A stretch of 64,000 nt of DNA, from NCBI RefSeq assembly GCF_000296465.1, contig NZ_JH815206.1, positions 234,200-298,199 of the forward strand, written 5' to 3'. Numbering within the stretch: position 1 is the stretch's first letter; each line of letters starts with the position of its first letter. Origin of the DNA: Barnesiella intestinihominis YIT 11860 (lineage in GTDB: Bacteria > Bacteroidota > Bacteroidia > Bacteroidales > Barnesiellaceae). This document shows, piece by piece, positions 1 to 64,000 of this stretch. The notes below the pieces were generated by a model that ran no database searches, was not told where the DNA came from, and worked only from the letters and a program-made list of their open reading frames with translations. The translations under genes and the position numbers were made by a program.

Positions 1-438
1 AACTATTCTATAAAACCGGCCTATATAAACGAAGGTTTGGAAGCTCTGGGAACAGCTCCCTTGAAACAGGGGGTGCGATTGATCGATTTGATATTACGTC
101 CCCAGTTGGATATGGCCAAACTTTCGACATTGGTTCCTGCGTTGAAACAAGAAATTTCTGTTATAAAGAATCGCAGAGAAGAAATTGTAGAGGCTGCCGA
201 GATTAAGATGAAGTATCAAGGTTATATCGATAGGGAGAAAATGATTGCCGATAAAATTTCTCGTTTGGAACATATTCGCATACGAGGGAAATTCGATTAT
301 AGCCAGATACATGCATTATCGACCGAAGCTCGTCAGAAATTGGAAAGAATAGATCCCGAGACCATAGCGCAGGCTTCGCGCATACCGGGTATTTCGCCGA
401 GCGATATAAACATATTGCTGCTGTTGGTGGGACGTTAA
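1..438 (+). CDS. mnmG: MnmG (GidA) tRNA modification enzyme, C-terminal part
   Basis: Only the last 145 codons are inside the window; the frame is open from base 1. With MnmE, MnmG installs the carboxymethylaminomethyl group on the wobble uridine of certain tRNAs. The visible part is the C-terminal helical domain that contacts MnmE and tRNA, with the conserved closing segment (IDREKMIADKI, then RIPGISPSDINILLLL). The FAD-binding domain is upstream of the window. The family is usually about 620-630 residues, so roughly three quarters is missing. A parS-like palindrome starts on the base after the stop. The assignment is by recognition of the conserved C-terminus. Confidence 0.93.
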   Translation, partial: NYSIKPAYINEGLEALGTAPLKQGVRLIDLILRPQLDMAKLSTLVPALKQEISVIKNRREEIVEAAEIKMKYQGYIDREKMIADKISRLEHIRIRGKFDYSQIHALSTEARQKLERIDPETIAQASRIPGISPSDINILLLLVGR

Positions 439-454
439 TGTTTCACGTGAAACA
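439..454. promoter_or_regulatory. parS: parS-like ParB-binding site
   Basis: A perfect 16-bp palindrome (TGTTTCACGTGAAACA) begins immediately after the mnmG stop codon. It matches the known chromosomal parS consensus bound by ParB/Spo0J. Such sites usually cluster near oriC, often close to gidA and parAB. This is seen directly; ParB binding is inferred. I saw no second copy by eye. Confidence 0.85.
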
Positions 455-510
455 AATCGCTAGAAAGCCTTTAAATAAAGGGATAGAACGAATAAAACAA
501 TAAAAATAAA

Positions 511-1035
511 ATGGGTGTAGAGATTATTAAAAGTAAGATTCGCGATGTTGTTGACTTTCCTCAAAAGGGAATTGTTTTTAGAGATTTGACAACAGTTTTC
601 AAAGATGCGGATTGTTTGAGGGAATTGTCGGATATGCTTACTGCCATATATGCCGAAAAGGGTATTACGAAAGTAGTGGGTATAGAGTCTCGCGGTTTTA
701 TTATGGGACCTATATTAGCGACGCGTATCGGAGCCGGATTCGTGCCTATGCGCAAACCGGGAAAACTTCCTGCTGAAACTTGGCAGGAAAGTTATACCAA
801 AGAGTATGGCGTAGATGTCATAGAGATTCACAAGGATGCCCTTTGTGAAAACGATGTTGTTTTATTGCACGATGATTTGTTGGCGACAGGTGGGACTATG
901 TTGGCCGCTTATAATTTGGTAAAACGATTCAACCCGAAGAAAGTCTATGTCAATTTTCTCGTTGAATTGGAGTTTTTGAAAGGAAGAGATTTATTTCCGA
1001 ACGATGTAGAAATCGAGTCTCTGATAAAATATTGA
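511..1035 (+). CDS. apt: Adenine phosphoribosyltransferase
   Basis: Cytoplasmic purine salvage enzyme converting adenine and PRPP to AMP and pyrophosphate. The 174-residue length is normal. The PRPP-binding loop is at residues 116-130 (VVLLHDDLLATGGTM), and the flexible-loop region follows IESRGF near residues 58-63. The ATG start is preceded by an A-rich leader typical of Bacteroidales. It lies 72 bp after mnmG, across the parS palindrome, and uvrC begins 6 bp after its stop, so apt and uvrC look co-transcribed. No separate promoter is obvious. Confidence 0.96.
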   Translation: MGVEIIKSKIRDVVDFPQKGIVFRDLTTVFKDADCLRELSDMLTAIYAEKGITKVVGIESRGFIMGPILATRIGAGFVPMRKPGKLPAETWQESYTKEYGVDVIEIHKDALCENDVVLLHDDLLATGGTMLAAYNLVKRFNPKKVYVNFLVELEFLKGRDLFPNDVEIESLIKY

Positions 1036-1041
1036 TACGGA

Positions 1042-2838
1042 TTGATCGATAAAAACGAAAATATTAAGAATAAGCTCGCCCTTTTACCGGATACCCCGGG
1101 CGTATACCAATATTTCGATAAAACGGGAAAGATTATTTATGTAGGTAAGGCGAAGAATCTGAAACGTCGTGTGTCTTCTTATTTCAATAAGGTGCATGAT
1201 TCGCCTAAGACTAATATTCTCGTCAAAAATATTTATGATCTTCAATATATCGTCGTCAAGACCGAGGAAGATGCTTTGCATCTTGAAAACAGCCTTATCA
1301 AAGCATACAAGCCCCGGTATAACGTTTTGTTGAAAGACGACAAGACTTATCCGTGGATTTGTTTGCGTAACGAACATTTTCCCCGGGTGTTTCTGACTCG
1401 CAAAGTTTATAAAGACGGTTCGAAATATTATGGCCCGTATGCCAATGTACACTTGGCGAAAACCGTGTTGGGGTTAATTCGAGAATTATATCCTATTCGC
1501 ACATGTAATTATGCATTGACACCTGAAAATATCGAAAAAAATCGTTTTCGGGTTTGTCTGCAATATCACATTAAAAATTGCAAAGGGTGTTGTGTAGGCA
1601 AAATATCGGAACAAGAATATAACGGATATATCGAACAGGTGCGTCAGATTCTCAACGGAGACATACACCAATTGAGTAACCATTTGTTGGAAGAGATGTC
1701 GGCTCTGTCTACTGAGTTGCGCTTCGAGGAAGCTCAGGTTGTTAAGGAAAAATACGATTTAATCGAGAAGTATAAAGCTAAATCGGTTATCGTGAATCCG
1801 GCTTTGCACGAAATCGATGTCTTTTCTTACGATGAGGACGAGGGGGTAGCTTTTGTGAATTATATGCACGTGCGAGGCGGCTCGATCGTACAAAGTATTA
1901 CTATCGAGTATAAGAAAAAGCTCGATGAATCTGCTTCTGAAATTTTGTCATTGGGTATTGCCGAATTACGTTCCCGATTCGGAAGTCGGGCTAAGGAGGC
2001 TCTTGTACCGTTTTTGCCGGAGTCTGATTTTGTTGACCTTGAATTTGTCGTTCCGCAAAGGGGGGATAAGAAAAAATTACTCGCGGTATCGGAGCAGAAT
2101 GTGAAGCAATATAAGGTAGATCGATTGAAACAAAGCGAGAAGCTGAATCCAGAACAGAGAGTCATGCGGATATTGACCCGGATACAACAGGATTTCAGGT
2201 TGCCCGAATTGCCGTGGCACATGGAGTGTTTCGACAATTCGAATATACAGGGTACGAATCCGGTCGCCTCATGTGTGGTGTTCAAGAAGGCGAAACCATC
2301 GAAAAAAGACTATCGCCATTTCGATATTAAGACTGTCGTGGGGCCTGACGATTTTGCTTCCATGCGTGAGATTATTTATCGCCGGTATCGTCGTTTGTTC
2401 GATGAAGGAGAGGAGTTACCGCAGTTGATTATTGTCGATGGCGGGAAAGGGCAATTGAGTGCGGCTTTGGAGTCGATCAACGCTCTTGGATTGAGGGGTA
2501 AAGTTTCGATCGTGGGTATTGCCAAGCGTTTAGAGGAAATTTATTTTCCCGGAGATTCCTTGCCTCTTTATATAGACAAGAATTCGGAGTCTTTGCGAGT
2601 TATTCAGCACATGCGAGACGAGGCTCACCGGTTCGGTATTACATTTCATCGAAATAAACGGAGTAAAGGGCAGGTGAAGTCGGCGTTAGATTCCATTCCC
2701 GGTATCGGCCCCAAGAGTCGGGATTTGTTGCTGTCTCATTTCAAGAGTGTGAAACGGATTAAGGAGGCTTCGGAATCTGATTTGATGGCAGTCGTGGGGA
2801 CGGCGAAAGCTAAAATCATAAAAAAATATTTGATTTAA
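1042..2838 (+). CDS. uvrC: UvrABC excinuclease subunit C
   Basis: UvrC makes the 3' and 5' incisions of nucleotide excision repair. The protein has 598 residues: an N-terminal GIY-YIG nuclease domain (GVYQYF near 20, IIYVGKAKNL near 31-40), a UVR motif near 205-240 that contacts UvrB, the RNase H-like endonuclease half (ECFDNSNIQG near 395), and helix-hairpin-helix motifs at the end (IPGIGPKSRDLLL). The start is unusual: the apt stop TGA at 1033 is in the same frame, so TTG at 1042 is the first possible start and gives the expected N-terminus just before the conserved LALLPDTPGVY. A 9-bp inverted repeat (2862-2870 and 2893-2901) lies behind the stop. Confidence 0.95.
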   Translation: MIDKNENIKNKLALLPDTPGVYQYFDKTGKIIYVGKAKNLKRRVSSYFNKVHDSPKTNILVKNIYDLQYIVVKTEEDALHLENSLIKAYKPRYNVLLKDDKTYPWICLRNEHFPRVFLTRKVYKDGSKYYGPYANVHLAKTVLGLIRELYPIRTCNYALTPENIEKNRFRVCLQYHIKNCKGCCVGKISEQEYNGYIEQVRQILNGDIHQLSNHLLEEMSALSTELRFEEAQVVKEKYDLIEKYKAKSVIVNPALHEIDVFSYDEDEGVAFVNYMHVRGGSIVQSITIEYKKKLDESASEILSLGIAELRSRFGSRAKEALVPFLPESDFVDLEFVVPQRGDKKKLLAVSEQNVKQYKVDRLKQSEKLNPEQRVMRILTRIQQDFRLPELPWHMECFDNSNIQGTNPVASCVVFKKAKPSKKDYRHFDIKTVVGPDDFASMREIIYRRYRRLFDEGEELPQLIIVDGGKGQLSAALESINALGLRGKVSIVGIAKRLEEIYFPGDSLPLYIDKNSESLRVIQHMRDEAHRFGITFHRNKRSKGQVKSALDSIPGIGPKSRDLLLSHFKSVKRIKEASESDLMAVVGTAKAKIIKKYLI

Positions 2839-2926
2839 ACTATAATTATTTGACTTTCAAGTTTTTAATTTGCTGTCCCTTTATGAATGGCTTTGAAAGT
2901 CGTTATACTACGTATGATCAAGTAAG

Positions 2927-2959
2927 TTTGCTTCTGTTTTGGATTTACATTATCTTTGT
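2927..2959 (+). promoter_or_regulatory. Bacteroidales promoter, member of a repeated family
   Basis: A -33 box TTTG (2927-2930), 20 bases, then a -7 box TATCTTTGT (2951-2959). The surrounding 60 bases (about 2913-2975) closely resemble the promoter elements at 63.8-63.93 kb, including GATCAAGTAA before the -33 box and TAATGCGAAAATAGG after the -7 box. It would read toward dtd, which has a second candidate promoter closer in. Confidence 0.65.
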
Positions 2960-3007
2960 CTAATGCGAAAATAGGATGCGATTCGGAATGAAAAACGAGT
3001 GTATTCG

Positions 3008-3040
3008 TTTTATCTTGTACACTCCTTTCTCTATCTTTGC
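3008..3040 (+). promoter_or_regulatory. Proximal promoter of dtd
   Basis: A perfect -7 box TATCTTTGC at 3032-3040, 21 bases before the dtd ATG. The -33 region is weak: TTTT at 3008-3011 has the right 20-base spacing, but there is no TTTG. Confidence 0.55.
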
Positions 3041-3061
3041 ATGATAAGAAATGAATTTCCT

Positions 3062-3514
3062 ATGAGAGTAGTCGTTCAAAGAGTGAAGAGGGCTTCGGTG
3101 CGGATAGGCGGAGAATTACATTCCTCCATAGAAGCCGGTCTTTTGATATTGTTGGGAGTGGAAGATAGCGACGAATCGTCGGATATCGAATGGTTGGTGA
3201 AGAAATGTGCCAATTTGCGTATCTTTGACGATGGGAACGGGGTTATGAACCGATCTTTAATCGATATGAACGGAGAAGTGATGATTGTTAGTCAGTTCAC
3301 GTTAATGGCATCGACCAAGAAGGGAAACAGGCCCTCTTATATCCGGGCGGCCGGACATGAGCACGCTGTCCCTATGTACGAGGCTTTTTGCCGTCGTTTT
3401 TCGGAGGAAATTTCCAAAACGGTGGCTACGGGTGTCTTCGGTGCCGACATGCAGGTAGAGCTCGTGAACGACGGACCGGTAACGATTTGTATGGATACGA
3501 AAAACAAGGAGTGA
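3062..3514 (+). CDS. dtd: D-aminoacyl-tRNA deacylase
   Basis: Hydrolyses the ester between tRNA and mischarged D-amino acids (and glycine on tRNA-Ala), protecting translation. The 150-residue length is normal. Both family signatures are present: SQFTL in the middle and a C-terminal NDGPVTICMD matching the NxGPxT active-site motif. The frame stays open upstream, but MRVVVQRV at 3062 is the conserved family N-terminus and lies 21 bases after a -7 box, so I chose it. Four bases separate it from mazG, and mazG overlaps deoC, so the three form one operon. Confidence 0.95.
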   Translation: MRVVVQRVKRASVRIGGELHSSIEAGLLILLGVEDSDESSDIEWLVKKCANLRIFDDGNGVMNRSLIDMNGEVMIVSQFTLMASTKKGNRPSYIRAAGHEHAVPMYEAFCRRFSEEISKTVATGVFGADMQVELVNDGPVTICMDTKNKE

Positions 3515-3518
3515 TCTT

Positions 3519-3854
3519 ATGACGATAAAAGAAGCGCAGGAACAGGTCGATAAATGGATTAAAAGCGTTGGTGTGAGATATTTCAGCGAATTGACGAATA
3601 TGGCTATATTGACCGAAGAAGTGGGAGAGGTGGCGCGCATCATTTCCCGTCGGTACGGCGATCAGTCGTTTAAATCGGGGGAGGAGAACAGCGATTTATC
3701 GGACGAATTGTGCGATGTTTTCTGGGTATTGTTGTGCCTTGCCAACCAGACAGGGGTAGATTTGACCTCTGCTTTTGAAAAGAATATGGAGAAGAAGACA
3801 AATAGAGATAAAACAAGACATATCAACAATCCTAAATTAACAAAAAATGGATAG
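3519..3854 (+). CDS. MazG-like nucleotide pyrophosphohydrolase
   Basis: A small 111-residue all-alpha NTP pyrophosphohydrolase of the MazG/dUTPase-like superfamily, probably house-cleaning non-canonical nucleotides. The metal-binding acidic motifs are visible: EEVGE at residues 33-37 and DELCD at 62-66, in the typical helix pair. It begins 4 bases after dtd and its last 8 bases overlap the start of deoC, suggesting translational coupling. The lysine- and asparagine-rich C-terminal tail is not conserved in appearance. The exact substrate cannot be read from sequence. Confidence 0.85.
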   Translation: MTIKEAQEQVDKWIKSVGVRYFSELTNMAILTEEVGEVARIISRRYGDQSFKSGEENSDLSDELCDVFWVLLCLANQTGVDLTSAFEKNMEKKTNRDKTRHINNPKLTKNG

Positions 3855-4728
3855 ATACGAAGAAATGTTGAGTCGGTATAAAACCGATTTAGACGATGCA
3901 CAAGTGGCAGCGGCCGTAGAAAAGATCGTGCGGGATAATTTGGCAACGAACAGTACTCCCGATGTATATAAGTTTTTGTTCAGCTGTATCGATCTGACTT
4001 CGTTGCATGCAGAGGATAATACCGATTCGATTACTAAGTTCACCAAACGAGTGAACGATTTCGAAGAAGAGCATCCGGAGATGCCCAGCGTGGCCGCGAT
4101 TTGCGTGTATCCTAATTTCGCGGGTACGGTTCGCGCCAATCTCGATGTGTCTTCTGTGAATATTGCTGCCGTGTCCGGCGGTTTTCCCACTTCGCAGACT
4201 TTTACCGAGGTGAAAGTAGCCGAGACGGCTTTGGCTCTCGGCGATGGAGCCGATGAAATAGATATCGTCATCAATGTGGGTAATTTTTTAGGCGGAAATT
4301 ACGAGGAAATGTGCCAAGAAATCGAAGAACTCAAACAAACTTGTAGAGATGCTCATTTGAAAGTGATCCTCGAAACAGGAGCCTTAAAAACGGCTTCTAA
4401 TATTAAGAAGGCTTCTTTGTTGTCTATATACTCGGGAGCCGATTTCATAAAGACTTCTACGGGTAAGAGCGAGCCGGCTGCGACTCTCGAAGCCGCTTAT
4501 GTGATGTGTCAGGCCATTAAGGAATATTATGAGCAGACCGGGACGATGATCGGGTTTAAGCCTGCCGGTGGAATTTCTACGACAGCCGATGCTGTGAAGT
4601 ATTATTGTGTGGTGAAAGAAGTGCTCGGTGAGAAATGGTTGACTAACGAATATTTCAGAATCGGGGCCAGCCGTTTGGCCAACAATTTACTATCGGATAT
4701 TTGGGGAAATCCCACGAAGTTCTTCTAA
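3847..4728 (+). CDS. deoC: Deoxyribose-phosphate aldolase
   Basis: Class I aldolase splitting 2-deoxyribose-5-phosphate into glyceraldehyde-3-phosphate and acetaldehyde in deoxynucleoside catabolism. At 293 residues it resembles the longer enterobacterial-type DeoC. The Schiff-base lysine is K202 in the motif FIKTSTGK, and the second catalytic lysine is K238 in GFKPAGGI. An acidic motif DEIDIVINVG lies in the expected middle position. Its start overlaps mazG by 8 bases. A strong bidirectional terminator follows 17 bases after the stop. Confidence 0.96.
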   Translation: MDRYEEMLSRYKTDLDDAQVAAAVEKIVRDNLATNSTPDVYKFLFSCIDLTSLHAEDNTDSITKFTKRVNDFEEEHPEMPSVAAICVYPNFAGTVRANLDVSSVNIAAVSGGFPTSQTFTEVKVAETALALGDGADEIDIVINVGNFLGGNYEEMCQEIEELKQTCRDAHLKVILETGALKTASNIKKASLLSIYSGADFIKTSTGKSEPAATLEAAYVMCQAIKEYYEQTGTMIGFKPAGGISTTADAVKYYCVVKEVLGEKWLTNEYFRIGASRLANNLLSDIWGNPTKFF

Positions 4729-4745
4729 ATAAAGTCGTTTGACGA

Positions 4746-4785
4746 AAATAAAGAAGCCCGGTACAATCCGGGCTTCTTTATTTTT
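4746..4785. terminator. Bidirectional terminator between deoC and manC
   Basis: Perfect 16-bp stem (4746-4761 with 4768-4783), 6-base loop, flanked by A and T runs on the two sides. It sits between two convergent genes. Confidence 0.9.
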
Positions 4786-4801
4786 ATGATTTGCCAGCAT
4801 G

Positions 4802-5878
4802 CTAAATGAACGAATCGTCATAAGCCATTTTTGCGTCGGTCACGAATTGTTTTATTTTCTGTTCTTCGCTTTTGGGGCAGATGAGCAGCACATTATCGGC
4901 TTCGGCTATGATGTAATCGTGAAGTCCTTCGACAACGACCAATTTTTCCCCCTTAACGGCTATGACACTGCCCGTTGTGTTGTAAAGTAACGCTTTGCAG
5001 TTTTGGGTTACGTTTTCGTCTTTATTTTTGGGTGAGTGGTCGTACAGCGCACTCCAAGAACCTAAATCGCTCCACCCGAATTCTGCGCAAAGCACAAATA
5101 CGTTCGAGGCTTTTTCCATGATACCGAAATCTATCGATATACTGGGGCAGGCTGCGAAATTTTCGTCGATAAAATGTTTTTCTTCGGGCGTGTTGAATAC
5201 TTTGATGTTTTCTTCGAATCGGTTCGAAATATCGGGTAAAAACCGTTGGAACGCTTTGATAATTGTCTGTACATTCCAAATGAAAATACCGGAGTTCCAG
5301 AAAAATTCGCCGCTCTCCACAAACATTTTGGCAAATTCGAGATTGGGTTTTTCGGTAAATGTTTTTACGGTCTTTATATTATCTTCGGCATCTTCGCCTA
5401 TCTGAATATATCCGTATCCCGTTTCAGGACGATTGGGCTTTATGCCTAAGGTGAGCAATGCCGGATATTTTGATACGAAATCGAGCCCGCGATTGACGCA
5501 TTGAGCAAATTCGTCTTCTTTAAGAATGAGATGATCCGAGGGGGCTACGACGATATTGGCATTCGGGTTGAGTGCCTGAATATGATAAGAGGCCCAAGCG
5601 ATACAGGGAGCTGTATTTCTTCGGGTCGGTTCCAGCAAAATATTTTCTTCGGCGATATCGGGTAACTGTTCTTTTACCAAATCGACATATATTTCGTTTG
5701 TGACGATGAATATATGGTCTTTGGGGATTATTTTTATAAATCTGTCATAACTCATTTGGAGGAGCGAACGTCCTATCCCGAAAAAATCGAGGAATTGCTT
5801 GGGTCTGTTGTTTCGGCTAAAAGGCCAAAAGCGACTTCCGATACCACCTCCCATGATTACACAATATCTATTTTCCAT
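4802..5878 (-). CDS. manC: Mannose-1-phosphate guanylyltransferase
   Basis: Makes GDP-mannose from GTP and mannose-1-phosphate for surface glycans and fucose synthesis. The 358 residues cover the nucleotidyltransferase domain, with the nucleotide-binding signature GGGIGSRFWPFSR at residues 9-21, the VAPSDH motif and the FTEKP motif. The C-terminal phosphomannose isomerase half of bifunctional ManC/AlgA proteins is absent, which is usual for the single-domain form. The gene is alone on the minus strand, convergent with deoC and divergent from tRNA-Leu. The gene symbol rests on domain family only. Confidence 0.93.
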   Translation of the reverse strand: MENRYCVIMGGGIGSRFWPFSRNNRPKQFLDFFGIGRSLLQMSYDRFIKIIPKDHIFIVTNEIYVDLVKEQLPDIAEENILLEPTRRNTAPCIAWASYHIQALNPNANIVVAPSDHLILKEDEFAQCVNRGLDFVSKYPALLTLGIKPNRPETGYGYIQIGEDAEDNIKTVKTFTEKPNLEFAKMFVESGEFFWNSGIFIWNVQTIIKAFQRFLPDISNRFEENIKVFNTPEEKHFIDENFAACPSISIDFGIMEKASNVFVLCAEFGWSDLGSWSALYDHSPKNKDENVTQNCKALLYNTTGSVIAVKGEKLVVVEGLHDYIIAEADNVLLICPKSEEQKIKQFVTDAKMAYDDSFI

Positions 5879-5977
5879 AGTCGTGTCGTTTTTTTAATGT
5901 TAATTCTTCTGCTAAAATAGCTATTTTTTATTAGAAAGATAGCTCGAATAACTTTTTTTGAAAAAAAACAGAGATTA

Positions 5978-6010
5978 TTTGTCTTATTCAAAATCTGTTT
6001 TTATCTTTGC
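5978..6010 (+). promoter_or_regulatory. Promoter of tRNA-Leu
   Basis: A textbook Bacteroidales promoter: TTTG at 5978-5981, 20 bases, TATCTTTGC at 6002-6010, ending 11 bases before the tRNA. Confidence 0.85.
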
Positions 6011-6021
6011 ACCGCATTTAA

Positions 6022-6105
6022 GCCCAGATGGCGGAATCGGTAGACGCGCTGGTCTCAAACACCAGTGGATTAACCTCCATGCCGGTTCGATCCCGGCTCT
6101 GGGTA
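6022..6105 (+). tRNA. tRNA-Leu (anticodon CAA)
   Basis: An 84-base class II tRNA. The acceptor stem is GCCCAGA with TCTGGGT (first pair G-T). The anticodon stem CTGGT/ACCAG encloses loop CTCAAAC, giving anticodon CAA, which reads UUG. A long variable arm is present, and the T arm CCGG TTCGATC CCGG is intact. CCA is not encoded. A perfect promoter precedes it and a hairpin follows. Confidence 0.95.
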
Positions 6106-6111
6106 CAAAGA

Positions 6112-6155
6112 TAAAAGCTAAGTGTTGAGCAATCATCATTTAGCTTTTTATTTTG
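6112..6155 (+). terminator. Terminator after tRNA-Leu
   Basis: TAAAAGCTAA (6112-6121) pairs with TTAGCTTTTTA (6140-6150) and is followed by TTTT. The loop is long (18 bases), so it is a moderate candidate. Confidence 0.55.
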
Positions 6156-6249
6156 CCTAAAATTTTCCCATATTAGGCCCCATATTTTCCCCACGCGTAG
6201 CAGTATTTAAGACCAATTATCTTTGCTTGTAAAGAGAATTGATAAAAAC

Positions 6250-6295
6250 AAAGCAAACGAAAAGAACAATCTGTTCATTTTCTCTCGTTTGCTTT
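6250..6295 (-). terminator. Long hairpin terminator of the lipoprotein gene
   Basis: An 11-bp outer stem (6250-6260 with 6285-6295) and a 5-bp inner stem (6264-6268 with 6272-6276). Read on the minus strand it is followed by TTTGTTTTTATC. It lies 40 bases beyond the stop of the gene at 6336. A TATCTTTGC box on the plus strand (6218-6226) just before it has no good -33 box. Confidence 0.75.
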
Positions 6296-6335
6296 ATAGA
6301 ATATGTAAGTTTAACTGCTTAACCATAGCGATGCA

Positions 6336-7157
6336 TCAATCCAATATATGTTCTGGTATAGATGTAGTGCTTAACATTCCTGTAATTTGATAATCTGTAT
6401 TAGGAATAGTCAGTTTCATAGTCATGTCTATCGGCGCAGGACTTTTTGTATGTACACTATCGAAGAGTTTGCCCCACTCTACGCCCAAATAGGCTTGAAT
6501 AACACTTAATACTTGTGAGGAGTTTGCATTGATTTGAAAGTCATAAGATTTTGTCATGGCGTCATTGTCTGTAATATTTAGATGTAAACCGGGAATGCCA
6601 CTAAATTGAGGTAGGGCATCGTCGGGTGTGACAAAAAACTCATAGCTGCCTTTTGCTATCGGTTGTTCAGATAACCGTCCGTGAATTTTGTCTATGGCGA
6701 AAATATAGCACTCTTTTTCTTGGTTATTTACGAAAAAGAGCGTTGTATTGGCTTCCAGTGCCGGATAATTGCTCTCGGATATAGTATATGCCAAATAGCA
6801 GTCCGTTACTTTAACCTCTACTTTTTCCACATCATTTGTTACATTGTCAATAATAGTCAAGGTTGTGACTCCTTTCTGCATACCATACAGATTGATATGC
6901 CCTTTTAGGTTATCTTCCTCCCAATCATCGTTGTATTTCGAATAAATGGCTTGTAATACGTCTTCATTTTCTATGTCCAAGCTGATGTCTCCGCTGCCAT
7001 TTGTGATTGAAATAGAAGTGGAACTTCGTTCTAGTCGTATTTCATAGTAGTCTTTTTCGAGAATGAATGGTGTTGGTGTATTTTCAATATTATCATCACT
7101 GCAAGCTACAATAAACAGGCACGTAATTAAAAGAACCGAATTGATAAGTTTATTCAT
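6336..7157 (-). CDS. Lipoprotein with a Big-like domain, function unknown
   Basis: I do not recognise a specific family. The 273-residue protein starts at ATG 7157, giving a short lysine-containing signal peptide and a lipobox with Cys19 (FIVAC). The following SDD resembles the Bacteroidota lipoprotein export signal, so surface exposure is possible. Residues about 35-125 have the layout of a bacterial immunoglobulin-like domain (GSGDISLDIENEDV, then GMQKGVTTLTIIDN and a closing VEKVEVKVTD strand). The rest is predicted beta-rich with no motif I know. An upstream extension of 43 codons is open but has no signal-peptide logic. It sits in a small accessory patch beside tRNA-Leu. Confidence 0.8.
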   Translation of the reverse strand: MNKLINSVLLITCLFIVACSDDNIENTPTPFILEKDYYEIRLERSSTSISITNGSGDISLDIENEDVLQAIYSKYNDDWEEDNLKGHINLYGMQKGVTTLTIIDNVTNDVEKVEVKVTDCYLAYTISESNYPALEANTTLFFVNNQEKECYIFAIDKIHGRLSEQPIAKGSYEFFVTPDDALPQFSGIPGLHLNITDNDAMTKSYDFQINANSSQVLSVIQAYLGVEWGKLFDSVHTKSPAPIDMTMKLTIPNTDYQITGMLSTTSIPEHILD

Positions 7158-7545
7158 ATCCGCACAATTCCCTATTGGCTCTGTCGGGTTATTAAATTTA
7201 CAGATTGAAAAACGTGAGCCAACTATGTCACGTCTAAGTGAAGGCCGTAGGAAATCTTTGATGCAGATGTAACAATAGCAGTCCACGCTATATGCGTAAG
7301 AACCACTATGCTATCTCTTGCATCGGTTTGAAAACTTCCTACATTTTCACCTATAAGATAAACATAACGTTTCTTCTTTTTTAAAGTGTCTTGGAGAGAG
7401 TTCCCTCAATCCACTCACAAAGATATGCGGTTTAGTTGAAATCCAGTCAAATACTATCAGATTACATTCTGAATACCCTATTTTTCTTCTCTATCTGTAT
7501 GGAATTGAGCAGACTTTGCTGTAATTTCTCCCATTGCACTTTGAA
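7158..7545. other. 388-base gap between lipoprotein and GNAT genes
   Basis: No gene or RNA recognised. On the minus strand, ACAAAGATA at 7417-7425 is the complement of a TATCTTTGT -7 box, with CAAA at 7448-7451 as a -33 box at 22-base spacing. It may be the promoter of the lipoprotein gene with a leader of about 250 bases. Weak. Confidence 0.3.
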
Positions 7546-8148
7546 TCATTGGATTATTGGCGTATTATTAGGAATTGTTTCTACAAAATGGATAGGATAT
7601 TTGTTCCAGTATTTTTTATAAATTCTATTTTCTTGACCGTCTAAGTTGAGTTGATACATTCGAAATGTAACCCATTTGTTTTTAGGTTGCCACAATTCGT
7701 TATAGGAATATCGGTATTTCATACCGATGGCTTGCATCACCCTTCCGCTTCTTGGATTGTTTACGTCGTGTGTGGCCGTGATATAGGGTATTTCGATATG
7801 TTTTAGTTTTTCAATGACTACTCGGCAGGCTTCCGAACATATACCTTTGTGCCAAAATTCTTTTCTTAGTCCATAACCTAGATCGTAGCTATCACCGCCG
7901 CTTACATGGATATATCCGATAGGTATATTGTTACCTTTCAAACAAATAGCGTAGTAAAACAGGGTTTTCCCCGAATTAATTGCCGTATGTTTCTCGTGAA
8001 GATATGTTTTTGCTTCTTCGATGTCCTTTAATGGAAACATGGGGAGAAAAGCGTTTACCTCTACGTCGCTAAGAATGATGAACAGAGATTCTGTGTCTTG
8101 TTCTGCAAATGGTCGTAATATTAATCTCTCTGTTTCTAAGTAATTCAT
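7546..8148 (-). CDS. GNAT family N-acetyltransferase
   Basis: A 200-residue protein of the RimJ/RimL-type GNAT group, opening with the typical METERLILRPF-like motif (NYLETERLILRPFAEQD). The acetyl-CoA-binding motif A region is seen as LGYGLRKEFWHKGICSEA, followed by NPRSGRVMQAIGMKY, the usual motif B segment. The acceptor (ribosomal protein N-terminus, antibiotic or small metabolite) cannot be told. ATG 8148 matches the family N-terminus; the frame is open back to 8232 but the extra 28 residues fit no family feature. A -7-like box (complement ACAAATATA, 8167-8175) lies just upstream. Confidence 0.88.
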   Translation of the reverse strand: MNYLETERLILRPFAEQDTESLFIILSDVEVNAFLPMFPLKDIEEAKTYLHEKHTAINSGKTLFYYAICLKGNNIPIGYIHVSGGDSYDLGYGLRKEFWHKGICSEACRVVIEKLKHIEIPYITATHDVNNPRSGRVMQAIGMKYRYSYNELWQPKNKWVTFRMYQLNLDGQENRIYKKYWNKYPIHFVETIPNNTPIIQ

Positions 8149-8333
8149 TTGGGTATAATTTGTCCTACAAATATAACGTGAATATTGGATCGAAAGCCAT
8201 ATGGACAATGGATTTATATAATAATTTTTCATATAGATGTAATATTATATCAAACTTATTTTAATCGAAATTCTTTTGCTATTTCAATATTTTTTTCAAT
8301 CTTGCAATGCTCTTAGAATTCTATTAATAGGAA

Positions 8334-8888
8334 ATGGACGATAGCGCTTTAACCCATCAGTTAAAACAGGGTAACCAGTTAGCTTTTACCATTCTTTATG
8401 ACACTTATTCAGAACAGGTGTATAGACTTGCGTTTAAATATTTGTGTAATAAAGAACTGGCAGAAGATGCTGTGCAGAATCTTTTCATGAAAGTTTGGAT
8501 TAAACGAACCTCTCTCGATGAGAGTCGCCCATTGAATCATTTTTTATTTACCGTTTTAAAAAACGATTTACTTACTATCCTTCGCGATCCCAAGAATAAT
8601 ATTTTTGTTTTGGACGATTGTTTGGAGTTATTGGAGCGTATAGACGGGGGCAACCAAGATGATGAGGATATGGATAAAGAGCAATTGGACTTGGTGCGCC
8701 ATGCTATCGAACAGTTGTCTCCTCAAAGGAGGAAGATTTTTTCTTTGAAAATTTCGGGAAAGTATTCTAACCAAGAAATTGCAGATAAGCTAAATCTTTC
8801 TGTCAATACAATAAAATTCCAGTATAGCCAGTCTCTGAAACAGATAAAGGAGATTGTTCGTAAGTGTGCTATTTCCCTTTTGATGTAA
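8334..8888 (+). CDS. ECF-type RNA polymerase sigma factor
   Basis: A 184-residue extracytoplasmic-function sigma factor with region 2 (residues 18-85; LYDTYSEQVYRLAFKYL, then AEDAVQNLFMKVW) and region 4 (residues 125-175; LSPQRRKIFSLKISGKYSNQEIADKL, a helix-turn-helix). Regions 1.1 and 3 are absent, as usual. It is followed by a FecR-type anti-sigma gene and an STN-SusC gene, the standard trans-envelope arrangement of Bacteroidales glycan loci. It should drive transcription of the locus starting near 9.9 kb. No clear -33/-7 promoter was found ahead of it. The 82-base gap to fecR contains a 10-bp AT-rich hairpin (8918-8927 with 8943-8952). Confidence 0.95.
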   Translation: MDDSALTHQLKQGNQLAFTILYDTYSEQVYRLAFKYLCNKELAEDAVQNLFMKVWIKRTSLDESRPLNHFLFTVLKNDLLTILRDPKNNIFVLDDCLELLERIDGGNQDDEDMDKEQLDLVRHAIEQLSPQRRKIFSLKISGKYSNQEIADKLNLSVNTIKFQYSQSLKQIKEIVRKCAISLLM

Positions 8889-8970
8889 TGCTTAAAATAA
8901 GTTAATGTAAGATCTGTATATAATACTTTTTGAAATTTATATAGTATTATATAATGAAAGCCAATGAAAC

Positions 8971-9912
8971 ATGCATTTTAGAAAACGACATCAGACCGAT
9001 TCTGAGATATTGAAATATGTATCCGGGCATATCGACAAAGATATAAACCGGCTGTTAAATGCCGAATCTTTGCCAATGGGAGGATGCGATGTGCCGGATT
9101 TCGATAAATTCGGCGTATATGAAAGTTTGGCGCAGAGAATAGGTCGAAGCGAAAGACGAAATGTCTGGACGGTTTGTAAATGGGCTTGTGCCATTGCATT
9201 GGTATTGTTGAATGTCGGATATTTGGCTTATCAGAATATCGATTTATCGAAGCCTGTCTATAAAGAGGTTTGTTCTTTGAAGGGAGAACGATTGGTCGTA
9301 TTGCTCGAAGATGGAACGCGAGTGTGGTTGAATGCAGACTCGAAGTTGGTTTATCCAGAGCAATTTGCGAAGGATAAAAGAGAAGTATCGTTAGTAGGCG
9401 AGGCTTATTTTGAAGTAAAGAAGGATATATCTAAACCGTTCATGGTACAGGCAGACGAAATGAATATCCGTGTAACGGGAACGAGTTTTAACGTATCGGG
9501 ATATCCTACGGATTCGGTGGTTACGACCACGTTGGACGAAGGGGGTATAGTGATAAGTTATCCGTATGCAGAAAAATCGGGAACGTATCAGATGGCTCCC
9601 GGCCAGACTGCAATTTATGAAAAAGGAAGTAGGCTTTGTAAAGTCATGAAGAACGAGTATTATAAAGATGCTTCTGTTTGGAAGGAAAATAAATTAATAT
9701 TCAGAAATGCTCCTTTGGAAGAGGTCTTGACTACATTGTCTCGGCAATTTGATGTTTCTTTTGATATCCGCAGTGAAAAGATAGCTGCGTTCACATATAA
9801 TTTCACCTGCAAGCTAAACAATTTGTCAGGTATTTTTGAAATGATGTCTGCCATTACCCCAATTAAGTTTAATGAAATATCGGAGAATGTATATGCTGTG
9901 AAAGAAAAATAA
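8971..9912 (+). CDS. FecR-type anti-sigma factor
   Basis: An inner-membrane regulator of 313 residues. A cytoplasmic N-terminal part (1-68) would hold the sigma factor, one membrane segment lies near 69-90 (ACAIALVLLNVGYLAY), and a periplasmic FecR domain spans about 97-200 (LEDGTRVWLNADSKLVYP, then GTSFNVSGYP). A C-terminal domain of the DUF4974 kind (about 235-313; APLEEVLTTLSRQFDVSFDI) probably contacts the STN domain of the next protein. ATG 8971 is the first start giving this frame. It forms one signalling module with the sigma factor and SusC. Confidence 0.95.
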   Translation: MHFRKRHQTDSEILKYVSGHIDKDINRLLNAESLPMGGCDVPDFDKFGVYESLAQRIGRSERRNVWTVCKWACAIALVLLNVGYLAYQNIDLSKPVYKEVCSLKGERLVVLLEDGTRVWLNADSKLVYPEQFAKDKREVSLVGEAYFEVKKDISKPFMVQADEMNIRVTGTSFNVSGYPTDSVVTTTLDEGGIVISYPYAEKSGTYQMAPGQTAIYEKGSRLCKVMKNEYYKDASVWKENKLIFRNAPLEEVLTTLSRQFDVSFDIRSEKIAAFTYNFTCKLNNLSGIFEMMSAITPIKFNEISENVYAVKEK

Positions 9913-9945
9913 TTAGTCTAATAACTTAACAAACACTCAAAATTT

Positions 9946-12900
9946 ATGCTGGAAAAATACGTTTTTCCATACATCAGAAAGTGGTGTGTGGTAGGAGGGC
10001 TTTGTCTTGCTTTTCCGTGGGTTGCTTATGCTCAGCAACAGAAAATCTCGTTAAACATTCAGAATGTTACATTGAAACAAGCGATGGAACAGATAAAGGA
10101 GCAAGCTGTTGTAAATGTGGCATATAGTAAGGAATTTGTAGACCCGAACAAGACCGTTTCCTTGAAGGTCGAAAATGTGAGTTTGCAGACGGCGCTGACC
10201 CAACTATTTAAGGGTACAGATGTCGGATTCCGTTTCTTGGATAATAGTGTTCTTTTATACAATCAAAAGGAACAAGACAGTTCGGGAGCTACATCGAAAG
10301 AGCAACAAATCGTATCGGTCAAAGGTACTGTCGTAGATCAAGTGACCGGCGAGCCTATTATCGGAGCGTCTGTTGCCGTAGAGGGATCATCGAAAGGAAC
10401 CAGTACCGATTTGGACGGTAAATATTCGTTAAACGCACCCGTGGGTAGTACTTTGAAATTTTCTTATGTCGGATATAAGGAAACGAAAAAAGAGGTATTG
10501 CAGGCCGGGGTGTTAGATGTTTCTCTCATGGAGAGTTCTGTTTCTTTGGACGATGTGGTGGTCGTCGGTTATGGCGTACAGAAGAAGGTGAACGTAACCG
10601 GGGCCGTATCTATGGTAAAAGGAGATGAATTGGAAAACCGTCCCGTCGCTAATGTCAGTGCGGGGTTACAAGGCTTATTGCCGGGTGTGAGCATTACGTC
10701 TTCATCGGGGCAGCCCGGAGCCGTGCCTTCGATAACGATTCGTGGTGTCAGTACCATAAATAGTAGTACCGCACCTCTTATATTGATTGACGGAGTTTCG
10801 GGTGGAGATTTGAATTTATTGAATCCCAACGATGTAGAGAGTGTGTCGGTTTTGAAGGATGCTGCATCTGCCGCTATTTACGGAGCTCGTGCGGCTAACG
10901 GGGTTATTTTGATTACAACCAAGCAGGGCAAACGAAAGGAGAAGGCTACATTGACCTATTCGGGATATGTGGGTATGCAAACACCTACCGCTTTGCCGGA
11001 ATTGGTAACAGGCCGGCAGTATATGGAGTTGTCTAACGAGGCAATGTCTGCCGCCGGTTTTTCCAGACCTTATGATGTGGATGCTTTTGAAAAATATGAT
11101 TCGGGAATGTATCCCAATGAATATTCGAACACAGATTGGGTGAATGAAATTTTTAAGAAACATGCGTTGCAAACGAGTCACTCGGTAAGTGTAAGAGGTG
11201 GAAGCGAGAAAAGCAGCTATTTTATGTCTTACGGTTATTTAGATCAAGATGGATTGGTCGTGGGTGATGCATTTAAAACAAAACGGCACAATGCGAGAAT
11301 CAATGTGAATACAGAGGTTTTCGATCGATTGAAAATAAACGGGAATGTCAGTTTTGTCGATTATTACCGTAATGCGTCCGGATTTTCGGGTACTGGAGGT
11401 GTATTTCGTTTAGCCCAACGTATGTCTCCGCTGTTACCGGTGAAATGGCAACAACAAAATGAGATGGGATTATGGGAAGACACCGAATATTGGTCCAGCG
11501 GGAGTATAAATAATCCTGTTTATGTAGCCAAAGAAGGTGGAGAGGAAAAGAGAAAATCTCGTACATTGAATACTATCGTGAGTGCGGATTTGCGAATAAT
11601 CGACGGTTTGAATTTAGGAGGGCAATATGCTGCGAACTATTATTTCAGAGAAACCGATAAGTTTACTCCTACGTTACCGGAATATTTTTCAGACGGGACT
11701 CCCGATCCTGCTAATAAAAATATGAGAAATTCGGTGAGCCAAGCACATCAAGATGCTTTGACTCAAACCTTACAGTTAACATTGAATTTTCAGAAGCAGA
11801 TCAATAAACATGAGATCGGGGCTTTGTTGGGATATTCGCAAGAGTGGTATAATTTCAGTAGTTTAAGCGCGAGTCGTAAGAAAATACCATTTGATGGCAT
11901 TTATGTGATCGATGCAGGGACCGAGGATATTACGAATAGCGGTACGAAGAGTTCTTGGGCTTTACGCTCTTATTTCGGCCGTGTGAATTATGCGTTTGAT
12001 GGAAAGTATTTGGTAGAAGCGAATATGCGTATCGATGGTACTTCTCGCTTCGCTAGGGATAATCGTTGGGGATATTTTCCATCTTTCTCGGCTGGTTGGA
12101 ATTTTTCCAGAGAAGAATTTATGCAGTTTGCAGAACCTGTGTTGAGTTCCGGTAAACTGAGGGCTTCTTGGGGTGAATTAGGAAACCAGAATGTGGGTAG
12201 CGATTATTATCCATATTTGACTCCTATTGATTCGGGAGAAAGTTATCCGATCGGAGGAAAACAGAATATCGGTTTTCAACAAAGTAAATTGGGAAATGCC
12301 AATATCAAGTGGGAAACGATAAGAATGTTGAATGTCGGTGTAGATTTGACTTTCTTTAATAATAGGTTGACCGCTTCTTTCGATTGGTTTAAGAAAGATA
12401 ATATCGATGCATTGGTGAAACCTGTTTATCCTACGGTCGTAGGAATCACCGGAACGGCTAATTTGCCTTATGAAAACATGGGTAAAATCGAAAATAAAGG
12501 TTGGGAGCTTGAAATCGGTTGGCGAGACCAGATTGGAGAAGTGAAATATAATTTGCTATTCAATCTTTCTGATGCCAAGAATAAAATTGTCGATTTAGGA
12601 ACGAGTGAACCTCGATTAACCAATAACATTCGTAGAGAAGGAGATCCTATCGACGCTTATTATGGTTATTTGACCGATGGTTTGGCACAGATTGATGACT
12701 TTGGCGGTGTCGATAGTAATGGAAAGTATATTAATCCTAAGTTCGCTATTCCAAAAGCGGCAGAAGCTATAACACAACCGGGAGATATTAAATATCGAGA
12801 TATTTCTGGACCCGGTGGAATTCCAGATGGAGAAATAGATGAATATGATAAGGTTGTATTTGGCGATCCGTATCCGCATTATTCCTATTCATTGAGAGGT

Positions 12901-13347
12901 CAGTTGCAATGGAGAGATTGGGATTTTAGTTTTTATTTCCAAGGAGTGGGGAAAGTAAATGGTTATCTGTCAGATGAAGCCCGTCACTGTTTTATCAACG
13001 ATTATTCTATTCCTAAGGTAGAACATTTGGATCGCTGGACTCCTAACAACCCCGATGCCACATATCCTAGACTGTATCAAGCTCAATCTCATAATTTATT
13101 ATTCAGTGATTATTGGAAAGAAGATGCTTCGTATTTGCGTTTGAAAAATGTACAATTGGGTTATTCTATTCCCAAAAAACTTCTTAATCGATGGAAAATA
13201 GAGGGGTTGCGATTGTATGCGTCGGCAGATAATTTACTGACATTCACTAAATATTTCGGTGCTTATGATCCGGAAGTACGGGAATCTTCGGGCGATGTTT
13301 ACCCCCAAGTAAAGACATACGTATTCGGTTTAGTTCTTTCATTTTAA
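9946..13347 (+). CDS. SusC-like TonB-dependent transporter with STN signalling domain
   Basis: A 1133-residue outer-membrane importer. In order: a signal peptide ending at AYAQ (near residue 30), an STN (secretin/TonB short N-terminal) domain at about 33-110, a carboxypeptidase-D-regulatory-like beta-sandwich at 125-195 (GTVVDQVTGEPIIGASV), the DDVVVVGYG segment typical of SusC, a plug domain to about 330 (LIDGVSGGDLNLLNPNDVES) and a 22-strand barrel ending in a final aromatic strand (VFGLVLSF). The STN domain marks it as a transducer that signals through FecR. It is followed by susD after 15 bases. The ligand cannot be read from sequence. Confidence 0.96.
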   Translation: MLEKYVFPYIRKWCVVGGLCLAFPWVAYAQQQKISLNIQNVTLKQAMEQIKEQAVVNVAYSKEFVDPNKTVSLKVENVSLQTALTQLFKGTDVGFRFLDNSVLLYNQKEQDSSGATSKEQQIVSVKGTVVDQVTGEPIIGASVAVEGSSKGTSTDLDGKYSLNAPVGSTLKFSYVGYKETKKEVLQAGVLDVSLMESSVSLDDVVVVGYGVQKKVNVTGAVSMVKGDELENRPVANVSAGLQGLLPGVSITSSSGQPGAVPSITIRGVSTINSSTAPLILIDGVSGGDLNLLNPNDVESVSVLKDAASAAIYGARAANGVILITTKQGKRKEKATLTYSGYVGMQTPTALPELVTGRQYMELSNEAMSAAGFSRPYDVDAFEKYDSGMYPNEYSNTDWVNEIFKKHALQTSHSVSVRGGSEKSSYFMSYGYLDQDGLVVGDAFKTKRHNARINVNTEVFDRLKINGNVSFVDYYRNASGFSGTGGVFRLAQRMSPLLPVKWQQQNEMGLWEDTEYWSSGSINNPVYVAKEGGEEKRKSRTLNTIVSADLRIIDGLNLGGQYAANYYFRETDKFTPTLPEYFSDGTPDPANKNMRNSVSQAHQDALTQTLQLTLNFQKQINKHEIGALLGYSQEWYNFSSLSASRKKIPFDGIYVIDAGTEDITNSGTKSSWALRSYFGRVNYAFDGKYLVEANMRIDGTSRFARDNRWGYFPSFSAGWNFSREEFMQFAEPVLSSGKLRASWGELGNQNVGSDYYPYLTPIDSGESYPIGGKQNIGFQQSKLGNANIKWETIRMLNVGVDLTFFNNRLTASFDWFKKDNIDALVKPVYPTVVGITGTANLPYENMGKIENKGWELEIGWRDQIGEVKYNLLFNLSDAKNKIVDLGTSEPRLTNNIRREGDPIDAYYGYLTDGLAQIDDFGGVDSNGKYINPKFAIPKAAEAITQPGDIKYRDISGPGGIPDGEIDEYDKVVFGDPYPHYSYSLRGQLQWRDWDFSFYFQGVGKVNGYLSDEARHCFINDYSIPKVEHLDRWTPNNPDATYPRLYQAQSHNLLFSDYWKEDASYLRLKNVQLGYSIPKKLLNRWKIEGLRLYASADNLLTFTKYFGAYDPEVRESSGDVYPQVKTYVFGLVLSF

Positions 13348-13362
13348 TAAATACCATTGCAT

Positions 13363-15096
13363 ATGAAAACGATTAAATATATTGCGGCTTTTTTGCCGTT
13401 GGCATCATTGTTGGTTTCATGTAACGATGATTTTTTAGACAGATATCCTCAGGATTCCGTGACTAATGAAACTTATTGGAAGACGGAGGAGCAGTTGCGC
13501 GCGGCATTGTATCCTTGTTATGAAACATTTGAATATGAGTTGTTGATTAAATGGGCAGAGTCTACGGCCGAAACTGTAATATGGGGTGATAAAAACAGCG
13601 GACTTTCAAAAGTATCGGGAGGGAAACATGCTTATACCGATGGGTTCCCCTTTACTTCGTATTGGAGATATTCTTACGGACATATTCACACTTGCAATAA
13701 TTTCCTAGATAATTACAATCGGGCCGAAATCGACCAAGATGTTAAAGATGTCTATGCCGCCGAGGTGAAGGTCATAAGGTCGTGGGTATATTTTATGTTG
13801 ACGACTTTTTTTGGAGATGTTCCCTGGATTAACCATGTTATTACGTCCGAAGGAGCTTATGGACCTCGTACTCCACGAAGTGAAGTTATCGATAGCTTAA
13901 TGACCGATTTGGATTGGGCTGCTTCGAAATTACCTCATGAAAGGCAAACGGGAGATAATGTAGGTCGTATAGACCGCTGGGGAGCTTTGGCGATGAAAGC
14001 ACGTATCGCCCTTCAAAACGAACGTTATGATATTGCTGCCAAAGCTGCCAAAGAGATTATAGACAATGGCCCCTACGATCTTTATGATTATGAAAAATTG
14101 TATCATCTCGAAGGAGATATAGAGAATAATCCAGATAATAACGAAGCAATTATTTCCAGTATCTATGTGAATGATATTCGCAATAATAACATGTCGAACG
14201 AGACTTGTTCGCCGGTGGATTTTATTCGATTTAATCCTACCAAAACGTTGGTCGATGCTTATTTATGTATCGATGGTATGCCAGCTAAGCCGGGATTGGA
14301 GTATTATAAACGTACAGATATAAAAACGTCACCTCTGTATAAGTATCCTGAGGAACATTATGCCGATTATTTCCAAAACAGGGATCCGAGAATGAGAATG
14401 ACGTTGTTTACTCCCGGTGATCAATGGGGTGGCGGTGACGATGGAGATGCCGAATATCGCCGTCCGAACGATATATTTCAGTTACCACGCTTCTCGTCGT
14501 TACAACCCGGCCGGAACGGAGCTAACGGGATAACCGGCTTTTATTTCAAAAAATACAATGAGATAAGTATTGCCGGAAATGCCAACAGGTCTCACACCAA
14601 TTTGAACGTAATTCGTTATCCAGAGGTTCTTTTGATTTATGCAGAAGCTCTTTATAAGATGAACGGGACATTGACCCAAACTGAAATCGATGAGACTATT
14701 AATCGTTTGAGAGATCGAGTGGGTATGCATCGAATGGATTTGAAGGAGCTGCAACAGTGGAATCTCGATTTGTGGACCGAAATAAAGAGAGAGCGACGTA
14801 TCGAGCTTTCGTTCGACGGTATGCGATATGCAGATATAATGCGTTGGAGAGAAGGTGAATTGCGTTTTGGTCGGGCTATTACAGGGCCTAGTCTAACCGT
14901 TTGTATGAACGATTTGGGCGCTAATCCTTATCCCGATACCGGAGTCGATGAATTCGGCGATGTGATTTACGAAAAATCGAGAGCAGAAGGAGGTCCCCGT
15001 TATTTCGATCCGGCTATGCATTATTTGTGGCCTGTGCCTTATGAGGAAAGAATGAAAAATCCTCTGTTGGGTCAAAATCCCGGTTGGCCGGAATAA
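13363..15096 (+). CDS. SusD/RagB-like outer-membrane binding lipoprotein
   Basis: A 577-residue lipoprotein partner that lids the SusC barrel and captures glycan. The signal peptide has a lipobox ending at a cysteine near residue 20 (LLVSCNDDFLD). The N-terminal SusD-like region (YPQDSVTNETYWKTEEQL) and the C-terminal RagB region (VIRYPEVLLIYAEALY, then ERRIELSFDGMRYADIMRW) are both recognisable. ATG 13363 is chosen over a TTG two codons earlier because it gives a clean signal peptide. A 14-bp hairpin follows 12 bases after the stop. Confidence 0.96.
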   Translation: MKTIKYIAAFLPLASLLVSCNDDFLDRYPQDSVTNETYWKTEEQLRAALYPCYETFEYELLIKWAESTAETVIWGDKNSGLSKVSGGKHAYTDGFPFTSYWRYSYGHIHTCNNFLDNYNRAEIDQDVKDVYAAEVKVIRSWVYFMLTTFFGDVPWINHVITSEGAYGPRTPRSEVIDSLMTDLDWAASKLPHERQTGDNVGRIDRWGALAMKARIALQNERYDIAAKAAKEIIDNGPYDLYDYEKLYHLEGDIENNPDNNEAIISSIYVNDIRNNNMSNETCSPVDFIRFNPTKTLVDAYLCIDGMPAKPGLEYYKRTDIKTSPLYKYPEEHYADYFQNRDPRMRMTLFTPGDQWGGGDDGDAEYRRPNDIFQLPRFSSLQPGRNGANGITGFYFKKYNEISIAGNANRSHTNLNVIRYPEVLLIYAEALYKMNGTLTQTEIDETINRLRDRVGMHRMDLKELQQWNLDLWTEIKRERRIELSFDGMRYADIMRWREGELRFGRAITGPSLTVCMNDLGANPYPDTGVDEFGDVIYEKSRAEGGPRYFDPAMHYLWPVPYEERMKNPLLGQNPGWPE

Positions 15097-15108
15097 GTTG
15101 AATTTCTA

Positions 15109-15140
15109 ATCCACACTATTAGAATCCTAATAGTGTGGAT
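15109..15140 (+). other. Intercistronic hairpin after susD
   Basis: Perfect 14-bp stem (15109-15122 with 15127-15140) and a 4-base loop, followed by ATTAATG without a T run. It looks like an RNA stabiliser or processing hairpin separating susCD from the enzyme genes rather than a strong terminator. Confidence 0.7.
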
Positions 15141-15167
15141 ATTAATGAACTATAAAATATGATTACG

Positions 15168-16022
15168 ATGAAACGTGTGTTTATATTGATGATGAGTATC
15201 AGTGCGGTTTTTATGGGTTGTAGTAAAGCCAATGAACCGCAAGGAGATGCCGGTTGGGGTGGTAACACTGAACCCAAAGAAAACCTGGTCGTGATGAGTT
15301 ATAACATAAAACACTGTGCACCCTATTATGGTGTATCGGGTGAAACAACAACCGCAGATGTGAATAACGTTGCGAATGTGATAAAAAGCAAAAAGCCAGA
15401 TGTAGTTTTGTTGCAAGAGGTAGATTATAAAACGACAAGAAGTTTGGGTGTGGATCAGGCTAAAGAATTGGCAGAATTGGCCGGTTATCCGTATTATTAT
15501 TTTTTCAAACAAAAAGATTTTCAGGGCGGGGCTTATGGTGCAGCTATCCTTTCTTCTTTTCAAATGAGCGAAATCGTAAATCATGATCTCCCGAAAGAGA
15601 TAGATGGACTGACTATTACGGGAAGTAACGTTTTGGGGACAGCCAAGATAAAGTTCAATGGAATCGATGTTTATTTGGCGGTAATCCATTTATCCGTTAC
15701 TCAGGCGGAAAGGGATAGACAATTCCCCGTTATGATGGAAGAACTTTCTTCTAAAAGCGACTTTCCTATTATTTTAGGAGGGGACTTTAATTCGAAACCG
15801 GATAATTCGATTATCGGCAAGTTGGAAGCTGCCGGATTTGTCAGGACGAATACAGATCCGAAAAATTTTACAATTCCTTCTAATGCGCCCAATCGGGAAA
15901 TAGACTATATCGCTTACAGGCCTTTGGAATATTTTAATGTTGTTTCTCATACTGTCGTTACGGGGGTAAATGCATCCGATCATCTCCCTATTATTTCTGT
16001 GTTGAAAATTTCAAAACCGTAG
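15168..16022 (+). CDS. EEP-fold phosphodiesterase/phosphatase, lipoprotein (first of three)
   Basis: A 284-residue member of the endonuclease/exonuclease/phosphatase superfamily. These metal-dependent enzymes cut phosphodiesters in nucleic acids, sphingomyelin and inositol lipids. The active-site set is complete: N46 (SYNIKH), E84 (LLQEVDY), D206 and N208 (GGDFNSKP), D271 and H272 (SDHLP). The signal peptide has a lipobox with a cysteine near residue 18 (AVFMGC), so it should be membrane-anchored, probably outward. ATG 15159 is an equally open start three codons earlier. It is followed by a paralogue after 3 bases. Substrate unknown; in this setting a glycoconjugate phosphodiester is more likely than DNA, but that is inference. 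Confidence 0.9.
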   Translation: MKRVFILMMSISAVFMGCSKANEPQGDAGWGGNTEPKENLVVMSYNIKHCAPYYGVSGETTTADVNNVANVIKSKKPDVVLLQEVDYKTTRSLGVDQAKELAELAGYPYYYFFKQKDFQGGAYGAAILSSFQMSEIVNHDLPKEIDGLTITGSNVLGTAKIKFNGIDVYLAVIHLSVTQAERDRQFPVMMEELSSKSDFPIILGGDFNSKPDNSIIGKLEAAGFVRTNTDPKNFTIPSNAPNREIDYIAYRPLEYFNVVSHTVVTGVNASDHLPIISVLKISKP

Positions 16023-16025
16023 AAA

Positions 16026-16808
16026 ATGAAAGCATTTAAATATCTTTTGATTGTCGTGTTTTTATACCAGTTTGGAAACGTATATGCACAAGACACTTTG
16101 AGAATAAAGGTAATGACCTATAATATTCGTTTTGGAGAATTGGCATCGTTGGAGGAACTGGCTTCGCATATAAAGTCTTTCAATCTCGATTTCGTTGCGT
16201 TGCAGGAAATAGATTGTAAAACCGATAGAGGAGAGAGAGCTCCGCATCAAATCGGGCGTGACTATATTTCGGAATTGGCATATTTTACAAAGATGTTTGG
16301 CGTGTATGGGAAAACAATCGATTATAAGGGTGGATATTATGGTATAGGAATCCTTTCCCGATACCCTTATATCGATACGAAGAAAACTTTTTTGCCGTGG
16401 CCCAATAAAGCGCATGAACGTAGAGCTCTGTTAGAGGGTCTGTTTGAAATAGGCGAAGATACGATTTGTTTTGCATCGACACATTTGGATTATCAGTTGC
16501 CAAAGACGAGAGAAGCACAGACCGCTTTTATTACCGAGTATTTCAATGATTATCGATACCCTGTGGTTTTAGGAGGAGATTTTAATACAGCTCCTTCGTC
16601 AAAGGAAATTAAGTATAATATGTTGGAAAATTGGTTTTTGGCAACCGATTACGATTTTACTGTTCCCGCTTGGAACCCCAAGAGAAAGATAGATTATATT
16701 TTCGCCAGACCTAAACAGGGGTGGAAAATTGTGAGAACTCAAACCGTTCAGTCTGTTTTATCCGACCACTTGCCTATTGTGACAGAATTGGAGTATGTAA
16801 AATATTAA
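16026..16808 (+). CDS. EEP-fold phosphodiesterase/phosphatase, secreted (second of three)
   Basis: A 260-residue paralogue of its neighbours with a type I signal peptide (cleavage near YAQ, residues 20-22), so probably free in the periplasm. Active-site residues are intact: N33 (TYNIRF), E61 (LQEIDC), D185 and N187 (GGDFNTAP), D247 and H248 (SDHLP). It begins 4 bases after the first EEP gene and ends 9 bases before the third. The middle region (GGYYGIGILSRYP) is shared in form with the third copy. No accessory domain is present. Confidence 0.9.
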   Translation: MKAFKYLLIVVFLYQFGNVYAQDTLRIKVMTYNIRFGELASLEELASHIKSFNLDFVALQEIDCKTDRGERAPHQIGRDYISELAYFTKMFGVYGKTIDYKGGYYGIGILSRYPYIDTKKTFLPWPNKAHERRALLEGLFEIGEDTICFASTHLDYQLPKTREAQTAFITEYFNDYRYPVVLGGDFNTAPSSKEIKYNMLENWFLATDYDFTVPAWNPKRKIDYIFARPKQGWKIVRTQTVQSVLSDHLPIVTELEYVKY

Positions 16809-16817
16809 TTTCTTGTT

Positions 16818-17840
16818 ATGAAAAGGGTATTTATATTATCGATATTGATTTTGTTTATAAGTTTATGTACTGGTTCTATATCGGCTGGAACGACGAAGTT
16901 ACTTTCTTATAACATTAAAGGTCATAGTATGACCTCATCGAGGTTGGCCGATATTGCTACCATTATCAATACGCAAAATCCCGATATCGTGGCTTTGCAA
17001 GAAGTCGATAACCGTTCGTTAGGTATCTTTAATCATGATTATTTAAGCGAACTGGCCGAATCTACTGGCATGCATTCGCAGTTTTTTGCTTTGGTGGGGA
17101 CTTATTATGGCATAGGTATTTTATCGAAGACAGAACCTATATCGGTGAAAACCCAGTCTTTTGCCCCATCGGATACTTCGAAAGACAAGGAGTCCCGCGG
17201 TTTTCTCATTGCCGAATTTGACAACTTCTATTTCCTTTGTACGCATTATTCTCTTAATGCCGATGACCGAGATACTGCGACAGAATGGGCTATCCGCTTT
17301 GCACGGCAAAGTGATAAGACTGTCTTTATCGCTGGCGACTTCAATGCTCAGCCTACTTATCGGGCAATGGTGACTTTCAAAGAGTATGGATTTTCGATAC
17401 TGAACAATACGGCTCTATATACCTACCCGGCTAAGGACCCTACGTCGTGCATAGATATGATTATCTCTTATCGACCCGATGATTCTCTTAAATATACAAC
17501 CACGGAGACGGGTGTCGTTACCGAAGAACCGGGTCTGACACTTTCAGATGTATCGGATCATTTACCTGTATTCGTTACTATCGAAGCTGAGGGGAGTGCA
17601 GTGTATGACGCTACTTCTTTGCAGGAAATAAACCTTATCAGGAGTGCCGACGGTTTTTCGCTTAGTAATCTCAAAACAACGTCTCAGGTGAATATTTATG
17701 ACATATCGGGAAAATTGGTAAAGACACAAAATGTAGATAATGCAACGAATATAGTTTTACCGGAAGGTTCTCGAAATGGACTTTATGTTATTCGAGTTTC
17801 TAATGCTTATCAGAATAGCAGTTTTAAATATCTATATTAA
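16818..17840 (+). CDS. EEP-fold enzyme with C-terminal sorting-like tail (third of three)
   Basis: A 340-residue protein: a type I signal peptide (to about residue 24), then the EEP domain with N32 (SYNIKG), E62 (LQEVDN), D174 and N176 (AGDFNAQP), D247 and H248 (SDHLP). A C-terminal domain at about 265-340 (VNIYDISGKLVKTQNV, then GLYVIRVSN) resembles the type A sorting domain of type IX secretion or related Bacteroidota tails. It may therefore reach the cell surface, unlike its two neighbours. The catalytic set is intact. It is 21 bases ahead of the beta-helix gene, whose C-terminal tail is of the same kind. Confidence 0.9.
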   Translation: MKRVFILSILILFISLCTGSISAGTTKLLSYNIKGHSMTSSRLADIATIINTQNPDIVALQEVDNRSLGIFNHDYLSELAESTGMHSQFFALVGTYYGIGILSKTEPISVKTQSFAPSDTSKDKESRGFLIAEFDNFYFLCTHYSLNADDRDTATEWAIRFARQSDKTVFIAGDFNAQPTYRAMVTFKEYGFSILNNTALYTYPAKDPTSCIDMIISYRPDDSLKYTTTETGVVTEEPGLTLSDVSDHLPVFVTIEAEGSAVYDATSLQEINLIRSADGFSLSNLKTTSQVNIYDISGKLVKTQNVDNATNIVLPEGSRNGLYVIRVSNAYQNSSFKYLY

Positions 17841-17861
17841 CCATTAAATTTTTAAATTATT

Positions 17862-19385
17862 ATGAAGAAGGTTACATTTTTAACGTGTGTACTTGCATTG
17901 TGTACAAGTACGATGTTTGCACAAACTTTGGAAGTAACGACGGCCGACATGGACCCGGTAGCAGCCGGTGGGTTGGTGTATGTGATTGATCATGCCGAAT
18001 CGGGCAGTGTCATCGAGTTTAATTTCGATGGAGAAGTGTTGGATTACGGTGAAGGAACCGGTATTGCCATCAAAGGAAAGAAGCTAACTTTTAACGGTAT
18101 CAATAAAAAGAATGGAAAACGAGTAACCATAAAAGGGTTGGAATCGTTGTTTACGGTCGGTGAAGCATCTGAGATTTCATTAAACGATCTTATCATCGAC
18201 GGTTTTAAGAATATTGCTATCCGATTGAGTGGCAATTCGACACTGAATGCTAATAACTGTCAGTTTTCGAATAATTACGAACCTCTTAGCAGTAAAGTCA
18301 ATAATGGCGGCGTGATAAGGGTGAGTGGTTCCAATGCTTTTTTGAAAAATTCCTTATTCCTCAAAAACAGATGCGGTGCTTCTTATGGAGGCGGTGCTGT
18401 TTGTGCTTATGGAGATTCGGAATTGCGTGTTGAAAATTGTTCTTTTGTGGAAAATGAAGGGGCTGCGGGTGGTGCCATAGGAGTAAATGCGACGGCAAAG
18501 AACCCGTCTCCCCGTGTTTATATTGCTAATTCTACATTTGCCAACAATACAGCAGACGATCGTGGTGGCGCTATTTATATGCAGACAGCGACCACTGTTG
18601 ATGTTTTTTCTCCGGTTATTGTAAATTGTACATTTGTCGGTAATTTGGGAAGCAATGGTGGTGCTCTTTGCGTATGGTCAAGATCAGCCACTACTATGAA
18701 GCCTACTTTCGTGAATAATTTGTTTGCTGAAAATTATAGCAATACGTGGATGGATGACGAATCGAGATTCGATATAGTTGCCTTTTATATGGCAGGACAA
18801 GTCGATGCTAATAACCAACCTTTGCCCCAAACTGTATTACCGGTTTGCAAGAACAATTTATACGTAGCTGCTTCTGACGGATTTTTTGCCGACGGTTCGA
18901 ATAAAGCCGTTAATTTCGATAGCGATGTCATTTTCGCCGCTACCGAACAAAATCCGTGGGACGAGGGAGATGAGAGCTATAATCACCAGACGAGTGTTCT
19001 TTCGGGCGATATGAAGGTTGCGATGATTGCAGAAAACAGTATTGCTTCGGGTGCAGGTATCGCCGTGGTAGATGGCGTGGAGATTCCCACGGTCGATCAA
19101 TTGGGTAATGCGCGTCCTGCTACTCCTTCGGTGGGAGCCGTAGAGTACTCTTCTTTGAGTGGTATCACAGGAAATGTAAAAGATGTTGTTCGCATTTGGA
19201 ATAGTGGGAATATCGTTTATGCAACGGGGTTGGATAAAACTGCTACCGCTAAGGTGTACAGTATGACCGGCGGATTGGTTTATGAAGGAATCATAGCCAA
19301 TCATTCGGCTTTGGAATTGCCGATAGAAGAAGGTGTTTATTTGATCGTTGTTGATAAAGCGATACAGAAACTTATCATAAAGTGA
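17862..19385 (+). CDS. Secreted right-handed beta-helix protein with sorting-like tail
   Basis: A 507-residue protein with a signal peptide ending at FAQ (near residue 21). Residues about 80-320 are parallel beta-helix coils with asparagine-ladder repeats of the kind NCxFxxNxxxxxGGAI (for example NCSFVENEGAAGGAIG and NSTFANNTADDRGGAIY). The family includes surface adhesins and glycan-acting lyases or hydrolases; no catalytic motif can be assigned. The last 65 residues (AKVYSMTGGLVYEGI, then GVYLIVVDKAIQKLIIK) form a tail like type IX sorting domains. Its position after three EEP enzymes suggests substrate binding or processing. A large hairpin follows the stop. Confidence 0.85.
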   Translation: MKKVTFLTCVLALCTSTMFAQTLEVTTADMDPVAAGGLVYVIDHAESGSVIEFNFDGEVLDYGEGTGIAIKGKKLTFNGINKKNGKRVTIKGLESLFTVGEASEISLNDLIIDGFKNIAIRLSGNSTLNANNCQFSNNYEPLSSKVNNGGVIRVSGSNAFLKNSLFLKNRCGASYGGGAVCAYGDSELRVENCSFVENEGAAGGAIGVNATAKNPSPRVYIANSTFANNTADDRGGAIYMQTATTVDVFSPVIVNCTFVGNLGSNGGALCVWSRSATTMKPTFVNNLFAENYSNTWMDDESRFDIVAFYMAGQVDANNQPLPQTVLPVCKNNLYVAASDGFFADGSNKAVNFDSDVIFAATEQNPWDEGDESYNHQTSVLSGDMKVAMIAENSIASGAGIAVVDGVEIPTVDQLGNARPATPSVGAVEYSSLSGITGNVKDVVRIWNSGNIVYATGLDKTATAKVYSMTGGLVYEGIIANHSALELPIEEGVYLIVVDKAIQKLIIK

Positions 19386-19406
19386 TAGATAGAGTATAGG
19401 TTCATG

Positions 19407-19490
19407 AAAATCGTGTCGTGAGTTGCTTCTGTTCTTACAAGAGATATTATGGAATATCGGGTCTGTAAGTGGTTCATGACACGATTTTTA
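19407..19490 (+). terminator. Branched hairpin, possible terminator or attenuator inside the locus
   Basis: An 11-bp closing stem (19407-19417 with 19478-19488) ending in TTTTTA, enclosing smaller stems (19434-19439 with 19464-19469; 19443-19448 with 19453-19458). It lies between the beta-helix gene and the first GH89 gene. No promoter was seen downstream, so partial read-through is likely. Confidence 0.6.
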
Positions 19491-19524
19491 TTCGGTAATA
19501 GGTTTAATTAAAAAAAATAATTCC

Positions 19525-21693
19525 ATGAAATACCACATATCAAGTAGTTTGTTTGTGCTTTTTTGTATCGTACTGTGTGCTTGTAACTCGTCTTCGGTCG
19601 AGAAAGACGGCATAATACAACCCGCTTTTGATTTAATCGAGCGGCAAATCGGGGAGAGAGCGGCCGGTATACAGTTGGAGGAGATAGCTCCTGAGAATGG
19701 AAAAGAGACTTTCGAGGTAGAGGCTAAAAATGGTATTCTCACGTTGAGAGGCAGCAGCTCGGTGGCTATTTGTTATGCGTTCCATACTTATTTACGAGAG
19801 GCTTGCTCGGCGATGAAAACATGGAGCGGGGAACATATGGAGTTGCCTGAGACTTGGCCCGATTTTGTTTTGAAAGAGCAGACTACGCCGTATGAGTACC
19901 GATATTTCTTGAATGTGTGTACCTTTGGTTATACAACTCCGTATTGGGATTGGGAACGCTGGGAAAAGGAAATCGACTGGATGGCTCTGCGGGGAGTCAA
20001 TATGCCGTTGGCTACCGTAGCGAGCGAGGCGATTGCCGAGCGAGTGTGGCTGAAAATGGGATTGAAAGAAGAGGATATACGGGCTTTTTTTACCGGCCCG
20101 GCACATTTGCCATGGCATCGTATGGGGAATCTGAATGGTTGGGACGGCCCGCTTACGAACGGTTGGCAGAAGGAGCAGATAAAACTGCAACACAAGATAT
20201 TGAATCGAATGCGAGAACTGGGTATGGATCCTATTGCTCCTGCATTTGCCGGCTTTGTACCTACTGCGTTTGCCGAACGACACCCCGAAATACAATTCAA
20301 ACATTTGGAATGGGGCGGATTCGATGAAAAATACAACGCTTATGTATTGCCTCCCGAGACTCCCTACTTTAAGGAGATAGGAAAACTTTTTATCGAAGAG
20401 TGGGAAAAAGAGTTTGGAAAGAATACTTACTATCTGTCGGATAGTTTCAATGAGATGAAATTGCCTGTCGCCGAGGGTGACGATGACGGGAAACACAAGT
20501 TATTGGCACAATACGGCGAATCTATATATCATTCGATTGCGGCCGGCAATCCCGATGCTGTTTGGGTAACGCAAGGCTGGACTTTCGGATATCAACACGA
20601 TTTTTGGGACAAGGCTAGCTTGCAGGCTTTGCTGAGTAGGGTTCCCGATGATAAAATGATTATTATCGATTTGGGAAACGATTATCCGAAATGGGTTTGG
20701 GGTACTGAACAAACATGGAAAAATCATGATGGTTTTTATGGGAAAAAATGGATATTCAGTTATGTGCCGAACTTTGGGGGAAAGACTCCGATGACGGGCG
20801 ATTTGCAGATGTATGCGACCTCTTCGGCCGAAGCTTTGCATAGTGCGAATGCCGGTAATTTGGTCGGGTTCGGTTCTGCTCCCGAAGGGCTTGAAAATAA
20901 CGAGGTCGTTTATGAATTGTTGGCCGATATGGGTTGGACGGCCGATTCGATAGATTTGGATTCTTGGCTGCCCGTTTATTGTAAGGCTCGTTACGGCGGT
21001 TGCCCGGCGGCTATGGATAGTGCTTGGCAGCGGTTCAAGGAAACAGCTTATAGCTCGTTGTATTCTTACCCCCGGTTTACTTGGCAAACGGTTGTCCCGG
21101 ATACCCGCCGAATCAGTAAGTTGGACGTGAGCGATTCGTTCTTGCAAGGTGTCGAACTGTTTTTGTCGTGTGCCGATAGTTTGGAATCGTCGCCGCTGTA
21201 TGTGAATGATGCCATTGAATATGCTTCTTATTATTTGGCTGCCAAAGCTGATGATTGTTATAAACGGGCTTTGAAAGAAGATTCTTTGGGGAACCGGGTG
21301 GCGGCCATGCAGCAGTTGGATCGTTCGGTCGAGATTCTTTTAGATGTGGATAAGTTGTTGGCCTCGCATCCGTTGTATCGACTGGAAGAGTGGGTGGATA
21401 TGGCTCGCGATTGGGGGAAAACGGATTTGGAGAAAGATGCCTATGAGGCTAATGCCAAGCGGTTGATTACGACATGGGGTGGTTTCCAAGAAGATTATGC
21501 CGCCCGGTTTTGGAGCGGGTTGATAAAGGATTATTATATTCCCCGTATGAAGTTGTATTTTTCGGAACAGCGGGCCGATTTGGACCGTTGGGAGGAAAAT
21601 TGGATAAAAGCTCCGTGGCACAATACCTCTACGTCGTTCGAAGATCCGTTACAAAGCGCGATTAAATTGGTCGAACGATATAAAGGGGAATAG
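19525..21693 (+). CDS. Alpha-N-acetylglucosaminidase, GH89 (first copy)
   Basis: A 722-residue NAGLU-like enzyme removing terminal alpha-linked GlcNAc. The signal peptide has a lipobox with Cys20 (VLCAC), so it is lipid-anchored. A small N-terminal domain (to about 110) precedes the (beta/alpha)8 catalytic domain (RYFLNVCTFGYTTPYWDW, MALRGVNMPLA, GPAHLPWHRMGN) and an all-helical C-terminal domain. The two catalytic glutamates of the family fit E310 (FNEMK) and E454 (APEGLEN), close to the human pair E316/E446. No carbohydrate-binding modules are present. It shares architecture with the second copy at 25217 but is clearly diverged, suggesting different linkages or locations. Confidence 0.94.
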   Translation: MKYHISSSLFVLFCIVLCACNSSSVEKDGIIQPAFDLIERQIGERAAGIQLEEIAPENGKETFEVEAKNGILTLRGSSSVAICYAFHTYLREACSAMKTWSGEHMELPETWPDFVLKEQTTPYEYRYFLNVCTFGYTTPYWDWERWEKEIDWMALRGVNMPLATVASEAIAERVWLKMGLKEEDIRAFFTGPAHLPWHRMGNLNGWDGPLTNGWQKEQIKLQHKILNRMRELGMDPIAPAFAGFVPTAFAERHPEIQFKHLEWGGFDEKYNAYVLPPETPYFKEIGKLFIEEWEKEFGKNTYYLSDSFNEMKLPVAEGDDDGKHKLLAQYGESIYHSIAAGNPDAVWVTQGWTFGYQHDFWDKASLQALLSRVPDDKMIIIDLGNDYPKWVWGTEQTWKNHDGFYGKKWIFSYVPNFGGKTPMTGDLQMYATSSAEALHSANAGNLVGFGSAPEGLENNEVVYELLADMGWTADSIDLDSWLPVYCKARYGGCPAAMDSAWQRFKETAYSSLYSYPRFTWQTVVPDTRRISKLDVSDSFLQGVELFLSCADSLESSPLYVNDAIEYASYYLAAKADDCYKRALKEDSLGNRVAAMQQLDRSVEILLDVDKLLASHPLYRLEEWVDMARDWGKTDLEKDAYEANAKRLITTWGGFQEDYAARFWSGLIKDYYIPRMKLYFSEQRADLDRWEENWIKAPWHNTSTSFEDPLQSAIKLVERYKGE

Positions 21694-21735
21694 GTCTTAT
21701 TTTTATTAACTTTGGAATGTTTTGGAGCGAGAGTG

Positions 21736-22881
21736 ATGAAAAGGGTAATTTTGGCTTTTGATTCTTTCAAAGGATGTGCGAGTTCGCAGGAGATCGCAGC
21801 CTCTGCGCGGCAGGGGATTACCGACGTGTTTCCCGAATGTGCGGTGGTGGTAGTGCCTGTGGCCGATGGGGGTGAAGGTACGGTCGAGGCGATTTGCTCG
21901 AATATGTCCGTCGAGCGGGTATCGTGCCGTGTCCACGATCCTCTTATGAATCCGATGGAAGCGGCATACGGAATTACTTCTAATGGATCGACCGCTATAT
22001 TGGAAATGGCAGCTGCAAGCGGTTTGCCTTTGATTCCGCAAGAAAAACGAAATCCTTTGCTCACGACTACATGGGGAACCGGTGAGATGATTGCCGATGC
22101 GTTGCAGCGGGGGTGTCGTCGCATTGTCATGGGTATCGGTGGCAGCGCCACTAACGACGCAGGTATCGGTTTGTTGGCGGCGTTGGGTTATCGTTTTTTG
22201 GACGAGCGGGGCGAGGAGCTTCCTCCTGTTGGCGAAAGTTTGGGAAAGATTGCCCGGGTGGACGGTTCTTCGGCTAACAAATTGTTATGTGAAACTTCTT
22301 TTACGATAGCTTGCGATGTAAATAATCCTTTTTACGGTAGTCGCGGAGCTGCCGCTGTTTACGCTCCCCAAAAGGGTGCTTCTCCCGATGAAGTCGATTT
22401 TTTGGAAAAGGGAATGATTCATTATGCGCAAGTGATAAAGGAGACGAGGCAGATGGATATTTCGGAAATTCCGGGAGCCGGTGCGGCCGGAGGTTTGGGT
22501 GGCGGCGTGTTGCCATTCTTGAATGCCGAGTTACAATCGGGGATTGATATTGTTTTGGATATGCTCCGTTTCAGGGAGACGATACAGGGAGCCGATTTGA
22601 TTTTTACCGGTGAAGGGAAATTGGACAAACAGACCGGTATGGGCAAAGCATTGGGCGGAATTTTGCATTATGCGAAAGAGGAGGCTGTCCCGGTAATTGC
22701 CATAGGCGGCTGTGTGGAGGCGTGCGAAATATTGAACGAGATGGGATTTGCCAGTATTTTTTCCATACAGACGGCTCCGGTTTCTTTGCAGGAGGCAATG
22801 GATCGGGATTTTGCTTTGAAGAATATAAGGCAGGTTGTCACACAGATTATGCGAACCATTCAAATAGGGACACATGGATAG
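21736..22881 (+). CDS. Glycerate kinase
   Basis: A 381-residue kinase of the GckA/GarK-type glycerate kinase family, phosphorylating glycerate to phosphoglycerate in the cytoplasm. The N-terminus ILAFDSFKGCASSQEIA is the family signature, followed by PVADGGEGTVEAI and GGSATNDAGIGLLAALG. ATG 21736 matches the family start, although the frame is open to 21712. It overlaps the GntP gene by 8 bases, giving a transport-plus-kinase pair. Its presence in the middle of a glycan locus is unusual and suggests that glycerate or a related acid is released from, or accompanies, the substrate. Confidence 0.93.
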   Translation: MKRVILAFDSFKGCASSQEIAASARQGITDVFPECAVVVVPVADGGEGTVEAICSNMSVERVSCRVHDPLMNPMEAAYGITSNGSTAILEMAAASGLPLIPQEKRNPLLTTTWGTGEMIADALQRGCRRIVMGIGGSATNDAGIGLLAALGYRFLDERGEELPPVGESLGKIARVDGSSANKLLCETSFTIACDVNNPFYGSRGAAAVYAPQKGASPDEVDFLEKGMIHYAQVIKETRQMDISEIPGAGAAGGLGGGVLPFLNAELQSGIDIVLDMLRFRETIQGADLIFTGEGKLDKQTGMGKALGGILHYAKEEAVPVIAIGGCVEACEILNEMGFASIFSIQTAPVSLQEAMDRDFALKNIRQVVTQIMRTIQIGTHG

Positions 22882-24127
22882 TACGGTAGGTGCATTAATC
22901 GGATTGCTGGTGTCGATATTCTTGATAATCAAGAAAGTTTCACCGGCTTATAGCCTTATTTTGGGCGCTTTGATCGGTGGTTTGGCCGGAGGCTTCTCCT
23001 TGGAAGAAGTCGTTGTGTCGATGACCGAGGGCGTGAAAGATGTCTCTTCGGCTGTGTTGCGTATCCTGACGGCGGGGGTATTGTCGGGTGTTCTGATAAA
23101 AACAGGGGCTGCAATGACTATTTCAAATGCGATAATCAGGTTTTGGGGTGAGAAACGTGTCTATTTGGCTTTGGCGTTTGCCACGATGTTGTTGTGTGCG
23201 GTAGGCGTTTTTATCGATGTAGCGGTGATAACGGTAGCTCCGGTTGCATTGTCTATCGGTCGGAGGTTGGGGATTCCTACTCCGCAACTGCTGCTTGTGA
23301 TGATAGGCGGAGGGAAAAGCGGAAATATTATTTCGCCCAATCCCAACACGATTATTGCGGCCGAGAATTTTGGAGCCGATTTGCCCTCGGTTATGTTTGC
23401 CAATATTATACCGGCCATAATAGGTTTGTTGTTTACCGTGTTCGTGATAGCTCGTTTTTTCCCGGTGAAACCTTGTAAGGTCCATACCGATGAGGAGGAG
23501 ATGGGAAACGACGATGGATTACCTTCGTTATGGAGTAGTTTGGTGGCTCCCGTCGTGACTATTTTCCTGTTGGCTTTACGACCTTTGTGTGGTATCACCG
23601 TAGACCCTTTGGTAGCTCTTCCGGCAGGTGGATTGTGCGGATTGATATGTATGCGGCAATGGAAAAATGCATTGCCGAGTATCGAATTCGGTTTACAGAA
23701 AATGTCGGTGATAGCCGTGTTGTTGATCGGTACAGGGACTATTGCCGGCGTGATTAAAGATTCGACTTTGAAAGATTATATCTTGGCCATGTTGGATCAT
23801 GTGAGTATGGGAAAGGATATGATTGCTCCTATTTCCGGTATTTTAATGTCTGCCGCTACGGCTTCGACTACGGCGGGAGCTACGTTGGCTTCTGCCTCTT
23901 TTGCCGATACGATTTTAGCAGTGGGCGTTTCGTCGATATGGGGTGCGGCGATGGTTAATGCCGGGTCTACCGTACTGGATCATTTGCCTCACGGGTCGTT
24001 TTTCCATGCTACGGGAGGGGTTTGCGATTTGACGTTTAGAGACCGGTTGAAACTGATTCCTTATGAAACACTTATCGGAGCCGTGTTAACTCTATTCTCG
24101 ATTATAATGTATTGGATATGTCGTTGA
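22874..24127 (+). CDS. GntP family permease
   Basis: An inner-membrane proton symporter of 417 residues with about 12 membrane segments, in the gluconate/glycerate permease family. Family features include the glycine-rich GGGKSGNIISPNPNTIIAA segment and the C-terminal STVLDHLPHGSFFHATGGV. It overlaps glycerate kinase by 8 bases and the next gene by 10 bases, so translation is probably coupled. By association it would bring glycerate (or another hydroxy acid) into the cell. The exact substrate of GntP members cannot be read from sequence. Confidence 0.93.
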   Translation: MDSTVGALIGLLVSIFLIIKKVSPAYSLILGALIGGLAGGFSLEEVVVSMTEGVKDVSSAVLRILTAGVLSGVLIKTGAAMTISNAIIRFWGEKRVYLALAFATMLLCAVGVFIDVAVITVAPVALSIGRRLGIPTPQLLLVMIGGGKSGNIISPNPNTIIAAENFGADLPSVMFANIIPAIIGLLFTVFVIARFFPVKPCKVHTDEEEMGNDDGLPSLWSSLVAPVVTIFLLALRPLCGITVDPLVALPAGGLCGLICMRQWKNALPSIEFGLQKMSVIAVLLIGTGTIAGVIKDSTLKDYILAMLDHVSMGKDMIAPISGILMSAATASTTAGATLASASFADTILAVGVSSIWGAAMVNAGSTVLDHLPHGSFFHATGGVCDLTFRDRLKLIPYETLIGAVLTLFSIIMYWICR

Positions 24128-25212
24128 CGAGAACTTCTAAACGGTTGGTTTCATTGGACGTGTTGAGGGGAATTACCGTTTGCGGCATGATTCTCGTCAA
24201 CAATGCAGGGGCGTGCGGATATGCATATGCTCCTTTGAAACATGCGAAATGGGACGGATTTACACCGGCCGATCTTGTTTTTCCTGCCTTCATGTTTATC
24301 ATGGGAGTCTCTATTTATTTGTCGCTCAATAAATCGAATTTCGATTGGCGGATTTCGATTGCCCGAATCCTGCGGCGCACGGTATTGATTTTCATGTCGG
24401 GTGTCGCCCTCAAATGGATTTTGGCGTTTATTGCTACCGGGGAATACAATACGCTTGAAAATTTACGGATTATGGGTGTATTGCAGCGACTGGGAATCTG
24501 TTACGGGATTGTAGCTCTTTTGGCCGTGACTGTTCGTCATCGTTTGTTCCCGACGATTATCGCCGTTTTGCTTGTCGGGTATTATTTGTTGCAACTTTTC
24601 GGGAACGGATTTGAGAAATGTGCCGGGAATATTGTCTCTATGGTCGATTATGCCGTGTTGGGAAAATCTCATATGTATTTGGGCGGAGCTCAATTCGTCG
24701 ACCCCGAAGGGGTATTGAGTACGATTCCGGCAATAGCTCAGGTGATGATAGGATTTCTTTGCGGAAAAGTTATCGTCGGGGAAAAAGAGATACGTTCACA
24801 AATCGTGAAGTTGGCGGTTTGGGGTACATCGATGTTCGTTATCGGGTATTTGTGGAGCTATGCCGCTCCTTTGAACAAACGGCTGTGGTCTCCGAGTTTC
24901 GTTTTGGTAACTTGCGGTATCACCTCTCTGATTTTTGCGACACTCATTTATATTATCGACGATTCGAAGAGGACGCGCTGGTCGTTTCCGTTCTTGGTAG
25001 TAGGCGTAAATCCGTTGTCGATTTATATATTCAGCGAAATTGCCGGAGGGTTATTCCGTAAACTCCAATGGACGACAATATCGTTCGAAGGAATATGGCA
25101 GCCTCTTTTCGGGAATTGCGGAGGCAGTTTGGCCTATGCGCTCGCCTTTCTTATGTTTAATTGGCTCATTGCCTTTTTCTTGTACAAAAAGCATATTTAT
25201 ATCAAATTATAG
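24118..25212 (+). CDS. HGSNAT-like transmembrane acetyltransferase (DUF5009 type)
   Basis: A 364-residue membrane protein with about 10 membrane segments. It is related to heparan-alpha-glucosaminide N-acetyltransferase, which moves acetyl from cytoplasmic acetyl-CoA to terminal alpha-glucosamine on the far side of the membrane. Signatures are SLDVLRGITVCGMILVNN near residues 12-29, then HAKWDGFTPADLVFPAFMF with H42 in the place of the family active-site histidine, IMGVLQRLGICYG, and GVLSTIPAIAQ. ATG 24118 is used because it fits the family N-terminus; it overlaps gntP by 10 bases. Four bases separate it from the second GH89 gene. Bacterial members may act on other acceptors, so N-acetylation of glucosamine is inference. 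Confidence 0.88.
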   Translation: MSLTRTSKRLVSLDVLRGITVCGMILVNNAGACGYAYAPLKHAKWDGFTPADLVFPAFMFIMGVSIYLSLNKSNFDWRISIARILRRTVLIFMSGVALKWILAFIATGEYNTLENLRIMGVLQRLGICYGIVALLAVTVRHRLFPTIIAVLLVGYYLLQLFGNGFEKCAGNIVSMVDYAVLGKSHMYLGGAQFVDPEGVLSTIPAIAQVMIGFLCGKVIVGEKEIRSQIVKLAVWGTSMFVIGYLWSYAAPLNKRLWSPSFVLVTCGITSLIFATLIYIIDDSKRTRWSFPFLVVGVNPLSIYIFSEIAGGLFRKLQWTTISFEGIWQPLFGNCGGSLAYALAFLMFNWLIAFFLYKKHIYIKL

Positions 25213-25216
25213 AAAG

Positions 25217-27397
25217 ATGAAAAAACTATTTTTTATTGCTTCGTTTTTTATGCTATTGGGAATGACGGCTTGTTCCTCGAAGGATCGCGATGTGTTGGCC
25301 GTGGAACAACTTACTCACCGTTTAATCCCCCAATATGCCGATCGATTCGTGTTCGAGATAGTTCCTGATGAGGATAGGGATTACTATTCGTTGGAAAGTA
25401 AGGACGGAAAAATCCACATTAGCGGGAATAACGCTAATTCGATGGCTGCCGGATTAAATTATTATTTGAAATATTATTGTCTGACGACTGTATCGTGGTA
25501 TGCCGATATTCCGGTCGAAATGCCCGATGTGTTACCTATGGTGGAAAAACCGGTAGTCGTAGAAGCGAAAGTGGATAATCGCTTTTTCTTGAATTATTGT
25601 ACTTACGGGTATTCCATGCCTTTTTGGAAATGGAAGGATTGGGAGCGTTTTATCGATTGGATGGCGTTGAACGGAGTGAATATGCCATTGGCTATAACCG
25701 GCCAAGAGATGGTGTGGTATAAAGTGTGGAAAAAAATAGGGCTGACCGATGAAGAGATTCGTTCTTATTTTACGGGCCCGGTTTATTTGCCGTGGCATCG
25801 CATGGCGAATATCGATGGCTGGAACGGGCCGTTACCCATGCAATGGCTGGAATCTCAGGCCGAGTTGCAGAAAAAGATTTTGGCTCGTGAGCGTGAATTG
25901 AACATGACGCCGGTATTGCCCGCTTTTGCAGGTCATGTGCCGGCTGCCTTGAAACGGATTCACCCCGATGCCAATATTCAATATTTGGGGAAATGGGCGG
26001 GTTTCGGCGATTCGTATCGCTGTCATTTCTTGAATCCCGAAGAACCGCTTTTTGCAGAAATTCAAAAGAGTTTCTTGGAAGAACAGGAAAAGATGTTCGG
26101 GACAGACCATATTTATGGTGTGGATCCTTTTAACGAGGTGGATCCGCCGAGCTGGGAGCCCGAATATCTGGCACAGGTATCTTCGGATATGTATAAATCG
26201 TTGGCTGCTGCCGACCCCGATGCCGTGTGGTTGCAAATGACATGGATGTTTTATCATGATCGAAAATTGTGGACAGCACCTCGGGTGAAAGCTCTGTTGA
26301 CCGGGGTTCCGTCCGATAAATTGGTTTTGTTGGATTATCATTGTGAAAATGTAGAGCTGTGGAAAAGTACGGAGAAATTTCATGGACAGCCTTATATCTG
26401 GTGTTATTTAGGAAATTTCGGAGGTAATACCACGTTGACCGGAAATGTAAAGGAGAGCGGTGACAGGCTCGATAACGCTTTGATAAACGGAGGAGACAAC
26501 TTAAAAGGTATAGGTTCTACATTGGAAGGACTGGATATCAATCAGTTCCCTTATGAATATATCTTTGAGAAAGCGTGGACGATAGATGTGAATGGACAGG
26601 ATTGGGTGGAGCGTTTGGCGGATAGGCACGTAGGAGCCGTTTCGGAATCGGCACGCGAGGCTTGGCAGATATTGTTTGACGATGTTTTTGTACAAGTGCC
26701 CCGTACATTAGGTATTTTGCCCGGATATCGGCCGAAATTGGGGGATAACTATAATAAACGGACCAGTAACGAGTATGATAACGCTACATTGCTGCGGGTG
26801 TGGGAGCTTTTATTGGAAGTTCCGTCTTGCGACAGAGATGCATTCGAGATAGATGTGATTATGACAGGTCGTCAACTCTTGGGCAATTATTTTTTGGACG
26901 TGAAAAAAGAATTTGACGGTTTTTATAAGAAACGGAATGTTCCCGGGTTGAAAGAAAAGGCTTCTGAAATGAGAGAGATACTGTCCGATTTGGAATTGTT
27001 GAATTCTTTCCACAACCGGGCATCGTTGGATAAATGGATTGAAGATGCCCGCAGTTTGGGCGATACCGACGAATTGAAAAATTATTATGAGAAAAATGCT
27101 CGTAATTTAATAACTACATGGGGTGGTAGTTTGAACGATTATGCGAGTCGTACATGGGCCGGTCTTCTGAACGATTATTATGCCAGACGATGGGAAATTT
27201 ATTTTGATGCTGTGATCGGTGCGGCGGAGAAAGGAATAGAGTTGGATAAAGATGAATTGAAGAGCCGGCTTGCGACTTTTGAACAAGAGTGGGTAGAGAG
27301 TACGACACCTGTCTGTATCGAGCGGAATGGTACATTGCTCGATACTTCTCGTCGTTTGTTGGAGAAATACGGGCCGAGGATTGAGAAATCTCTCTAA
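25217..27397 (+). CDS. Alpha-N-acetylglucosaminidase, GH89 (second copy)
   Basis: A 726-residue NAGLU-like enzyme. The signal peptide has a lipobox ending in cysteine near residue 17 (LLGMTAC). The catalytic barrel carries NYCTYGYSMPFWKWKDW, MALNGVNMPLAITGQE and GPVYLPWHRMAN; the catalytic glutamates fit E307 (DPFNEVDPP) and E437 (STLEGLD). The all-helical C-terminal domain follows. The reading frame is open 59 codons further upstream inside the acetyltransferase gene, but ATG 25217 gives a proper signal peptide. Its placement 4 bases after the HGSNAT-like gene pairs the acetylation and cleavage steps known from lysosomal heparan sulfate degradation. It is the last gene of the locus; a strong terminator follows. 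Confidence 0.95.
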   Translation: MKKLFFIASFFMLLGMTACSSKDRDVLAVEQLTHRLIPQYADRFVFEIVPDEDRDYYSLESKDGKIHISGNNANSMAAGLNYYLKYYCLTTVSWYADIPVEMPDVLPMVEKPVVVEAKVDNRFFLNYCTYGYSMPFWKWKDWERFIDWMALNGVNMPLAITGQEMVWYKVWKKIGLTDEEIRSYFTGPVYLPWHRMANIDGWNGPLPMQWLESQAELQKKILARERELNMTPVLPAFAGHVPAALKRIHPDANIQYLGKWAGFGDSYRCHFLNPEEPLFAEIQKSFLEEQEKMFGTDHIYGVDPFNEVDPPSWEPEYLAQVSSDMYKSLAAADPDAVWLQMTWMFYHDRKLWTAPRVKALLTGVPSDKLVLLDYHCENVELWKSTEKFHGQPYIWCYLGNFGGNTTLTGNVKESGDRLDNALINGGDNLKGIGSTLEGLDINQFPYEYIFEKAWTIDVNGQDWVERLADRHVGAVSESAREAWQILFDDVFVQVPRTLGILPGYRPKLGDNYNKRTSNEYDNATLLRVWELLLEVPSCDRDAFEIDVIMTGRQLLGNYFLDVKKEFDGFYKKRNVPGLKEKASEMREILSDLELLNSFHNRASLDKWIEDARSLGDTDELKNYYEKNARNLITTWGGSLNDYASRTWAGLLNDYYARRWEIYFDAVIGAAEKGIELDKDELKSRLATFEQEWVESTTPVCIERNGTLLDTSRRLLEKYGPRIEKSL

Positions 27398-27420
27398 GCC
27401 GATTTTCTTGTAATGCTATT

Positions 27421-27472
27421 CTACAAGGGGATACGACAATGCAGTCGTTATCCTCTTGTAGATTTTTTTTTG
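27421..27472. terminator. Terminator at the end of the GH89 locus
   Basis: Stem of 13 bp (27421-27433 with 27449-27461) extended by a CGAC/GTCG inner stem, followed by TTTTTTTTT. It also lies at the 3' end of the convergent minus-strand gene. Confidence 0.9.
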
Positions 27473-28165
27473 TTAGGGAGCATTGTAGATGTCGATATAC
27501 CAGAACCCGGTGTTCTGTTTCAGATCTTGACAAGGATATTCTTTATACGATACAGGGTCCAAGTGACAGGGAACGGGTTCTTTAAAGATAGGGCCATCAA
27601 AAACGAATGAATGATACTCTCCGTTTTCGCCGCAGATATCGACGCCGTCGGGTAAATCGTTTATAAAATCATAGTCTATCATTCTGCCGACGAAAGTTTT
27701 GTCGAGTACACAGCCGTCGATACAGGTGATTATGGCTTTGAAACCGGAGTCTATAAATTCATGTAATAGCTCTTGGGGTGAATTGTTCCATAAAGGAAAA
27801 TCTGTTTTTAATCCTGCTTGTCTGCATTTTTCTTCTCTGCCGATTTTTAATTCCAGCAAATGAATATCGCCGAATAGGGCAGTGGAAATTTCCTGACTTT
27901 TGAATTTGTCTATGATTTCTTGTAAAGATATTTTGTATTTATCTTCTGAATATTCGGTATTTATATCACAGGTAACGAGCGGAATTCCTATGCTTTGAGA
28001 TTGTGCTTTCAATAGGTCGAGGTTGGTTCCGTGCATGGGAATGCGGTTGTTCGTAGAGTCGATAACCGTAAGCAACGCTTTGATGTCGAATCTGTTTAAC
28101 GCTCTGTATAGGGCCAAAGCCGAGTCCTTACCGCTGCTCCAATTAAAATATGCTTTTGTTTTCAT
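27473..28165 (-). CDS. Dph6-like adenine nucleotide alpha hydrolase (ATP_bind_4 / DUF71)
   Basis: A 230-residue PP-loop ATPase related to diphthine-ammonia ligase. The ATP-binding loop SSGKDSALALYRAL begins at residue 10, and the C-terminal family signature GVDICGENGEYHSFVFDGP is present. Bacteria lack diphthamide, so a different amidation or ligation must be its role; the product is unknown. It follows the esterase gene by 13 bases on the same strand, so the two are probably one unit. The stop lies next to the GH89-locus terminator. Confidence 0.88.
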   Translation of the reverse strand: MKTKAYFNWSSGKDSALALYRALNRFDIKALLTVIDSTNNRIPMHGTNLDLLKAQSQSIGIPLVTCDINTEYSEDKYKISLQEIIDKFKSQEISTALFGDIHLLELKIGREEKCRQAGLKTDFPLWNNSPQELLHEFIDSGFKAIITCIDGCVLDKTFVGRMIDYDFINDLPDGVDICGENGEYHSFVFDGPIFKEPVPCHLDPVSYKEYPCQDLKQNTGFWYIDIYNAP

Positions 28166-28178
28166 GTTTGGAGTTTAT

Positions 28179-29036
28179 TCAAAATGAACGCAACCAATCG
28201 GAAAGTTCATCATGAACGGCTTTTTTGAATCGGAACGACTCATTATATCCCCAGCCGTGACCTCCTGTGGGATAAATATGCAATGAGACCGGTATTTGAT
28301 ATCGATGCAGGGCTTTGTAATAACGGAGGCTGTTTTCGACAGGGACAGCTCGGTCGTCATCGGAGAGGGCGATAAAAGCCCGTGGTGACTCTGCGTTGAC
28401 GTGTTTCTCATTGGAATAGTAATCGATGAGTGCTTTGCTCGGATTCTTCCCGATGAGATTTTCTCTCGACCCGCTGTGAGTTATCGTTTCGTCCATAGAG
28501 ATTACCGGATAAACGAGAATTTGGAAAGCTGGCCGTAATTCTGCCGGATAGTGGGTCGCGAAAGTAGAAGCCAAGTGTCCGCCGGCGGAAAAGCCCATAA
28601 TTCCTATGTCGTCGGGGTTTATCTTCCATTCGGCAGCATGGGATTTTACGACCCGCATGGCCTCGCAAACATCGGACATGGGGACTTTGTGGTTTCCGTG
28701 CGGCATGCGGTATTTGAGGACAATGAGGGCGATGCCTTGATGTTTGAAGTAGTCGGCATAGGCATATCCTTCGTGGTCGTAGGCCAGAAGGGCATATCCT
28801 CCTCCCGGGCACATGATGACGGCTCGTCCTGTATTTTTCCCTTCGGGTAGAAAGACTTTGATCGAGGGTCGATAGATTCTGACGTTTTCGTCGTATGCTT
28901 TTCCTTCATCGTCGTTCTTTTCTAACGGCCCGTTTTCCCATAAAGCTATGTCGATGGGGCGGTTGTTTTCTGCGTAAATGTCGGTACAAGTCATAGAAGC
29001 TGCAAGAACTATAAAAATAAGACTTTTGAATTTCAT
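28179..29036 (-). CDS. Secreted alpha/beta-hydrolase (acetyl-esterase-like)
   Basis: A 285-residue serine esterase with a signal peptide cleaved near residue 22 (IYAEN). The catalytic set is visible: oxyanion CPGGGY near 76-81, nucleophile S150 in GFSAGGH, an acid in DDDRAVP and the final histidine in GGHGWGY. The fold matches the lipase/acetylxylan-esterase group often found in polysaccharide loci. ATG 29036 is chosen for the signal peptide; the frame is open to 29078. It is the first gene of a two-gene minus-strand unit. It could deacetylate glycans, but its link with the neighbouring GH89 locus, which is on the other strand, is unproven. Confidence 0.88.
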   Translation of the reverse strand: MKFKSLIFIVLAASMTCTDIYAENNRPIDIALWENGPLEKNDDEGKAYDENVRIYRPSIKVFLPEGKNTGRAVIMCPGGGYALLAYDHEGYAYADYFKHQGIALIVLKYRMPHGNHKVPMSDVCEAMRVVKSHAAEWKINPDDIGIMGFSAGGHLASTFATHYPAELRPAFQILVYPVISMDETITHSGSRENLIGKNPSKALIDYYSNEKHVNAESPRAFIALSDDDRAVPVENSLRYYKALHRYQIPVSLHIYPTGGHGWGYNESFRFKKAVHDELSDWLRSF

Positions 29037-29222
29037 GTGTATTGTTTTTAGGTGAATATTTTGCTGAATGTCGTGCATGAGGGAACTGTGGCGGTTTATC
29101 GGGGCTGAGCCGTGGCTTGCCTGTTTCCTCGGTTTATTGCAAAGATAATTCTTTATTGTGTGAACGGAAAAAGACGGAGAAATAAAAGTCGTATGAAAAA
29201 TCTTTATTGTGGAAACAATTTG

Positions 29223-29231
29223 TACTTTTGC
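29223..29231 (+). promoter_or_regulatory. -7 box ahead of the EamA gene
   Basis: TACTTTTGC at 29223-29231, 21 bases before the ATG. The -33 region is poor (TTTA at 29203-29206, 16-base spacing). It supports the start at 29253. Confidence 0.45.
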
Positions 29232-29252
29232 GCCCGAAATAACAGCAAGGGA

Positions 29253-30197
29253 ATGAAAGAAAAATTAAAAGGCCATTCGGCTATGTTCACGGCAAATTTC
29301 TTATGGGGAATTATGTCGCCTATTTCCAAAGCAATCTTTTTGACCGGAACGATTTCGGCGTTTTCGCTAACCAACATGCGTATGGCCGGGGCGGCGATTC
29401 TTTTTTGGATTGCTTCTTTGTTTATGCCTCGGGAGCCGGTTACTAAACGAGATTTGCTTTTGCTTTTCGTAGCATCTTTGTTTGGGATAACATTGAATCA
29501 GGGTTTCTTTGTGTTGGGATTGTCTTATACGACGCCGATAGATGCTTCGGTCGTCGCTTCTTTGGCTCCTATTATTACCATGATATTGGCTGCATTTATC
29601 CAGAAAGAGCCTATGACCGGCAAGAAGGTTGTGGGTGTATTTATGGGGCTTTCGGGGGCTTTAATGCTTATTTTGAACGGAGCGGGCACTGTTTCGGAAG
29701 GGCTTTCGGGTGGCCGGGTTATGGGAGACTTGTTTTGTTTGGTCGCTGAAATCAGTTTTGCTATTTATTATGTGGCTTTCAAGGGTTTGATAAGCCGGTA
29801 TACACCTGTGACTTTGATGAAGTGGATGTTCTTGTTTTCTGCGATTTGCTGTTTGCCGCTCGGGGGAAACGATTTGTTGAGCATCCCATATTCCGATCTT
29901 AGCGGCACGATTTATCTCGATTTGTTTTTTGTCGTATTCGGTGCTACGTTTTTGTCTTATATGTTGGTTTCTATCGGACAAAAACGTTTGAGACCGACTA
30001 TTTTAAGCATGTATAATTATACCCAGCCGATAGTCGCTTCTTTGTTGGCTGTTTGGTGGGGAATGGATAGCTTTGATTTGAAAAAGGGTTTTGCCATTCT
30101 TCTTGTTTTCTTGGGTGTTTATGTGGTGACAACCAGTAAATCGAGAGCACAAGTAGAGGCGGAAATGGCTAGACAAAATAATGCTGTCGATAAGTAG
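29253..30197 (+). CDS. EamA/DMT superfamily transporter
   Basis: An inner-membrane protein of 314 residues with ten predicted membrane segments in two EamA repeats (FLWGIMSPISKAIFLTG and, in the second half, AEISFAIYYVAFKGLISRY). These proteins export amino acids, nucleotides or other metabolites. The substrate cannot be read. The frame is open to 29112, but ATG 29253 follows a -7 box and gives the usual EamA N-terminus. It is monocistronic and convergent with the HAD gene across an AT-rich 72-base gap. Confidence 0.9.
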   Translation: MKEKLKGHSAMFTANFLWGIMSPISKAIFLTGTISAFSLTNMRMAGAAILFWIASLFMPREPVTKRDLLLLFVASLFGITLNQGFFVLGLSYTTPIDASVVASLAPIITMILAAFIQKEPMTGKKVVGVFMGLSGALMLILNGAGTVSEGLSGGRVMGDLFCLVAEISFAIYYVAFKGLISRYTPVTLMKWMFLFSAICCLPLGGNDLLSIPYSDLSGTIYLDLFFVVFGATFLSYMLVSIGQKRLRPTILSMYNYTQPIVASLLAVWWGMDSFDLKKGFAILLVFLGVYVVTTSKSRAQVEAEMARQNNAVDK

Positions 30198-30269
30198 TTG
30201 ACTATTAGTTTGTAGTTGTTCTGTATTATTTATAATATATCTATATTTTATTTATAAATAAAGGGAGAT

Positions 30270-31103
30270 TTATAGAAAATCTTCGCAAAGGAATCGGGCT
30301 ACTCCGTCGTGGTCGTTGTCGGGAATGATAGCCGTCGCTTGTCTTTTGATTTCTTCGGTAGCATTGGCCGGTGCATATCGGCGGTCTGCCAAGTTAAAGA
30401 GGGGTAAATCGTTGAGGTTATCGCCAAAAGCTACGACTTCCCACGGATTTATTCGGTCGATTATAAGCTGGGCTGTCGCCGCTTTGGAAACTCCTTTGGG
30501 ATATATTTCCAGATTTCCATAGTCGGGAACAGCGATGTCGCGATAACAGAACACACTACAATTTCCGGCACGGGTTATTTCGGCTGCTGCTGTTTCGAGT
30601 TTGTCGAAACGGTCGATGACCAGCATGAATAGGGGAGGATTATCGGTCAGTTCGGCCGTATAGTTGTCGGTGGGTATAAAATCTTTATAAGGAGTGTTTT
30701 CCCGCTTGTATTTAAAATCCCGTTGTATATCGTTTACGAGTGGTTTGTGAAACACTTGGAGTTTATTGTTCTCGATTCGGTAAACAAAGGGGATCAAGTC
30801 TCTATTTTCGAGCACTGAGATGTAACGGAGGGCCGAGTCATCGGTAAATCCATTCGTTTGTATGTAATGTTTGTTTCGTATGTCGTAGAGTACGGCTCCA
30901 TTCATGAGTACTACCGGAAGGTCGAGCTGTAATTGTTTCAGTAGGGGAACGACCGTAGCTGGTGTTCGAGCCGTAGCTATCGTAAAGAGCATACCTTTTT
31001 GTAGTAAATGGTTGATATTCTCGATAGAATGGGAGGTTACGATCGAATTACTGTCGAGTAGAGTCCCGTCTAAATCGGAAATATAAAGTGTTCTGGTTTT
31101 CAT
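30270..31103 (-). CDS. Cof-type HAD hydrolase
   Basis: A 277-residue sugar-phosphate phosphatase of the HAD-IIB (Cof) group. Motif I is DLDGTLLD with D10 and D12, motif II is in TIATART, and the C-terminal motif IV is VAFGDNLNDLPLF. A C2-type cap lies between. The substrate is not predictable; relatives dephosphorylate sugar phosphates, FMN or pyridoxal phosphate. It is downstream of corA on the same strand with a hairpin in between. Confidence 0.92.
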   Translation of the reverse strand: MKTRTLYISDLDGTLLDSNSIVTSHSIENINHLLQKGMLFTIATARTPATVVPLLKQLQLDLPVVLMNGAVLYDIRNKHYIQTNGFTDDSALRYISVLENRDLIPFVYRIENNKLQVFHKPLVNDIQRDFKYKRENTPYKDFIPTDNYTAELTDNPPLFMLVIDRFDKLETAAAEITRAGNCSVFCYRDIAVPDYGNLEIYPKGVSKAATAQLIIDRINPWEVVAFGDNLNDLPLFNLADRRYAPANATEEIKRQATAIIPDNDHDGVARFLCEDFL

Positions 31104-31150
31104 AATCGGGTACTATTTCGGGGTGTTTTTATAATTTTCGGAATCAAGCT

Positions 31151-31184
31151 CTCGGATAACGATGGTACTCCACCGTTATCCGAG
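31151..31184 (-). terminator. Hairpin between corA and the HAD gene
   Basis: A stem of about 15 bp (31151-31165 with 31170-31184, one mismatch) lies 8 bases after the corA stop on the minus strand. There is no strong T run, so termination may be partial. Confidence 0.55.
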
Positions 31185-31192
31185 AAAATATC

Positions 31193-32119
31193 TTAGAACC
31201 ATTTGATTTTTCTGAACACAATGAAGGCCAAAGCAGACAACAGCACGGAGAAACAAACGATTAAAGAGAATGCGTGCGGAAGTTCTTCGATGTGTATGTC
31301 TACGTTCATGCCATAAAAACTGGCTATCAAAGTGGGAACCATCAGAACGATGGAAAGACTGGTCATGCGTTTCATGATGGTGTTGACGTTGTTCGAGATG
31401 ATGGAGGCAAAAGCATCCATCGTTCCGGTTAAAATGTCGCTGTAAATGTTCACCATATTTTGAGCCTGTTTTAATTCTATCATCACGTCTTCCAAAAGTT
31501 CGGGGTTTTGGTAATCCTTCTCATTGAATATTTTGGGTAATTTTCTTATCATTACCTCATTTCCTCGGATAGACGTGTTGAAGTAGACCAGACATTTTTG
31601 CAAGTTCATCAAACGGAGAAGGTCTTCATTACGTATGCTTTGTTGTAACTCTTTTTCGGCTGTGCTGACTTCGTTGTTGATTTGTTTCAGGTATTTGAGA
31701 AACCATACGGAAGAAGAGTATATCAGACGGAGAATCAGTTCATATCGGTTGGGGACATTTATTCCTTTACGTCGGGTATATTCGATGAAATCGGGGATCA
31801 TGGCTGTCGAATGATAGCAGACCGAAATGATGATTTCGTTATTGGTAATAATCCCGATAGGTACGGTCGTATAGGTAATGTTGTTGTCTTTTACGAAGAT
31901 GGGGATACGTAAAATAGTCAACAACCAATTTCCTTCCGAATCGATACGGGGACGTTCGTCGGTGTCGGCAATATCGTGTAAAAATGCAGCCGGTACATTC
32001 AATTCTTTTTCGAGGAAATCGAAATCATCGGGTGTAGGGCATTCGACATTTACCCAGCAGTTGGGAAGCCAATTGGGTTTTTCGATAAAACCTGCTTCAC
32101 AAAAGAGATACTTTCTCAT
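31193..32119 (-). CDS. corA: CorA-type magnesium/metal channel
   Basis: A 308-residue CorA/MIT family protein: a large soluble N-terminal funnel (to about 245), then two C-terminal membrane helices with the signature YGMNVD at the end of the first and a basic tail (FRKIKWF). It should form a pentameric Mg2+ (or Co2+/Ni2+) channel in the inner membrane. The frame is open to 32182, but ATG 32119 fits the family. No riboswitch was seen upstream. The gene lies 177 bases downstream of two tRNA-Asn genes on the same strand. Confidence 0.93.
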   Translation of the reverse strand: MRKYLFCEAGFIEKPNWLPNCWVNVECPTPDDFDFLEKELNVPAAFLHDIADTDERPRIDSEGNWLLTILRIPIFVKDNNITYTTVPIGIITNNEIIISVCYHSTAMIPDFIEYTRRKGINVPNRYELILRLIYSSSVWFLKYLKQINNEVSTAEKELQQSIRNEDLLRLMNLQKCLVYFNTSIRGNEVMIRKLPKIFNEKDYQNPELLEDVMIELKQAQNMVNIYSDILTGTMDAFASIISNNVNTIMKRMTSLSIVLMVPTLIASFYGMNVDIHIEELPHAFSLIVCFSVLLSALAFIVFRKIKWF

Positions 32120-32296
32120 TGCGTTGCTCCTTTCTTTTTTGTATCCCGAAGGGAGCCCGCAAGATTCGACATCAAATCTCACTTACTCCCACGGGAGATG
32201 TTAATACTACTTGTGTACGTTCGTGAGTTTGAATCGTCCATGATTTATTGGTTTGATTGAACAAAAAGAGTCCGTCTTACGAACGAACTCCCTAAG

Positions 32297-32370
32297 CTCT
32301 TCAGGTTGGACTTGAACCAACGACCCTCTGATTAACAGTCAGATGCTCTAACCGACTGAGCTACTGAAGA
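32297..32370 (-). tRNA. tRNA-Asn (anticodon GTT), second of the pair
   Basis: Seventy-four bases. Acceptor stem TCTTCAG/CTGAAGA, discriminator G, anticodon loop CTGTTAA giving GTT, T arm TTGGTTCAAGTCCAA. Identical to the copy 19 bases upstream (on the minus strand). CCA not encoded. Confidence 0.96.
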
Positions 32371-32389
32371 ATAAAAATATCAAAATCGG

Positions 32390-32463
32390 CTCTTCAGGTT
32401 GGACTTGAACCAACGACCCTCTGATTAACAGTCAGATGCTCTAACCGACTGAGCTACTGAAGA
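32390..32463 (-). tRNA. tRNA-Asn (anticodon GTT), first of the pair
   Basis: Identical in sequence to the other tRNA-Asn copy. It is nearer the shared promoter (complement of 32489-32520). The pair looks like a recent tandem duplication or gene-converted copies. Confidence 0.96.
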
Positions 32464-32488
32464 AGATCGCATTCGTTAAAAATGCGTT

Positions 32489-32520
32489 GCAAAAGTAATG
32501 GCTTATTTCCAATTATGCAA
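32489..32520 (-). promoter_or_regulatory. Promoter of the tRNA-Asn pair
   Basis: On the minus strand: TTG (complement of 32518-32520), 20 bases, then TACTTTTGC (complement of 32489-32497). It abuts the plus-strand -7 box TATATTTGC (32521-32529) ahead of the PfkB gene, so two divergent promoters are back to back. Confidence 0.65.
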
Positions 32521-32545
32521 TATATTTGCAAAAAAAATTTCCAGA

Positions 32546-33538
32546 ATGAGGATAGTAGGATTGGGAAATGCTCTTACAGATGTACTTGCACGGTTACATT
32601 CCGACGAGTGTTTCGATGAGATGGGGCTGTTGAAAGGCGGTATGCAACTTATAGACGAAGAGAAGCTTTTGAGAATCATGTCGGTTTTCGAAGGGCTGGA
32701 AACCACCTTAGCATCAGGCGGGTCGGCCGCTAATGCTGTTTCGGGAGTAGCCCGTATGGGAATAGAGAGCGGATTCATCGGGAAAATAGGTCGGGATGCT
32801 TATGGCCGCTTCTTCCGGGAGGATATGGAGCGCAATGGCGTGCAGACTTTGTTGATCGAAGGAGAACAGGCTTCGGGTTGTGCCATGACGATGATAACTC
32901 CCGATGGAGAGCGGACTTTCGGTACATTCTTGGGTGCAGCGGCTACTTTGTGCGCCGAGGAGATCTCTGCCGAAATGTTCGAAGGATATGATATATTGCA
33001 TATCGAAGGGTATTTGGTACAAGACACTTCGTTGATTTTACGAGCCGTACAATTGGCAAAAGAGGCCGGCTTGTCTGTTTCTTTCGATATGGCGAGTTAT
33101 AATGTAGTAAAAGATAATTATGCGATTATCCGTGATTTGGTTGAGAATTATGTGGATATTCTATTTGCGAACGAGGAAGAGGCATTGGCCTATACAGGCG
33201 AAGAGCCCCGTAAAGCGACAGAGATATTGTCGCGATATTGTAGGATCGCTGTCGTAAAATGTGGAGCACAAGGTTCTTTCGTAGGGTGTGAAGGTATAAT
33301 TACCGAGGTCCCTGCGACACCAGAGGTTCGGGTAGATTCTACGGGAGCCGGGGATTTATATGCTTCGGGATTTCTTTACGGTCTTTCTCAAAATTGCTCG
33401 TTGGGAGTTTGCGGTGCTATCGGTTCTTTATTGGCGGGTCGTGTGATTAAAGTAATCGGTACTAAGATGAGCGATGAGATTTGGACTGAAATAAAGTTAA
33501 AAGTATCTTCTATGGTTGCCGAAGATATTCGGCATTAG
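32546..33538 (+). CDS. Adenosine-kinase-like PfkB carbohydrate kinase
   Basis: A 330-residue PfkB-family kinase. The N-terminus (IVGLGNALTDVLARL) and the AGGSAANAV-like segment GGSAANAVSGVARMG are typical of the adenosine kinase branch, and the C-terminal anion hole and catalytic base lie in DSTGAGDLYASGFLYG. It probably phosphorylates adenosine or a sugar. ATG 32546 is chosen over an open extension to 32498, because that extension runs through the promoter. The end is 28 bases before the S41 protease start, so the two may be co-transcribed. Confidence 0.9.
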   Translation: MRIVGLGNALTDVLARLHSDECFDEMGLLKGGMQLIDEEKLLRIMSVFEGLETTLASGGSAANAVSGVARMGIESGFIGKIGRDAYGRFFREDMERNGVQTLLIEGEQASGCAMTMITPDGERTFGTFLGAAATLCAEEISAEMFEGYDILHIEGYLVQDTSLILRAVQLAKEAGLSVSFDMASYNVVKDNYAIIRDLVENYVDILFANEEEALAYTGEEPRKATEILSRYCRIAVVKCGAQGSFVGCEGIITEVPATPEVRVDSTGAGDLYASGFLYGLSQNCSLGVCGAIGSLLAGRVIKVIGTKMSDEIWTEIKLKVSSMVAEDIRH

Positions 33539-33566
33539 TTATCTTCGTGTGATTAAAAGAAGTGAA

Positions 33567-35243
33567 ATGAAAAATATAAGGTTGACTTTTGCGACAGTAA
33601 CGGTATTATCTTTTTGTTCGGGATTTATAAATCCGATATGGGCAGGCAAATCTGACGAGAAAAATTTCGAAATATCACGTAACCTCGATATATTCAATTC
33701 TCTTTTTAAGGAATTGAATATGTTTTATGTCGATACGATTAATGCCGAGAAGGCTATTAGCGACGGTGTAAATGCGATGTTGGCGCGTCTGGATCCTTAC
33801 ACCGAATATATACCTGAGAAAGAGAAAGACGATTTTTTCTTTTCGACTACCGGAGAATATGCGGGTATCGGTTCTTTCATTATGGAGCGGGATAATGCCG
33901 TTTACATTTCGGAGCCGTATGAGGGTATGCCGGCTCAATTAGCGGGTTTGCGTCCCGGAGATAAAATCGTGATGATCGATAACGATACTGTGTTGGGGTG
34001 GAAGAGTGCGAAGGTGAGCGAGCGGTTGAAAGGACCTGCGAATACGCAGTTGAAAGTTACGGTCGAACGTCCCGGTGTGAAAGACCTGCTCTCTTTCGAG
34101 TTAACTCGTAAGAAGATACAAATGCCTGCCGTACCTTATTACGATGTGGTATGCGATAGCGTGGGGTATATTTATTTGAGTAGTTTTACCGATACTTCGG
34201 CCGGAGAAGTGAAACGGGCTTTACAAGACTTGAAAAAACGGGGGATAACTTCGTTGGTTCTCGATTTGCGCAGTAATGGCGGTGGTATTTTGGAGCAGGC
34301 CGTGCAGATTGTCAATTTATTTGTTCCGAAGGGGGTAGAGGTGCTTTCTACCCGGGGAAGAAATAAGAAGATGGATAAGATTTATAAAACCACTCAGGAG
34401 CCAGTCGATGTGAAAATGCCTTTGGCCGTGCTGATCGACGGAGGAACCGCATCTTCTTCGGAAATCGTGGCCGGAGCTTTACAAGACCTCGACAGGGCTG
34501 TGATTATCGGTTCGCGTTCTTATGGCAAAGGATTAGTGCAATCCACACGGCCTTTGCCTTATAACGGTATGTTGAAGGTAACGATCGCTCGTTATTATAT
34601 ACCCAGCGGACGTTTGATACAAGCTATCGATTATTCGCATCGCAATCCCGACGGGAGCGTCGCCCGTATTCCCGATAGCCTTACCCACGAGTTCAAGACC
34701 GCTCACGGTAGGATTGTCCGTGACGGAGGCGGTATAAAACCCGATGTGGAAACTTCGATGGAAAGGCGGGGGAATATCAGTTATTATTTGATGAAAGATT
34801 TCTATTTCTTCGATTATGCGACTCGGTATGCAGCCGAGCACGATACGATTCCGGCTCCGAAAGATTTTAAATTGTCCGACGAAGAATACGAGGGATTCAA
34901 AGCTTTTGTGAAATCGAAGGATTTCAAATACGACAAACAGAGTGAACGGATATTGTCCGACTTAAAGGAGGTCGCTAAATTCGAAGGATATTTCGATGAA
35001 AACACGCAGAAGCAGTTCGAAGCGCTTGAAGCTTGTTTGAATCACGATTTGGATAGGGATTTGGAGACTTTTCACGATGAAATCGCTGAATTGCTTTCGA
35101 TAGAGATTGTGAAACGGTATTATTATCAGAAAGGCGAAATTATAGAGTCGATCAAAAACGATAAAGATTTAAAGGAGGCTTGTCGTATTTTGGGCAATAA
35201 ATCCCGCTATGACGAGATTTTGAATCTATCGGGAAAGCATTGA
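33567..35243 (+). CDS. S41 family C-terminal processing peptidase
   Basis: A periplasmic Ctp/Tsp-type protease of 558 residues. A signal peptide ends near IWAGK (residue 27). A PDZ domain follows at about 100-190 (GEYAGIGSFI, LRPGDKIVMIDND), then the S41 catalytic core with S296 (GGTASSSEI) and K321 (SYGKGLVQ), the usual 25-residue spacing. A long helical C-terminal extension (about 440-558) is seen in Bacteroidota homologues. ATG 33567 is used for the signal peptide. A terminator follows 20 bases after the stop. Confidence 0.94.
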   Translation: MKNIRLTFATVTVLSFCSGFINPIWAGKSDEKNFEISRNLDIFNSLFKELNMFYVDTINAEKAISDGVNAMLARLDPYTEYIPEKEKDDFFFSTTGEYAGIGSFIMERDNAVYISEPYEGMPAQLAGLRPGDKIVMIDNDTVLGWKSAKVSERLKGPANTQLKVTVERPGVKDLLSFELTRKKIQMPAVPYYDVVCDSVGYIYLSSFTDTSAGEVKRALQDLKKRGITSLVLDLRSNGGGILEQAVQIVNLFVPKGVEVLSTRGRNKKMDKIYKTTQEPVDVKMPLAVLIDGGTASSSEIVAGALQDLDRAVIIGSRSYGKGLVQSTRPLPYNGMLKVTIARYYIPSGRLIQAIDYSHRNPDGSVARIPDSLTHEFKTAHGRIVRDGGGIKPDVETSMERRGNISYYLMKDFYFFDYATRYAAEHDTIPAPKDFKLSDEEYEGFKAFVKSKDFKYDKQSERILSDLKEVAKFEGYFDENTQKQFEALEACLNHDLDRDLETFHDEIAELLSIEIVKRYYYQKGEIIESIKNDKDLKEACRILGNKSRYDEILNLSGKH

Positions 35244-35263
35244 CGGTTCTTGAAGGAGGATAT

Positions 35264-35296
35264 AAAAAATGCGATGAATTTTCATCGCATTTTTTT
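35264..35296. terminator. Bidirectional terminator between the S41 peptidase and ychF
   Basis: Perfect 15-bp stem (35264-35278 with 35281-35295) closed by 2 bases, with A and T runs inside the stem ends. Confidence 0.88.
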
Positions 35297-35317
35297 GTAT
35301 GGTAATGACTGTGTAAA

Positions 35318-36421
35318 TTATACGTTGAATCGGAAGTGCATGATGTCGCCGTCTTGTACGACATATTCTTTTCCTTCGATGTACATTTTACCGGCCTCTT
35401 TACAAGCGTTTTCGGAACCGAGAGCGATATAGTCGTCGTATTTGATTACTTCGGCTCGGATAAAACCTTTTTCGAAATCGGTATGGATAATACCTGCACA
35501 TTGAGGAGCCTTACTGCCTTTCAAATAGGTCCATGCTCGTACTTCCTGAGGTCCAGCGGTGAAGTAGGTTTCGAGATTGAGCAAGCTGTAAGCCGCTCGG
35601 ATCAGACGGGAAACGCCAGATTCTTCCAAGCCTATTTCTTGAAGGAACATTTGTCGTTCCTCGTAAGTTTCGAACTCGGCGATTTCCGATTCTGTTTTAG
35701 CTGCCAAGATAAGGATTTCGGCATTCTCGTCTTTAACGGCTTCGCGCACCATATCCACGTATTTGTTACCCGATACGGCGCTGTTGTCGTCTACGTTGCA
35801 GACATACATTACTGGTTTGTTGGTAAGCAGGAAAAGGTCATGAGCTATTTTCTGTTCGTCTTTGGTCTCGAAAGTGACGGTACGAGCAGCCTTCCCTTGT
35901 TCGAGGGCTTCTTTGTATCGGCTTAAAACCTCGTATGTAACCTTTGCTGCTTTGTCTCCTCCTGTCTGAGCCTGTTTTTGGACTTTGGAAATGCGCGATT
36001 CTATGGTTTCCAAGTCTTTCAGTTGGAGTTCGAAATCGATGATTTCCTTGTCGCGTACCGGATTGACCGTTCCGTCCACGTGGGTAATGTTGTCATCGTC
36101 GAAGCAACGCAATACATGCAGGATTGCATCGGTTTCCCTGATGTTCGCCAAGAATTTATTTCCCAGACCTTCGCCTTTGCTGGCTCCTTTGACCAATCCG
36201 GCGATGTCGACAATCTCCACAGTGGTGGGGACTATTCGTTGCGGATGCACCAGTTCTGCCAGTTTGTTTAATCGTTCGTCGGGTACTGTAATGACACCTA
36301 CATTAGGTTCTATGGTACAGAACGGGAAATTTGCCGATTGCGCTTTTGCGTTGGACAGACAATTGAAAAGAGTCGATTTACCCACGTTAGGTAAGCCGAC
36401 TATGCCACATTGTAAACTCAT
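35318..36421 (-). CDS. ychF: YchF/OLA1-type ribosome-binding ATPase
   Basis: A 367-residue TRAFAC-class P-loop protein. G1 is GLPNVGKSTLFN near the N-terminus and G3 is DIAGLVKGAS. The G4 position reads NVDD in place of the GTPase NKxD motif, consistent with ATP preference. A coiled-coil insertion follows, and the C-terminal TGS domain ends in GKEYVVQDGDIMHFRFNV. It is a conserved ribosome- and redox-associated housekeeping factor. Single gene, convergent with the S41 gene. Confidence 0.96.
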   Translation of the reverse strand: MSLQCGIVGLPNVGKSTLFNCLSNAKAQSANFPFCTIEPNVGVITVPDERLNKLAELVHPQRIVPTTVEIVDIAGLVKGASKGEGLGNKFLANIRETDAILHVLRCFDDDNITHVDGTVNPVRDKEIIDFELQLKDLETIESRISKVQKQAQTGGDKAAKVTYEVLSRYKEALEQGKAARTVTFETKDEQKIAHDLFLLTNKPVMYVCNVDDNSAVSGNKYVDMVREAVKDENAEILILAAKTESEIAEFETYEERQMFLQEIGLEESGVSRLIRAAYSLLNLETYFTAGPQEVRAWTYLKGSKAPQCAGIIHTDFEKGFIRAEVIKYDDYIALGSENACKEAGKMYIEGKEYVVQDGDIMHFRFNV

Positions 36422-36639
36422 TATATAATATTGTTTCGGTTATAATCGAAATAATTTGTTGCAAAATACTGCACGAAAACAGACGCAAAGTCGTTTGATT
36501 ACGACGAAACGTAATCTGTTTTCATATTCCTTGCAAAGATAGCGATTCTTTTCTTACTTCTGTGTATTATGTTCAATTAGCGATTTTGTATAATAATTAT
36601 ATATTTTATGTGTCGTTTTATTTATTTAAATAAAATAGC

Positions 36640-36671
36640 CTTGAAGAATTGATTTAAAGGGATATATTTGC
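36640..36671 (+). promoter_or_regulatory. Promoter of the GHL10 gene
   Basis: CTTG at 36640-36643, 19 bases, then TATATTTGC at 36663-36671, 27 bases before the ATG. The upstream 200 bases (from the ychF start) are AT-rich and empty. Confidence 0.7.
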
Positions 36672-36698
36672 AAAATACACTAATGTTTTGTGAATAAC

Positions 36699-38477
36699 AT
36701 GAAAAAATTATCCTTCCTTTTTTTAACTATCGGTATTATTTGGGGGTGTTGGGCCGAATCTCCAAAACGTGAATTTCGTGCAACATGGTTGGCCTCGGTG
36801 AGTAACATCGATTGGCCCAAATCGACCCAGACTTCGGAAGAGCAAAAGGCCGCTCTGATTAAGATATTCGATGGTATGCAGGCGGCCCGTATGAATGCGG
36901 TTTGGTTGCAGGTGCGTCCTATGTCGGATGCCTTGTACAATTCGGCCTACGAGCCATGGTCGAAGTTTTTGACGGGAACACGTGGGGTCGATCCGGGATA
37001 TGATCCGCTGGCGTTTGCCATAGAGGAGGCGCATAAGCGGGGAATGGAACTTCATGCATGGATCAATCCATATCGCTATGAGAGTGAAAAAAATATGAAC
37101 GGAGCCGATGATTCCATACGTAAGAATCACCCGGAGTGGCTGTTGGAGTATTCGTCGAGTTTTATTCTCGACCCGGGGAATCCCGAGGTAATCGAGTATT
37201 TGGTGAAGGTTATCAAAGATATAGTCACCAAGTACAATGTCGACGGTATTGTGTTCGACGATTACTTTTACCCCTACGAAGGCACTAAAAATGAAGATGC
37301 CTATTCTCAGAGTCTATATAAACCCGAAGGGAAAAATGTGGGGGATTGGCGCCGTGAGAATTGCAACAAACTTATCGCCGATATTTACGCTATGATACAG
37401 GAGACGAAACCGACCGTGAAATTCGGTATAGGGCCTTTCGGGATATGGGGCGGTAGCAGTAGTGTCGCCGCTTCGTATGGTATAGAGTATTTGAATACAA
37501 GCGGAGGAACGAGTGCCTATTCCCAACTATATTGCGATGGAGTGGCTTGGTTGAAAGCGAAAACGATAGACTATATTTCGCCACAATGTTACTGGCCGAG
37601 TTTCAACACTCATGTTTGGGGGTATAAGACATTGGTTCCGTGGTGGGCGAAGGTGGCCAAGACGATGGACAGACACTTTTATTCGAGTATGCGAATTTCT
37701 ACGATGCCCCAAAATAGTCCGCAGCGTATGAAAAGTGTATTGCGTCGGCTCGGCATGAGCGAGAACGAATATAACGGTTTGTCGATGGTGGAACGTTCTA
37801 TCGCCGCGACAGCAGCCAAAGGTACGGAAGAGTGCGGGTTTGAAGTGGATATGAACCGATCGACCGATCTGATGGGGGCTCCCGGACACGTCTTTTTCAA
37901 TACGACGCAGTTTTTCAGTTACGGGTTGGATACTTATGTCGCCGAGAATAAATTTACCGAACCGGCGTTAACGCCCGTTATGAGCTGGAAAACGCCCTGT
38001 GATTTGCCCGATATTACCGATATTTCGGTGTCGGGAAATATGTTGAGCTGGTCGGCTGATGCAGATGAAACGATACGTTATGCCGTGTATTTCGTACCCA
38101 GTCGCGTGGCTAATAATCCTCAAGCCTATGAAACATCGGCCTATTTGAAGCGAGTTACATGGGAAAAAAGTATAGATGTTTCTTCTTATACTCAATCGGG
38201 ATATGTGTATGCTATAACGGCTATCGATCCTTATGGAAACGAGTCACAACCTTATATTAAAACTCCATCGGGTGTTCAGTCGGGAATTGTCGACAGCCTT
38301 GTCGTTTATGGAGGATCGGGAGCTATCTATGTTTCTGTTCCAAAGGATATGGATATTTATATATATTCGTTTACCGGGCAGTTGATTCGTATGGTCAGAG
38401 TTTCGGGTGGAAATTCAGAAATAACGGTTCCAGCAGGAATGTATATTGTTAATGGAACGAAAGTGGCGGTTCAATAG
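36699..38477 (+). CDS. Secreted GHL10 (DUF187, DigH/YddW-like) glycoside hydrolase
   Basis: A 592-residue enzyme of the glycosyl-hydrolase-like 10 family, whose known member DigH cleaves denuded peptidoglycan glycan strands at division. The signal peptide ends near CWAES (residue 20). The barrel covers about 25-370, with FRATWLASVSNIDWP, LQVRPMSDALY, HAWINPYRY and the acidic VDGIVFDDYFYPY. A fibronectin-III-like domain lies at about 430-515. The last 60 residues (DIYIYSFTGQLIRMVRV, then GMYIVNGTKVAVQ) form a sorting-like tail. GTG 36690 is an alternative start. A terminator follows the gene. Confidence 0.9.
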   Translation: MKKLSFLFLTIGIIWGCWAESPKREFRATWLASVSNIDWPKSTQTSEEQKAALIKIFDGMQAARMNAVWLQVRPMSDALYNSAYEPWSKFLTGTRGVDPGYDPLAFAIEEAHKRGMELHAWINPYRYESEKNMNGADDSIRKNHPEWLLEYSSSFILDPGNPEVIEYLVKVIKDIVTKYNVDGIVFDDYFYPYEGTKNEDAYSQSLYKPEGKNVGDWRRENCNKLIADIYAMIQETKPTVKFGIGPFGIWGGSSSVAASYGIEYLNTSGGTSAYSQLYCDGVAWLKAKTIDYISPQCYWPSFNTHVWGYKTLVPWWAKVAKTMDRHFYSSMRISTMPQNSPQRMKSVLRRLGMSENEYNGLSMVERSIAATAAKGTEECGFEVDMNRSTDLMGAPGHVFFNTTQFFSYGLDTYVAENKFTEPALTPVMSWKTPCDLPDITDISVSGNMLSWSADADETIRYAVYFVPSRVANNPQAYETSAYLKRVTWEKSIDVSSYTQSGYVYAITAIDPYGNESQPYIKTPSGVQSGIVDSLVVYGGSGAIYVSVPKDMDIYIYSFTGQLIRMVRVSGGNSEITVPAGMYIVNGTKVAVQ

Positions 38478-38506
38478 TTGCATATATTAGTTTTCGTTTA
38501 TTGTGG

Positions 38507-38544
38507 AAAAAAGAAATTCCTTCTGAAAGGAATTTCTTTTTTTG
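38507..38544 (+). terminator. Terminator after the GHL10 gene
   Basis: AAAAAAGAAATTCC-type stem (38507-38522 with about 38527-38542) and a 4-base loop, running into TTTTTTT. Confidence 0.85.
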
Positions 38545-38632
38545 TTTGAGACTTATTTAAGCGGGTTACCCGATCTCTGATCGGTAGTGAACTCTCTGGG
38601 GTATGAAAACGTTTTAACAAAAAAGATATTTG

Positions 38633-40045
38633 ATGAATAAAGCTTATGAAGTAGCCGACCGGCTCATGGAATGGGTATCTTCTTTATTGCATAGAATAAC
38701 GGGAGAGTCTTCGCCGGTTTGGGATAGAATCGTGTATGGTATTCTTGTTTTTGTGATCGCTATTGTGGTCGCAAGGATTTTGAGAATGATTGTTATTTAT
38801 GTGATTCATCGGATTATAAAATATAAAGGAGGGGATCTGTTGAAAGGGTTGGTCGAAGCCAAAGTCTTTACCCATATAACGCATGTTATCCCGCCGTTGG
38901 TGATTTTATCTCTGTTGCCATTTGCTTTTCACGGAACTCCCGAATTATTACGGATTATCGAAAAAGTTTGCTGGATTTATCTGCTCGGAGTCCTCGTTTT
39001 CTCGATCAATACGCAAATTTCGGTCTTTTGGCGTATCTATTCTCGTCGTACCGCATTTCGGGATCGGCCGATGAAGGGAATGATACAAATTATCAAAGGA
39101 CTTTTGATAGGGATATGGGTGATTATTGCGGTATCTATTTTGATAGAACGTTCGCCGATGGCTTTGATTACCGGACTGGGCGCATTTGCCGCAGTGCTGA
39201 TGTTGATATTTAAAGACAGCATATTGGGCTTTGTCGCCGGTGTACAACTCTCGCAAAACGATATGATAAGGAATGGCGATTGGATTGTCGTGCCGGGTGG
39301 CGCCGTGAACGGAGTCGTTATCGATGTTTCGTTGAATACGGTGAAGGTTCAGAATTTCGATAATACCATAGTGACGATTCCTCCTTATTCGCTTATTTCA
39401 GGGGAGGTACAAAACTGGCGCGGAATGTCCGATTCGGGTGGCCGTCGTATTATGCGCTCGTTTACCATCGACCTGAACACGGTAAAATTTTGTACCCCCG
39501 AATTATTGCAAAATTTGAAACAAATCGATATTCTGCGCGATTTCATCGAGAAAAAAGAGTCTCAACAACAAAAAGGAATTGTAGAAAATACCGAAAATAG
39601 CGCGGGGCTGGTGAACGGAACGATCGAGACGAATTTAGGGCTTTTCAGAGCTTACATGACTCTTTATTTACAACAACATAAGTTTATTAACGATCAATTG
39701 ACTCTTATGGTCAGAACGTTAGATCCTAACGATAACGGGTTGCCTTTGCAGTTATATTGCTTTTCGGCTAATAAAAATTGGGTAAGCTATGAATCTATAC
39801 AAGCCGAAATTTTCGAACATTATGCTGCTATCATGCCCCGGTTCGGCCTGTATCCGTTCCAAAATCCGTCGGGGCGGGATTATATTAATTCGGCTCTATT
39901 GACGGCCGGCCATAATCCCGATGAGTTGTGGGGTATTCCGTGGGGAACCATGAAAGAGAAAAATACGGAAGTGCCGTCTTCTGCTAAACCGGAGGTGTCT
40001 GCAACACCTCCTCCAAAACCGATACCGCCGATTCCACCGAAGTGA
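38633..40045 (+). CDS. MscS-type mechanosensitive channel
   Basis: A 470-residue membrane protein with about four to five membrane segments in the first 210 residues. The pore helix and beta domain of the MscS family follow (FAAVLMLIFKDSILGFVAGVQL, then NDMIRNGDWIVVPG and GVVIDVSLNTVKVQNFDNT). The cytoplasmic domain is larger than in E. coli MscS (286 residues), resembling YbdG-type channels. The protein ends in a proline-rich tail (PPPKPIPPIPPK). Its last 62 bases overlap the 3' end of mfd on the opposite strand. Confidence 0.92.
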   Translation: MNKAYEVADRLMEWVSSLLHRITGESSPVWDRIVYGILVFVIAIVVARILRMIVIYVIHRIIKYKGGDLLKGLVEAKVFTHITHVIPPLVILSLLPFAFHGTPELLRIIEKVCWIYLLGVLVFSINTQISVFWRIYSRRTAFRDRPMKGMIQIIKGLLIGIWVIIAVSILIERSPMALITGLGAFAAVLMLIFKDSILGFVAGVQLSQNDMIRNGDWIVVPGGAVNGVVIDVSLNTVKVQNFDNTIVTIPPYSLISGEVQNWRGMSDSGGRRIMRSFTIDLNTVKFCTPELLQNLKQIDILRDFIEKKESQQQKGIVENTENSAGLVNGTIETNLGLFRAYMTLYLQQHKFINDQLTLMVRTLDPNDNGLPLQLYCFSANKNWVSYESIQAEIFEHYAAIMPRFGLYPFQNPSGRDYINSALLTAGHNPDELWGIPWGTMKEKNTEVPSSAKPEVSATPPPKPIPPIPPK

Positions 40046-43000
40046 TGTCCTTTATAGCTAACGAGCGGCGACCGTTTATTTCCCGCAATTTACAAAGTTT
40101 GGGATTTTTTTGCAAGAATCCTAAGATGCGACCGAATGCAGCGGATTGATAATAGGCGACATGCTCGTCCGAAACGAAGTAAAGATACATGTATCCCTGT
40201 TTCAACCCTACTTTCTCGATTCCTAATTGTTTAGCCAGCCGTCTTAACCGGACTACCCGAATCAATTCCATAGCTTCGTGGGGTATGCGTCCGAAACGGT
40301 CTTCCAAGCGCTCGCAAAATTGTCGTATATCGGTTTCACGCTCCATGTTGTCGAGCTCTTGATATAGGGAGATACGCTCGGATTCCTGCGGTACGTAGTT
40401 TGCCGGGAATAAGATTTCCAAGTCGGACTCAATGGTACATTCCGAGACGAACTCTTCGGGTTTCGTATCCGAATCGGCTCCGTAATAGAGGTCGCTGAAT
40501 TCATCGTTTTTCAATTCTTCGACAGCTTCCTTTAAAATTTTTTGGTAAGTTTCATAGCCTAAATCCGCGATGAAACCGCTTTGTTCCGCTCCTAAGAGGT
40601 TACCGGCTCCTCGTATGTCGAGGTCCTGCATGGCGATGTGTATGCCGCTTCCCAATTCCGAGAAACTTTCGATGGCTTGTAACCGTCGGCGGGCATCTAC
40701 CGAGAATGTGTGGCGTGGTGGAGTGAGCAGGTAACAGAATGCCTTTCGGTTGCTGCGGCCTACACGTCCCCGCAGTTGATGCAGTTCGCTTAATCCGAAG
40801 TTTTGCGCATCGTTGATGATTATCGTATTGGTGTTTGGCATATCTATTCCCGACTCGATAATGGTAGTAGCCAGTAAAATATCATAATCATAGTTGACGA
40901 AGTCGATAATTGCCTGTTCCAATTTTTCGGGTGGCATTTGTCCGTGCCCGATCACGACACGTGCGTCGGGAACCAACCGGTGAATCGTGTTTTCGAGTTC
41001 GTACAGTTGGGGAATACGGTTGTTGACGAAAAAAATCTGCCCGCCTCGGCTCATCTCGAAGTTAATCGCTTCTTTGATAATGTCGTCGTTGAAAGCGTGT
41101 ATTTCGGTTTGGATAGGGTAACGATTGGCCGGAGGGGTAGAGATAACCGAAAGGTCGCGTGCTCCCATTAAAGAGAATTGTAAGGTGCGAGGTATGGGAG
41201 TTGCCGACATCGTAAGGGTATCGACATTCACTTTCATCTGTTTGAGTTTCTCTTTTACGGCCACTCCGAATTTTTGTTCTTCGTCGACAATTAAAAGCCC
41301 GAGGTCGTTGAATTTCACGTCTTTCCCGATGAGTTTGTGGGTTCCTATGATGATATCTATTTTGCGGTCGGCGAGGTCTTTCAAAATGGATTTTACTTCT
41401 GATGCTTTCCGGGCTCGGCTGAGGTATTCGATACGTACCGGGAACTCCTTCAATCGCTCTTTGAAGGTTTGGTAATGCTGGAAGGCCAATACGGTGGTAG
41501 GCACGAGTACTGCGACCTGTTTGTTGTCGCAGGTGGCTTTGAATGCCGCACGTATGGCAATTTCGGTTTTCCCGAAACCCACGTCGCCGCAGATGAGCCT
41601 GTCCATAGGGCGTTCGCGTTCCATGTCGGCTTTCACTTCGGCTGTGGATTTTATCTGGTCGGGAGTATCTTCGTAAATGAACGATGCTTCGAGTTCTTGT
41701 TGCAGGAACGAGTCGGGCGAGAAAGCGAATCCTTTTTCCTCTTTACGGGCGGCATAGAGTTTTATCAAGTCGCGGGCAATCTCTTTCATCTTGCCTTTTG
41801 TCTTCTCTTTCATGCGTTCCCAAGCACCGCTTCCCAGTTTGTTGATACGAGGAGCTTCTCCCTCTTTTGCCCGGTATTTCGCCAATTTGTGCAAGGCGTG
41901 AATGCTGACAAAAATAATATCGTCGTTTTGGTAAGTCAGTTTAATGACCTCTTGTATTTTTCCGTTGATCTCGGTATGTATCAATCCCCCGAAACGACCT
42001 ATACCGTGATCCACATGTACGATGTAGTCGCCGACTTCTATCTGGTTGAGCTCTTTCAAGGAAAGAGCCAGTTTCCCTGAACGCGCATGCTCGCTTTTCA
42101 AAGTGTATTTGTGAAACCGATCGAATATCTGGTGGTCGGTGAAACAACCTATTTTCAAATCGTTGTCGACGAATCCCTCATGCAAGGTTTTCAATACTGG
42201 TGTAAACGAGATGGAATCGCCTCGTTCTTCGAAAATAGCTTGCAATCGTTCTATCTGTTTTTCACTGTCGCTGAGTATGTAAAGAGTGTAGCCTTTTTCG
42301 ATGAATTGGGAGAACGATTGGCTGACTAAATCGAAATTTTTGTGATAAACACCTTGTGGTGCGCAGTTGAAACGAATGGCCGCCGGCGCATTCGCTTCAC
42401 TGCTTGCTCCATAATCTATCCTTTGAAATGTAGTTATCTTTTTTTGAAAAGCTGTTACATCGATAATTTTTTGCATAGCATAGCGGTCGCCCTCTTCGGC
42501 GATAAGGGTTTGCTCGGAGAGCGATTCGGAAGCTATGGTTGAAATTCTGTCGATCACCCATGACAGATTGTGACAGATTAAAATCGTGTTTTTATCGATG
42601 AAATCGAGTATGGAGATGCCGGAGGCTTCCTGTCCGCATACGTTGGCAACGATATAAACTTCTTCCAATTTTCCGGTGGAAAGTTGTGTTTCCACTTCGA
42701 AAGTACGAATGCTTTCTACCTCTTTACCGAAAAAATCGATACGATAGGGCAATTCGTTGGTATACGAAAAGACGTCGAGAATACTACCCCGTACAGCAAA
42801 CTGACCGGGTTCGTACACGTAGTCCACTTCTTCGAACCCTCGTTCTCTCAGTTTGTCGGATAGTGTGATGATGTCGCACTTCGAATTTTTGTCGATGTGA
42901 AGGGTCTGTTCGGAAAGCATATTGACCGGGACAACCTTTTCGGCGATAGCTTCGGGATAAGTGACTATCAACAGGGACTCTCCTTTTTGACACAGGCGGT

Positions 43001-43328
43001 TCAGAACTTCGGTTCTCAGTATTTCGGAAGGGGGGTCGGGTTGCCCGTATTTGATGTCCCGCTTGTATCCAGATGGAAATAAAAGAATGTGGTCGTTACC
43101 GTTTATTTGCACCAAGTCGTTGTACAGATAACCGGCTTCGTCCAAATCGTTTGCAATGATGATGTGTGCCTGTTTATGTTCTAGAAGATTGGAAAAGAAA
43201 AGCGCTATCGAGGAACCTTCGAGTCCCTGTATAAAAATGTGCTTTGTCTTGTTGTCTTTAATGAGTTTCAAAAACGCTTCACGTCTCGCCGGAGTGTTAA
43301 AAAGCGCAGAAAAGTTCTGAATATCCAT
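39984..43328 (-). CDS. mfd: Transcription-repair coupling factor
   Basis: A 1114-residue Mfd, close to the usual 1150. In order: a UvrB-like N-terminal region that binds UvrA, the CarD-like RNA polymerase interaction domain (EVGDYIVHVDHGIGRFGGL), the SF2 translocase with Walker A GDVGFGKTE near residues 581-590 and the DEEQ box (LLIVDEEQKFGV), the TRG motif region (GRVGRSNRKAFCYLL) and the C-terminal TRCF domain. It removes stalled RNA polymerase and recruits UvrA. The C-terminus overlaps the mscS tail by 62 bases in antisense, so each 3' end is constrained by the other. A mobile inverted-repeat element lies upstream of its start. Confidence 0.96.
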   Translation of the reverse strand: MDIQNFSALFNTPARREAFLKLIKDNKTKHIFIQGLEGSSIALFFSNLLEHKQAHIIIANDLDEAGYLYNDLVQINGNDHILLFPSGYKRDIKYGQPDPPSEILRTEVLNRLCQKGESLLIVTYPEAIAEKVVPVNMLSEQTLHIDKNSKCDIITLSDKLRERGFEEVDYVYEPGQFAVRGSILDVFSYTNELPYRIDFFGKEVESIRTFEVETQLSTGKLEEVYIVANVCGQEASGISILDFIDKNTILICHNLSWVIDRISTIASESLSEQTLIAEEGDRYAMQKIIDVTAFQKKITTFQRIDYGASSEANAPAAIRFNCAPQGVYHKNFDLVSQSFSQFIEKGYTLYILSDSEKQIERLQAIFEERGDSISFTPVLKTLHEGFVDNDLKIGCFTDHQIFDRFHKYTLKSEHARSGKLALSLKELNQIEVGDYIVHVDHGIGRFGGLIHTEINGKIQEVIKLTYQNDDIIFVSIHALHKLAKYRAKEGEAPRINKLGSGAWERMKEKTKGKMKEIARDLIKLYAARKEEKGFAFSPDSFLQQELEASFIYEDTPDQIKSTAEVKADMERERPMDRLICGDVGFGKTEIAIRAAFKATCDNKQVAVLVPTTVLAFQHYQTFKERLKEFPVRIEYLSRARKASEVKSILKDLADRKIDIIIGTHKLIGKDVKFNDLGLLIVDEEQKFGVAVKEKLKQMKVNVDTLTMSATPIPRTLQFSLMGARDLSVISTPPANRYPIQTEIHAFNDDIIKEAINFEMSRGGQIFFVNNRIPQLYELENTIHRLVPDARVVIGHGQMPPEKLEQAIIDFVNYDYDILLATTIIESGIDMPNTNTIIINDAQNFGLSELHQLRGRVGRSNRKAFCYLLTPPRHTFSVDARRRLQAIESFSELGSGIHIAMQDLDIRGAGNLLGAEQSGFIADLGYETYQKILKEAVEELKNDEFSDLYYGADSDTKPEEFVSECTIESDLEILFPANYVPQESERISLYQELDNMERETDIRQFCERLEDRFGRIPHEAMELIRVVRLRRLAKQLGIEKVGLKQGYMYLYFVSDEHVAYYQSAAFGRILGFLQKNPKLCKLREINGRRSLAIKDITSVESAVSVLEEVLQTPPV

Positions 43329-43370
43329 TCCTATAAACCGTCTTAACCGTCGACAAAATTACACATTAAT

Positions 43371-43568
43371 TTAGAAGCTGTTTTAAATTTATTGAGAAAT
43401 AATATTATCATTGCAAGCAGGTATGTTCCGGCCATATTGAACCCCTGTCTTGCATCTTGAATCCCTTGATTTTTGTCAATAGCCCGCTATTGACTGCATA
43501 TCTCGGACTCCAATCTGCTTCAACATAGGTCTCAATCTGTCTCGGAATAAATTTAAAACAGCTTCTTA
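43371..43568. mobile_element. Small inverted-repeat element (MITE-like or IS remnant)
   Basis: Perfect 21-bp terminal inverted repeats, 43373-43393 and 43546-43566, bound about 150 bases. Taking the ends as GAAGCTG...CAGCTTC, the flanks are TTA on both sides (43371-43373 and 43566-43568), a 3-bp target duplication like that of IS5-group elements. On the minus strand a short frame runs into the left repeat and ends in a hydrophobic segment (FNMAGTYLLAMIILFLNKFK) resembling a transposase C-terminus. No full transposase is present. It separates mfd and polA, 38 bases past the polA stop. Confidence 0.75.
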
Positions 43569-43604
43569 TCGGTCGCAATATTTGTTCCTGTGTTTTCTCT
43601 ATGG

Positions 43605-46385
43605 TCAGTGGGCTTCCAGCCAGTTGTGGCCCACACCGGAGTCGGCCAATAACGGCACTTGCAACGGATAGGCGTTTTCCATCTCTTCGCAGACGATAGC
43701 TTTTACTCTCTCGATTTCCTCGACGGGTACATTGAAATTGAGTTCGTCGTGTACTTGCAAAATCATTCGGCTTCGTAGATGCTCGTTTTCCAATCGTTTG
43801 GCGATACGTATCATAGCGATTTTGATGATATCGGCTGCACTCCCTTGTATCGGGGCGTTAATAGCGTTTCGTTCGGCATATCCCCGCACGACGCTGTTAT
43901 GGGAATGTATGTCGGGCAACATTCGTTTCCGGCCGCAAATCGTTTCCACATAGCCTTTTTCCCGAGCAACTTCGATACTTTTATTCATATACTCTTTGAT
44001 TTGCGGATAACTTTCGAAGTATCCGTCGATCAATATTTTCGCTTCGCTCCGTGGTATATTCAGTCGTTCGGCGAGGCCGAATACCGATATGCCGTAAATG
44101 ATACCGAAGTTCGCTGTCTTGGCCTTTCTTCTCATATCGGCAGTTACGGCATCGATAGGAACTTTGTAAATTTTTGCGGCTGTGGCTGCGTGGATATCCG
44201 ATCCCTCCCGGAATGCTTCTATCATGTGCCGGTCTCCGCTCAGGTGTGCCATGATACGCAATTCTATTTGCGAGTAGTCGGCCGAGAAGAAAACGCAGTC
44301 TTTATCCGGTACGAATGCACGGCGTATTTCCCGCCCTTCGTTGTCGCGGATAGGTATGTTCTGCAAGTTCGGGTTGCTGGAACTGAGTCGTCCGGTGGAG
44401 GTAATCGTTTGGTTGAACGAGGTGTGTATCTTTCCCGTTTTGGGATTGATCAATTCGGGCAGGGCATTGATATAGGTACTCAATAGTTTGCGAATGCCTC
44501 TTTGATCGAGTATTTTACCTACGATGGGGTGGCGGGACCGAAGTTTTTCCAATATCTCCTCGGTCGTGGAATATTGGCCCGTCTTTGTCTTTTTGGCTTT
44601 TTCATCGATTTTCAATCGTTCGAAAAGGACTTCGCCTACTTGTCGTGCCGAACTTACGTTGAATGTAACGCCTGCTAATTGGAAAATCTCTTGTTCCAAC
44701 TCGTTCATGCGCCGAGTGAGAATATCCGAGGAGCTTTTTAATTCGGTTATATCTACATTGACTCCGGTTATTTCCATGTCGGCGAGAACTTTTGTCAATG
44801 GCATTTCGATGTCGTAAAAGAGCTTTTCCATTTTTTCGGTCTTCAACTCTTTTTCGAGCCGGTTTTTCAGTTGCAAGGTAACATCGGCGTCTTCGGCGGC
44901 ATATTCGCAAACTTGTTCTACCGGGACTTGTCGCATGGAAAGTTGTTTTTTCCCTTTCGGACCGATGAGTTTTTCGATGGACACAGGCTCGTAGTTGAGA
45001 TATACATTCGCCAGATAGTCCATATTGTGGTACTGTTCGGGTTGTAACAGGTAATGAGCCACCATTGTATCGAAGAAATCGCCTTTGACATGTATCCCGT
45101 AGTTATGCAGGACGATATAGTCGTACTTGATATTTTGTCCTATTTTCAAGGATTTGGGATTTTCCAGAGCCGATTTGAAGATGTTTACGATTTCCCGAGC
45201 TTTTTCTTGGTCCTCTGGAATGGGAATATAATAGGCTTCGTGCTCTTTTAGGGCGAAAGAAAGTCCCACCAACTCTACATTCATCGGGTCTACACCGGTT
45301 GTCTCCGTGTCGAATGCGAATGCCGATGCGCAGGATAGCAATGCCGCCAAGTCCCACATCTTTTCAGGGGTGTCGGTTAAATGATAGGTGTGCGGAATCG
45401 ATGCGATATTAGCCAAATTCGACTGGGGCGCGGAGTCGTCTGTTTGTTCAGTTTCGGGGACATTGTCGAACAGGGAGGGTTGTACCGTTTTTTTAGGTGT
45501 CGGCGTTGTCGGTTGGTTTCCCAATACTCTTTCGGTAAGGTTTCTGAATTCCAATTCTTCGAAGATGGGTCTCAGTTTTTCACTGTTTACAGGTTCCCGT
45601 CGAAGTGATTTTTCGTCGAAAGTCAAGGGTACGTCGGTCTTGATGGTTGCCAAGAACTTGGAAAACTCTATTTGCGAGCGGTTTTCTTCCACTTTGGTTT
45701 TCAAGGCTCCTTTTAACCGATCGGTGTTTGCAAGCAGGTTTTCTATACCTCCGAAATCGGCAATCAGTTTGACCGCCGTTTTTTCTCCCACTCCGGGACA
45801 GCCGGGTATGTTGTCGGAACTGTCACCCATCAATCCTAATATGTCGATAACCTGTTCGGGTGATTGTATGCCGTATTTCGTTTTTATCTCTTCCGGTCCT
45901 AAAATTTCGAAATCGCCGCCGAACTTGGGCCGATACATGAAAATGTGTGACGATACCAATTGCCCGTAATCTTTATCGGGTGTCATCATGTAGGTGTCGA
46001 AGCCCTCTTTTTCGGCAAGTTTTGCCAGCGAGCCTATGACATCGTCGGCTTCGAAGCCGGGAACTTCTATAATGGGAATGTTGTAGGCTTGGATAATCTC
46101 TTTGATGATCGGGACCGAATAGCGTATTACTTCGGGAGTTTCTTCCCGTTGAGCCTTGTATTGTTCATAAGCCTCGTGGCGAAATGTGGGACCTTGCGGA
46201 TCGAATCCGACGGCAATATGCGAGGGATTTTCTTTTCTCAACAATTCTTCGAGCGTGTTGACGAACCCCAGAATGGCAGAGGTGTTTATCCCTTTGGAGT
46301 TGATTCTCGGATTCTTGATGAACGCATAGTAAGAACGGTAAATCAGTGCGTAAGCGTCTAATAAAAATAGTCGTTTCTCTTGCAT
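43605..46385 (-). CDS. polA: DNA polymerase I
   Basis: A 926-residue polymerase with all three activities. The 5'-3' exonuclease is at 1 to about 290 (LFLLDAYALIYRSYYAF; DKDYGQLV). The 3'-5' proofreading domain is near 335-510 with the intact DxE motif at AFDTETTGVDP (D about 358). The palm/fingers/thumb polymerase carries motif A SADYSQIELR, motif B RRKAKTANFGIIYG and motif C LQVHDELNF. It acts in Okazaki fragment maturation and repair. It is divergent from the polyprenyl synthase gene. The 117 bases between the two starts hold candidate -7 boxes but no complete promoter on the polA side. Confidence 0.97.
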   Translation of the reverse strand: MQEKRLFLLDAYALIYRSYYAFIKNPRINSKGINTSAILGFVNTLEELLRKENPSHIAVGFDPQGPTFRHEAYEQYKAQREETPEVIRYSVPIIKEIIQAYNIPIIEVPGFEADDVIGSLAKLAEKEGFDTYMMTPDKDYGQLVSSHIFMYRPKFGGDFEILGPEEIKTKYGIQSPEQVIDILGLMGDSSDNIPGCPGVGEKTAVKLIADFGGIENLLANTDRLKGALKTKVEENRSQIEFSKFLATIKTDVPLTFDEKSLRREPVNSEKLRPIFEELEFRNLTERVLGNQPTTPTPKKTVQPSLFDNVPETEQTDDSAPQSNLANIASIPHTYHLTDTPEKMWDLAALLSCASAFAFDTETTGVDPMNVELVGLSFALKEHEAYYIPIPEDQEKAREIVNIFKSALENPKSLKIGQNIKYDYIVLHNYGIHVKGDFFDTMVAHYLLQPEQYHNMDYLANVYLNYEPVSIEKLIGPKGKKQLSMRQVPVEQVCEYAAEDADVTLQLKNRLEKELKTEKMEKLFYDIEMPLTKVLADMEITGVNVDITELKSSSDILTRRMNELEQEIFQLAGVTFNVSSARQVGEVLFERLKIDEKAKKTKTGQYSTTEEILEKLRSRHPIVGKILDQRGIRKLLSTYINALPELINPKTGKIHTSFNQTITSTGRLSSSNPNLQNIPIRDNEGREIRRAFVPDKDCVFFSADYSQIELRIMAHLSGDRHMIEAFREGSDIHAATAAKIYKVPIDAVTADMRRKAKTANFGIIYGISVFGLAERLNIPRSEAKILIDGYFESYPQIKEYMNKSIEVAREKGYVETICGRKRMLPDIHSHNSVVRGYAERNAINAPIQGSAADIIKIAMIRIAKRLENEHLRSRMILQVHDELNFNVPVEEIERVKAIVCEEMENAYPLQVPLLADSGVGHNWLEAH

Positions 46386-46501
46386 AAGGGTATGCTGTTT
46401 GTAGATAAGAATTAAAAAAGCATCTTTGTAATGCGGTAAAATTACGATAAAAATACGGATTCTTTTGTTTTATTACTATTTTTGCACCAGAATAAATTGA
46501 T

Positions 46502-47479
46502 ATGGATAAACTTTTTAGCATACGGCAGCCGATAACCGAGGAGCTTGCTCTACTGAATAAAACCCTTACTGAATCTTTGCATACGACCAGTCCTCTGATG
46601 AATGAGGTGATTCAGGCTTATCTCGAAAGCAAGGGGAAACAGATTCGGCCCATATTGGTGTTACTGTGTGCGAAGTTGTTCGGTGAAGTTCCTCGTGAAG
46701 CCATTGACGCAGCAGCTTCGTTGGAAATGTTGCATAATGCCAGTCTGATTCATGACGATGTAGTCGATGAATCGCAGAAACGCAGAGGGCTACCGACGAT
46801 CAATCATTTATATGATAACCGTATAGCGGTTTTGGTTGGCGATTATTTCGTGTCGTGTGCTTTGGCTTGTTCGATAAAAACGAACAAGATGCCGATTGTT
46901 TCTTGTTTGGGTGTCTTGGGACGGGATTTGGCTCGGGGAGAGATAGACCAGCTTTCCAATGCCCGCAATCACTTGCTTGACGAGAATGCATATTTCGAAG
47001 TGATTCGGCGAAAGACTGCATCTCTGTTCTATGCTTGTATGCAGGTGGGTGCACTGTCTGCCGGCGCTTCTGCCGAAGATGTCGCAAGATTGGGAATGTT
47101 TGGAGAAAAGTTAGGGCTTTGTTTCCAGATTAAGGACGATATTTTCGATTATTACGAGGATAAAGTTATCGGTAAACCCACGGGAAACGATTTGCGGGAA
47201 GGGAAAATAACACTGCCGCTTATTTATGCGATTACTCATGGCGAAGGCTCTGAAAACGAACGAATGAGAGATTTGTTGTTGAGTGAGGAATGTTTGTCGT
47301 CCGACAGCGTGCATACACTCATCGAGTATGCCAAAACACAAGGCGGTATCGAGTATGCCTATGAAACTATGGGACGTATTCGTAACGAGGCTGTGGACCT
47401 ATTGTCCGTTTTTCCTCCTTCCGGAACGATCGATTCTTTGATTGCTATCTTGGACTACACGATAGAGCGGGAAAAATAG
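46502..47479 (+). CDS. Trans-type polyprenyl diphosphate synthase
   Basis: A 325-residue chain-elongating isoprenyl synthase. The two aspartate-rich motifs are seen: first DDVVDESQKRRG near residue 86 and second DDIFDYYED near 212, with GKQIRPILVLL near 40. It likely makes the side chain of menaquinone from IPP and allylic diphosphates. Chain length cannot be judged reliably. A -7 box TATTTTTGC at 46477-46485 lies 16 bases before the ATG. ispG in the same window supplies the precursor pathway. Confidence 0.93.
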   Translation: MDKLFSIRQPITEELALLNKTLTESLHTTSPLMNEVIQAYLESKGKQIRPILVLLCAKLFGEVPREAIDAAASLEMLHNASLIHDDVVDESQKRRGLPTINHLYDNRIAVLVGDYFVSCALACSIKTNKMPIVSCLGVLGRDLARGEIDQLSNARNHLLDENAYFEVIRRKTASLFYACMQVGALSAGASAEDVARLGMFGEKLGLCFQIKDDIFDYYEDKVIGKPTGNDLREGKITLPLIYAITHGEGSENERMRDLLLSEECLSSDSVHTLIEYAKTQGGIEYAYETMGRIRNEAVDLLSVFPPSGTIDSLIAILDYTIEREK

Positions 47480-47882
47480 AATTTTTAGGATAGTGGGGTT
47501 GTGTCGACCCTTGTGGGCGCTTCCTTCATATCACTGCGCGACTTCCCGTAATACTTATGGGATACGGCAAGGAGAGAGGGCTAAAATCCGTTTCGAACAT
47601 TTTTTAACTCCTCCCCTGTGTTTGGTTGTTAAACAAAATATAGGGGAGGTGGCACGTAGTGACGGAGGGGTTGAAAACAACATCTCATCGGATATTTGAC
47701 CCCCTCGCCCTATGGCACTCCCTCTATACTCTTTGCAGGAACACCCTGCAATACTACGAGACACGGCAAAGGGAGAGGGGTTAGAGGTATGAAAAGACAA
47801 TCTCTGTTGATTTCTTACTAATTATCGAAAACGACCACTTTCAAAAGTGGTCGTTTTCGTTTTCGATTTGCCCTTCATGTCG
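47480..47882. repeat. Palindromic interspersed repeat, copy 1, in a 403-base gap
   Basis: The core at 47608-47688 (CTCCTCCCCTGTG ... AGGGGAGGTGGCACG) is nearly identical to 60945-61026. CCTCCCC and GGGGAGG flank the core and can pair. Flanking it, 47527-47586 and 47733-47792 are a degenerate direct repeat (GATACGGCAAGGAGAGAGG and GACACGGCAAAGGGAGAGG). Translated frames here give only low-complexity text such as PPSLRATSP, a known artefact of such repeats; no gene is supported. Confidence 0.7.
47826..47859. terminator. Bidirectional terminator before the uridine kinase gene end
   Basis: Perfect 16-bp stem (47826-47841 with 47844-47859) and a 2-base loop; the strongest hairpin in this gap, serving the two convergent genes. 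Confidence 0.88.
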
Positions 47883-49556
47883 TCAATATTTGAAGCTGCT
47901 GCCGCCGAGAAACTCTCTGAGAAGAGAAGTAGGAGGTATTTCGCGTTGATTGATGGATTGAAAATATCCTAAGAAACGGAGCAAACGATGAGCTTCGGCA
48001 TATTCGGGACAATCATGGGGTACGGCACTGAGTATGGGTTGTGCATAATCTTTCATTACCGCCAGTTCGAAAAGGAGTGAAGAGTTGAACATGGCATCGG
48101 CGTTTTCCTGATAGGGGAATATCCATTTTTCTTCTCCTCGTCTCACGCTTCCCCAACGGGCTATGGTGCTCTGTGCCGATGCTCCGCGATACTTATGGTC
48201 GCGGATAATGCGGCGTAACAGACGGTTATCGGCAGTAGGTATCCAGTTGTGGTCGTCGATGGAGATGGTCGTCAAGGCGGAAACATAAATGCGATATTTC
48301 AAATGAGTTTCGATTTGAGGTGTCAAATCCGGGTTTAATCCATGTATGCCTTCCAAGATGAGAACAGACCCTTGTTCCAATTTCAGAGTATTCCCTCTGT
48401 ATTCTCTTTCGCCGGTTTCGAAATTATAGGTAGGCATCTCGATTGTTTCGCCTTGCAATAATCTGTTGAGGTCTTTATTGAATAAATCTAAATCCAAAGC
48501 GTAGAGCGATTCGTAATCGTAGTCGCCGGTTTCGTCGAGAGGGGTGTCTGTTCTATTGACAAAATAGTTGTCGAGAGATATGGCTACCGGTTTCAACAGA
48601 TTGGTCATGAGTTGAATCGATAATCTTTTGGAGAATGTGGTTTTCCCCGAGGAGGAGGGCCCTGAGATAAGTACGATACGAGTGCCGTTTTCGTGATAGC
48701 GTCGGGTTATATCGTCGGCGATTTTACCTATTTTCTTTTCATGAAGGGCTTCGGCAACTTTGATTAAGTCGGTTGCCTGTCTTGTTTCCACGGCTTTGTT
48801 GAGGTCTCCTATATTGCTCAATCCGATAATTTGGTTGAACGTGAGGTATTCTTTGAACGCATTCAACATTTTTTCTTGCGGTTCTATCGGAGCCGGTTCG
48901 GTCGGTGCATCGGGCATGGGAGGAACTAACAACACCCCTCCGTTATATTTTACTAAGTCGAATCCCTGTAAATATCCTGTCGACGGAGTCAGCCAACTGT
49001 AATACGAGTCGGCGAGACCGTCGAGAGTATGGTATTGAGTATATAACTCGTGTGTGGTTTTCAGCAATTCTATTTTATCGAACATACCTTGTTCCCGAAA
49101 AACTTCTATGGCATCGGCTGTGTGACATTCTATTTTTTTGAACGGAATGTCGGCGGCTATGATTTCGGCCATGCGATGCTTTATTTTATCGATGGATTCG
49201 GGTTCGAGGGCGTTTTCATTATCGAGCAGGCAATAGTATCCATGAGATAGGGAATGTTCTATACGCAATCTTGTTCCCGGGATAATGTCGTTGATTGCTT
49301 TGTACATGACAAAACAGAGGGAACGCACGTATGTGCGCATACCTGCCGGGTGAGAGATATCGAGAAATTCGATGTCTTTGGGCCCGAATACCCGGTATTT
49401 CAATTCTTCGGTTTTGTTATTTACGTAAGCGCAAATCGGGCGGTGAGCCAGTCGAGGATTTGCCAGTTTATAGATTTCGAGGAGGCTTTCACCTCCGTTT
49501 ACATGTATCGTTTTTCCTGTGTTTACACAATAAACGTCAAATTGTTCTTTTTCCAT
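47883..49556 (-). CDS. TGS-domain nucleoside (uridine) kinase fusion
   Basis: A 557-residue protein joining a threonyl-tRNA-synthetase-like N-terminal half to a uridine kinase. Residues about 1-60 look like a TGS domain, and about 60-240 like the ThrRS second additional domain (IEHSLSHGYYCLLDN; GLADSYYSWLTPSTGYLQGF), here without an aminoacylation core. A phosphoribulokinase/uridine kinase domain follows from about 290 (P-loop GPSSSGKTTFSKRL near 299-312; DNYFVNRTDTP; EGIHGLNPDL). This architecture is known in Bacteroidota and some Firmicutes. It probably phosphorylates uridine or cytidine; what the N-terminal half senses is unclear. Confidence 0.92.
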   Translation of the reverse strand: MEKEQFDVYCVNTGKTIHVNGGESLLEIYKLANPRLAHRPICAYVNNKTEELKYRVFGPKDIEFLDISHPAGMRTYVRSLCFVMYKAINDIIPGTRLRIEHSLSHGYYCLLDNENALEPESIDKIKHRMAEIIAADIPFKKIECHTADAIEVFREQGMFDKIELLKTTHELYTQYHTLDGLADSYYSWLTPSTGYLQGFDLVKYNGGVLLVPPMPDAPTEPAPIEPQEKMLNAFKEYLTFNQIIGLSNIGDLNKAVETRQATDLIKVAEALHEKKIGKIADDITRRYHENGTRIVLISGPSSSGKTTFSKRLSIQLMTNLLKPVAISLDNYFVNRTDTPLDETGDYDYESLYALDLDLFNKDLNRLLQGETIEMPTYNFETGEREYRGNTLKLEQGSVLILEGIHGLNPDLTPQIETHLKYRIYVSALTTISIDDHNWIPTADNRLLRRIIRDHKYRGASAQSTIARWGSVRRGEEKWIFPYQENADAMFNSSLLFELAVMKDYAQPILSAVPHDCPEYAEAHRLLRFLGYFQSINQREIPPTSLLREFLGGSSFKY

Positions 49557-49648
49557 AATGTTGATGGGATATAATTTCGATGGTATTCTTAATTGTTAAT
49601 AAAAATAAAAACGGCAATTTCTACCTGATGTAAATCTTTTTATTTGTA

Positions 49649-49657
49649 TAATTTTGC
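49649..49657 (+). promoter_or_regulatory. -7 box ahead of the Na/Pi gene
   Basis: TAATTTTGC at 49649-49657. The -33 box is weak (CCTG near 49624-49627). It would give a leader of roughly 75 bases. Confidence 0.5.
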
Positions 49658-49737
49658 AAAGGAATCATTTCCAGATGCAGATTGTGAGTTAAATATACTA
49701 CAAAGAGGATAATAAAACAACTATTTAAGAAACTTTC

Positions 49738-51561
49738 ATGGAATACACATTTCTGGACTTCTTGACTTTGATCGGGTCGGTCGGTTTGTTCCTATATGGA
49801 ATGAAGGTCATGAGCGAAGGGTTACAGAAGGTAGCAGGAGACAGACTGCGTAATATCCTTGCCGTGATGACGAAAAATCGGTTTTCAGGAATGTTGACCG
49901 GAATATTGATAACAGCATTGATTCAAAGCTCGTCGGCTTCGACGGTAATGGTCGTCAGCTTTGTGAATGCCGGGTTAATGACGTTGGGGCAATCGATGGC
50001 AGTCATTATGGGGGCGAATGTCGGTACGACAGCTACGGCGTGGCTCATCTCTCTTTTTGGATTCAAGGTCGATATCACAATTTTTGCTTTGCCGTTGATA
50101 GGTTTGGGAGTTCCTTTGTTGTTTTCGAATAAAAGTTCTCGTAAATCGTGGGGCGAGTTTATAATCGGATTCTCATTCTTGTTCATGGGGCTTAGTTATA
50201 TAAACAACTCGGTTCCCGATTTGAGGAGTAATCCCGAGGTGTTTGAGTTTTTGTCTTCTTACACGCAGCATGGGTTCATTTCTATTTTGGGATTTTGTGC
50301 TGTGGGGGCGATTCTCACGATGATTGTGCAGTCATCGAGTGCGTCGATGGCGATATTTTTAATCATGTGTAGCAAAGGTTGGATTTCATTCGACATAGCT
50401 GCCGCTTTGATTTTGGGTAGTAATATCGGTACGACGATAACTCCTCTGTTGGCTTCTATCGGTGCGAATGTGTCGGCGAAAAGGGCAGCGATGGGGCATT
50501 TGCTGTTCAATGTGCTCGGTTCCATGTGGGCGCTTGTTTTGTATTATCCTTTCATTCGTTTTATCGTGTGGATTTGTACTTCGTTGGGGGTAGGGAACCC
50601 GAATGACTTGATGTCGTTTATTTCCACTTGGGAGCAATCCGATCCTGCATTGGTTGCCGCGCTGAATAGCGGACAGAATTTGGGTTCTGCCGATTTCGAA
50701 CAGCAAAAAGCTCATTTTGCAGCCATGCAGTTTTCTGTATCGTTCGGGTTATCGATGTTCCATACGGTATTCAATGTAATCAATGTAACCATTATGATTT
50801 GGTTTACAGGTTTATATGAGAGGATAGTGACCCGCTTGGTGAGGGTAAAAGATAAGAACGAAGAGGAGTTCCAATTGAAATTTATTTCGCGGGGTATGTT
50901 GTCGGCTTCGGAATTAAACCTACCGCAAGCCCATCAGGAGATTGCCGTGTATGCCGAGCGGGTACAACGTATGTTCGGTATGGTCGCCGATTTATTACAT
51001 GAAAAGGAAGGAAGCGAAGCCTATTTGAAATTATACAATCGTATCGAGAAATACGAGCAGATTTGCGACCGTATGGAATTGGAAATTGCCGGATTCTTGA
51101 ACCTGGTTGTCGGCGGTCGGTTGAGCTATGAAGGAAAAATGATGGTAAACAGTATGCTTACTATCGTGACCGAGATTGAGAGTATAGGAGATTGTTGTTA
51201 TAACCTCGCTCGTACTTTGCAACGGAAGCAAGACTCTCATATCGATTTTAACGACGAGATTGTAAGTAATATCGATGCAATGTTTAAACTCGATTCCGAA
51301 GCGTTGTCCAATATGGTGGCGCTCCTGTCGAGTAACGAACCGCTTATGAGCGAGATAATGATTTCGTATAATAAAGAGTGTGAGATTAATAATTATAGGA
51401 ATCAACTGCGCGGGGCTAATGTCGAAAACATCAATAATAAACATTACGAATACCAATCGGGAATATACTATATGGATATGATTTCGGAGTGTGAACGGTT
51501 GGGCGATTATGTTATCAATGTGGTCGATGCCATTAAACAGCAGCAGGTAAAACATGCTTGA
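49738..51561 (+). CDS. Na+/phosphate cotransporter with PhoU domain
   Basis: A 607-residue NptA/PNaS family protein. Two membrane repeats carry the signature QSSSAS (ALIQSSSASTVMVVSFVNAG and IVQSSSASMAIFLIM), with about nine to ten membrane segments to residue 350. A cytoplasmic PhoU-like helical domain covers about 390-600 (ERVQRMFGMVADLL; SIGDCCYNLARTL). It imports phosphate driven by sodium. Single gene with a strong terminator behind it. Confidence 0.94.
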   Translation: MEYTFLDFLTLIGSVGLFLYGMKVMSEGLQKVAGDRLRNILAVMTKNRFSGMLTGILITALIQSSSASTVMVVSFVNAGLMTLGQSMAVIMGANVGTTATAWLISLFGFKVDITIFALPLIGLGVPLLFSNKSSRKSWGEFIIGFSFLFMGLSYINNSVPDLRSNPEVFEFLSSYTQHGFISILGFCAVGAILTMIVQSSSASMAIFLIMCSKGWISFDIAAALILGSNIGTTITPLLASIGANVSAKRAAMGHLLFNVLGSMWALVLYYPFIRFIVWICTSLGVGNPNDLMSFISTWEQSDPALVAALNSGQNLGSADFEQQKAHFAAMQFSVSFGLSMFHTVFNVINVTIMIWFTGLYERIVTRLVRVKDKNEEEFQLKFISRGMLSASELNLPQAHQEIAVYAERVQRMFGMVADLLHEKEGSEAYLKLYNRIEKYEQICDRMELEIAGFLNLVVGGRLSYEGKMMVNSMLTIVTEIESIGDCCYNLARTLQRKQDSHIDFNDEIVSNIDAMFKLDSEALSNMVALLSSNEPLMSEIMISYNKECEINNYRNQLRGANVENINNKHYEYQSGIYYMDMISECERLGDYVINVVDAIKQQQVKHA

Positions 51562-51573
51562 AATGAGACGATA

Positions 51574-51613
51574 CGATAAAAGCCGTCCCGAATTTTCGGG
51601 ACGGCTTTTATCG
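51574..51613. terminator. Bidirectional terminator between the Na/Pi and sirtuin genes
   Basis: Perfect 19-bp stem (51574-51592 with 51595-51613) with a 2-base loop; GC-rich core CCGTCCCG. Confidence 0.92.
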
Positions 51614-51626
51614 TTGGTAAGAGAGA

Positions 51627-52319
51627 TTATCGTCGTAATAATGCGATAAGCTCTGCCACACCCTCCGAGGCTCCCTTTTGGATAACCCGAACGGAACGAT
51701 CGACAGGAACTTTTACCTCTTTGGGATCGATGAGGTATATCGGTACTTGCGGACGTACATAACGGAGCAATCCTGCGGCGGGATAAACGTTCAGCGATGT
51801 TCCGATGACGACGAATATATCGGCTTCTTCGGTGATTTCGATAGCCGGCTCTATCATGGGTACGGCTTCGCCGAACCATACGATGTGGGGTCTCAGCTGG
51901 TCTCCGTATCGGTCGGTTTCGTCGGCTTTTATTTCATAATGGTCGGGAGACAATTCATAAATGCGATTTTCATTTTTTGTCGAGCGTACTTTGGTGAGTT
52001 CTCCGTGCAGATGAATTACGTGAGTACTCCCGGCGCGTTCGTGTAGATTGTCTACATTTTGAGTGATGACTGTTACATCGTAATCCTTTTCGAGAGTCGC
52101 CAATCCGAAGTGTCCTTTATTGGGTTCGACGGTGAGGAGTTCTTTGCGCCTTTTGTTATAAAACTCTTGTACCAAAGCCGGATTTCTTTCCCAGCCTTCC
52201 GGGGTTGCGACATCTTCTACGGGGTAACGGTCCCATAACCCTCCACTGTCTCGGAATGTAGAAAGCCCGCTTTCTACACTCATTCCTGCGCCTGTCAATA
52301 CAACCAGTTTCTTTTTCAT
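51627..52319 (-). CDS. cobB: Sirtuin-type NAD-dependent protein deacylase
   Basis: A 230-residue SIR2-family enzyme using NAD to remove acyl groups from lysine. The NAD-binding GAGMSVESGLSTFRD, QNVDNLHERAG, catalytic histidine in HLHGEL and GTSLNVYPAA are present. Y and R in EFYNKRR match the Tyr-x-x-Arg pair of E. coli CobB and SIRT5, predicting desuccinylase or demalonylase ability. The protein has no cysteine at all, so the structural zinc site of most sirtuins is missing. Single gene, convergent with the phosphate transporter. Confidence 0.93.
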   Translation of the reverse strand: MKKKLVVLTGAGMSVESGLSTFRDSGGLWDRYPVEDVATPEGWERNPALVQEFYNKRRKELLTVEPNKGHFGLATLEKDYDVTVITQNVDNLHERAGSTHVIHLHGELTKVRSTKNENRIYELSPDHYEIKADETDRYGDQLRPHIVWFGEAVPMIEPAIEITEEADIFVVIGTSLNVYPAAGLLRYVRPQVPIYLIDPKEVKVPVDRSVRVIQKGASEGVAELIALLRR

Positions 52320-52525
52320 ATCTTTTGTTTCAACAAGATGGATTTCATCTTAAATAATTAAGATAAAGTTAGAGTAAAACTTCGGCGGCTGCAAATGTTT
52401 TTTAATAAAATGTGTTGAGATTTTGGAATGGGTGACACTATTCCATCGGGAATTATGTTTTTTTTTAAGGAGAATTTATTGAATTAAGTATAAAAGCCCT
52501 ATCTTCGCTTCGCAAATATTGTTAT

Positions 52526-52534
52526 TATGTTTGC
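52526..52534 (+). promoter_or_regulatory. -7 box ahead of the FKBP pair
   Basis: TATGTTTGC at 52526-52534, 22 bases before the ATG. TATCTTCGC at 52500-52508 is a second candidate. No full -33 box for either. Confidence 0.45.
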
Positions 52535-52556
52535 TTAAATACAATAAAAATAGAAA

Positions 52557-53141
52557 ATGGACAAATTAAGTTATGCATTAGGTCTCAGCATGGGGCACAA
52601 TTTTTTAGGCTCGGGTATCAAATCGTTGAACGTCGAGGATTTTGCCAAAGGTGTAGAGGCTGTATATAAACAGGAAAAACCGGAAATTAGTTTCGATGAG
52701 GCAAAAAAAATCATCAACGAGTTTTTTTCCAATTTGCAAGATGAAATCGCCGAGACGAATAAACAGGCCGGAAAAGAATTTTTGGCAGAGAATGCCAAGC
52801 GTTCCGGTGTGGTGGTACTTCCCAGCGGTTTGCAATATGAAGTGCTTGCCGAGGGAAAAGGTCGTAAGCCGAAAGTTACCGATAAAGTTCAATGTCATTA
52901 TCATGGAACTTTGATTGACGGACAAGTGTTCGACAGTTCGATACAGCGGGGTACTCCGGCAGTATTCGGGGTCAACCAAGTGATACCCGGTTGGGTGGAA
53001 GCCTTGCAGTTAATGCCCGAGGGTTCTCGTTGGAAATTATATATACCTTCTGATTTGGCGTATGGAGAGCAAGGAGCCGGCGGAAGTATTCCGGCAAACG
53101 CTACTCTGATTTTTGAAGTGGAACTAATAAAAATATTATAA
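52557..53141 (+). CDS. FKBP-type peptidyl-prolyl isomerase, no signal peptide
   Basis: A 194-residue FkpA/Mip-like isomerase. The N-terminal helical dimerisation domain (LSYALGLSMGHNFLG) leads to an FKBP domain from about 85 (VTDKVQCHYHGTLIDGQVFDSSIQRG, then WVEALQLMPEGSRWKLYIPSDLAYG). No signal peptide is seen, so it is predicted cytoplasmic. It is 18 bases ahead of a lipoprotein paralogue, which suggests a duplicated pair serving two compartments. Confidence 0.94.
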   Translation: MDKLSYALGLSMGHNFLGSGIKSLNVEDFAKGVEAVYKQEKPEISFDEAKKIINEFFSNLQDEIAETNKQAGKEFLAENAKRSGVVVLPSGLQYEVLAEGKGRKPKVTDKVQCHYHGTLIDGQVFDSSIQRGTPAVFGVNQVIPGWVEALQLMPEGSRWKLYIPSDLAYGEQGAGGSIPANATLIFEVELIKIL

Positions 53142-53159
53142 TTATTTACCCAATAAACA

Positions 53160-54032
53160 ATGAAAAAGACTATTTTATTTTGTGTGGCACTCGCCGGTTT
53201 GACGGCAATGTCTTCTTGCGGAAACAAGGCCGCTACTAAGTTGGAAAATGCAGCAGATAGCGCAAGCTATGCTCTGGGTGTTTCTAATGGCGCCCGTTTT
53301 GGAGAAGCCCTGAAATCGGGTATGTACGAACAGCTTAAAAACATCGATCCCAATGATTTTATGAAAGGTTTGGCCGCTGCCTTGAAAACCGATTCTACGC
53401 AGCGTTCTTATGAAATGGGATTGAGTCAGGGTCTTTATATTAAGGAGATGTTGAATAATATCAAACAAGGAACCGGCGTAGAGATCGATATCCCGACATT
53501 CGTTCAGGCTTATAAACAAGCTATGGACGGCGATACGACTTTGTTGATTTCGGCTATGCAATCCAATTCGGTTCTCGATGCTATTTTCAGAGCAGCCGCC
53601 GAAGCTAAGGAAAAAGAAGAACTCGCTCGTTTGGCCGAGACTCCCGAAGCCAAAGAAAATTTGGCGAAAGGCGAGGCTTTCCTTGCTGAAAAAGCCAAAG
53701 AAGAAGGTGTGGTAAAAACTGAATCGGGACTTCTTTATAAGGTCGTTAAAGAAGGAAAAGGCGATAAAGTACAATCCAATCAACGTGCGAAAGTATCTTA
53801 CAAAGGAACTTTGATCGACGGAACCCAATTCGATTCCAATGCAAGCGCTACTTTCTCTCCTACGCAAGTCGTTAAAGGCTTTGGAGAAGGTTTGCAGTTG
53901 ATGCAAAAAGGCGGTAAATATATCTTGTATATTCCTGCCGAACTGGGTTACGGAGTTCGTGGCGGAGGTGATAAAATCCCGACCAATTCGACTCTCATAT
54001 TTGAAGTAGAGGTTTTGGATATTGTCAAATAG
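53160..54032 (+). CDS. FKBP-type peptidyl-prolyl isomerase lipoprotein
   Basis: A 290-residue paralogue of the preceding gene. It has a signal peptide with a lipobox cysteine near residue 20 (TAMSSCGNK), the Mip-type helical domain (SASYALGVSNGARFG), a charged alanine/glutamate-rich linker helix (about 140-180), and the FKBP domain (about 185-290; KVSYKGTLIDGTQFDS, FGEGLQLMQKGGKYILYIPAELGYG). It probably folds envelope proteins. The pair likely forms one transcript ended by the terminator at 54056. Confidence 0.95.
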   Translation: MKKTILFCVALAGLTAMSSCGNKAATKLENAADSASYALGVSNGARFGEALKSGMYEQLKNIDPNDFMKGLAAALKTDSTQRSYEMGLSQGLYIKEMLNNIKQGTGVEIDIPTFVQAYKQAMDGDTTLLISAMQSNSVLDAIFRAAAEAKEKEELARLAETPEAKENLAKGEAFLAEKAKEEGVVKTESGLLYKVVKEGKGDKVQSNQRAKVSYKGTLIDGTQFDSNASATFSPTQVVKGFGEGLQLMQKGGKYILYIPAELGYGVRGGGDKIPTNSTLIFEVEVLDIVK

Positions 54033-54055
54033 ATAGATTTTCTATAAATATTTTG

Positions 54056-54088
54056 AAGTGCCGCTCTTGTTTGAGTGGCACTTTTTTG
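54056..54088 (+). terminator. Terminator after the FKBP pair
   Basis: An 11-bp stem (54056-54066 with 54073-54083, one G-T-like mismatch), 6-base loop, then TTTTTT. Confidence 0.85.
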
Positions 54089-54231
54089 TGAAAAAATGTC
54101 AGATAAAATGCTAATAATAGATTAAGAATAAACTTTTGTTTGTCTTTTTGTCAAAAAATAGATAAAATATAGCTGTTTATTAAAAAAGAAATGATATTTT
54201 TGTCGCAAAATGATTTATATATTAAAATTTT

Positions 54232-54693
54232 ATGGAAAAGATTGATAACCTTGATCGTCAGATTCTCGAAATTATAATGCGCAATGCCCGCATTCCGTCG
54301 AAAGATGTGGCTGCCGAATGCGGTGTTTCCCGCGCTGCTATCCATCAACGTATTCAGCGTATGATCGACATGCATGTTATTACCGGATCGGGATACCATG
54401 TAAATCCTAAATCTTTGGGTTTCAGGACGTGTACTTATATCGGGGTGAAATTGGAGAAAGGTTCGATGTATCGCGATGTCGTTCCCGAGCTCGAAAAGAT
54501 TCCCGAAGTAGTAGAATGCCATTTTACGACGGGTCCTTACACAATGCTTTGTAAATTATACGCTCGCGATAACGAGCATTTGATGGAGTTGCTTAATGAC
54601 AAAATACAGAATATTCACGGGGTGGTTTCGACGGAAACTCTTATTTCGTTGGAACAAAGCATGAATCGCGAAATTCCGGTCATGAAGAAGTGA
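54232..54693 (+). CDS. Lrp/AsnC family transcriptional regulator
   Basis: A 153-residue feast/famine regulator: a winged helix-turn-helix (LDRQILEIIMRNARIPSKDVA, then GVSRAAIHQRIQRM) and the C-terminal RAM ligand-binding domain (TYIGVKLEKG; CHFTTGPYTMLCKLYA). A -7 box TATTTTTGT at 54195-54203 lies upstream. Targets are not shown by the sequence; no amino-acid gene lies beside it. A weak hairpin between 54715 and 54750 separates it from the convergent MATE gene. Confidence 0.94.
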   Translation: MEKIDNLDRQILEIIMRNARIPSKDVAAECGVSRAAIHQRIQRMIDMHVITGSGYHVNPKSLGFRTCTYIGVKLEKGSMYRDVVPELEKIPEVVECHFTTGPYTMLCKLYARDNEHLMELLNDKIQNIHGVVSTETLISLEQSMNREIPVMKK

Positions 54694-54754
54694 TTATTCT
54701 TCGTAGAGTAAAATAGGGAGAGTCTGTCTTGGGGCAGGCTCTTCTCGTTTTAAA

Positions 54755-56122
54755 TCACCGGGTAATAACCGAATTTTTATTTTGTAGTTTTTTATCGGTT
54801 CTCCAAAGTAATAACAGAGTGATGGCGGTAGCGATTGTATCGGAAACCGGCATGGCTATCCATATACCGTTCAAGGCATATATTCGGGGAAAAATAAGTA
54901 GTAACGGAATCAGGAATATGACTTGTCGGGTCAAGCTGAGGAAAATGGACTTAGAAGCCATACCTAAGGATTGGAACAGGTTGGTGGTGACGATTTGGAA
55001 TCCGACAATCGGGAATACACCCATAACGATGCGCATCCCGTGTATGGCTACATCGATGAGGTTCGTATCGGTAGTGAAGGCCCGTATAATGTAATACGGG
55101 AAAAAGGTTGAACCTATCCACCCGACCGTGCAACAAATGGTCGCTACGATGCCGGTTAAAACGAATGCTTTTTTCATTCTGGTGTAATTACCTGCACCGT
55201 AATTGTACCCTACGATGGGTTGCATGCCTTGACACAACCCGATAATGAGCATAACGACCAATGTGGCGTAACTGTTGAAAATACCGAATGCACCTATCGC
55301 CTCGTCTCCTCCATACCGATAGAGCGATGTGTTGATGATTGCATTGATAACGCTGCTGGCTACATTGACCAAAAACGGAGCTAACCCGATGGAAACGATG
55401 TTGAACAGGATTCCCCATTCGAGTTTGAAGTATCGACGATGGAATCGCAACTGGCTTTTAGGGTTGAAGAAATGTATCATGACAAATGCTGCCGAAATGG
55501 CCATAGCTATATCTGTCGCTATGGCTGCGCCTTTTATTCCCCAATCTAACCAGAAAATGAAAATCGGTGCGAGGATAAGATTGGAGAAAGCACCTATGAG
55601 CATGGTGTACATGGCTTTCCCCGGATACCCCGAAGCTCGCATCATATTGTTGAAACTGTAACAAAGATTGGTGCAGAGCATACCCGGCATGATGTAGATG
55701 AGAAACTCTCTAGCATATGGAATGGTGCGGTCGCTGCCGCCGAAACTGCGCAGTATATCGTCCATGTAAACCGAGAAGAAGGTGAGGTAACAAACGGCAA
55801 ACGAGAGCGAAAGTACAAGACTGTTTGCCAAAATTTTTTCGGCTTTGACTTTGTCGTTCTGTCCCAAAACGATTGAAATGCGAGCCGATGCTCCCAGCCC
55901 TACCAACATACCGATAGCCCCTGCCAACGACATGATAGGAAAGGTCAGAGCTAAGCCCGAAATGGCATCGGCTCCTACGCCCTGACCGATAAAAATGCGG
56001 TCGATAACATTATACAGAGACATAACCATTGTACCGACAATCGCCGGAACAGAGTACTTCCAAAGCAGTTTCCCTACCGGAAGTGAAGTCAGTTCTCTGT
56101 GAATATCGTTTTGGTTTTCCAT
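54755..56122 (-). CDS. MATE family efflux transporter
   Basis: A 455-residue multidrug/toxin exporter with 12 membrane segments in two six-helix halves. Signatures are VGTMVMSLYNVIDRIFIGQGVG at the start of the first half and NVASSVINAIINTSLYRYGG in the second. It exports cations or drugs using a sodium or proton gradient; its real substrate is unknown. ATG 56122 is chosen; a GTG at 56140, directly next to the ispG stop, is open too. It is the last gene of the rpoN-PAP2-purE-ispG-MATE unit. Confidence 0.92.
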   Translation of the reverse strand: MENQNDIHRELTSLPVGKLLWKYSVPAIVGTMVMSLYNVIDRIFIGQGVGADAISGLALTFPIMSLAGAIGMLVGLGASARISIVLGQNDKVKAEKILANSLVLSLSFAVCYLTFFSVYMDDILRSFGGSDRTIPYAREFLIYIMPGMLCTNLCYSFNNMMRASGYPGKAMYTMLIGAFSNLILAPIFIFWLDWGIKGAAIATDIAMAISAAFVMIHFFNPKSQLRFHRRYFKLEWGILFNIVSIGLAPFLVNVASSVINAIINTSLYRYGGDEAIGAFGIFNSYATLVVMLIIGLCQGMQPIVGYNYGAGNYTRMKKAFVLTGIVATICCTVGWIGSTFFPYYIIRAFTTDTNLIDVAIHGMRIVMGVFPIVGFQIVTTNLFQSLGMASKSIFLSLTRQVIFLIPLLLIFPRIYALNGIWIAMPVSDTIATAITLLLLWRTDKKLQNKNSVITR

Positions 56123-56140
56123 GTTTGGAGTAGTCGGCAC

Positions 56141-57952
56141 TTAGGAAGGATCGCTCCAATCGCCGTGGGCTTTGATGAGAGCTATCAGTTTTTCGATAGC
56201 CATCTCTTCGGGTATGTTCTTTTCGATACACTCTTTACCTTTGTACAAACTCACTTTGTCGCGCCCGGCTCCTACGTATCCGTAGTCGGCATCGGCCATC
56301 TCTCCCGGCCCGTTTACAATGCATCCCATGATACCGATTTTTAGTCCGGTAAGGTGTGAGGTCGCCGCTTTGACACGGGCGATTGTAGTTTGTAAATCGA
56401 ACATGGTTCTGCCGCAACTCGGACAAGAAATATATTCTGTTTTACTGAATCGCTTGCGTGCGGCCTGTAAAATCGTGAACATATAGTCTGTGAGTCGCTG
56501 GGACGAAATATTTCCATTATTGCGAAGGAATATGCCATCGATAAGATTATCGAGCAGAAACGGCCCGAAATCGGCCCCTGCTTTCACTTGCAGGTCTTCG
56601 CTCTCTTTTTCTTCGTATTCGGCCATGAACACGACCGGAAGTTTGCAGTTTGCTGCGGTGAGCCGTGCCAATGCCGCCCGCAGGTCTCCTACCGGGTTGG
56701 TATGCCGAGAGGAGAGAATAAGAACTATTCCCGATTCCTGCGACAGCTCGCCGATAATTTCTTGCGACAGGTCAGCTGTATCGGCTTGTAGGAAGCGGAC
56801 AGTCGCCGGAGTCGATTTCAATGCAGATAATTCGTGCATTTGAAATAACGGATAGGAGTTGTTTTCCCCGTGATAGTGTGCAAAATCTACGATAGATCGA
56901 ATATCGCCGCCGACTGTTCGGTCGTGTGTGTAGTAGAAATCGGCGCGTGTCCCTGTTTGAGGCACTCCTTCGGCGATAACTACGGGCTGTTGGTTGCCGC
57001 CGATACAATTACAACTCTCTCTCTCTCGGGCTGCCATTTGTTCCAGCGATACGTCGGGGGTTGTTATCGGTTTGTGGCCGGTTCTTGCCGTAATATAATT
57101 CACCAGCTTGCAAGCTACCGGGATTTCGGCTTCGGGAGCCTCGCTTAACGACACTCTTATGGTATCGCCTATCCCGTCGGCCAGCAGTGTTCCTATACCT
57201 ACCGCCGATTTTATTCTTCCGTCCTCACCGTCTCCGGCCTCGGTGACTCCCAAATGAAGCGGATAATTCATACCTTCCGATTCCATCGTTTCGATAAGTA
57301 GCCGAACGGTTCGTACCATAACTACCGTATTTGATGCTTTGATGGAGATTACCACGTTGTCGAAATTTTCCGAGCGGCAGATTCTTAAAAACTCCATACA
57401 CGACTCCACCATACCTTCGGGGGTATCTCCATAACGGCTCATGATACGGTCCGACAGAGAACCGTGATTCACTCCTAAACGTATTGCCGTGTGTTGTTCT
57501 TTGCAAATATTCAGAAATGGAATGAACCTCTCTTTGAGTTTTTGCAGTTCGGCGGTATATTCTTCGTCTGTATAGGACAGTTGTTTGAAAGTGCGGGCAC
57601 TATCGACGAAATTCCCCGGATTTATACGCACTTTATCTACGGTGTAGGCGGCGGCATCGGCAGCTTTCGGGTTGAAGTGGATATCGGCGACCAAAGGTGT
57701 CGTATAGCCTCTGGCAATTAACTCTCTTTTGATTTCGCCTAAATTTTCTGCTTCCCTCACTCCTTGTGCCGTGAGCCTCACATAGTCGGCTCCCGCTTGA
57801 ATGATGCGTATACATTGGTCCACACTGGCCGCGGTATCCAGCGTGGAGGTATTGGTCATCGATTGTATGCGTACGGGATATTCACCTCCGAGAGGTGTGT
57901 TTCCTATCTGTACGATACTGCTTTTCCTGCGGTGGTAATTATAGTAGTCCAT
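56141..57952 (-). CDS. ispG: 4-hydroxy-3-methylbut-2-enyl diphosphate synthase (long form)
   Basis: An iron-sulfur enzyme of the MEP isoprenoid pathway reducing MEcPP to HMBPP. It has 603 residues, the long form with an inserted middle domain, against about 370 in E. coli; this form is usual in Bacteroidota, Chlamydia and plants. The TIM barrel opens with VQIGNTPLGGEYPVRIQSMTNTSTLDT, and the 4Fe-4S ligands lie in the C-terminal part (CPSCGRTMFDL, then GIMGCIVNGPGE). It is 19 bases after purE on the same strand. Confidence 0.96.
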   Translation of the reverse strand: MDYYNYHRRKSSIVQIGNTPLGGEYPVRIQSMTNTSTLDTAASVDQCIRIIQAGADYVRLTAQGVREAENLGEIKRELIARGYTTPLVADIHFNPKAADAAAYTVDKVRINPGNFVDSARTFKQLSYTDEEYTAELQKLKERFIPFLNICKEQHTAIRLGVNHGSLSDRIMSRYGDTPEGMVESCMEFLRICRSENFDNVVISIKASNTVVMVRTVRLLIETMESEGMNYPLHLGVTEAGDGEDGRIKSAVGIGTLLADGIGDTIRVSLSEAPEAEIPVACKLVNYITARTGHKPITTPDVSLEQMAARERESCNCIGGNQQPVVIAEGVPQTGTRADFYYTHDRTVGGDIRSIVDFAHYHGENNSYPLFQMHELSALKSTPATVRFLQADTADLSQEIIGELSQESGIVLILSSRHTNPVGDLRAALARLTAANCKLPVVFMAEYEEKESEDLQVKAGADFGPFLLDNLIDGIFLRNNGNISSQRLTDYMFTILQAARKRFSKTEYISCPSCGRTMFDLQTTIARVKAATSHLTGLKIGIMGCIVNGPGEMADADYGYVGAGRDKVSLYKGKECIEKNIPEEMAIEKLIALIKAHGDWSDPS

Positions 57953-57971
57953 GACAAGGGAAACTATGGAA

Positions 57972-58478
57972 TCAATTGGTCTTGAATTTATATTTTATCG
58001 ATGCGAGTTCTTGGTTGGCATCAACGATTTTTTTCGTAAGTCCGGTTTTGTATTTTTCTACTTTCGAAGCGACGGTTTCGTCGCCGAGCGCCAAGATCTG
58101 AGTGGCGAGAATAGCTGCGTTGAGGGCTGCGTTGACTCCTACCGTCGCTACGGGAATTCCGGGAGGCATTTGCACGATGGCGAGCAAGGCATCGAGTCCT
58201 TCCATACCCGATTTGATGGGAACTCCTATCACGGGCAGTGTAGTCATCGAAGCGATAACACCGGGCAGGTGTGCGGCCATACCTGCGGCGGCAATGATAA
58301 CTTTTATTCCTCTGGAACGAGCATTTTTGGCGAATTCCTCAACTTCCGCAGGGGTACGATGTGCCGATAAGGCCAACATTTCGAATGGGATTTCGCACTC
58401 GTCGAGCAGCTTGGCGGCTTTTTCCATAATAGGAAGGTCGGACGTACTGCCCATAATTATACTTACGATTGGTTTCAT
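57972..58478 (-). CDS. purE: 5-(carboxyamino)imidazole ribonucleotide mutase
   Basis: Class I PurE of purine synthesis, 168 residues, moving the carboxylate from N5-CAIR to give CAIR. Signature GSTSDLPIMEKAAKLLDE near the start, then SAHRTPAEVEEFAKNA and the GVPIKSGMEGLDALLAIVQMPPG loop. The partner purK is not adjacent. It lies in the same minus-strand unit between PAP2 and ispG. Confidence 0.96.
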   Translation of the reverse strand: MKPIVSIIMGSTSDLPIMEKAAKLLDECEIPFEMLALSAHRTPAEVEEFAKNARSRGIKVIIAAAGMAAHLPGVIASMTTLPVIGVPIKSGMEGLDALLAIVQMPPGIPVATVGVNAALNAAILATQILALGDETVASKVEKYKTGLTKKIVDANQELASIKYKFKTN

Positions 58479-58506
58479 AATAAATATAAATTGTCTGTGA
58501 TTGGTT

Positions 58507-59142
58507 TTATATGAATAGGAAAAATAAAAATCCGCAGCACATGGCTCCTAATGCAAATCCCGCACCTACTTGGCCGATCGTGTGTCGATTCAGTAAAATA
58601 CGAGAAGAGCCGATGAGTCCTGCAAGCAAAATGATGGTTATTTGCAAGGGGAATATATAGGGCGTAAGCATTAATCTATAAATGCTCATTAGGAATACCA
58701 ATACAGCCATCGCTCCGGCCGCTACCATGTGTGCGCTTATTTTCCAATATCGGTTGATAAATAAAGAAATGATAAGCGAGACGATCGCACCCGCTATGAA
58801 AGAGAGTATCCAATTCGGTATCCCGAAACGGTATAAGTAGAGATAACATGCGATATAACAAACAAAGTTGATGATATACGGAACGGTACGCTCGGTGCGG
58901 TTGTGAAGTCTGAAATCGCTGATATGACCTGTTTTGTAGAGGATAAATATGCCTAAGGACGGAAGTATGCAAGTGGTGAGCAATACGCCTATGACGATGA
59001 TTCCTAACAGTCTGTCGCCGAAGACTCTCATATAGGACGTATAAAGTGCGATGGCGATTCCGTAAGTTGGCATCAATAACGGGTGGAATATAGTCGATAG
59101 AATCGTGGCTAATAGTTTCATGTGTCGTTCGGTTTGATTCAT
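58507..59142 (-). CDS. PAP2-superfamily membrane phosphatase-like protein
   Basis: A 211-residue membrane protein with about six segments. The C-terminal PAP2 signatures are recognisable: SAH within KISAHMVAAGAMAVLVF, and SRILLNRHTIGQVGAGFALG for the second catalytic histidine. The first motif (KxxxxxxRP) is not clear, so activity is uncertain. It may hydrolyse lipid or isoprenyl pyrophosphates, which would fit its neighbour ispG. ATG 59142 directly abuts the rpoN stop; an internal ATG at 59121 is an alternative. Confidence 0.75.
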   Translation of the reverse strand: MNQTERHMKLLATILSTIFHPLLMPTYGIAIALYTSYMRVFGDRLLGIIVIGVLLTTCILPSLGIFILYKTGHISDFRLHNRTERTVPYIINFVCYIACYLYLYRFGIPNWILSFIAGAIVSLIISLFINRYWKISAHMVAAGAMAVLVFLMSIYRLMLTPYIFPLQITIILLAGLIGSSRILLNRHTIGQVGAGFALGAMCCGFLFFLFI

Positions 59143-60612
59143 TCAAATTTCTTTTCGCAATCGGGCTACCGGTATCGATAGTTGTTCCCTGTATTTAGCG
59201 ATCGTACGCCGGGCTATCGGATAGCCTTTTTGTTGCAGCAGCTCGCACAGCTTATCGTCCGAGAGGGGTTTATGTTTGTCTTCGTGGTCTACCAGTTCTT
59301 CTAACAATCTTTTGATTTCCCGGGTAGAAACCTCTTCTCCGGCATCGTTTTGCATAGATTCGGAAAAGAAATATTTTAACGGATAAATGCCGAAATTTGT
59401 TTGCACGTATTTGCTGTTGCTGGCTCGGGAGATGGTAGAAATGTCATATCCCGCACGTTCGGCGACATCTTTCAGAATCATGGGTTTCAAGTTGCGTTCG
59501 TCGCCGGTGAGGAAAAAATCTTTTTGTAAATCTACGATGACTTTAATTGTGCTCAGCAGTGTTTCCTGTCGTTGTTTTACAGCATTGACAAACCATTGCG
59601 CCGCATCGAGTTTTTGTTTGACGAATAACAGGGCATCCCGTTTTTCCCGAGTCTGGTTTTGTTTGTTCGAGGAATAATCGTCGAACATATCCTGATAATC
59701 CCGGCTTACGTGTAGTTCGGGTATATTCCCGTTATTTAGCCCGATGGTTAACTCCCCATCTTGCGCTTCGACAAAAAAGTCGGGAATAATGTGATGTTCC
59801 GAGCTGCCCGAATAGCTGTTGTTCCATGCGCTTCCGGGCTTGGGATTAAGTAGCGTGATTTCTCGTATGGCTTGTTTCAGTTCTTCTTCGCAAACATTAC
59901 ATTGGCGCATGATTTTGTCGTAATGCTTTTTAGAGAATTCTTCGAACATTTTGTCGATAATCTTGTAAGCCAATAAGTTGGCAGGAGTCCCTTCGTGGCG
60001 TTCTAATTGGAGTAACAGGCATTCCCGTAAATTCGAAGCCCCGACACCGGCCGGTTCGAACTCCTGAATCATTTGTAAAATATCTTCTACTTGGCTCACC
60101 GGAACGTCTAAACCTACTTGAAAAATAAGATCGTCCGAAATAGCTTGTATCGGTCTCTGTAAATAACCGTTGTCATCTATATTCCCAATAATGTATTGAG
60201 CAATTTGATAGGAGGTTTCGTCGAGAGAAAGCTCTCCCAACTGGCTTTCGAGGTAATCGTGAAATGAAGAGGCCGATACGAATGGAATGTCTTCTTTTTT
60301 GTCATCTTTCGAGTAGTTGTCGGCTTCGAGTCGGTAGTCCGGTATATCTTCTTCGTTGCGATAATCACCCAATGTAAGTTCCTCTGCCGATTCTCCCGGA
60401 TTTCCGTCTTCATCGGCGTTGGCATCAAATTCGTTTATACTGTCCGGGATTTCTTCCCGTCCTTCTTCTAAGGCGGGATTATCGACCAGTTCTTGTTGTA
60501 CGCGTTCTTCAAATTCGATTTCGGTAAGTTCGAGGAGTCGAATCAACTGTATCTGCTGGGGCGATAGTTTCTGTTGCAATTTTTGTTGCAACTGCTGTTT
60601 CAGTGCTGCCAT
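59143..60612 (-). CDS. rpoN: RNA polymerase sigma-54 factor
   Basis: A 489-residue sigma-54. The N-terminal glutamine- and leucine-rich activator-response region (LKQQLQQKLQQKLSPQQIQLIRLLELT) is followed by an acidic linker, the core-binding domain, a helix-turn-helix, and the C-terminal RpoN box ARRTIAKYRE near 468-477. It needs AAA+ activators, none of which is in this window. It heads a five-gene minus-strand unit. A possible -7 box (complement of 60633-60641) lies just upstream. Confidence 0.96.
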   Translation of the reverse strand: MAALKQQLQQKLQQKLSPQQIQLIRLLELTEIEFEERVQQELVDNPALEEGREEIPDSINEFDANADEDGNPGESAEELTLGDYRNEEDIPDYRLEADNYSKDDKKEDIPFVSASSFHDYLESQLGELSLDETSYQIAQYIIGNIDDNGYLQRPIQAISDDLIFQVGLDVPVSQVEDILQMIQEFEPAGVGASNLRECLLLQLERHEGTPANLLAYKIIDKMFEEFSKKHYDKIMRQCNVCEEELKQAIREITLLNPKPGSAWNNSYSGSSEHHIIPDFFVEAQDGELTIGLNNGNIPELHVSRDYQDMFDDYSSNKQNQTREKRDALLFVKQKLDAAQWFVNAVKQRQETLLSTIKVIVDLQKDFFLTGDERNLKPMILKDVAERAGYDISTISRASNSKYVQTNFGIYPLKYFFSESMQNDAGEEVSTREIKRLLEELVDHEDKHKPLSDDKLCELLQQKGYPIARRTIAKYREQLSIPVARLRKEI

Positions 60613-60753
60613 AAGCTGTGAGTGATTTGCAAACGAAGATAGCTATTTTTGCTCTAAATAAGTAAAAAAATGAGAATTTTTAGAAGCTGTTTTTATTTTT
60701 TCAGCCTGTATTCGAGAGCTGTTTTTCAAGGGTATTTTACAAATGAAAGAAAT

Positions 60754-60819
60754 ATGAATAAGTTGGAGCTACATTCTTTCGGAATGATTGCTGCCGGTGT
60801 TTTTGAAACTATATGGTGA
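60754..60819 (+). CDS. Possible 21-residue peptide, very uncertain
   Basis: ATG at 60754 with an A-rich leader, TGA at 60817. The opening MNKLELHSFG resembles the start of leader peptides of Bacteroidota natural-product precursors, which commonly begin M(N/K)KLEL. There is no glycine motif, no core region and no modifying enzyme nearby. It may be chance or a decayed precursor. Confidence 0.15.
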   Translation: MNKLELHSFGMIAAGVFETIW

Positions 60820-61296
60820 GACTCTCTGCTGCTTTCGGTTCAGTAAAACCTCGTGGGATAGACATGAATTTTAGCGATGAAATTTTTGTAGATAACCACA
60901 TTCCGGACTTTTCGGGGAAAGGTTGATTCTTGCTTAATTAAAACCTCCTCCCCTGTGTTTGGTTGTCAAACAAAATATAGGGGAGGTGGCACGAAGTGAC
61001 GGAGGGGTTGAAAACAACATCACATTAGGCTGTTTGTATCGGATATTTAATCCTCTCGCCTTACGAGCGTTCTCCCTATCTCATCTGCGATGAGCTGAGG
61101 GTGGGGAACTAAGATGTCACTGCGAATATTCTTTTCACTCCTACTCGCAAATACAAGAGAGAATTTAAAAGACAATCTTCACTAATTTCCTCCTGAGCCT
61201 TGCTTTCCATAGTATTAAGGGGGATTCAATGCTTCTTCGCTATATCTTTTGCGAAACATGAGGGGGAAGAGCTTGTTCTTATTGCGAATAAAAAAA

Positions 61297-61319
61297 GCCG
61301 TGTATGGGAAATACACGGC
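61297..61319 (-). terminator. Terminator of pnp
   Basis: A 9-bp GC-rich stem (61297-61305 with 61311-61319) flanked by A6 and T4 runs; read on the minus strand it ends in TTTTTT. Confidence 0.85.
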
Positions 61320-61343
61320 TTTTATGCGGCAAATAAGTGATTC

Positions 61344-63512
61344 TTATTGGTTGTTGTTGTTACGAGAATGACGGTCGCTGCGGGGAGCTCTTTCGGGGCG
61401 GGGCAACAGCGCCTTTATAGACAAGCGGTATTTACCGGTTTTTTTGTCTATTTCGATGAGTTTTACCGTTACTTCGTCTCCTTCGTGGATGCCCGATGTC
61501 TCCATCGATTCGAGGCGATCCCAGCTGATTTCCGAGATGTGGAGTAATCCGTCTTTTCCCGGAAGAATTTCTACGAAAGCGCCGAAGGGTAAAATCGATT
61601 TAACGACTCCGGTATAAGTTTCTCCCTCTTCGGGTTGAGCCGTGATAGATTTGATACGACGTATAGCATCTTTGATAGAATCGAGATTAGCGGCAGATAT
61701 TTCTATGTGTCCCTCGTTGTTGATTTCATCGATAGTAACCACAGCTCCGCTGGCTTCCTGTATGCTTTGGATAATTTTTCCGCCCGGGCCTATTACGGCT
61801 CCGATCATGTCTTTCGGGATAATCATCGTTTCGATACGAGGCGCGTGCGGTTTCAAGTCGGCGCGAGGTTCGGCGATAGTGTCGGTGATAATATTAAGAA
61901 TGTGCAGACGACCTTCGCGGGCTTGGTTCAAGGCTTTTTCCAAAACTTCGTAAGAAAGTCCGTCGCACTTGATATCCATTTGGGTCGCTGTGATACCGTC
62001 GCGAGTTCCGGTCACTTTGAAGTCCATATCCCCGAGGTGGTCTTCGTCACCGAGAATATCCGAGAGAATGGCATATTTCACATTGTCTTTATCGGTAATC
62101 AATCCCATAGCTATACCTGATACCGGTTTCTTGATTTTCACACCGGCATCCATAAGAGCCAATGTCCCGGCACAAACCGTTGCCATCGAGGAGGAACCGT
62201 TTGATTCGAGAATATCCGAAACTACACGTACCACGTAAGGATAATCGGCAGGAATCATACGTTTAAGCGCACGGTTCGCCAAGTTTCCGTGTCCTATTTC
62301 ACGACGACCTACGCCACGTTGAGCTTTGGCTTCGCCGGTGGAGAAGGGGGGGAAGTTATAGTGCAACAAGAAACGGTCGCGACCTTGATTCAATACGTCG
62401 TCGAGAATTTTCTCGTCGAGTTTGGTTCCGAGAGTTACGGTCGATAAAGATTGCGTTTCACCGCGAGTGAAGACTGCCGATCCATGAGGTCCGGGTATAT
62501 AATCGACTTCGCACCAGATAGGACGAATTTGTGTGGTAGTACGTCCGTCCAAACGAATACCCTCATCGAGAATACAACGGCGAACAGCTTCTTTTTCTAC
62601 ATCGTGGTAGTAGCGTTTTACAAGAGCTCCTTTTTCGGCGGCATCTTCTTCGCTCATGCCGGCTAAGTATTCGTCGACAATCGCGTCGAAAGCGTTTTGG
62701 CGGGCATGCTTGTCGGCATTTCCCGAACGTGCGATAGCGTATGCTTTGTCGTAGCATTTTGCCCAAACGTCTTTTCTCAACTCTTCATCGTTGGTCTCGT
62801 GGCAATATTCTCTTTTCGCGGTAGAGCCTACGGCTTCTGCCAATTCTTTTTGTACAAGGCAATGAACCTTGATAGCTTCGTGGGCGGCTTTCAATGCTTC
62901 GAGCAAATCGGCCTCCGAAACTTCGTCCATTTCGCCTTCTACCATCATAATATTTTCATAAGTGGCTCCCACCATTAAGTCCATATCGGCTTTCTCCAAT
63001 TCGGCGAAAGTGGGATTTATTTTGAATTTACCATCGATACGGGCAACTCGTACTTCCGAGATAGGGCCATTGAAAGGAATGTCCGAAACGGCCAAAGCTG
63101 CCGAAGCGGCAAGACCGGCCAAAGCGTCGGGCATATCTACGCCGTCGCTCGAAAATAACATGATGTTCACGAATGTGTCGGCATGATAATTTTCGGGGAA
63201 CAAAGGGCGCAATACACGATCCACTAAACGGGAAGTAAGTATTTCGTAATCCGAAGCACGGCCTTCTCTTTTGGTGAAACCTCCGGGGAAACGGCCGAAA
63301 GCAGAGAAACGTTCTTTATATTCTACTTGCAGAGGCATGAAATCCACGCCTTCACCGGCTTCTTGGGCCGAACATACGGTAGCCAGCAGCATGGTGTTGC
63401 CCATGCGAACCTCGACGGCTCCATCGGCTTGCTTGGCTAGCTTGCCGGTTTCGATGGTGATGGTCCTTCCATCACCCAAATCGATGGTCTTCTTAATAAC
63501 TTGTTTAATCAT
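61344..63512 (-). CDS. pnp: Polyribonucleotide nucleotidyltransferase (PNPase)
   Basis: A 722-residue 3'-5' phosphorolytic exoribonuclease, trimeric. Two RNase PH domains are separated by a helical domain (first: [16 protein letters not shown]; second: [34 protein letters not shown]). A KH domain lies near 560-620 ([15 protein letters not shown]) and an S1 domain near 630-700 ([18 protein letters not shown]). It degrades mRNA and takes part in sRNA turnover. A -7 box (complement of 63552-63560, TATCTTTGC) lies 40 bases upstream without a clear -33 box. Confidence 0.97.
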
Positions 63513-63754
63513 AAAATCGATTTTTCTTTATTTTTTCCTTCTCAAAATCGTGCAAAGATAATGAAAGTTTGAAAGTAAAACTATGATTATGAAATAAAAA
63601 TGCGAAAATAGAATACGTAGAGAGGAGTCTGAGTCGGTTTAATTTCGTTTTTTTATACTTTCTCCTGACATTTTGCTTGCGCGAGCTTCTCGATTATGTG
63701 ACCGTTTACGGCGAATGCGGGAGTAACCTGTACCTCGGTATATGTCGAGTAAAC

Positions 63755-63786
63755 TTGTTTCTACTTTCGATTTGCACTATTTTTGC
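63755..63786 (+). promoter_or_regulatory. Repeated promoter element, copy A
   Basis: TTG at 63755-63757, 20 bases, then TATTTTTGC at 63778-63786; preceded by CGAGTAAAC, with TTTCTACTTTCG between the boxes. Confidence 0.6.
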
Positions 63787-63821
63787 CATTGATAGTGAAA
63801 ATCAATGTAATTGAAATGTGT

Positions 63822-63853
63822 TTTGCTTCTGTCTTCATTTGCATTATCTTTGC
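63822..63853 (+). promoter_or_regulatory. Repeated promoter element, copy B
   Basis: TTTG at 63822-63825, 19 bases, then TATCTTTGC at 63845-63853, followed by ATAGTGCGAAATAGG, nearly as after the element at 2951. Confidence 0.7.
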
Positions 63854-63893
63854 ATAGTGCGAAATAGGTTATGCCCCGGTATAATCAAGTGAA

Positions 63894-63926
63894 TTTGCTT
63901 CTACTCTCGGCGTATACTATCTTTGC
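63894..63926 (+). promoter_or_regulatory. Repeated promoter element, copy C
   Basis: TTTG at 63894-63897, 20 bases, then TATCTTTGC at 63918-63926. Preceded by ATAATCAAGTGAA, as at 2915. It is closest to the gene at 63965. Confidence 0.75.
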
Positions 63927-63964
63927 AATTGAAGAAAGGAACATAATTTATAACATATACGGAA

Positions 63965-64000
63965 ATGAAAAAGTGGGTATTTGGGTGTGCAATGGCGTTG
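63965..64000 (+). CDS. Start of an exported protein, cut by the window end
   Basis: Twelve codons only: MKKWVFGCAMAL, the typical basic and hydrophobic opening of a signal peptide. It lies 38 bases after the copy C -7 box. Nothing can be said about function. Confidence 0.6.
   Translation, partial: MKKWVFGCAMAL

Follow-up and report, generated by a model that had tools for sequence, protein, structure and literature searches.

Genes and features of the locus

The window, that is, the whole 64,000-nucleotide stretch of Barnesiella intestinihominis YIT 11860 DNA that was analysed, contains a block of genes encoded on one strand (Table 1). An earlier, sequence-only reading had described twelve co-directional genes; the count is 13, and all the families it had named were recovered with Pfam and NCBIfam profiles at the positions it gave. 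The likely start of GH89b was placed at 25217 because of a lipoprotein-like signal there, judged by eye.

Table 1. Features of the locus in window coordinates
Feature	Position (strand)	Evidence
ECF sigma factor	8334..8888 (+)	Pfam Sigma70_r2/r4_2; NCBIfam Sig70_bacteroi1 125.5 bits, narrowly missing the cut-off of 126.4
FecR-type anti-sigma factor	8971..9912 (+)	Pfam FecR and FecR_C
SusC-type TonB-dependent transporter, N-terminal STN signalling domain	9946..13347 (+)	Pfam STN, CarbopepD_reg_2, Plug; TIGR04056 993 bits
SusD-type surface glycan-binding lipoprotein	13357..15096 (+), likely ATG 13363	Pfam SusD_RagB, SusD-like_3
EEP1, Exo_endo_phos, lipoprotein-like start, proposed phosphodiesterase	15159..16022 (+)	Pfam; EEP motifs; modelled EEP fold
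EEP2, Exo_endo_phos, signal peptide	16026..16808 (+)	Pfam; motifs kept in the window's protein
EEP3, Exo_endo_phos, T9SS C-terminal sorting tail	16818..17840 (+)	TIGR04183 31.9 bits (cut-off 23)
Secreted right-handed beta-helix protein; binding or presentation?	17862..19385 (+)	Pfam Beta_helix
Hairpin in the beta-helix/GH89a gap	19407..19488 (+)	Whole-gap z -2.9; consensus of 19 pairs
GH89a, alpha-N-acetylglucosaminidase, lipoprotein-like start	19525..21693 (+)	Pfam NAGLU_N/NAGLU/NAGLU_C; Glu310 and Glu454
Glycerate kinase	21712..22881 (+), likely ATG 21736	Pfam PF02595 470 bits; TIGR00045
GntP-family permease, proposed glycerate importer	22874..24127 (+)	Pfam GntP_permease
HGSNAT/NagX-like transmembrane acetyltransferase	24112..25212 (+), likely ATG 24118	Pfam HGSNAT_cat
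GH89b, alpha-N-acetylglucosaminidase, lipoprotein-like start	25217..27397 (+); listed ORF from 25040	Pfam; both Glu kept
Terminator-like hairpin and T run at the locus end	27420..27471 (+)	z -4.9; sequence

The block has adjacent SusC and SusD genes, degradative enzymes and a linked regulator, as expected of a SusCD-type polysaccharide utilization locus (PUL), and the ECF sigma factor, FecR and STN-bearing receptor of cell-surface signalling stand in one row. Architecture and control module are the same as in Bacteroidota PULs with ECF sigma/FecR/STN-SusC; the locus differs from them in its degradative set of EEP enzymes, two GH89 enzymes, an acetyltransferase and glycerate use. A literature search of limited depth found no characterised PUL with this set. 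Apart from the two GH89 enzymes, no glycosidase was detected by Pfam in the 13 genes, as would be expected if the repeat of the substrate consisted of GlcNAc and GlcN only.

The beta-helix and GH89a genes are separated by 139 bases (19386-19524). The hairpin in this gap is kept in seven Barnesiella genomes, and for 5 of its 19 consensus pairs at least one sequence has both partners changed. It may be an attenuator or processing site, and might partially split the two halves of the locus at the RNA level. At the other end, a predicted stable hairpin and the T run after it mark the close of the block. Neither hairpin is picked up by a simple promoter and terminator scan. That scan gave 55 sigma-70-like and 18 terminator-like sites, where shuffled sequences gave 45.5 (sd 6.3) and 18.1 (sd 3.9), respectively. 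Three of the eight window matches to the pattern TTTG/TANNTTTG fall in the locus region, one across the likely glycerate kinase start and two within GntP; the same search of the window found none upstream of the sigma factor.

Conservation of the gene order

The gene order is present in 7 of the 9 Barnesiella genomes compared, and related loci occur in 4 of 158 Bacteroides genomes. The gene set is thus conserved beyond the strain, with synteny in other species and in two families, which argues that the block was not assembled by chance. In B. pyogenes, the orthologue of EEP2 and GH89a form one fused protein; together with the order shared across two families, this bears out the earlier proposal of a single functional locus. 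Across the ten loci compared, the acetyltransferase, EEP3 and the beta-helix protein are variable parts (B. pyogenes, for one, has no acetyltransferase gene in its locus), and the B. nordii locus includes an alkaline phosphatase gene. In the other nine, a search within the loci recognised no phosphatase besides the EEP enzymes. Several rows of the identity comparison were not used: those for GH89a of genome G007 (34%) and for EEP3 of B. nordii and B. pyogenes are spurious, reflecting either a gene truncated at the locus end or a match to a paralogue, and the EEP2 row of G001 comes from a cut piece. The intact GH89a of G007 shows 91% identity.

EEP and GH89 genes also occur together without glycerate genes, namely elsewhere in the window's genome, with GH20, GH3 and GH92, and in genome G169, with PL8, GH88 and GH92. 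The argument about the substrate therefore rests on glycerate. A PF02595 search of the window's genome found the glycerate kinase of the locus and no second one. In a genome of another family, a 173-aa GntP stretch with 75% identity to the GntP of the locus adjoins a glycerate kinase, and we propose from such sequence evidence that GntP imports glycerate. The two genes, which the sequence-only reading named without drawing on them for the substrate, point to a glycerate-containing polymer. Alternatively, they could be a passenger pair that is uninformative on the substrate: GntP-glycerate kinase pairs are found elsewhere without an adjoining GH89, and the kinase is kept in relatives that lack the locus. 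However, the pair lies inside the gene row in all ten loci, though other parts vary, and we regard this explanation, which overlaps with the other alternatives considered below, so that our estimates need not sum to one, as quite improbable. As a marker of the locus, glycerate kinase was rejected, being present in all nine Barnesiella genomes: G003 and G004, which lack the locus, carry it at another site, and G005 has it both in the locus and elsewhere.

Catalytic families

EEP1-3 of the window each contain an Exo_endo_phos domain and the four EEP motifs, and are proposed to be phosphodiesterases. No QE.D motif was detected in the four full-length EEP2 proteins with the other front type, and EEP3 of G498 yielded no GDFN. 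The structure model of EEP1 (pLDDT 76, 7-row alignment) has the EEP fold, with TDP2 and nocturnin among its best fold matches; the fold was set aside as not decisive for the substrate. The sorting tail of EEP3 scores 23.9 with Pfam Por_Secre_tail, under the cut-off of 27; SprA is encoded in the genome, and the beta-helix protein has a weak T9SS tail, also under the cut-off.

These enzymes could be nucleases acting on extracellular DNA, placed by chance beside a module for alpha-GlcNAc of mucin or heparan. Each of the three matches exodeoxyribonuclease III weakly, with a score that stays under the curated cut-off, and the PDB sequence matches of EEP3 are AP endonucleases, which, with TDP2 and nocturnin, speak for such a role. 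Yet the fusion of EEP2 to GH89a, the alkaline phosphatase of the B. nordii locus and the order shared by two families argue against it, no nucleoside uptake gene is present among the 13, and the glycerate genes would be left unexplained; we consider this scarcely probable.

All three NAGLU domains and the conserved pair of Glu residues are present in GH89a and GH89b, and we assume the roles of the two residues from the family; Glu310 and Glu454 of GH89a align with Glu residues of 4xwh. The GH89 fold family, assigned by sequence, and the Glu pair are common to both proteins and to 4xwh and 2vc9, which we take to be human NAGLU and a C. perfringens enzyme, respectively. The two proteins belong to separate clades, both of which are retained in all ten loci. 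The aglycone proposed here is GlcNAc or glycerate, in contrast to the mucin galactose or uronic acid of 4xwh and 2vc9, and to our knowledge no GH89 with a glycerate aglycone has been described.

The transmembrane acetyltransferase has an HGSNAT_cat domain above the cut-off and the conserved His, to which we ascribe its presumed family role; it matches HGSNAT structures with an E value of 7e-27, the His44 motif being kept. Its similarity to NagX (NF046061, transmembrane glucosamine N-acetyltransferase) is near full-length, but the score of 163.7 bits is below the equivalog cut-off of 480, hence the label NagX-like. By family, it is proposed to N-acetylate GlcN in the periplasm. Of two NagX-like paralogues elsewhere, one adjoins a GH20 gene and the other lies one gene from the exo-muramidase NamZ; these are neighbourhoods of other amino-sugar salvage. 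In lysosomal heparan sulfate breakdown, the HGSNAT-NAGLU step consists of an acetyltransferase followed by a GH89 enzyme. Both families are found in the locus, and the proposal is that they work one after the other on terminal alpha-GlcN, but here without sulfatase, lyase or glucuronidase, and coupled to EEP enzymes and glycerate use. If correct, this would be a bacterial counterpart of the lysosomal acetylate-then-hydrolyse step.

Candidate substrates

The 13 genes contain no sulfatase, polysaccharide lyase or endo-glycosidase, so that the locus is not a heparan sulfate utilization locus, and intact heparan sulfate and mucin, already judged a poor fit in the sequence-only reading, were rejected. 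The phosphodiester-linked substrate with alpha-GlcN or alpha-GlcNAc which that reading suggested appears likely; of its two examples, teichoic-acid-like material agrees in kind, while GPI does not.

GPI and the head group of plant glycosyl inositol phosphorylceramides contain alpha-GlcN or alpha-GlcNAc and a phosphodiester. Neutral sphingomyelinase has the EEP fold too, EEP1 and EEP2 have weak PGAP2IP-like matches under the cut-off, and G169 combines EEP and GH89 with GH92, PL8 and GH88, all of which would suit such a head group. Nevertheless, the 13 genes include no mannosidase, uronic-acid or inositol gene, and a source of glycerate is absent, on which grounds these substrates were rejected as very improbable. 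A brief literature search found nothing relevant on inositol phosphoceramides and Bacteroides. Poly-glycerolphosphate teichoic acid, the breakdown of which yields glycerol phosphate rather than glycerate, was also discarded.

The same enzyme logic would apply to a different phosphorylated glycan that bears glycerate, for instance a capsule or O-antigen in which (phospho)glyceric acid occurs together with alpha-GlcNAc. O-antigens of this kind normally contain further sugars, yet the 13 genes hold no other glycosidase, and we find this alternative unlikely. Consistent with it, genes for an alkaline phosphatase, a phosphoesterase and a phosphodiester glycosidase share a cluster with the glycerate kinase of G003, and that of G004 lies in a like cluster, as judged by size and similarity. 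Some E. coli O-antigens have phosphodiester-linked alditols, glyceric acid included (PMC9912281).

We favour as probable an ECF/FecR-controlled PUL for a phosphodiester polymer built from D-glycerate and alpha-GlcNAc, the latter in part replaced by alpha-GlcN. This polymer is most likely PS-III, the lipoteichoic acid of C. difficile and related clostridia. The published repeat of C. difficile PS-III is [6)-aGlcNAc-(1-3)-[P-6]-aGlcNAc-(1-2)-D-GroA] (PMC5270738, PMC6972965, PMC10642750), and GlcN is reported to make up about 15% of its distal residue (PMC10642750), which would explain the acetyltransferase. A fitting gene family is present for the phosphodiester, the two alpha-GlcNAc bonds, GlcN and D-glycerate; no dedicated gene for the phosphate monoester, the D-alanine esters or the triglucosyl-diacylglycerol anchor was found among the 13. 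The beta-helix protein is left unexplained by PS-III, as is a GH127-like gene of other Barnesiella (four near-complete matches and one remnant).

We infer the substrate and every catalytic step from the genes and their families, the residues and gene order that are conserved, the fusion in B. pyogenes and the polymer structure known from the literature. SusCD would bind and import fragments. Surface and periplasmic EEP enzymes would cut the GlcNAc-6-P-6-GlcNAc bridges, the leftover phosphate being removed by an EEP enzyme or a phosphatase. With cytoplasmic acetyl-CoA, the HGSNAT-like protein would N-acetylate the exposed terminal alpha-GlcN. One GH89 would then hydrolyse alphaGlcNAc-(1-3)-GlcNAc and the other alphaGlcNAc-(1-2)-D-glycerate, and glycerate would enter through GntP and pass via glycerate kinase into glycolysis.

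The genes suggest that some gut Bacteroidales may feed on C. difficile lipoteichoic acid. That Barnesiella and some Bacteroides eat clostridial lipoteichoic acid through a dedicated locus, with phosphodiesterases and two bond-specific GH89 enzymes acting after membrane re-acetylation, we judge to be evenly balanced. If so, this would be a glycan locus targeting a Gram-positive lipoteichoic acid, its enzymes would cleave an antigen of clostridia that is under study for vaccines, and the EEP enzymes of such loci would be given a substrate. A bacterial-envelope polymer would serve as food for gut commensals, a concrete metabolic link between Barnesiella or Bacteroides and gut clostridia. Synthetic PS-III oligosaccharides have already been prepared (PMC8154330, PMC6972965), which makes the hypothesis directly testable.

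Gene row, hairpins and protein features

Domain searches revealed 13 genes of one direction, separated by small gaps, in the order ECF sigma factor, FecR, STN-SusC, SusD, three Exo_endo_phos proteins (EEP1-3), beta-helix protein, the alpha-N-acetylglucosaminidase GH89a, glycerate kinase, GntP, HGSNAT-like acetyltransferase and a second alpha-N-acetylglucosaminidase, GH89b. A single transcript is predicted as likely, and the row is closed by a stable hairpin and a T run (z -4.9). The sole long gap, between the beta-helix and GH89a genes (z -2.9 in the window), contains a hairpin kept in seven Barnesiella genomes; its consensus comprises 19 pairs, and for 5 of these at least one sequence has both partners altered. 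The hairpin sits at the boundary between the variable front half (SusC to beta-helix) and the conserved back half (GH89a to GH89b) and may set the ratio of the two. B. nordii has a separate hairpin of its own upstream of GH89a, and in another Bacteroides genome (G498) the short gap before GH89a folds weakly.

Coordinates of the features discussed
Feature	Stretch	Positions
Gene row	window	8334-27397
Lipoprotein-like start of GH89b	window	25217
Closing hairpin	window	27420-27462
Promoter-like sites	window	2927-2958; 63822-63925
Glycerate kinase, two overlapping frames, B. nordii	L086	17049-18190
Glycerate kinase clusters of congeners lacking the locus	L127; L128	9724-17549; 3870-10856
Acetyltransferase paralogue, own genome	L080 (G000:C1)	4749-12698
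Second EEP/GH89 locus, own genome, outside the window	L076; L077 (G000:C4:478000-510000)	1-20000; 1-12001
EEP1/GH89 locus of G169	L120	2384-13297

The listed TTG start of GH89b is probably wrong, a lipoprotein-like start being found instead. As judged by eye, EEP1, GH89a and GH89b have lipoprotein-like N-termini, and EEP2 and the beta-helix protein have signal peptides. EEP3 carries a T9SS tail, and the T9SS gene sprA was found in the same 3.44-Mb genome. Near both window ends lie alike promoter-like sites, TTTGCTTCT...TATCTTTG, a pattern with 8 matches in the whole window versus 1.66 expected by chance.

Occurrence and exchange of parts

Conservation of the gene set beyond this strain, one of the points on which the sequence-only reading could have failed, was borne out: the order is kept in six Barnesiella relatives and in Bacteroides. 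Nine genomes of the family, all of the genus Barnesiella, were compared with an EEP1 profile; seven have the locus, and gene order was read in all seven. Four of 158 Bacteroides genomes matched at E < 1e-80, namely B. nordii (G488), two B. pyogenes (G494 and G091) and the 3.8-Mb G498, with the order read in each or in its matching named record; the rows of B. nordii and B. pyogenes DSM 20611 belong to the profile, and their match is by construction. A further 19 matched weakly (E 1e-30 to 1e-49). The locus is rare in the class and the order: with the best six candidates scored per genome, E < 1e-100 was reached by 2 of 395 class genomes (the window's own and G091) and by 4 of 393 in the order sample (the window's own, G001, G005 and G091), among whose listed genomes the relatives G002, G006, G007 and G008 do not figure. 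No comparable locus was found in the literature, mostly that available without subscription, on GH89, acetyltransferase and glycerate kinase in Bacteroides, on teichoic acid with PULs or GH89, or on phosphodiesterase degradation of lipoteichoic acid in Barnesiella.

B. pyogenes has a minimal version of the locus (ECF, FecR, SusC, SusD, EEP1, an EEP2-GH89a fusion, glycerate kinase, GntP and GH89b). The B. nordii locus lacks EEP3 and has an extra alkaline phosphatase, placed after the beta-helix gene and before that of GH89a, and G498 has the complete row, its EEP3-like protein of 875 residues also bearing SBBP repeats. In five congeners (G001, G005-G008), the front half is 48-76% identical to that of the window, versus 76-94% for the back half, and is accompanied by a GH127-like gene (four near-complete matches, one remnant). 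SusC/SusD/EEP1 identities to the window are 92/94/94% in G002, which has the same front type, 77/83/71% in B. nordii and 73/75-76/54-58% in the five congeners, the front type of the window and G002 thus being nearer to B. nordii. Given the low and variable front identities and this affinity, the portion with the uptake and EEP genes looks like an exchanged cassette, which would fit a varying decoration of one polymer.

Enzymes of the row

All four EEP motifs are intact in the three EEPs of the window, and in EEP1 of 10/10 loci. The four full-length EEP2 of the G001/G005-G008 front type, which is not the window's, showed no QE.D motif, and EEP3 of G498 showed no GDFN; hence some EEP copies need not be active.

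The Glu pair of both GH89a and GH89b aligns with 4xwh, which we take to be the human enzyme, and the region also with 2vc9, presumably from C. perfringens. The His motif of HGSNAT structures is kept in the locus acetyltransferase; these Glu and His are assumed to be the residues with catalytic roles. As it scores below the NagX equivalog cut-off, the acetyltransferase is named NagX-like only. In the tree, GH89a and GH89b separate into two groups with full support, each with one member per locus in all ten, as would be expected of two different target bonds.

The GH89 mechanism requires the N-acetyl group, so a terminal alpha-GlcN would block these enzymes, and the membrane acetyltransferase, fed by cytoplasmic acetyl-CoA, would relieve the block. 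HGSNAT does the same job for NAGLU in the lysosome, and the putative likeness lies in an acetyltransferase preparing terminal alpha-GlcN for GH89. An amino-sugar role is supported by the neighbourhoods of paralogues: one in another genome (L083) directly adjoins a GH20 hexosaminidase, and another, from the genome of the window, adjoins a BadF-type ATPase, with the exo-muramidase NamZ one gene away and an MFS transporter nearby, which suggests GlcN re-acetylation in peptidoglycan salvage.

Glycerate kinase and GntP are inside the row in 10/10 loci, the B. nordii kinase being split in the draft record by sequencing error or decay. This kinase was the sole one found in the window's genome. Its kind occurs in 41 of 395 class genomes, and a GH89 adjoins it in 2 of the 30 loci read from these (the window's own and G091); GH89 is therefore no usual neighbour of glycerate kinase. 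In a genome of another family (G380), a 173-residue GntP stretch, 75% identical to the locus GntP, lies beside a glycerate kinase, with no GH89 near the pair in the neighbourhood read, and this pairing supports GntP as a putative glycerate importer. Two Barnesiella without the locus (G003, G004) nonetheless carry the kinase, clustered with alkaline phosphatase, calcineurin-like phosphoesterase, NAGPA phosphodiester glycosidase and amidohydrolase (domains read in L127; L128 assigned by size and similarity), perhaps for another phosphorylated glycerate source.

Candidate substrates

Judging by its genes, the locus would need a polymer that combines glycerate and alpha-GlcNAc with phosphodiester bonds. 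The repeat of C. difficile PS-III, its lipoteichoic acid polymer, is [6)-aGlcNAc-(1-3)-[P-6]-aGlcNAc-(1-2)-D-GroA] (PMC5270738, PMC6972965). PMC10642750 describes a GlcNAc dimer, alpha(1-3)-linked and with a 6-P-6 bridge, that bears glyceric acid at C1 of the proximal residue, the distal residue being about 15% GlcN. PS-III would fit in that each main bond or component has one enzyme class, with no glycosidase left over in the window's locus. PMC5270738 reports PS-III in every strain examined, and its antibodies cross-react with further clostridia; the polymer may thus usually come from commensal clostridia.

The points that follow weigh against the lipoteichoic acid reading, as does the glycerate kinase of Barnesiella lacking the locus. 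In 9 of the 10 loci no recognisable phosphatase besides the EEPs was present. Certain EEP-fold enzymes are phosphatases, and an EEP may therefore take this step. The triglucosyl-lipid anchor of the lipoteichoic acid (PMC5270738, PMC11898633) and D-alanine have no matching gene in the locus. Some E. coli O-antigens also contain phosphodiester-linked alditols, glyceric acid being listed as one of them (PMC9912281).

EEP with GH89 alone cannot name lipoteichoic acid, since the two occur in differing contexts. Elsewhere in the window's genome, a second such locus combines SusCD and ECF/FecR-like genes with a third GH89, two GH20, GH3 and two EEP-like proteins, of which one carries a T9SS tail; a GH92 is divergent. 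In G169, a distantly related genome of the class, EEP1 and two GH89 genes are found beside PL8, GH88 and GH92. Both loci probably serve a substrate other than lipoteichoic acid; for that of G169, a phosphoglycan with uronic acid is a candidate, such as the head groups of plant sphingolipids. A different EEP locus recurs in Bacteroidales (L078, L134, L135, L136), with SusCD, DUF3823, an NHL protein flanked by EEPs, GH130 and, in stretches long enough to cover it, an MFS transporter; L078 has two GH130 and an alkaline phosphatase.
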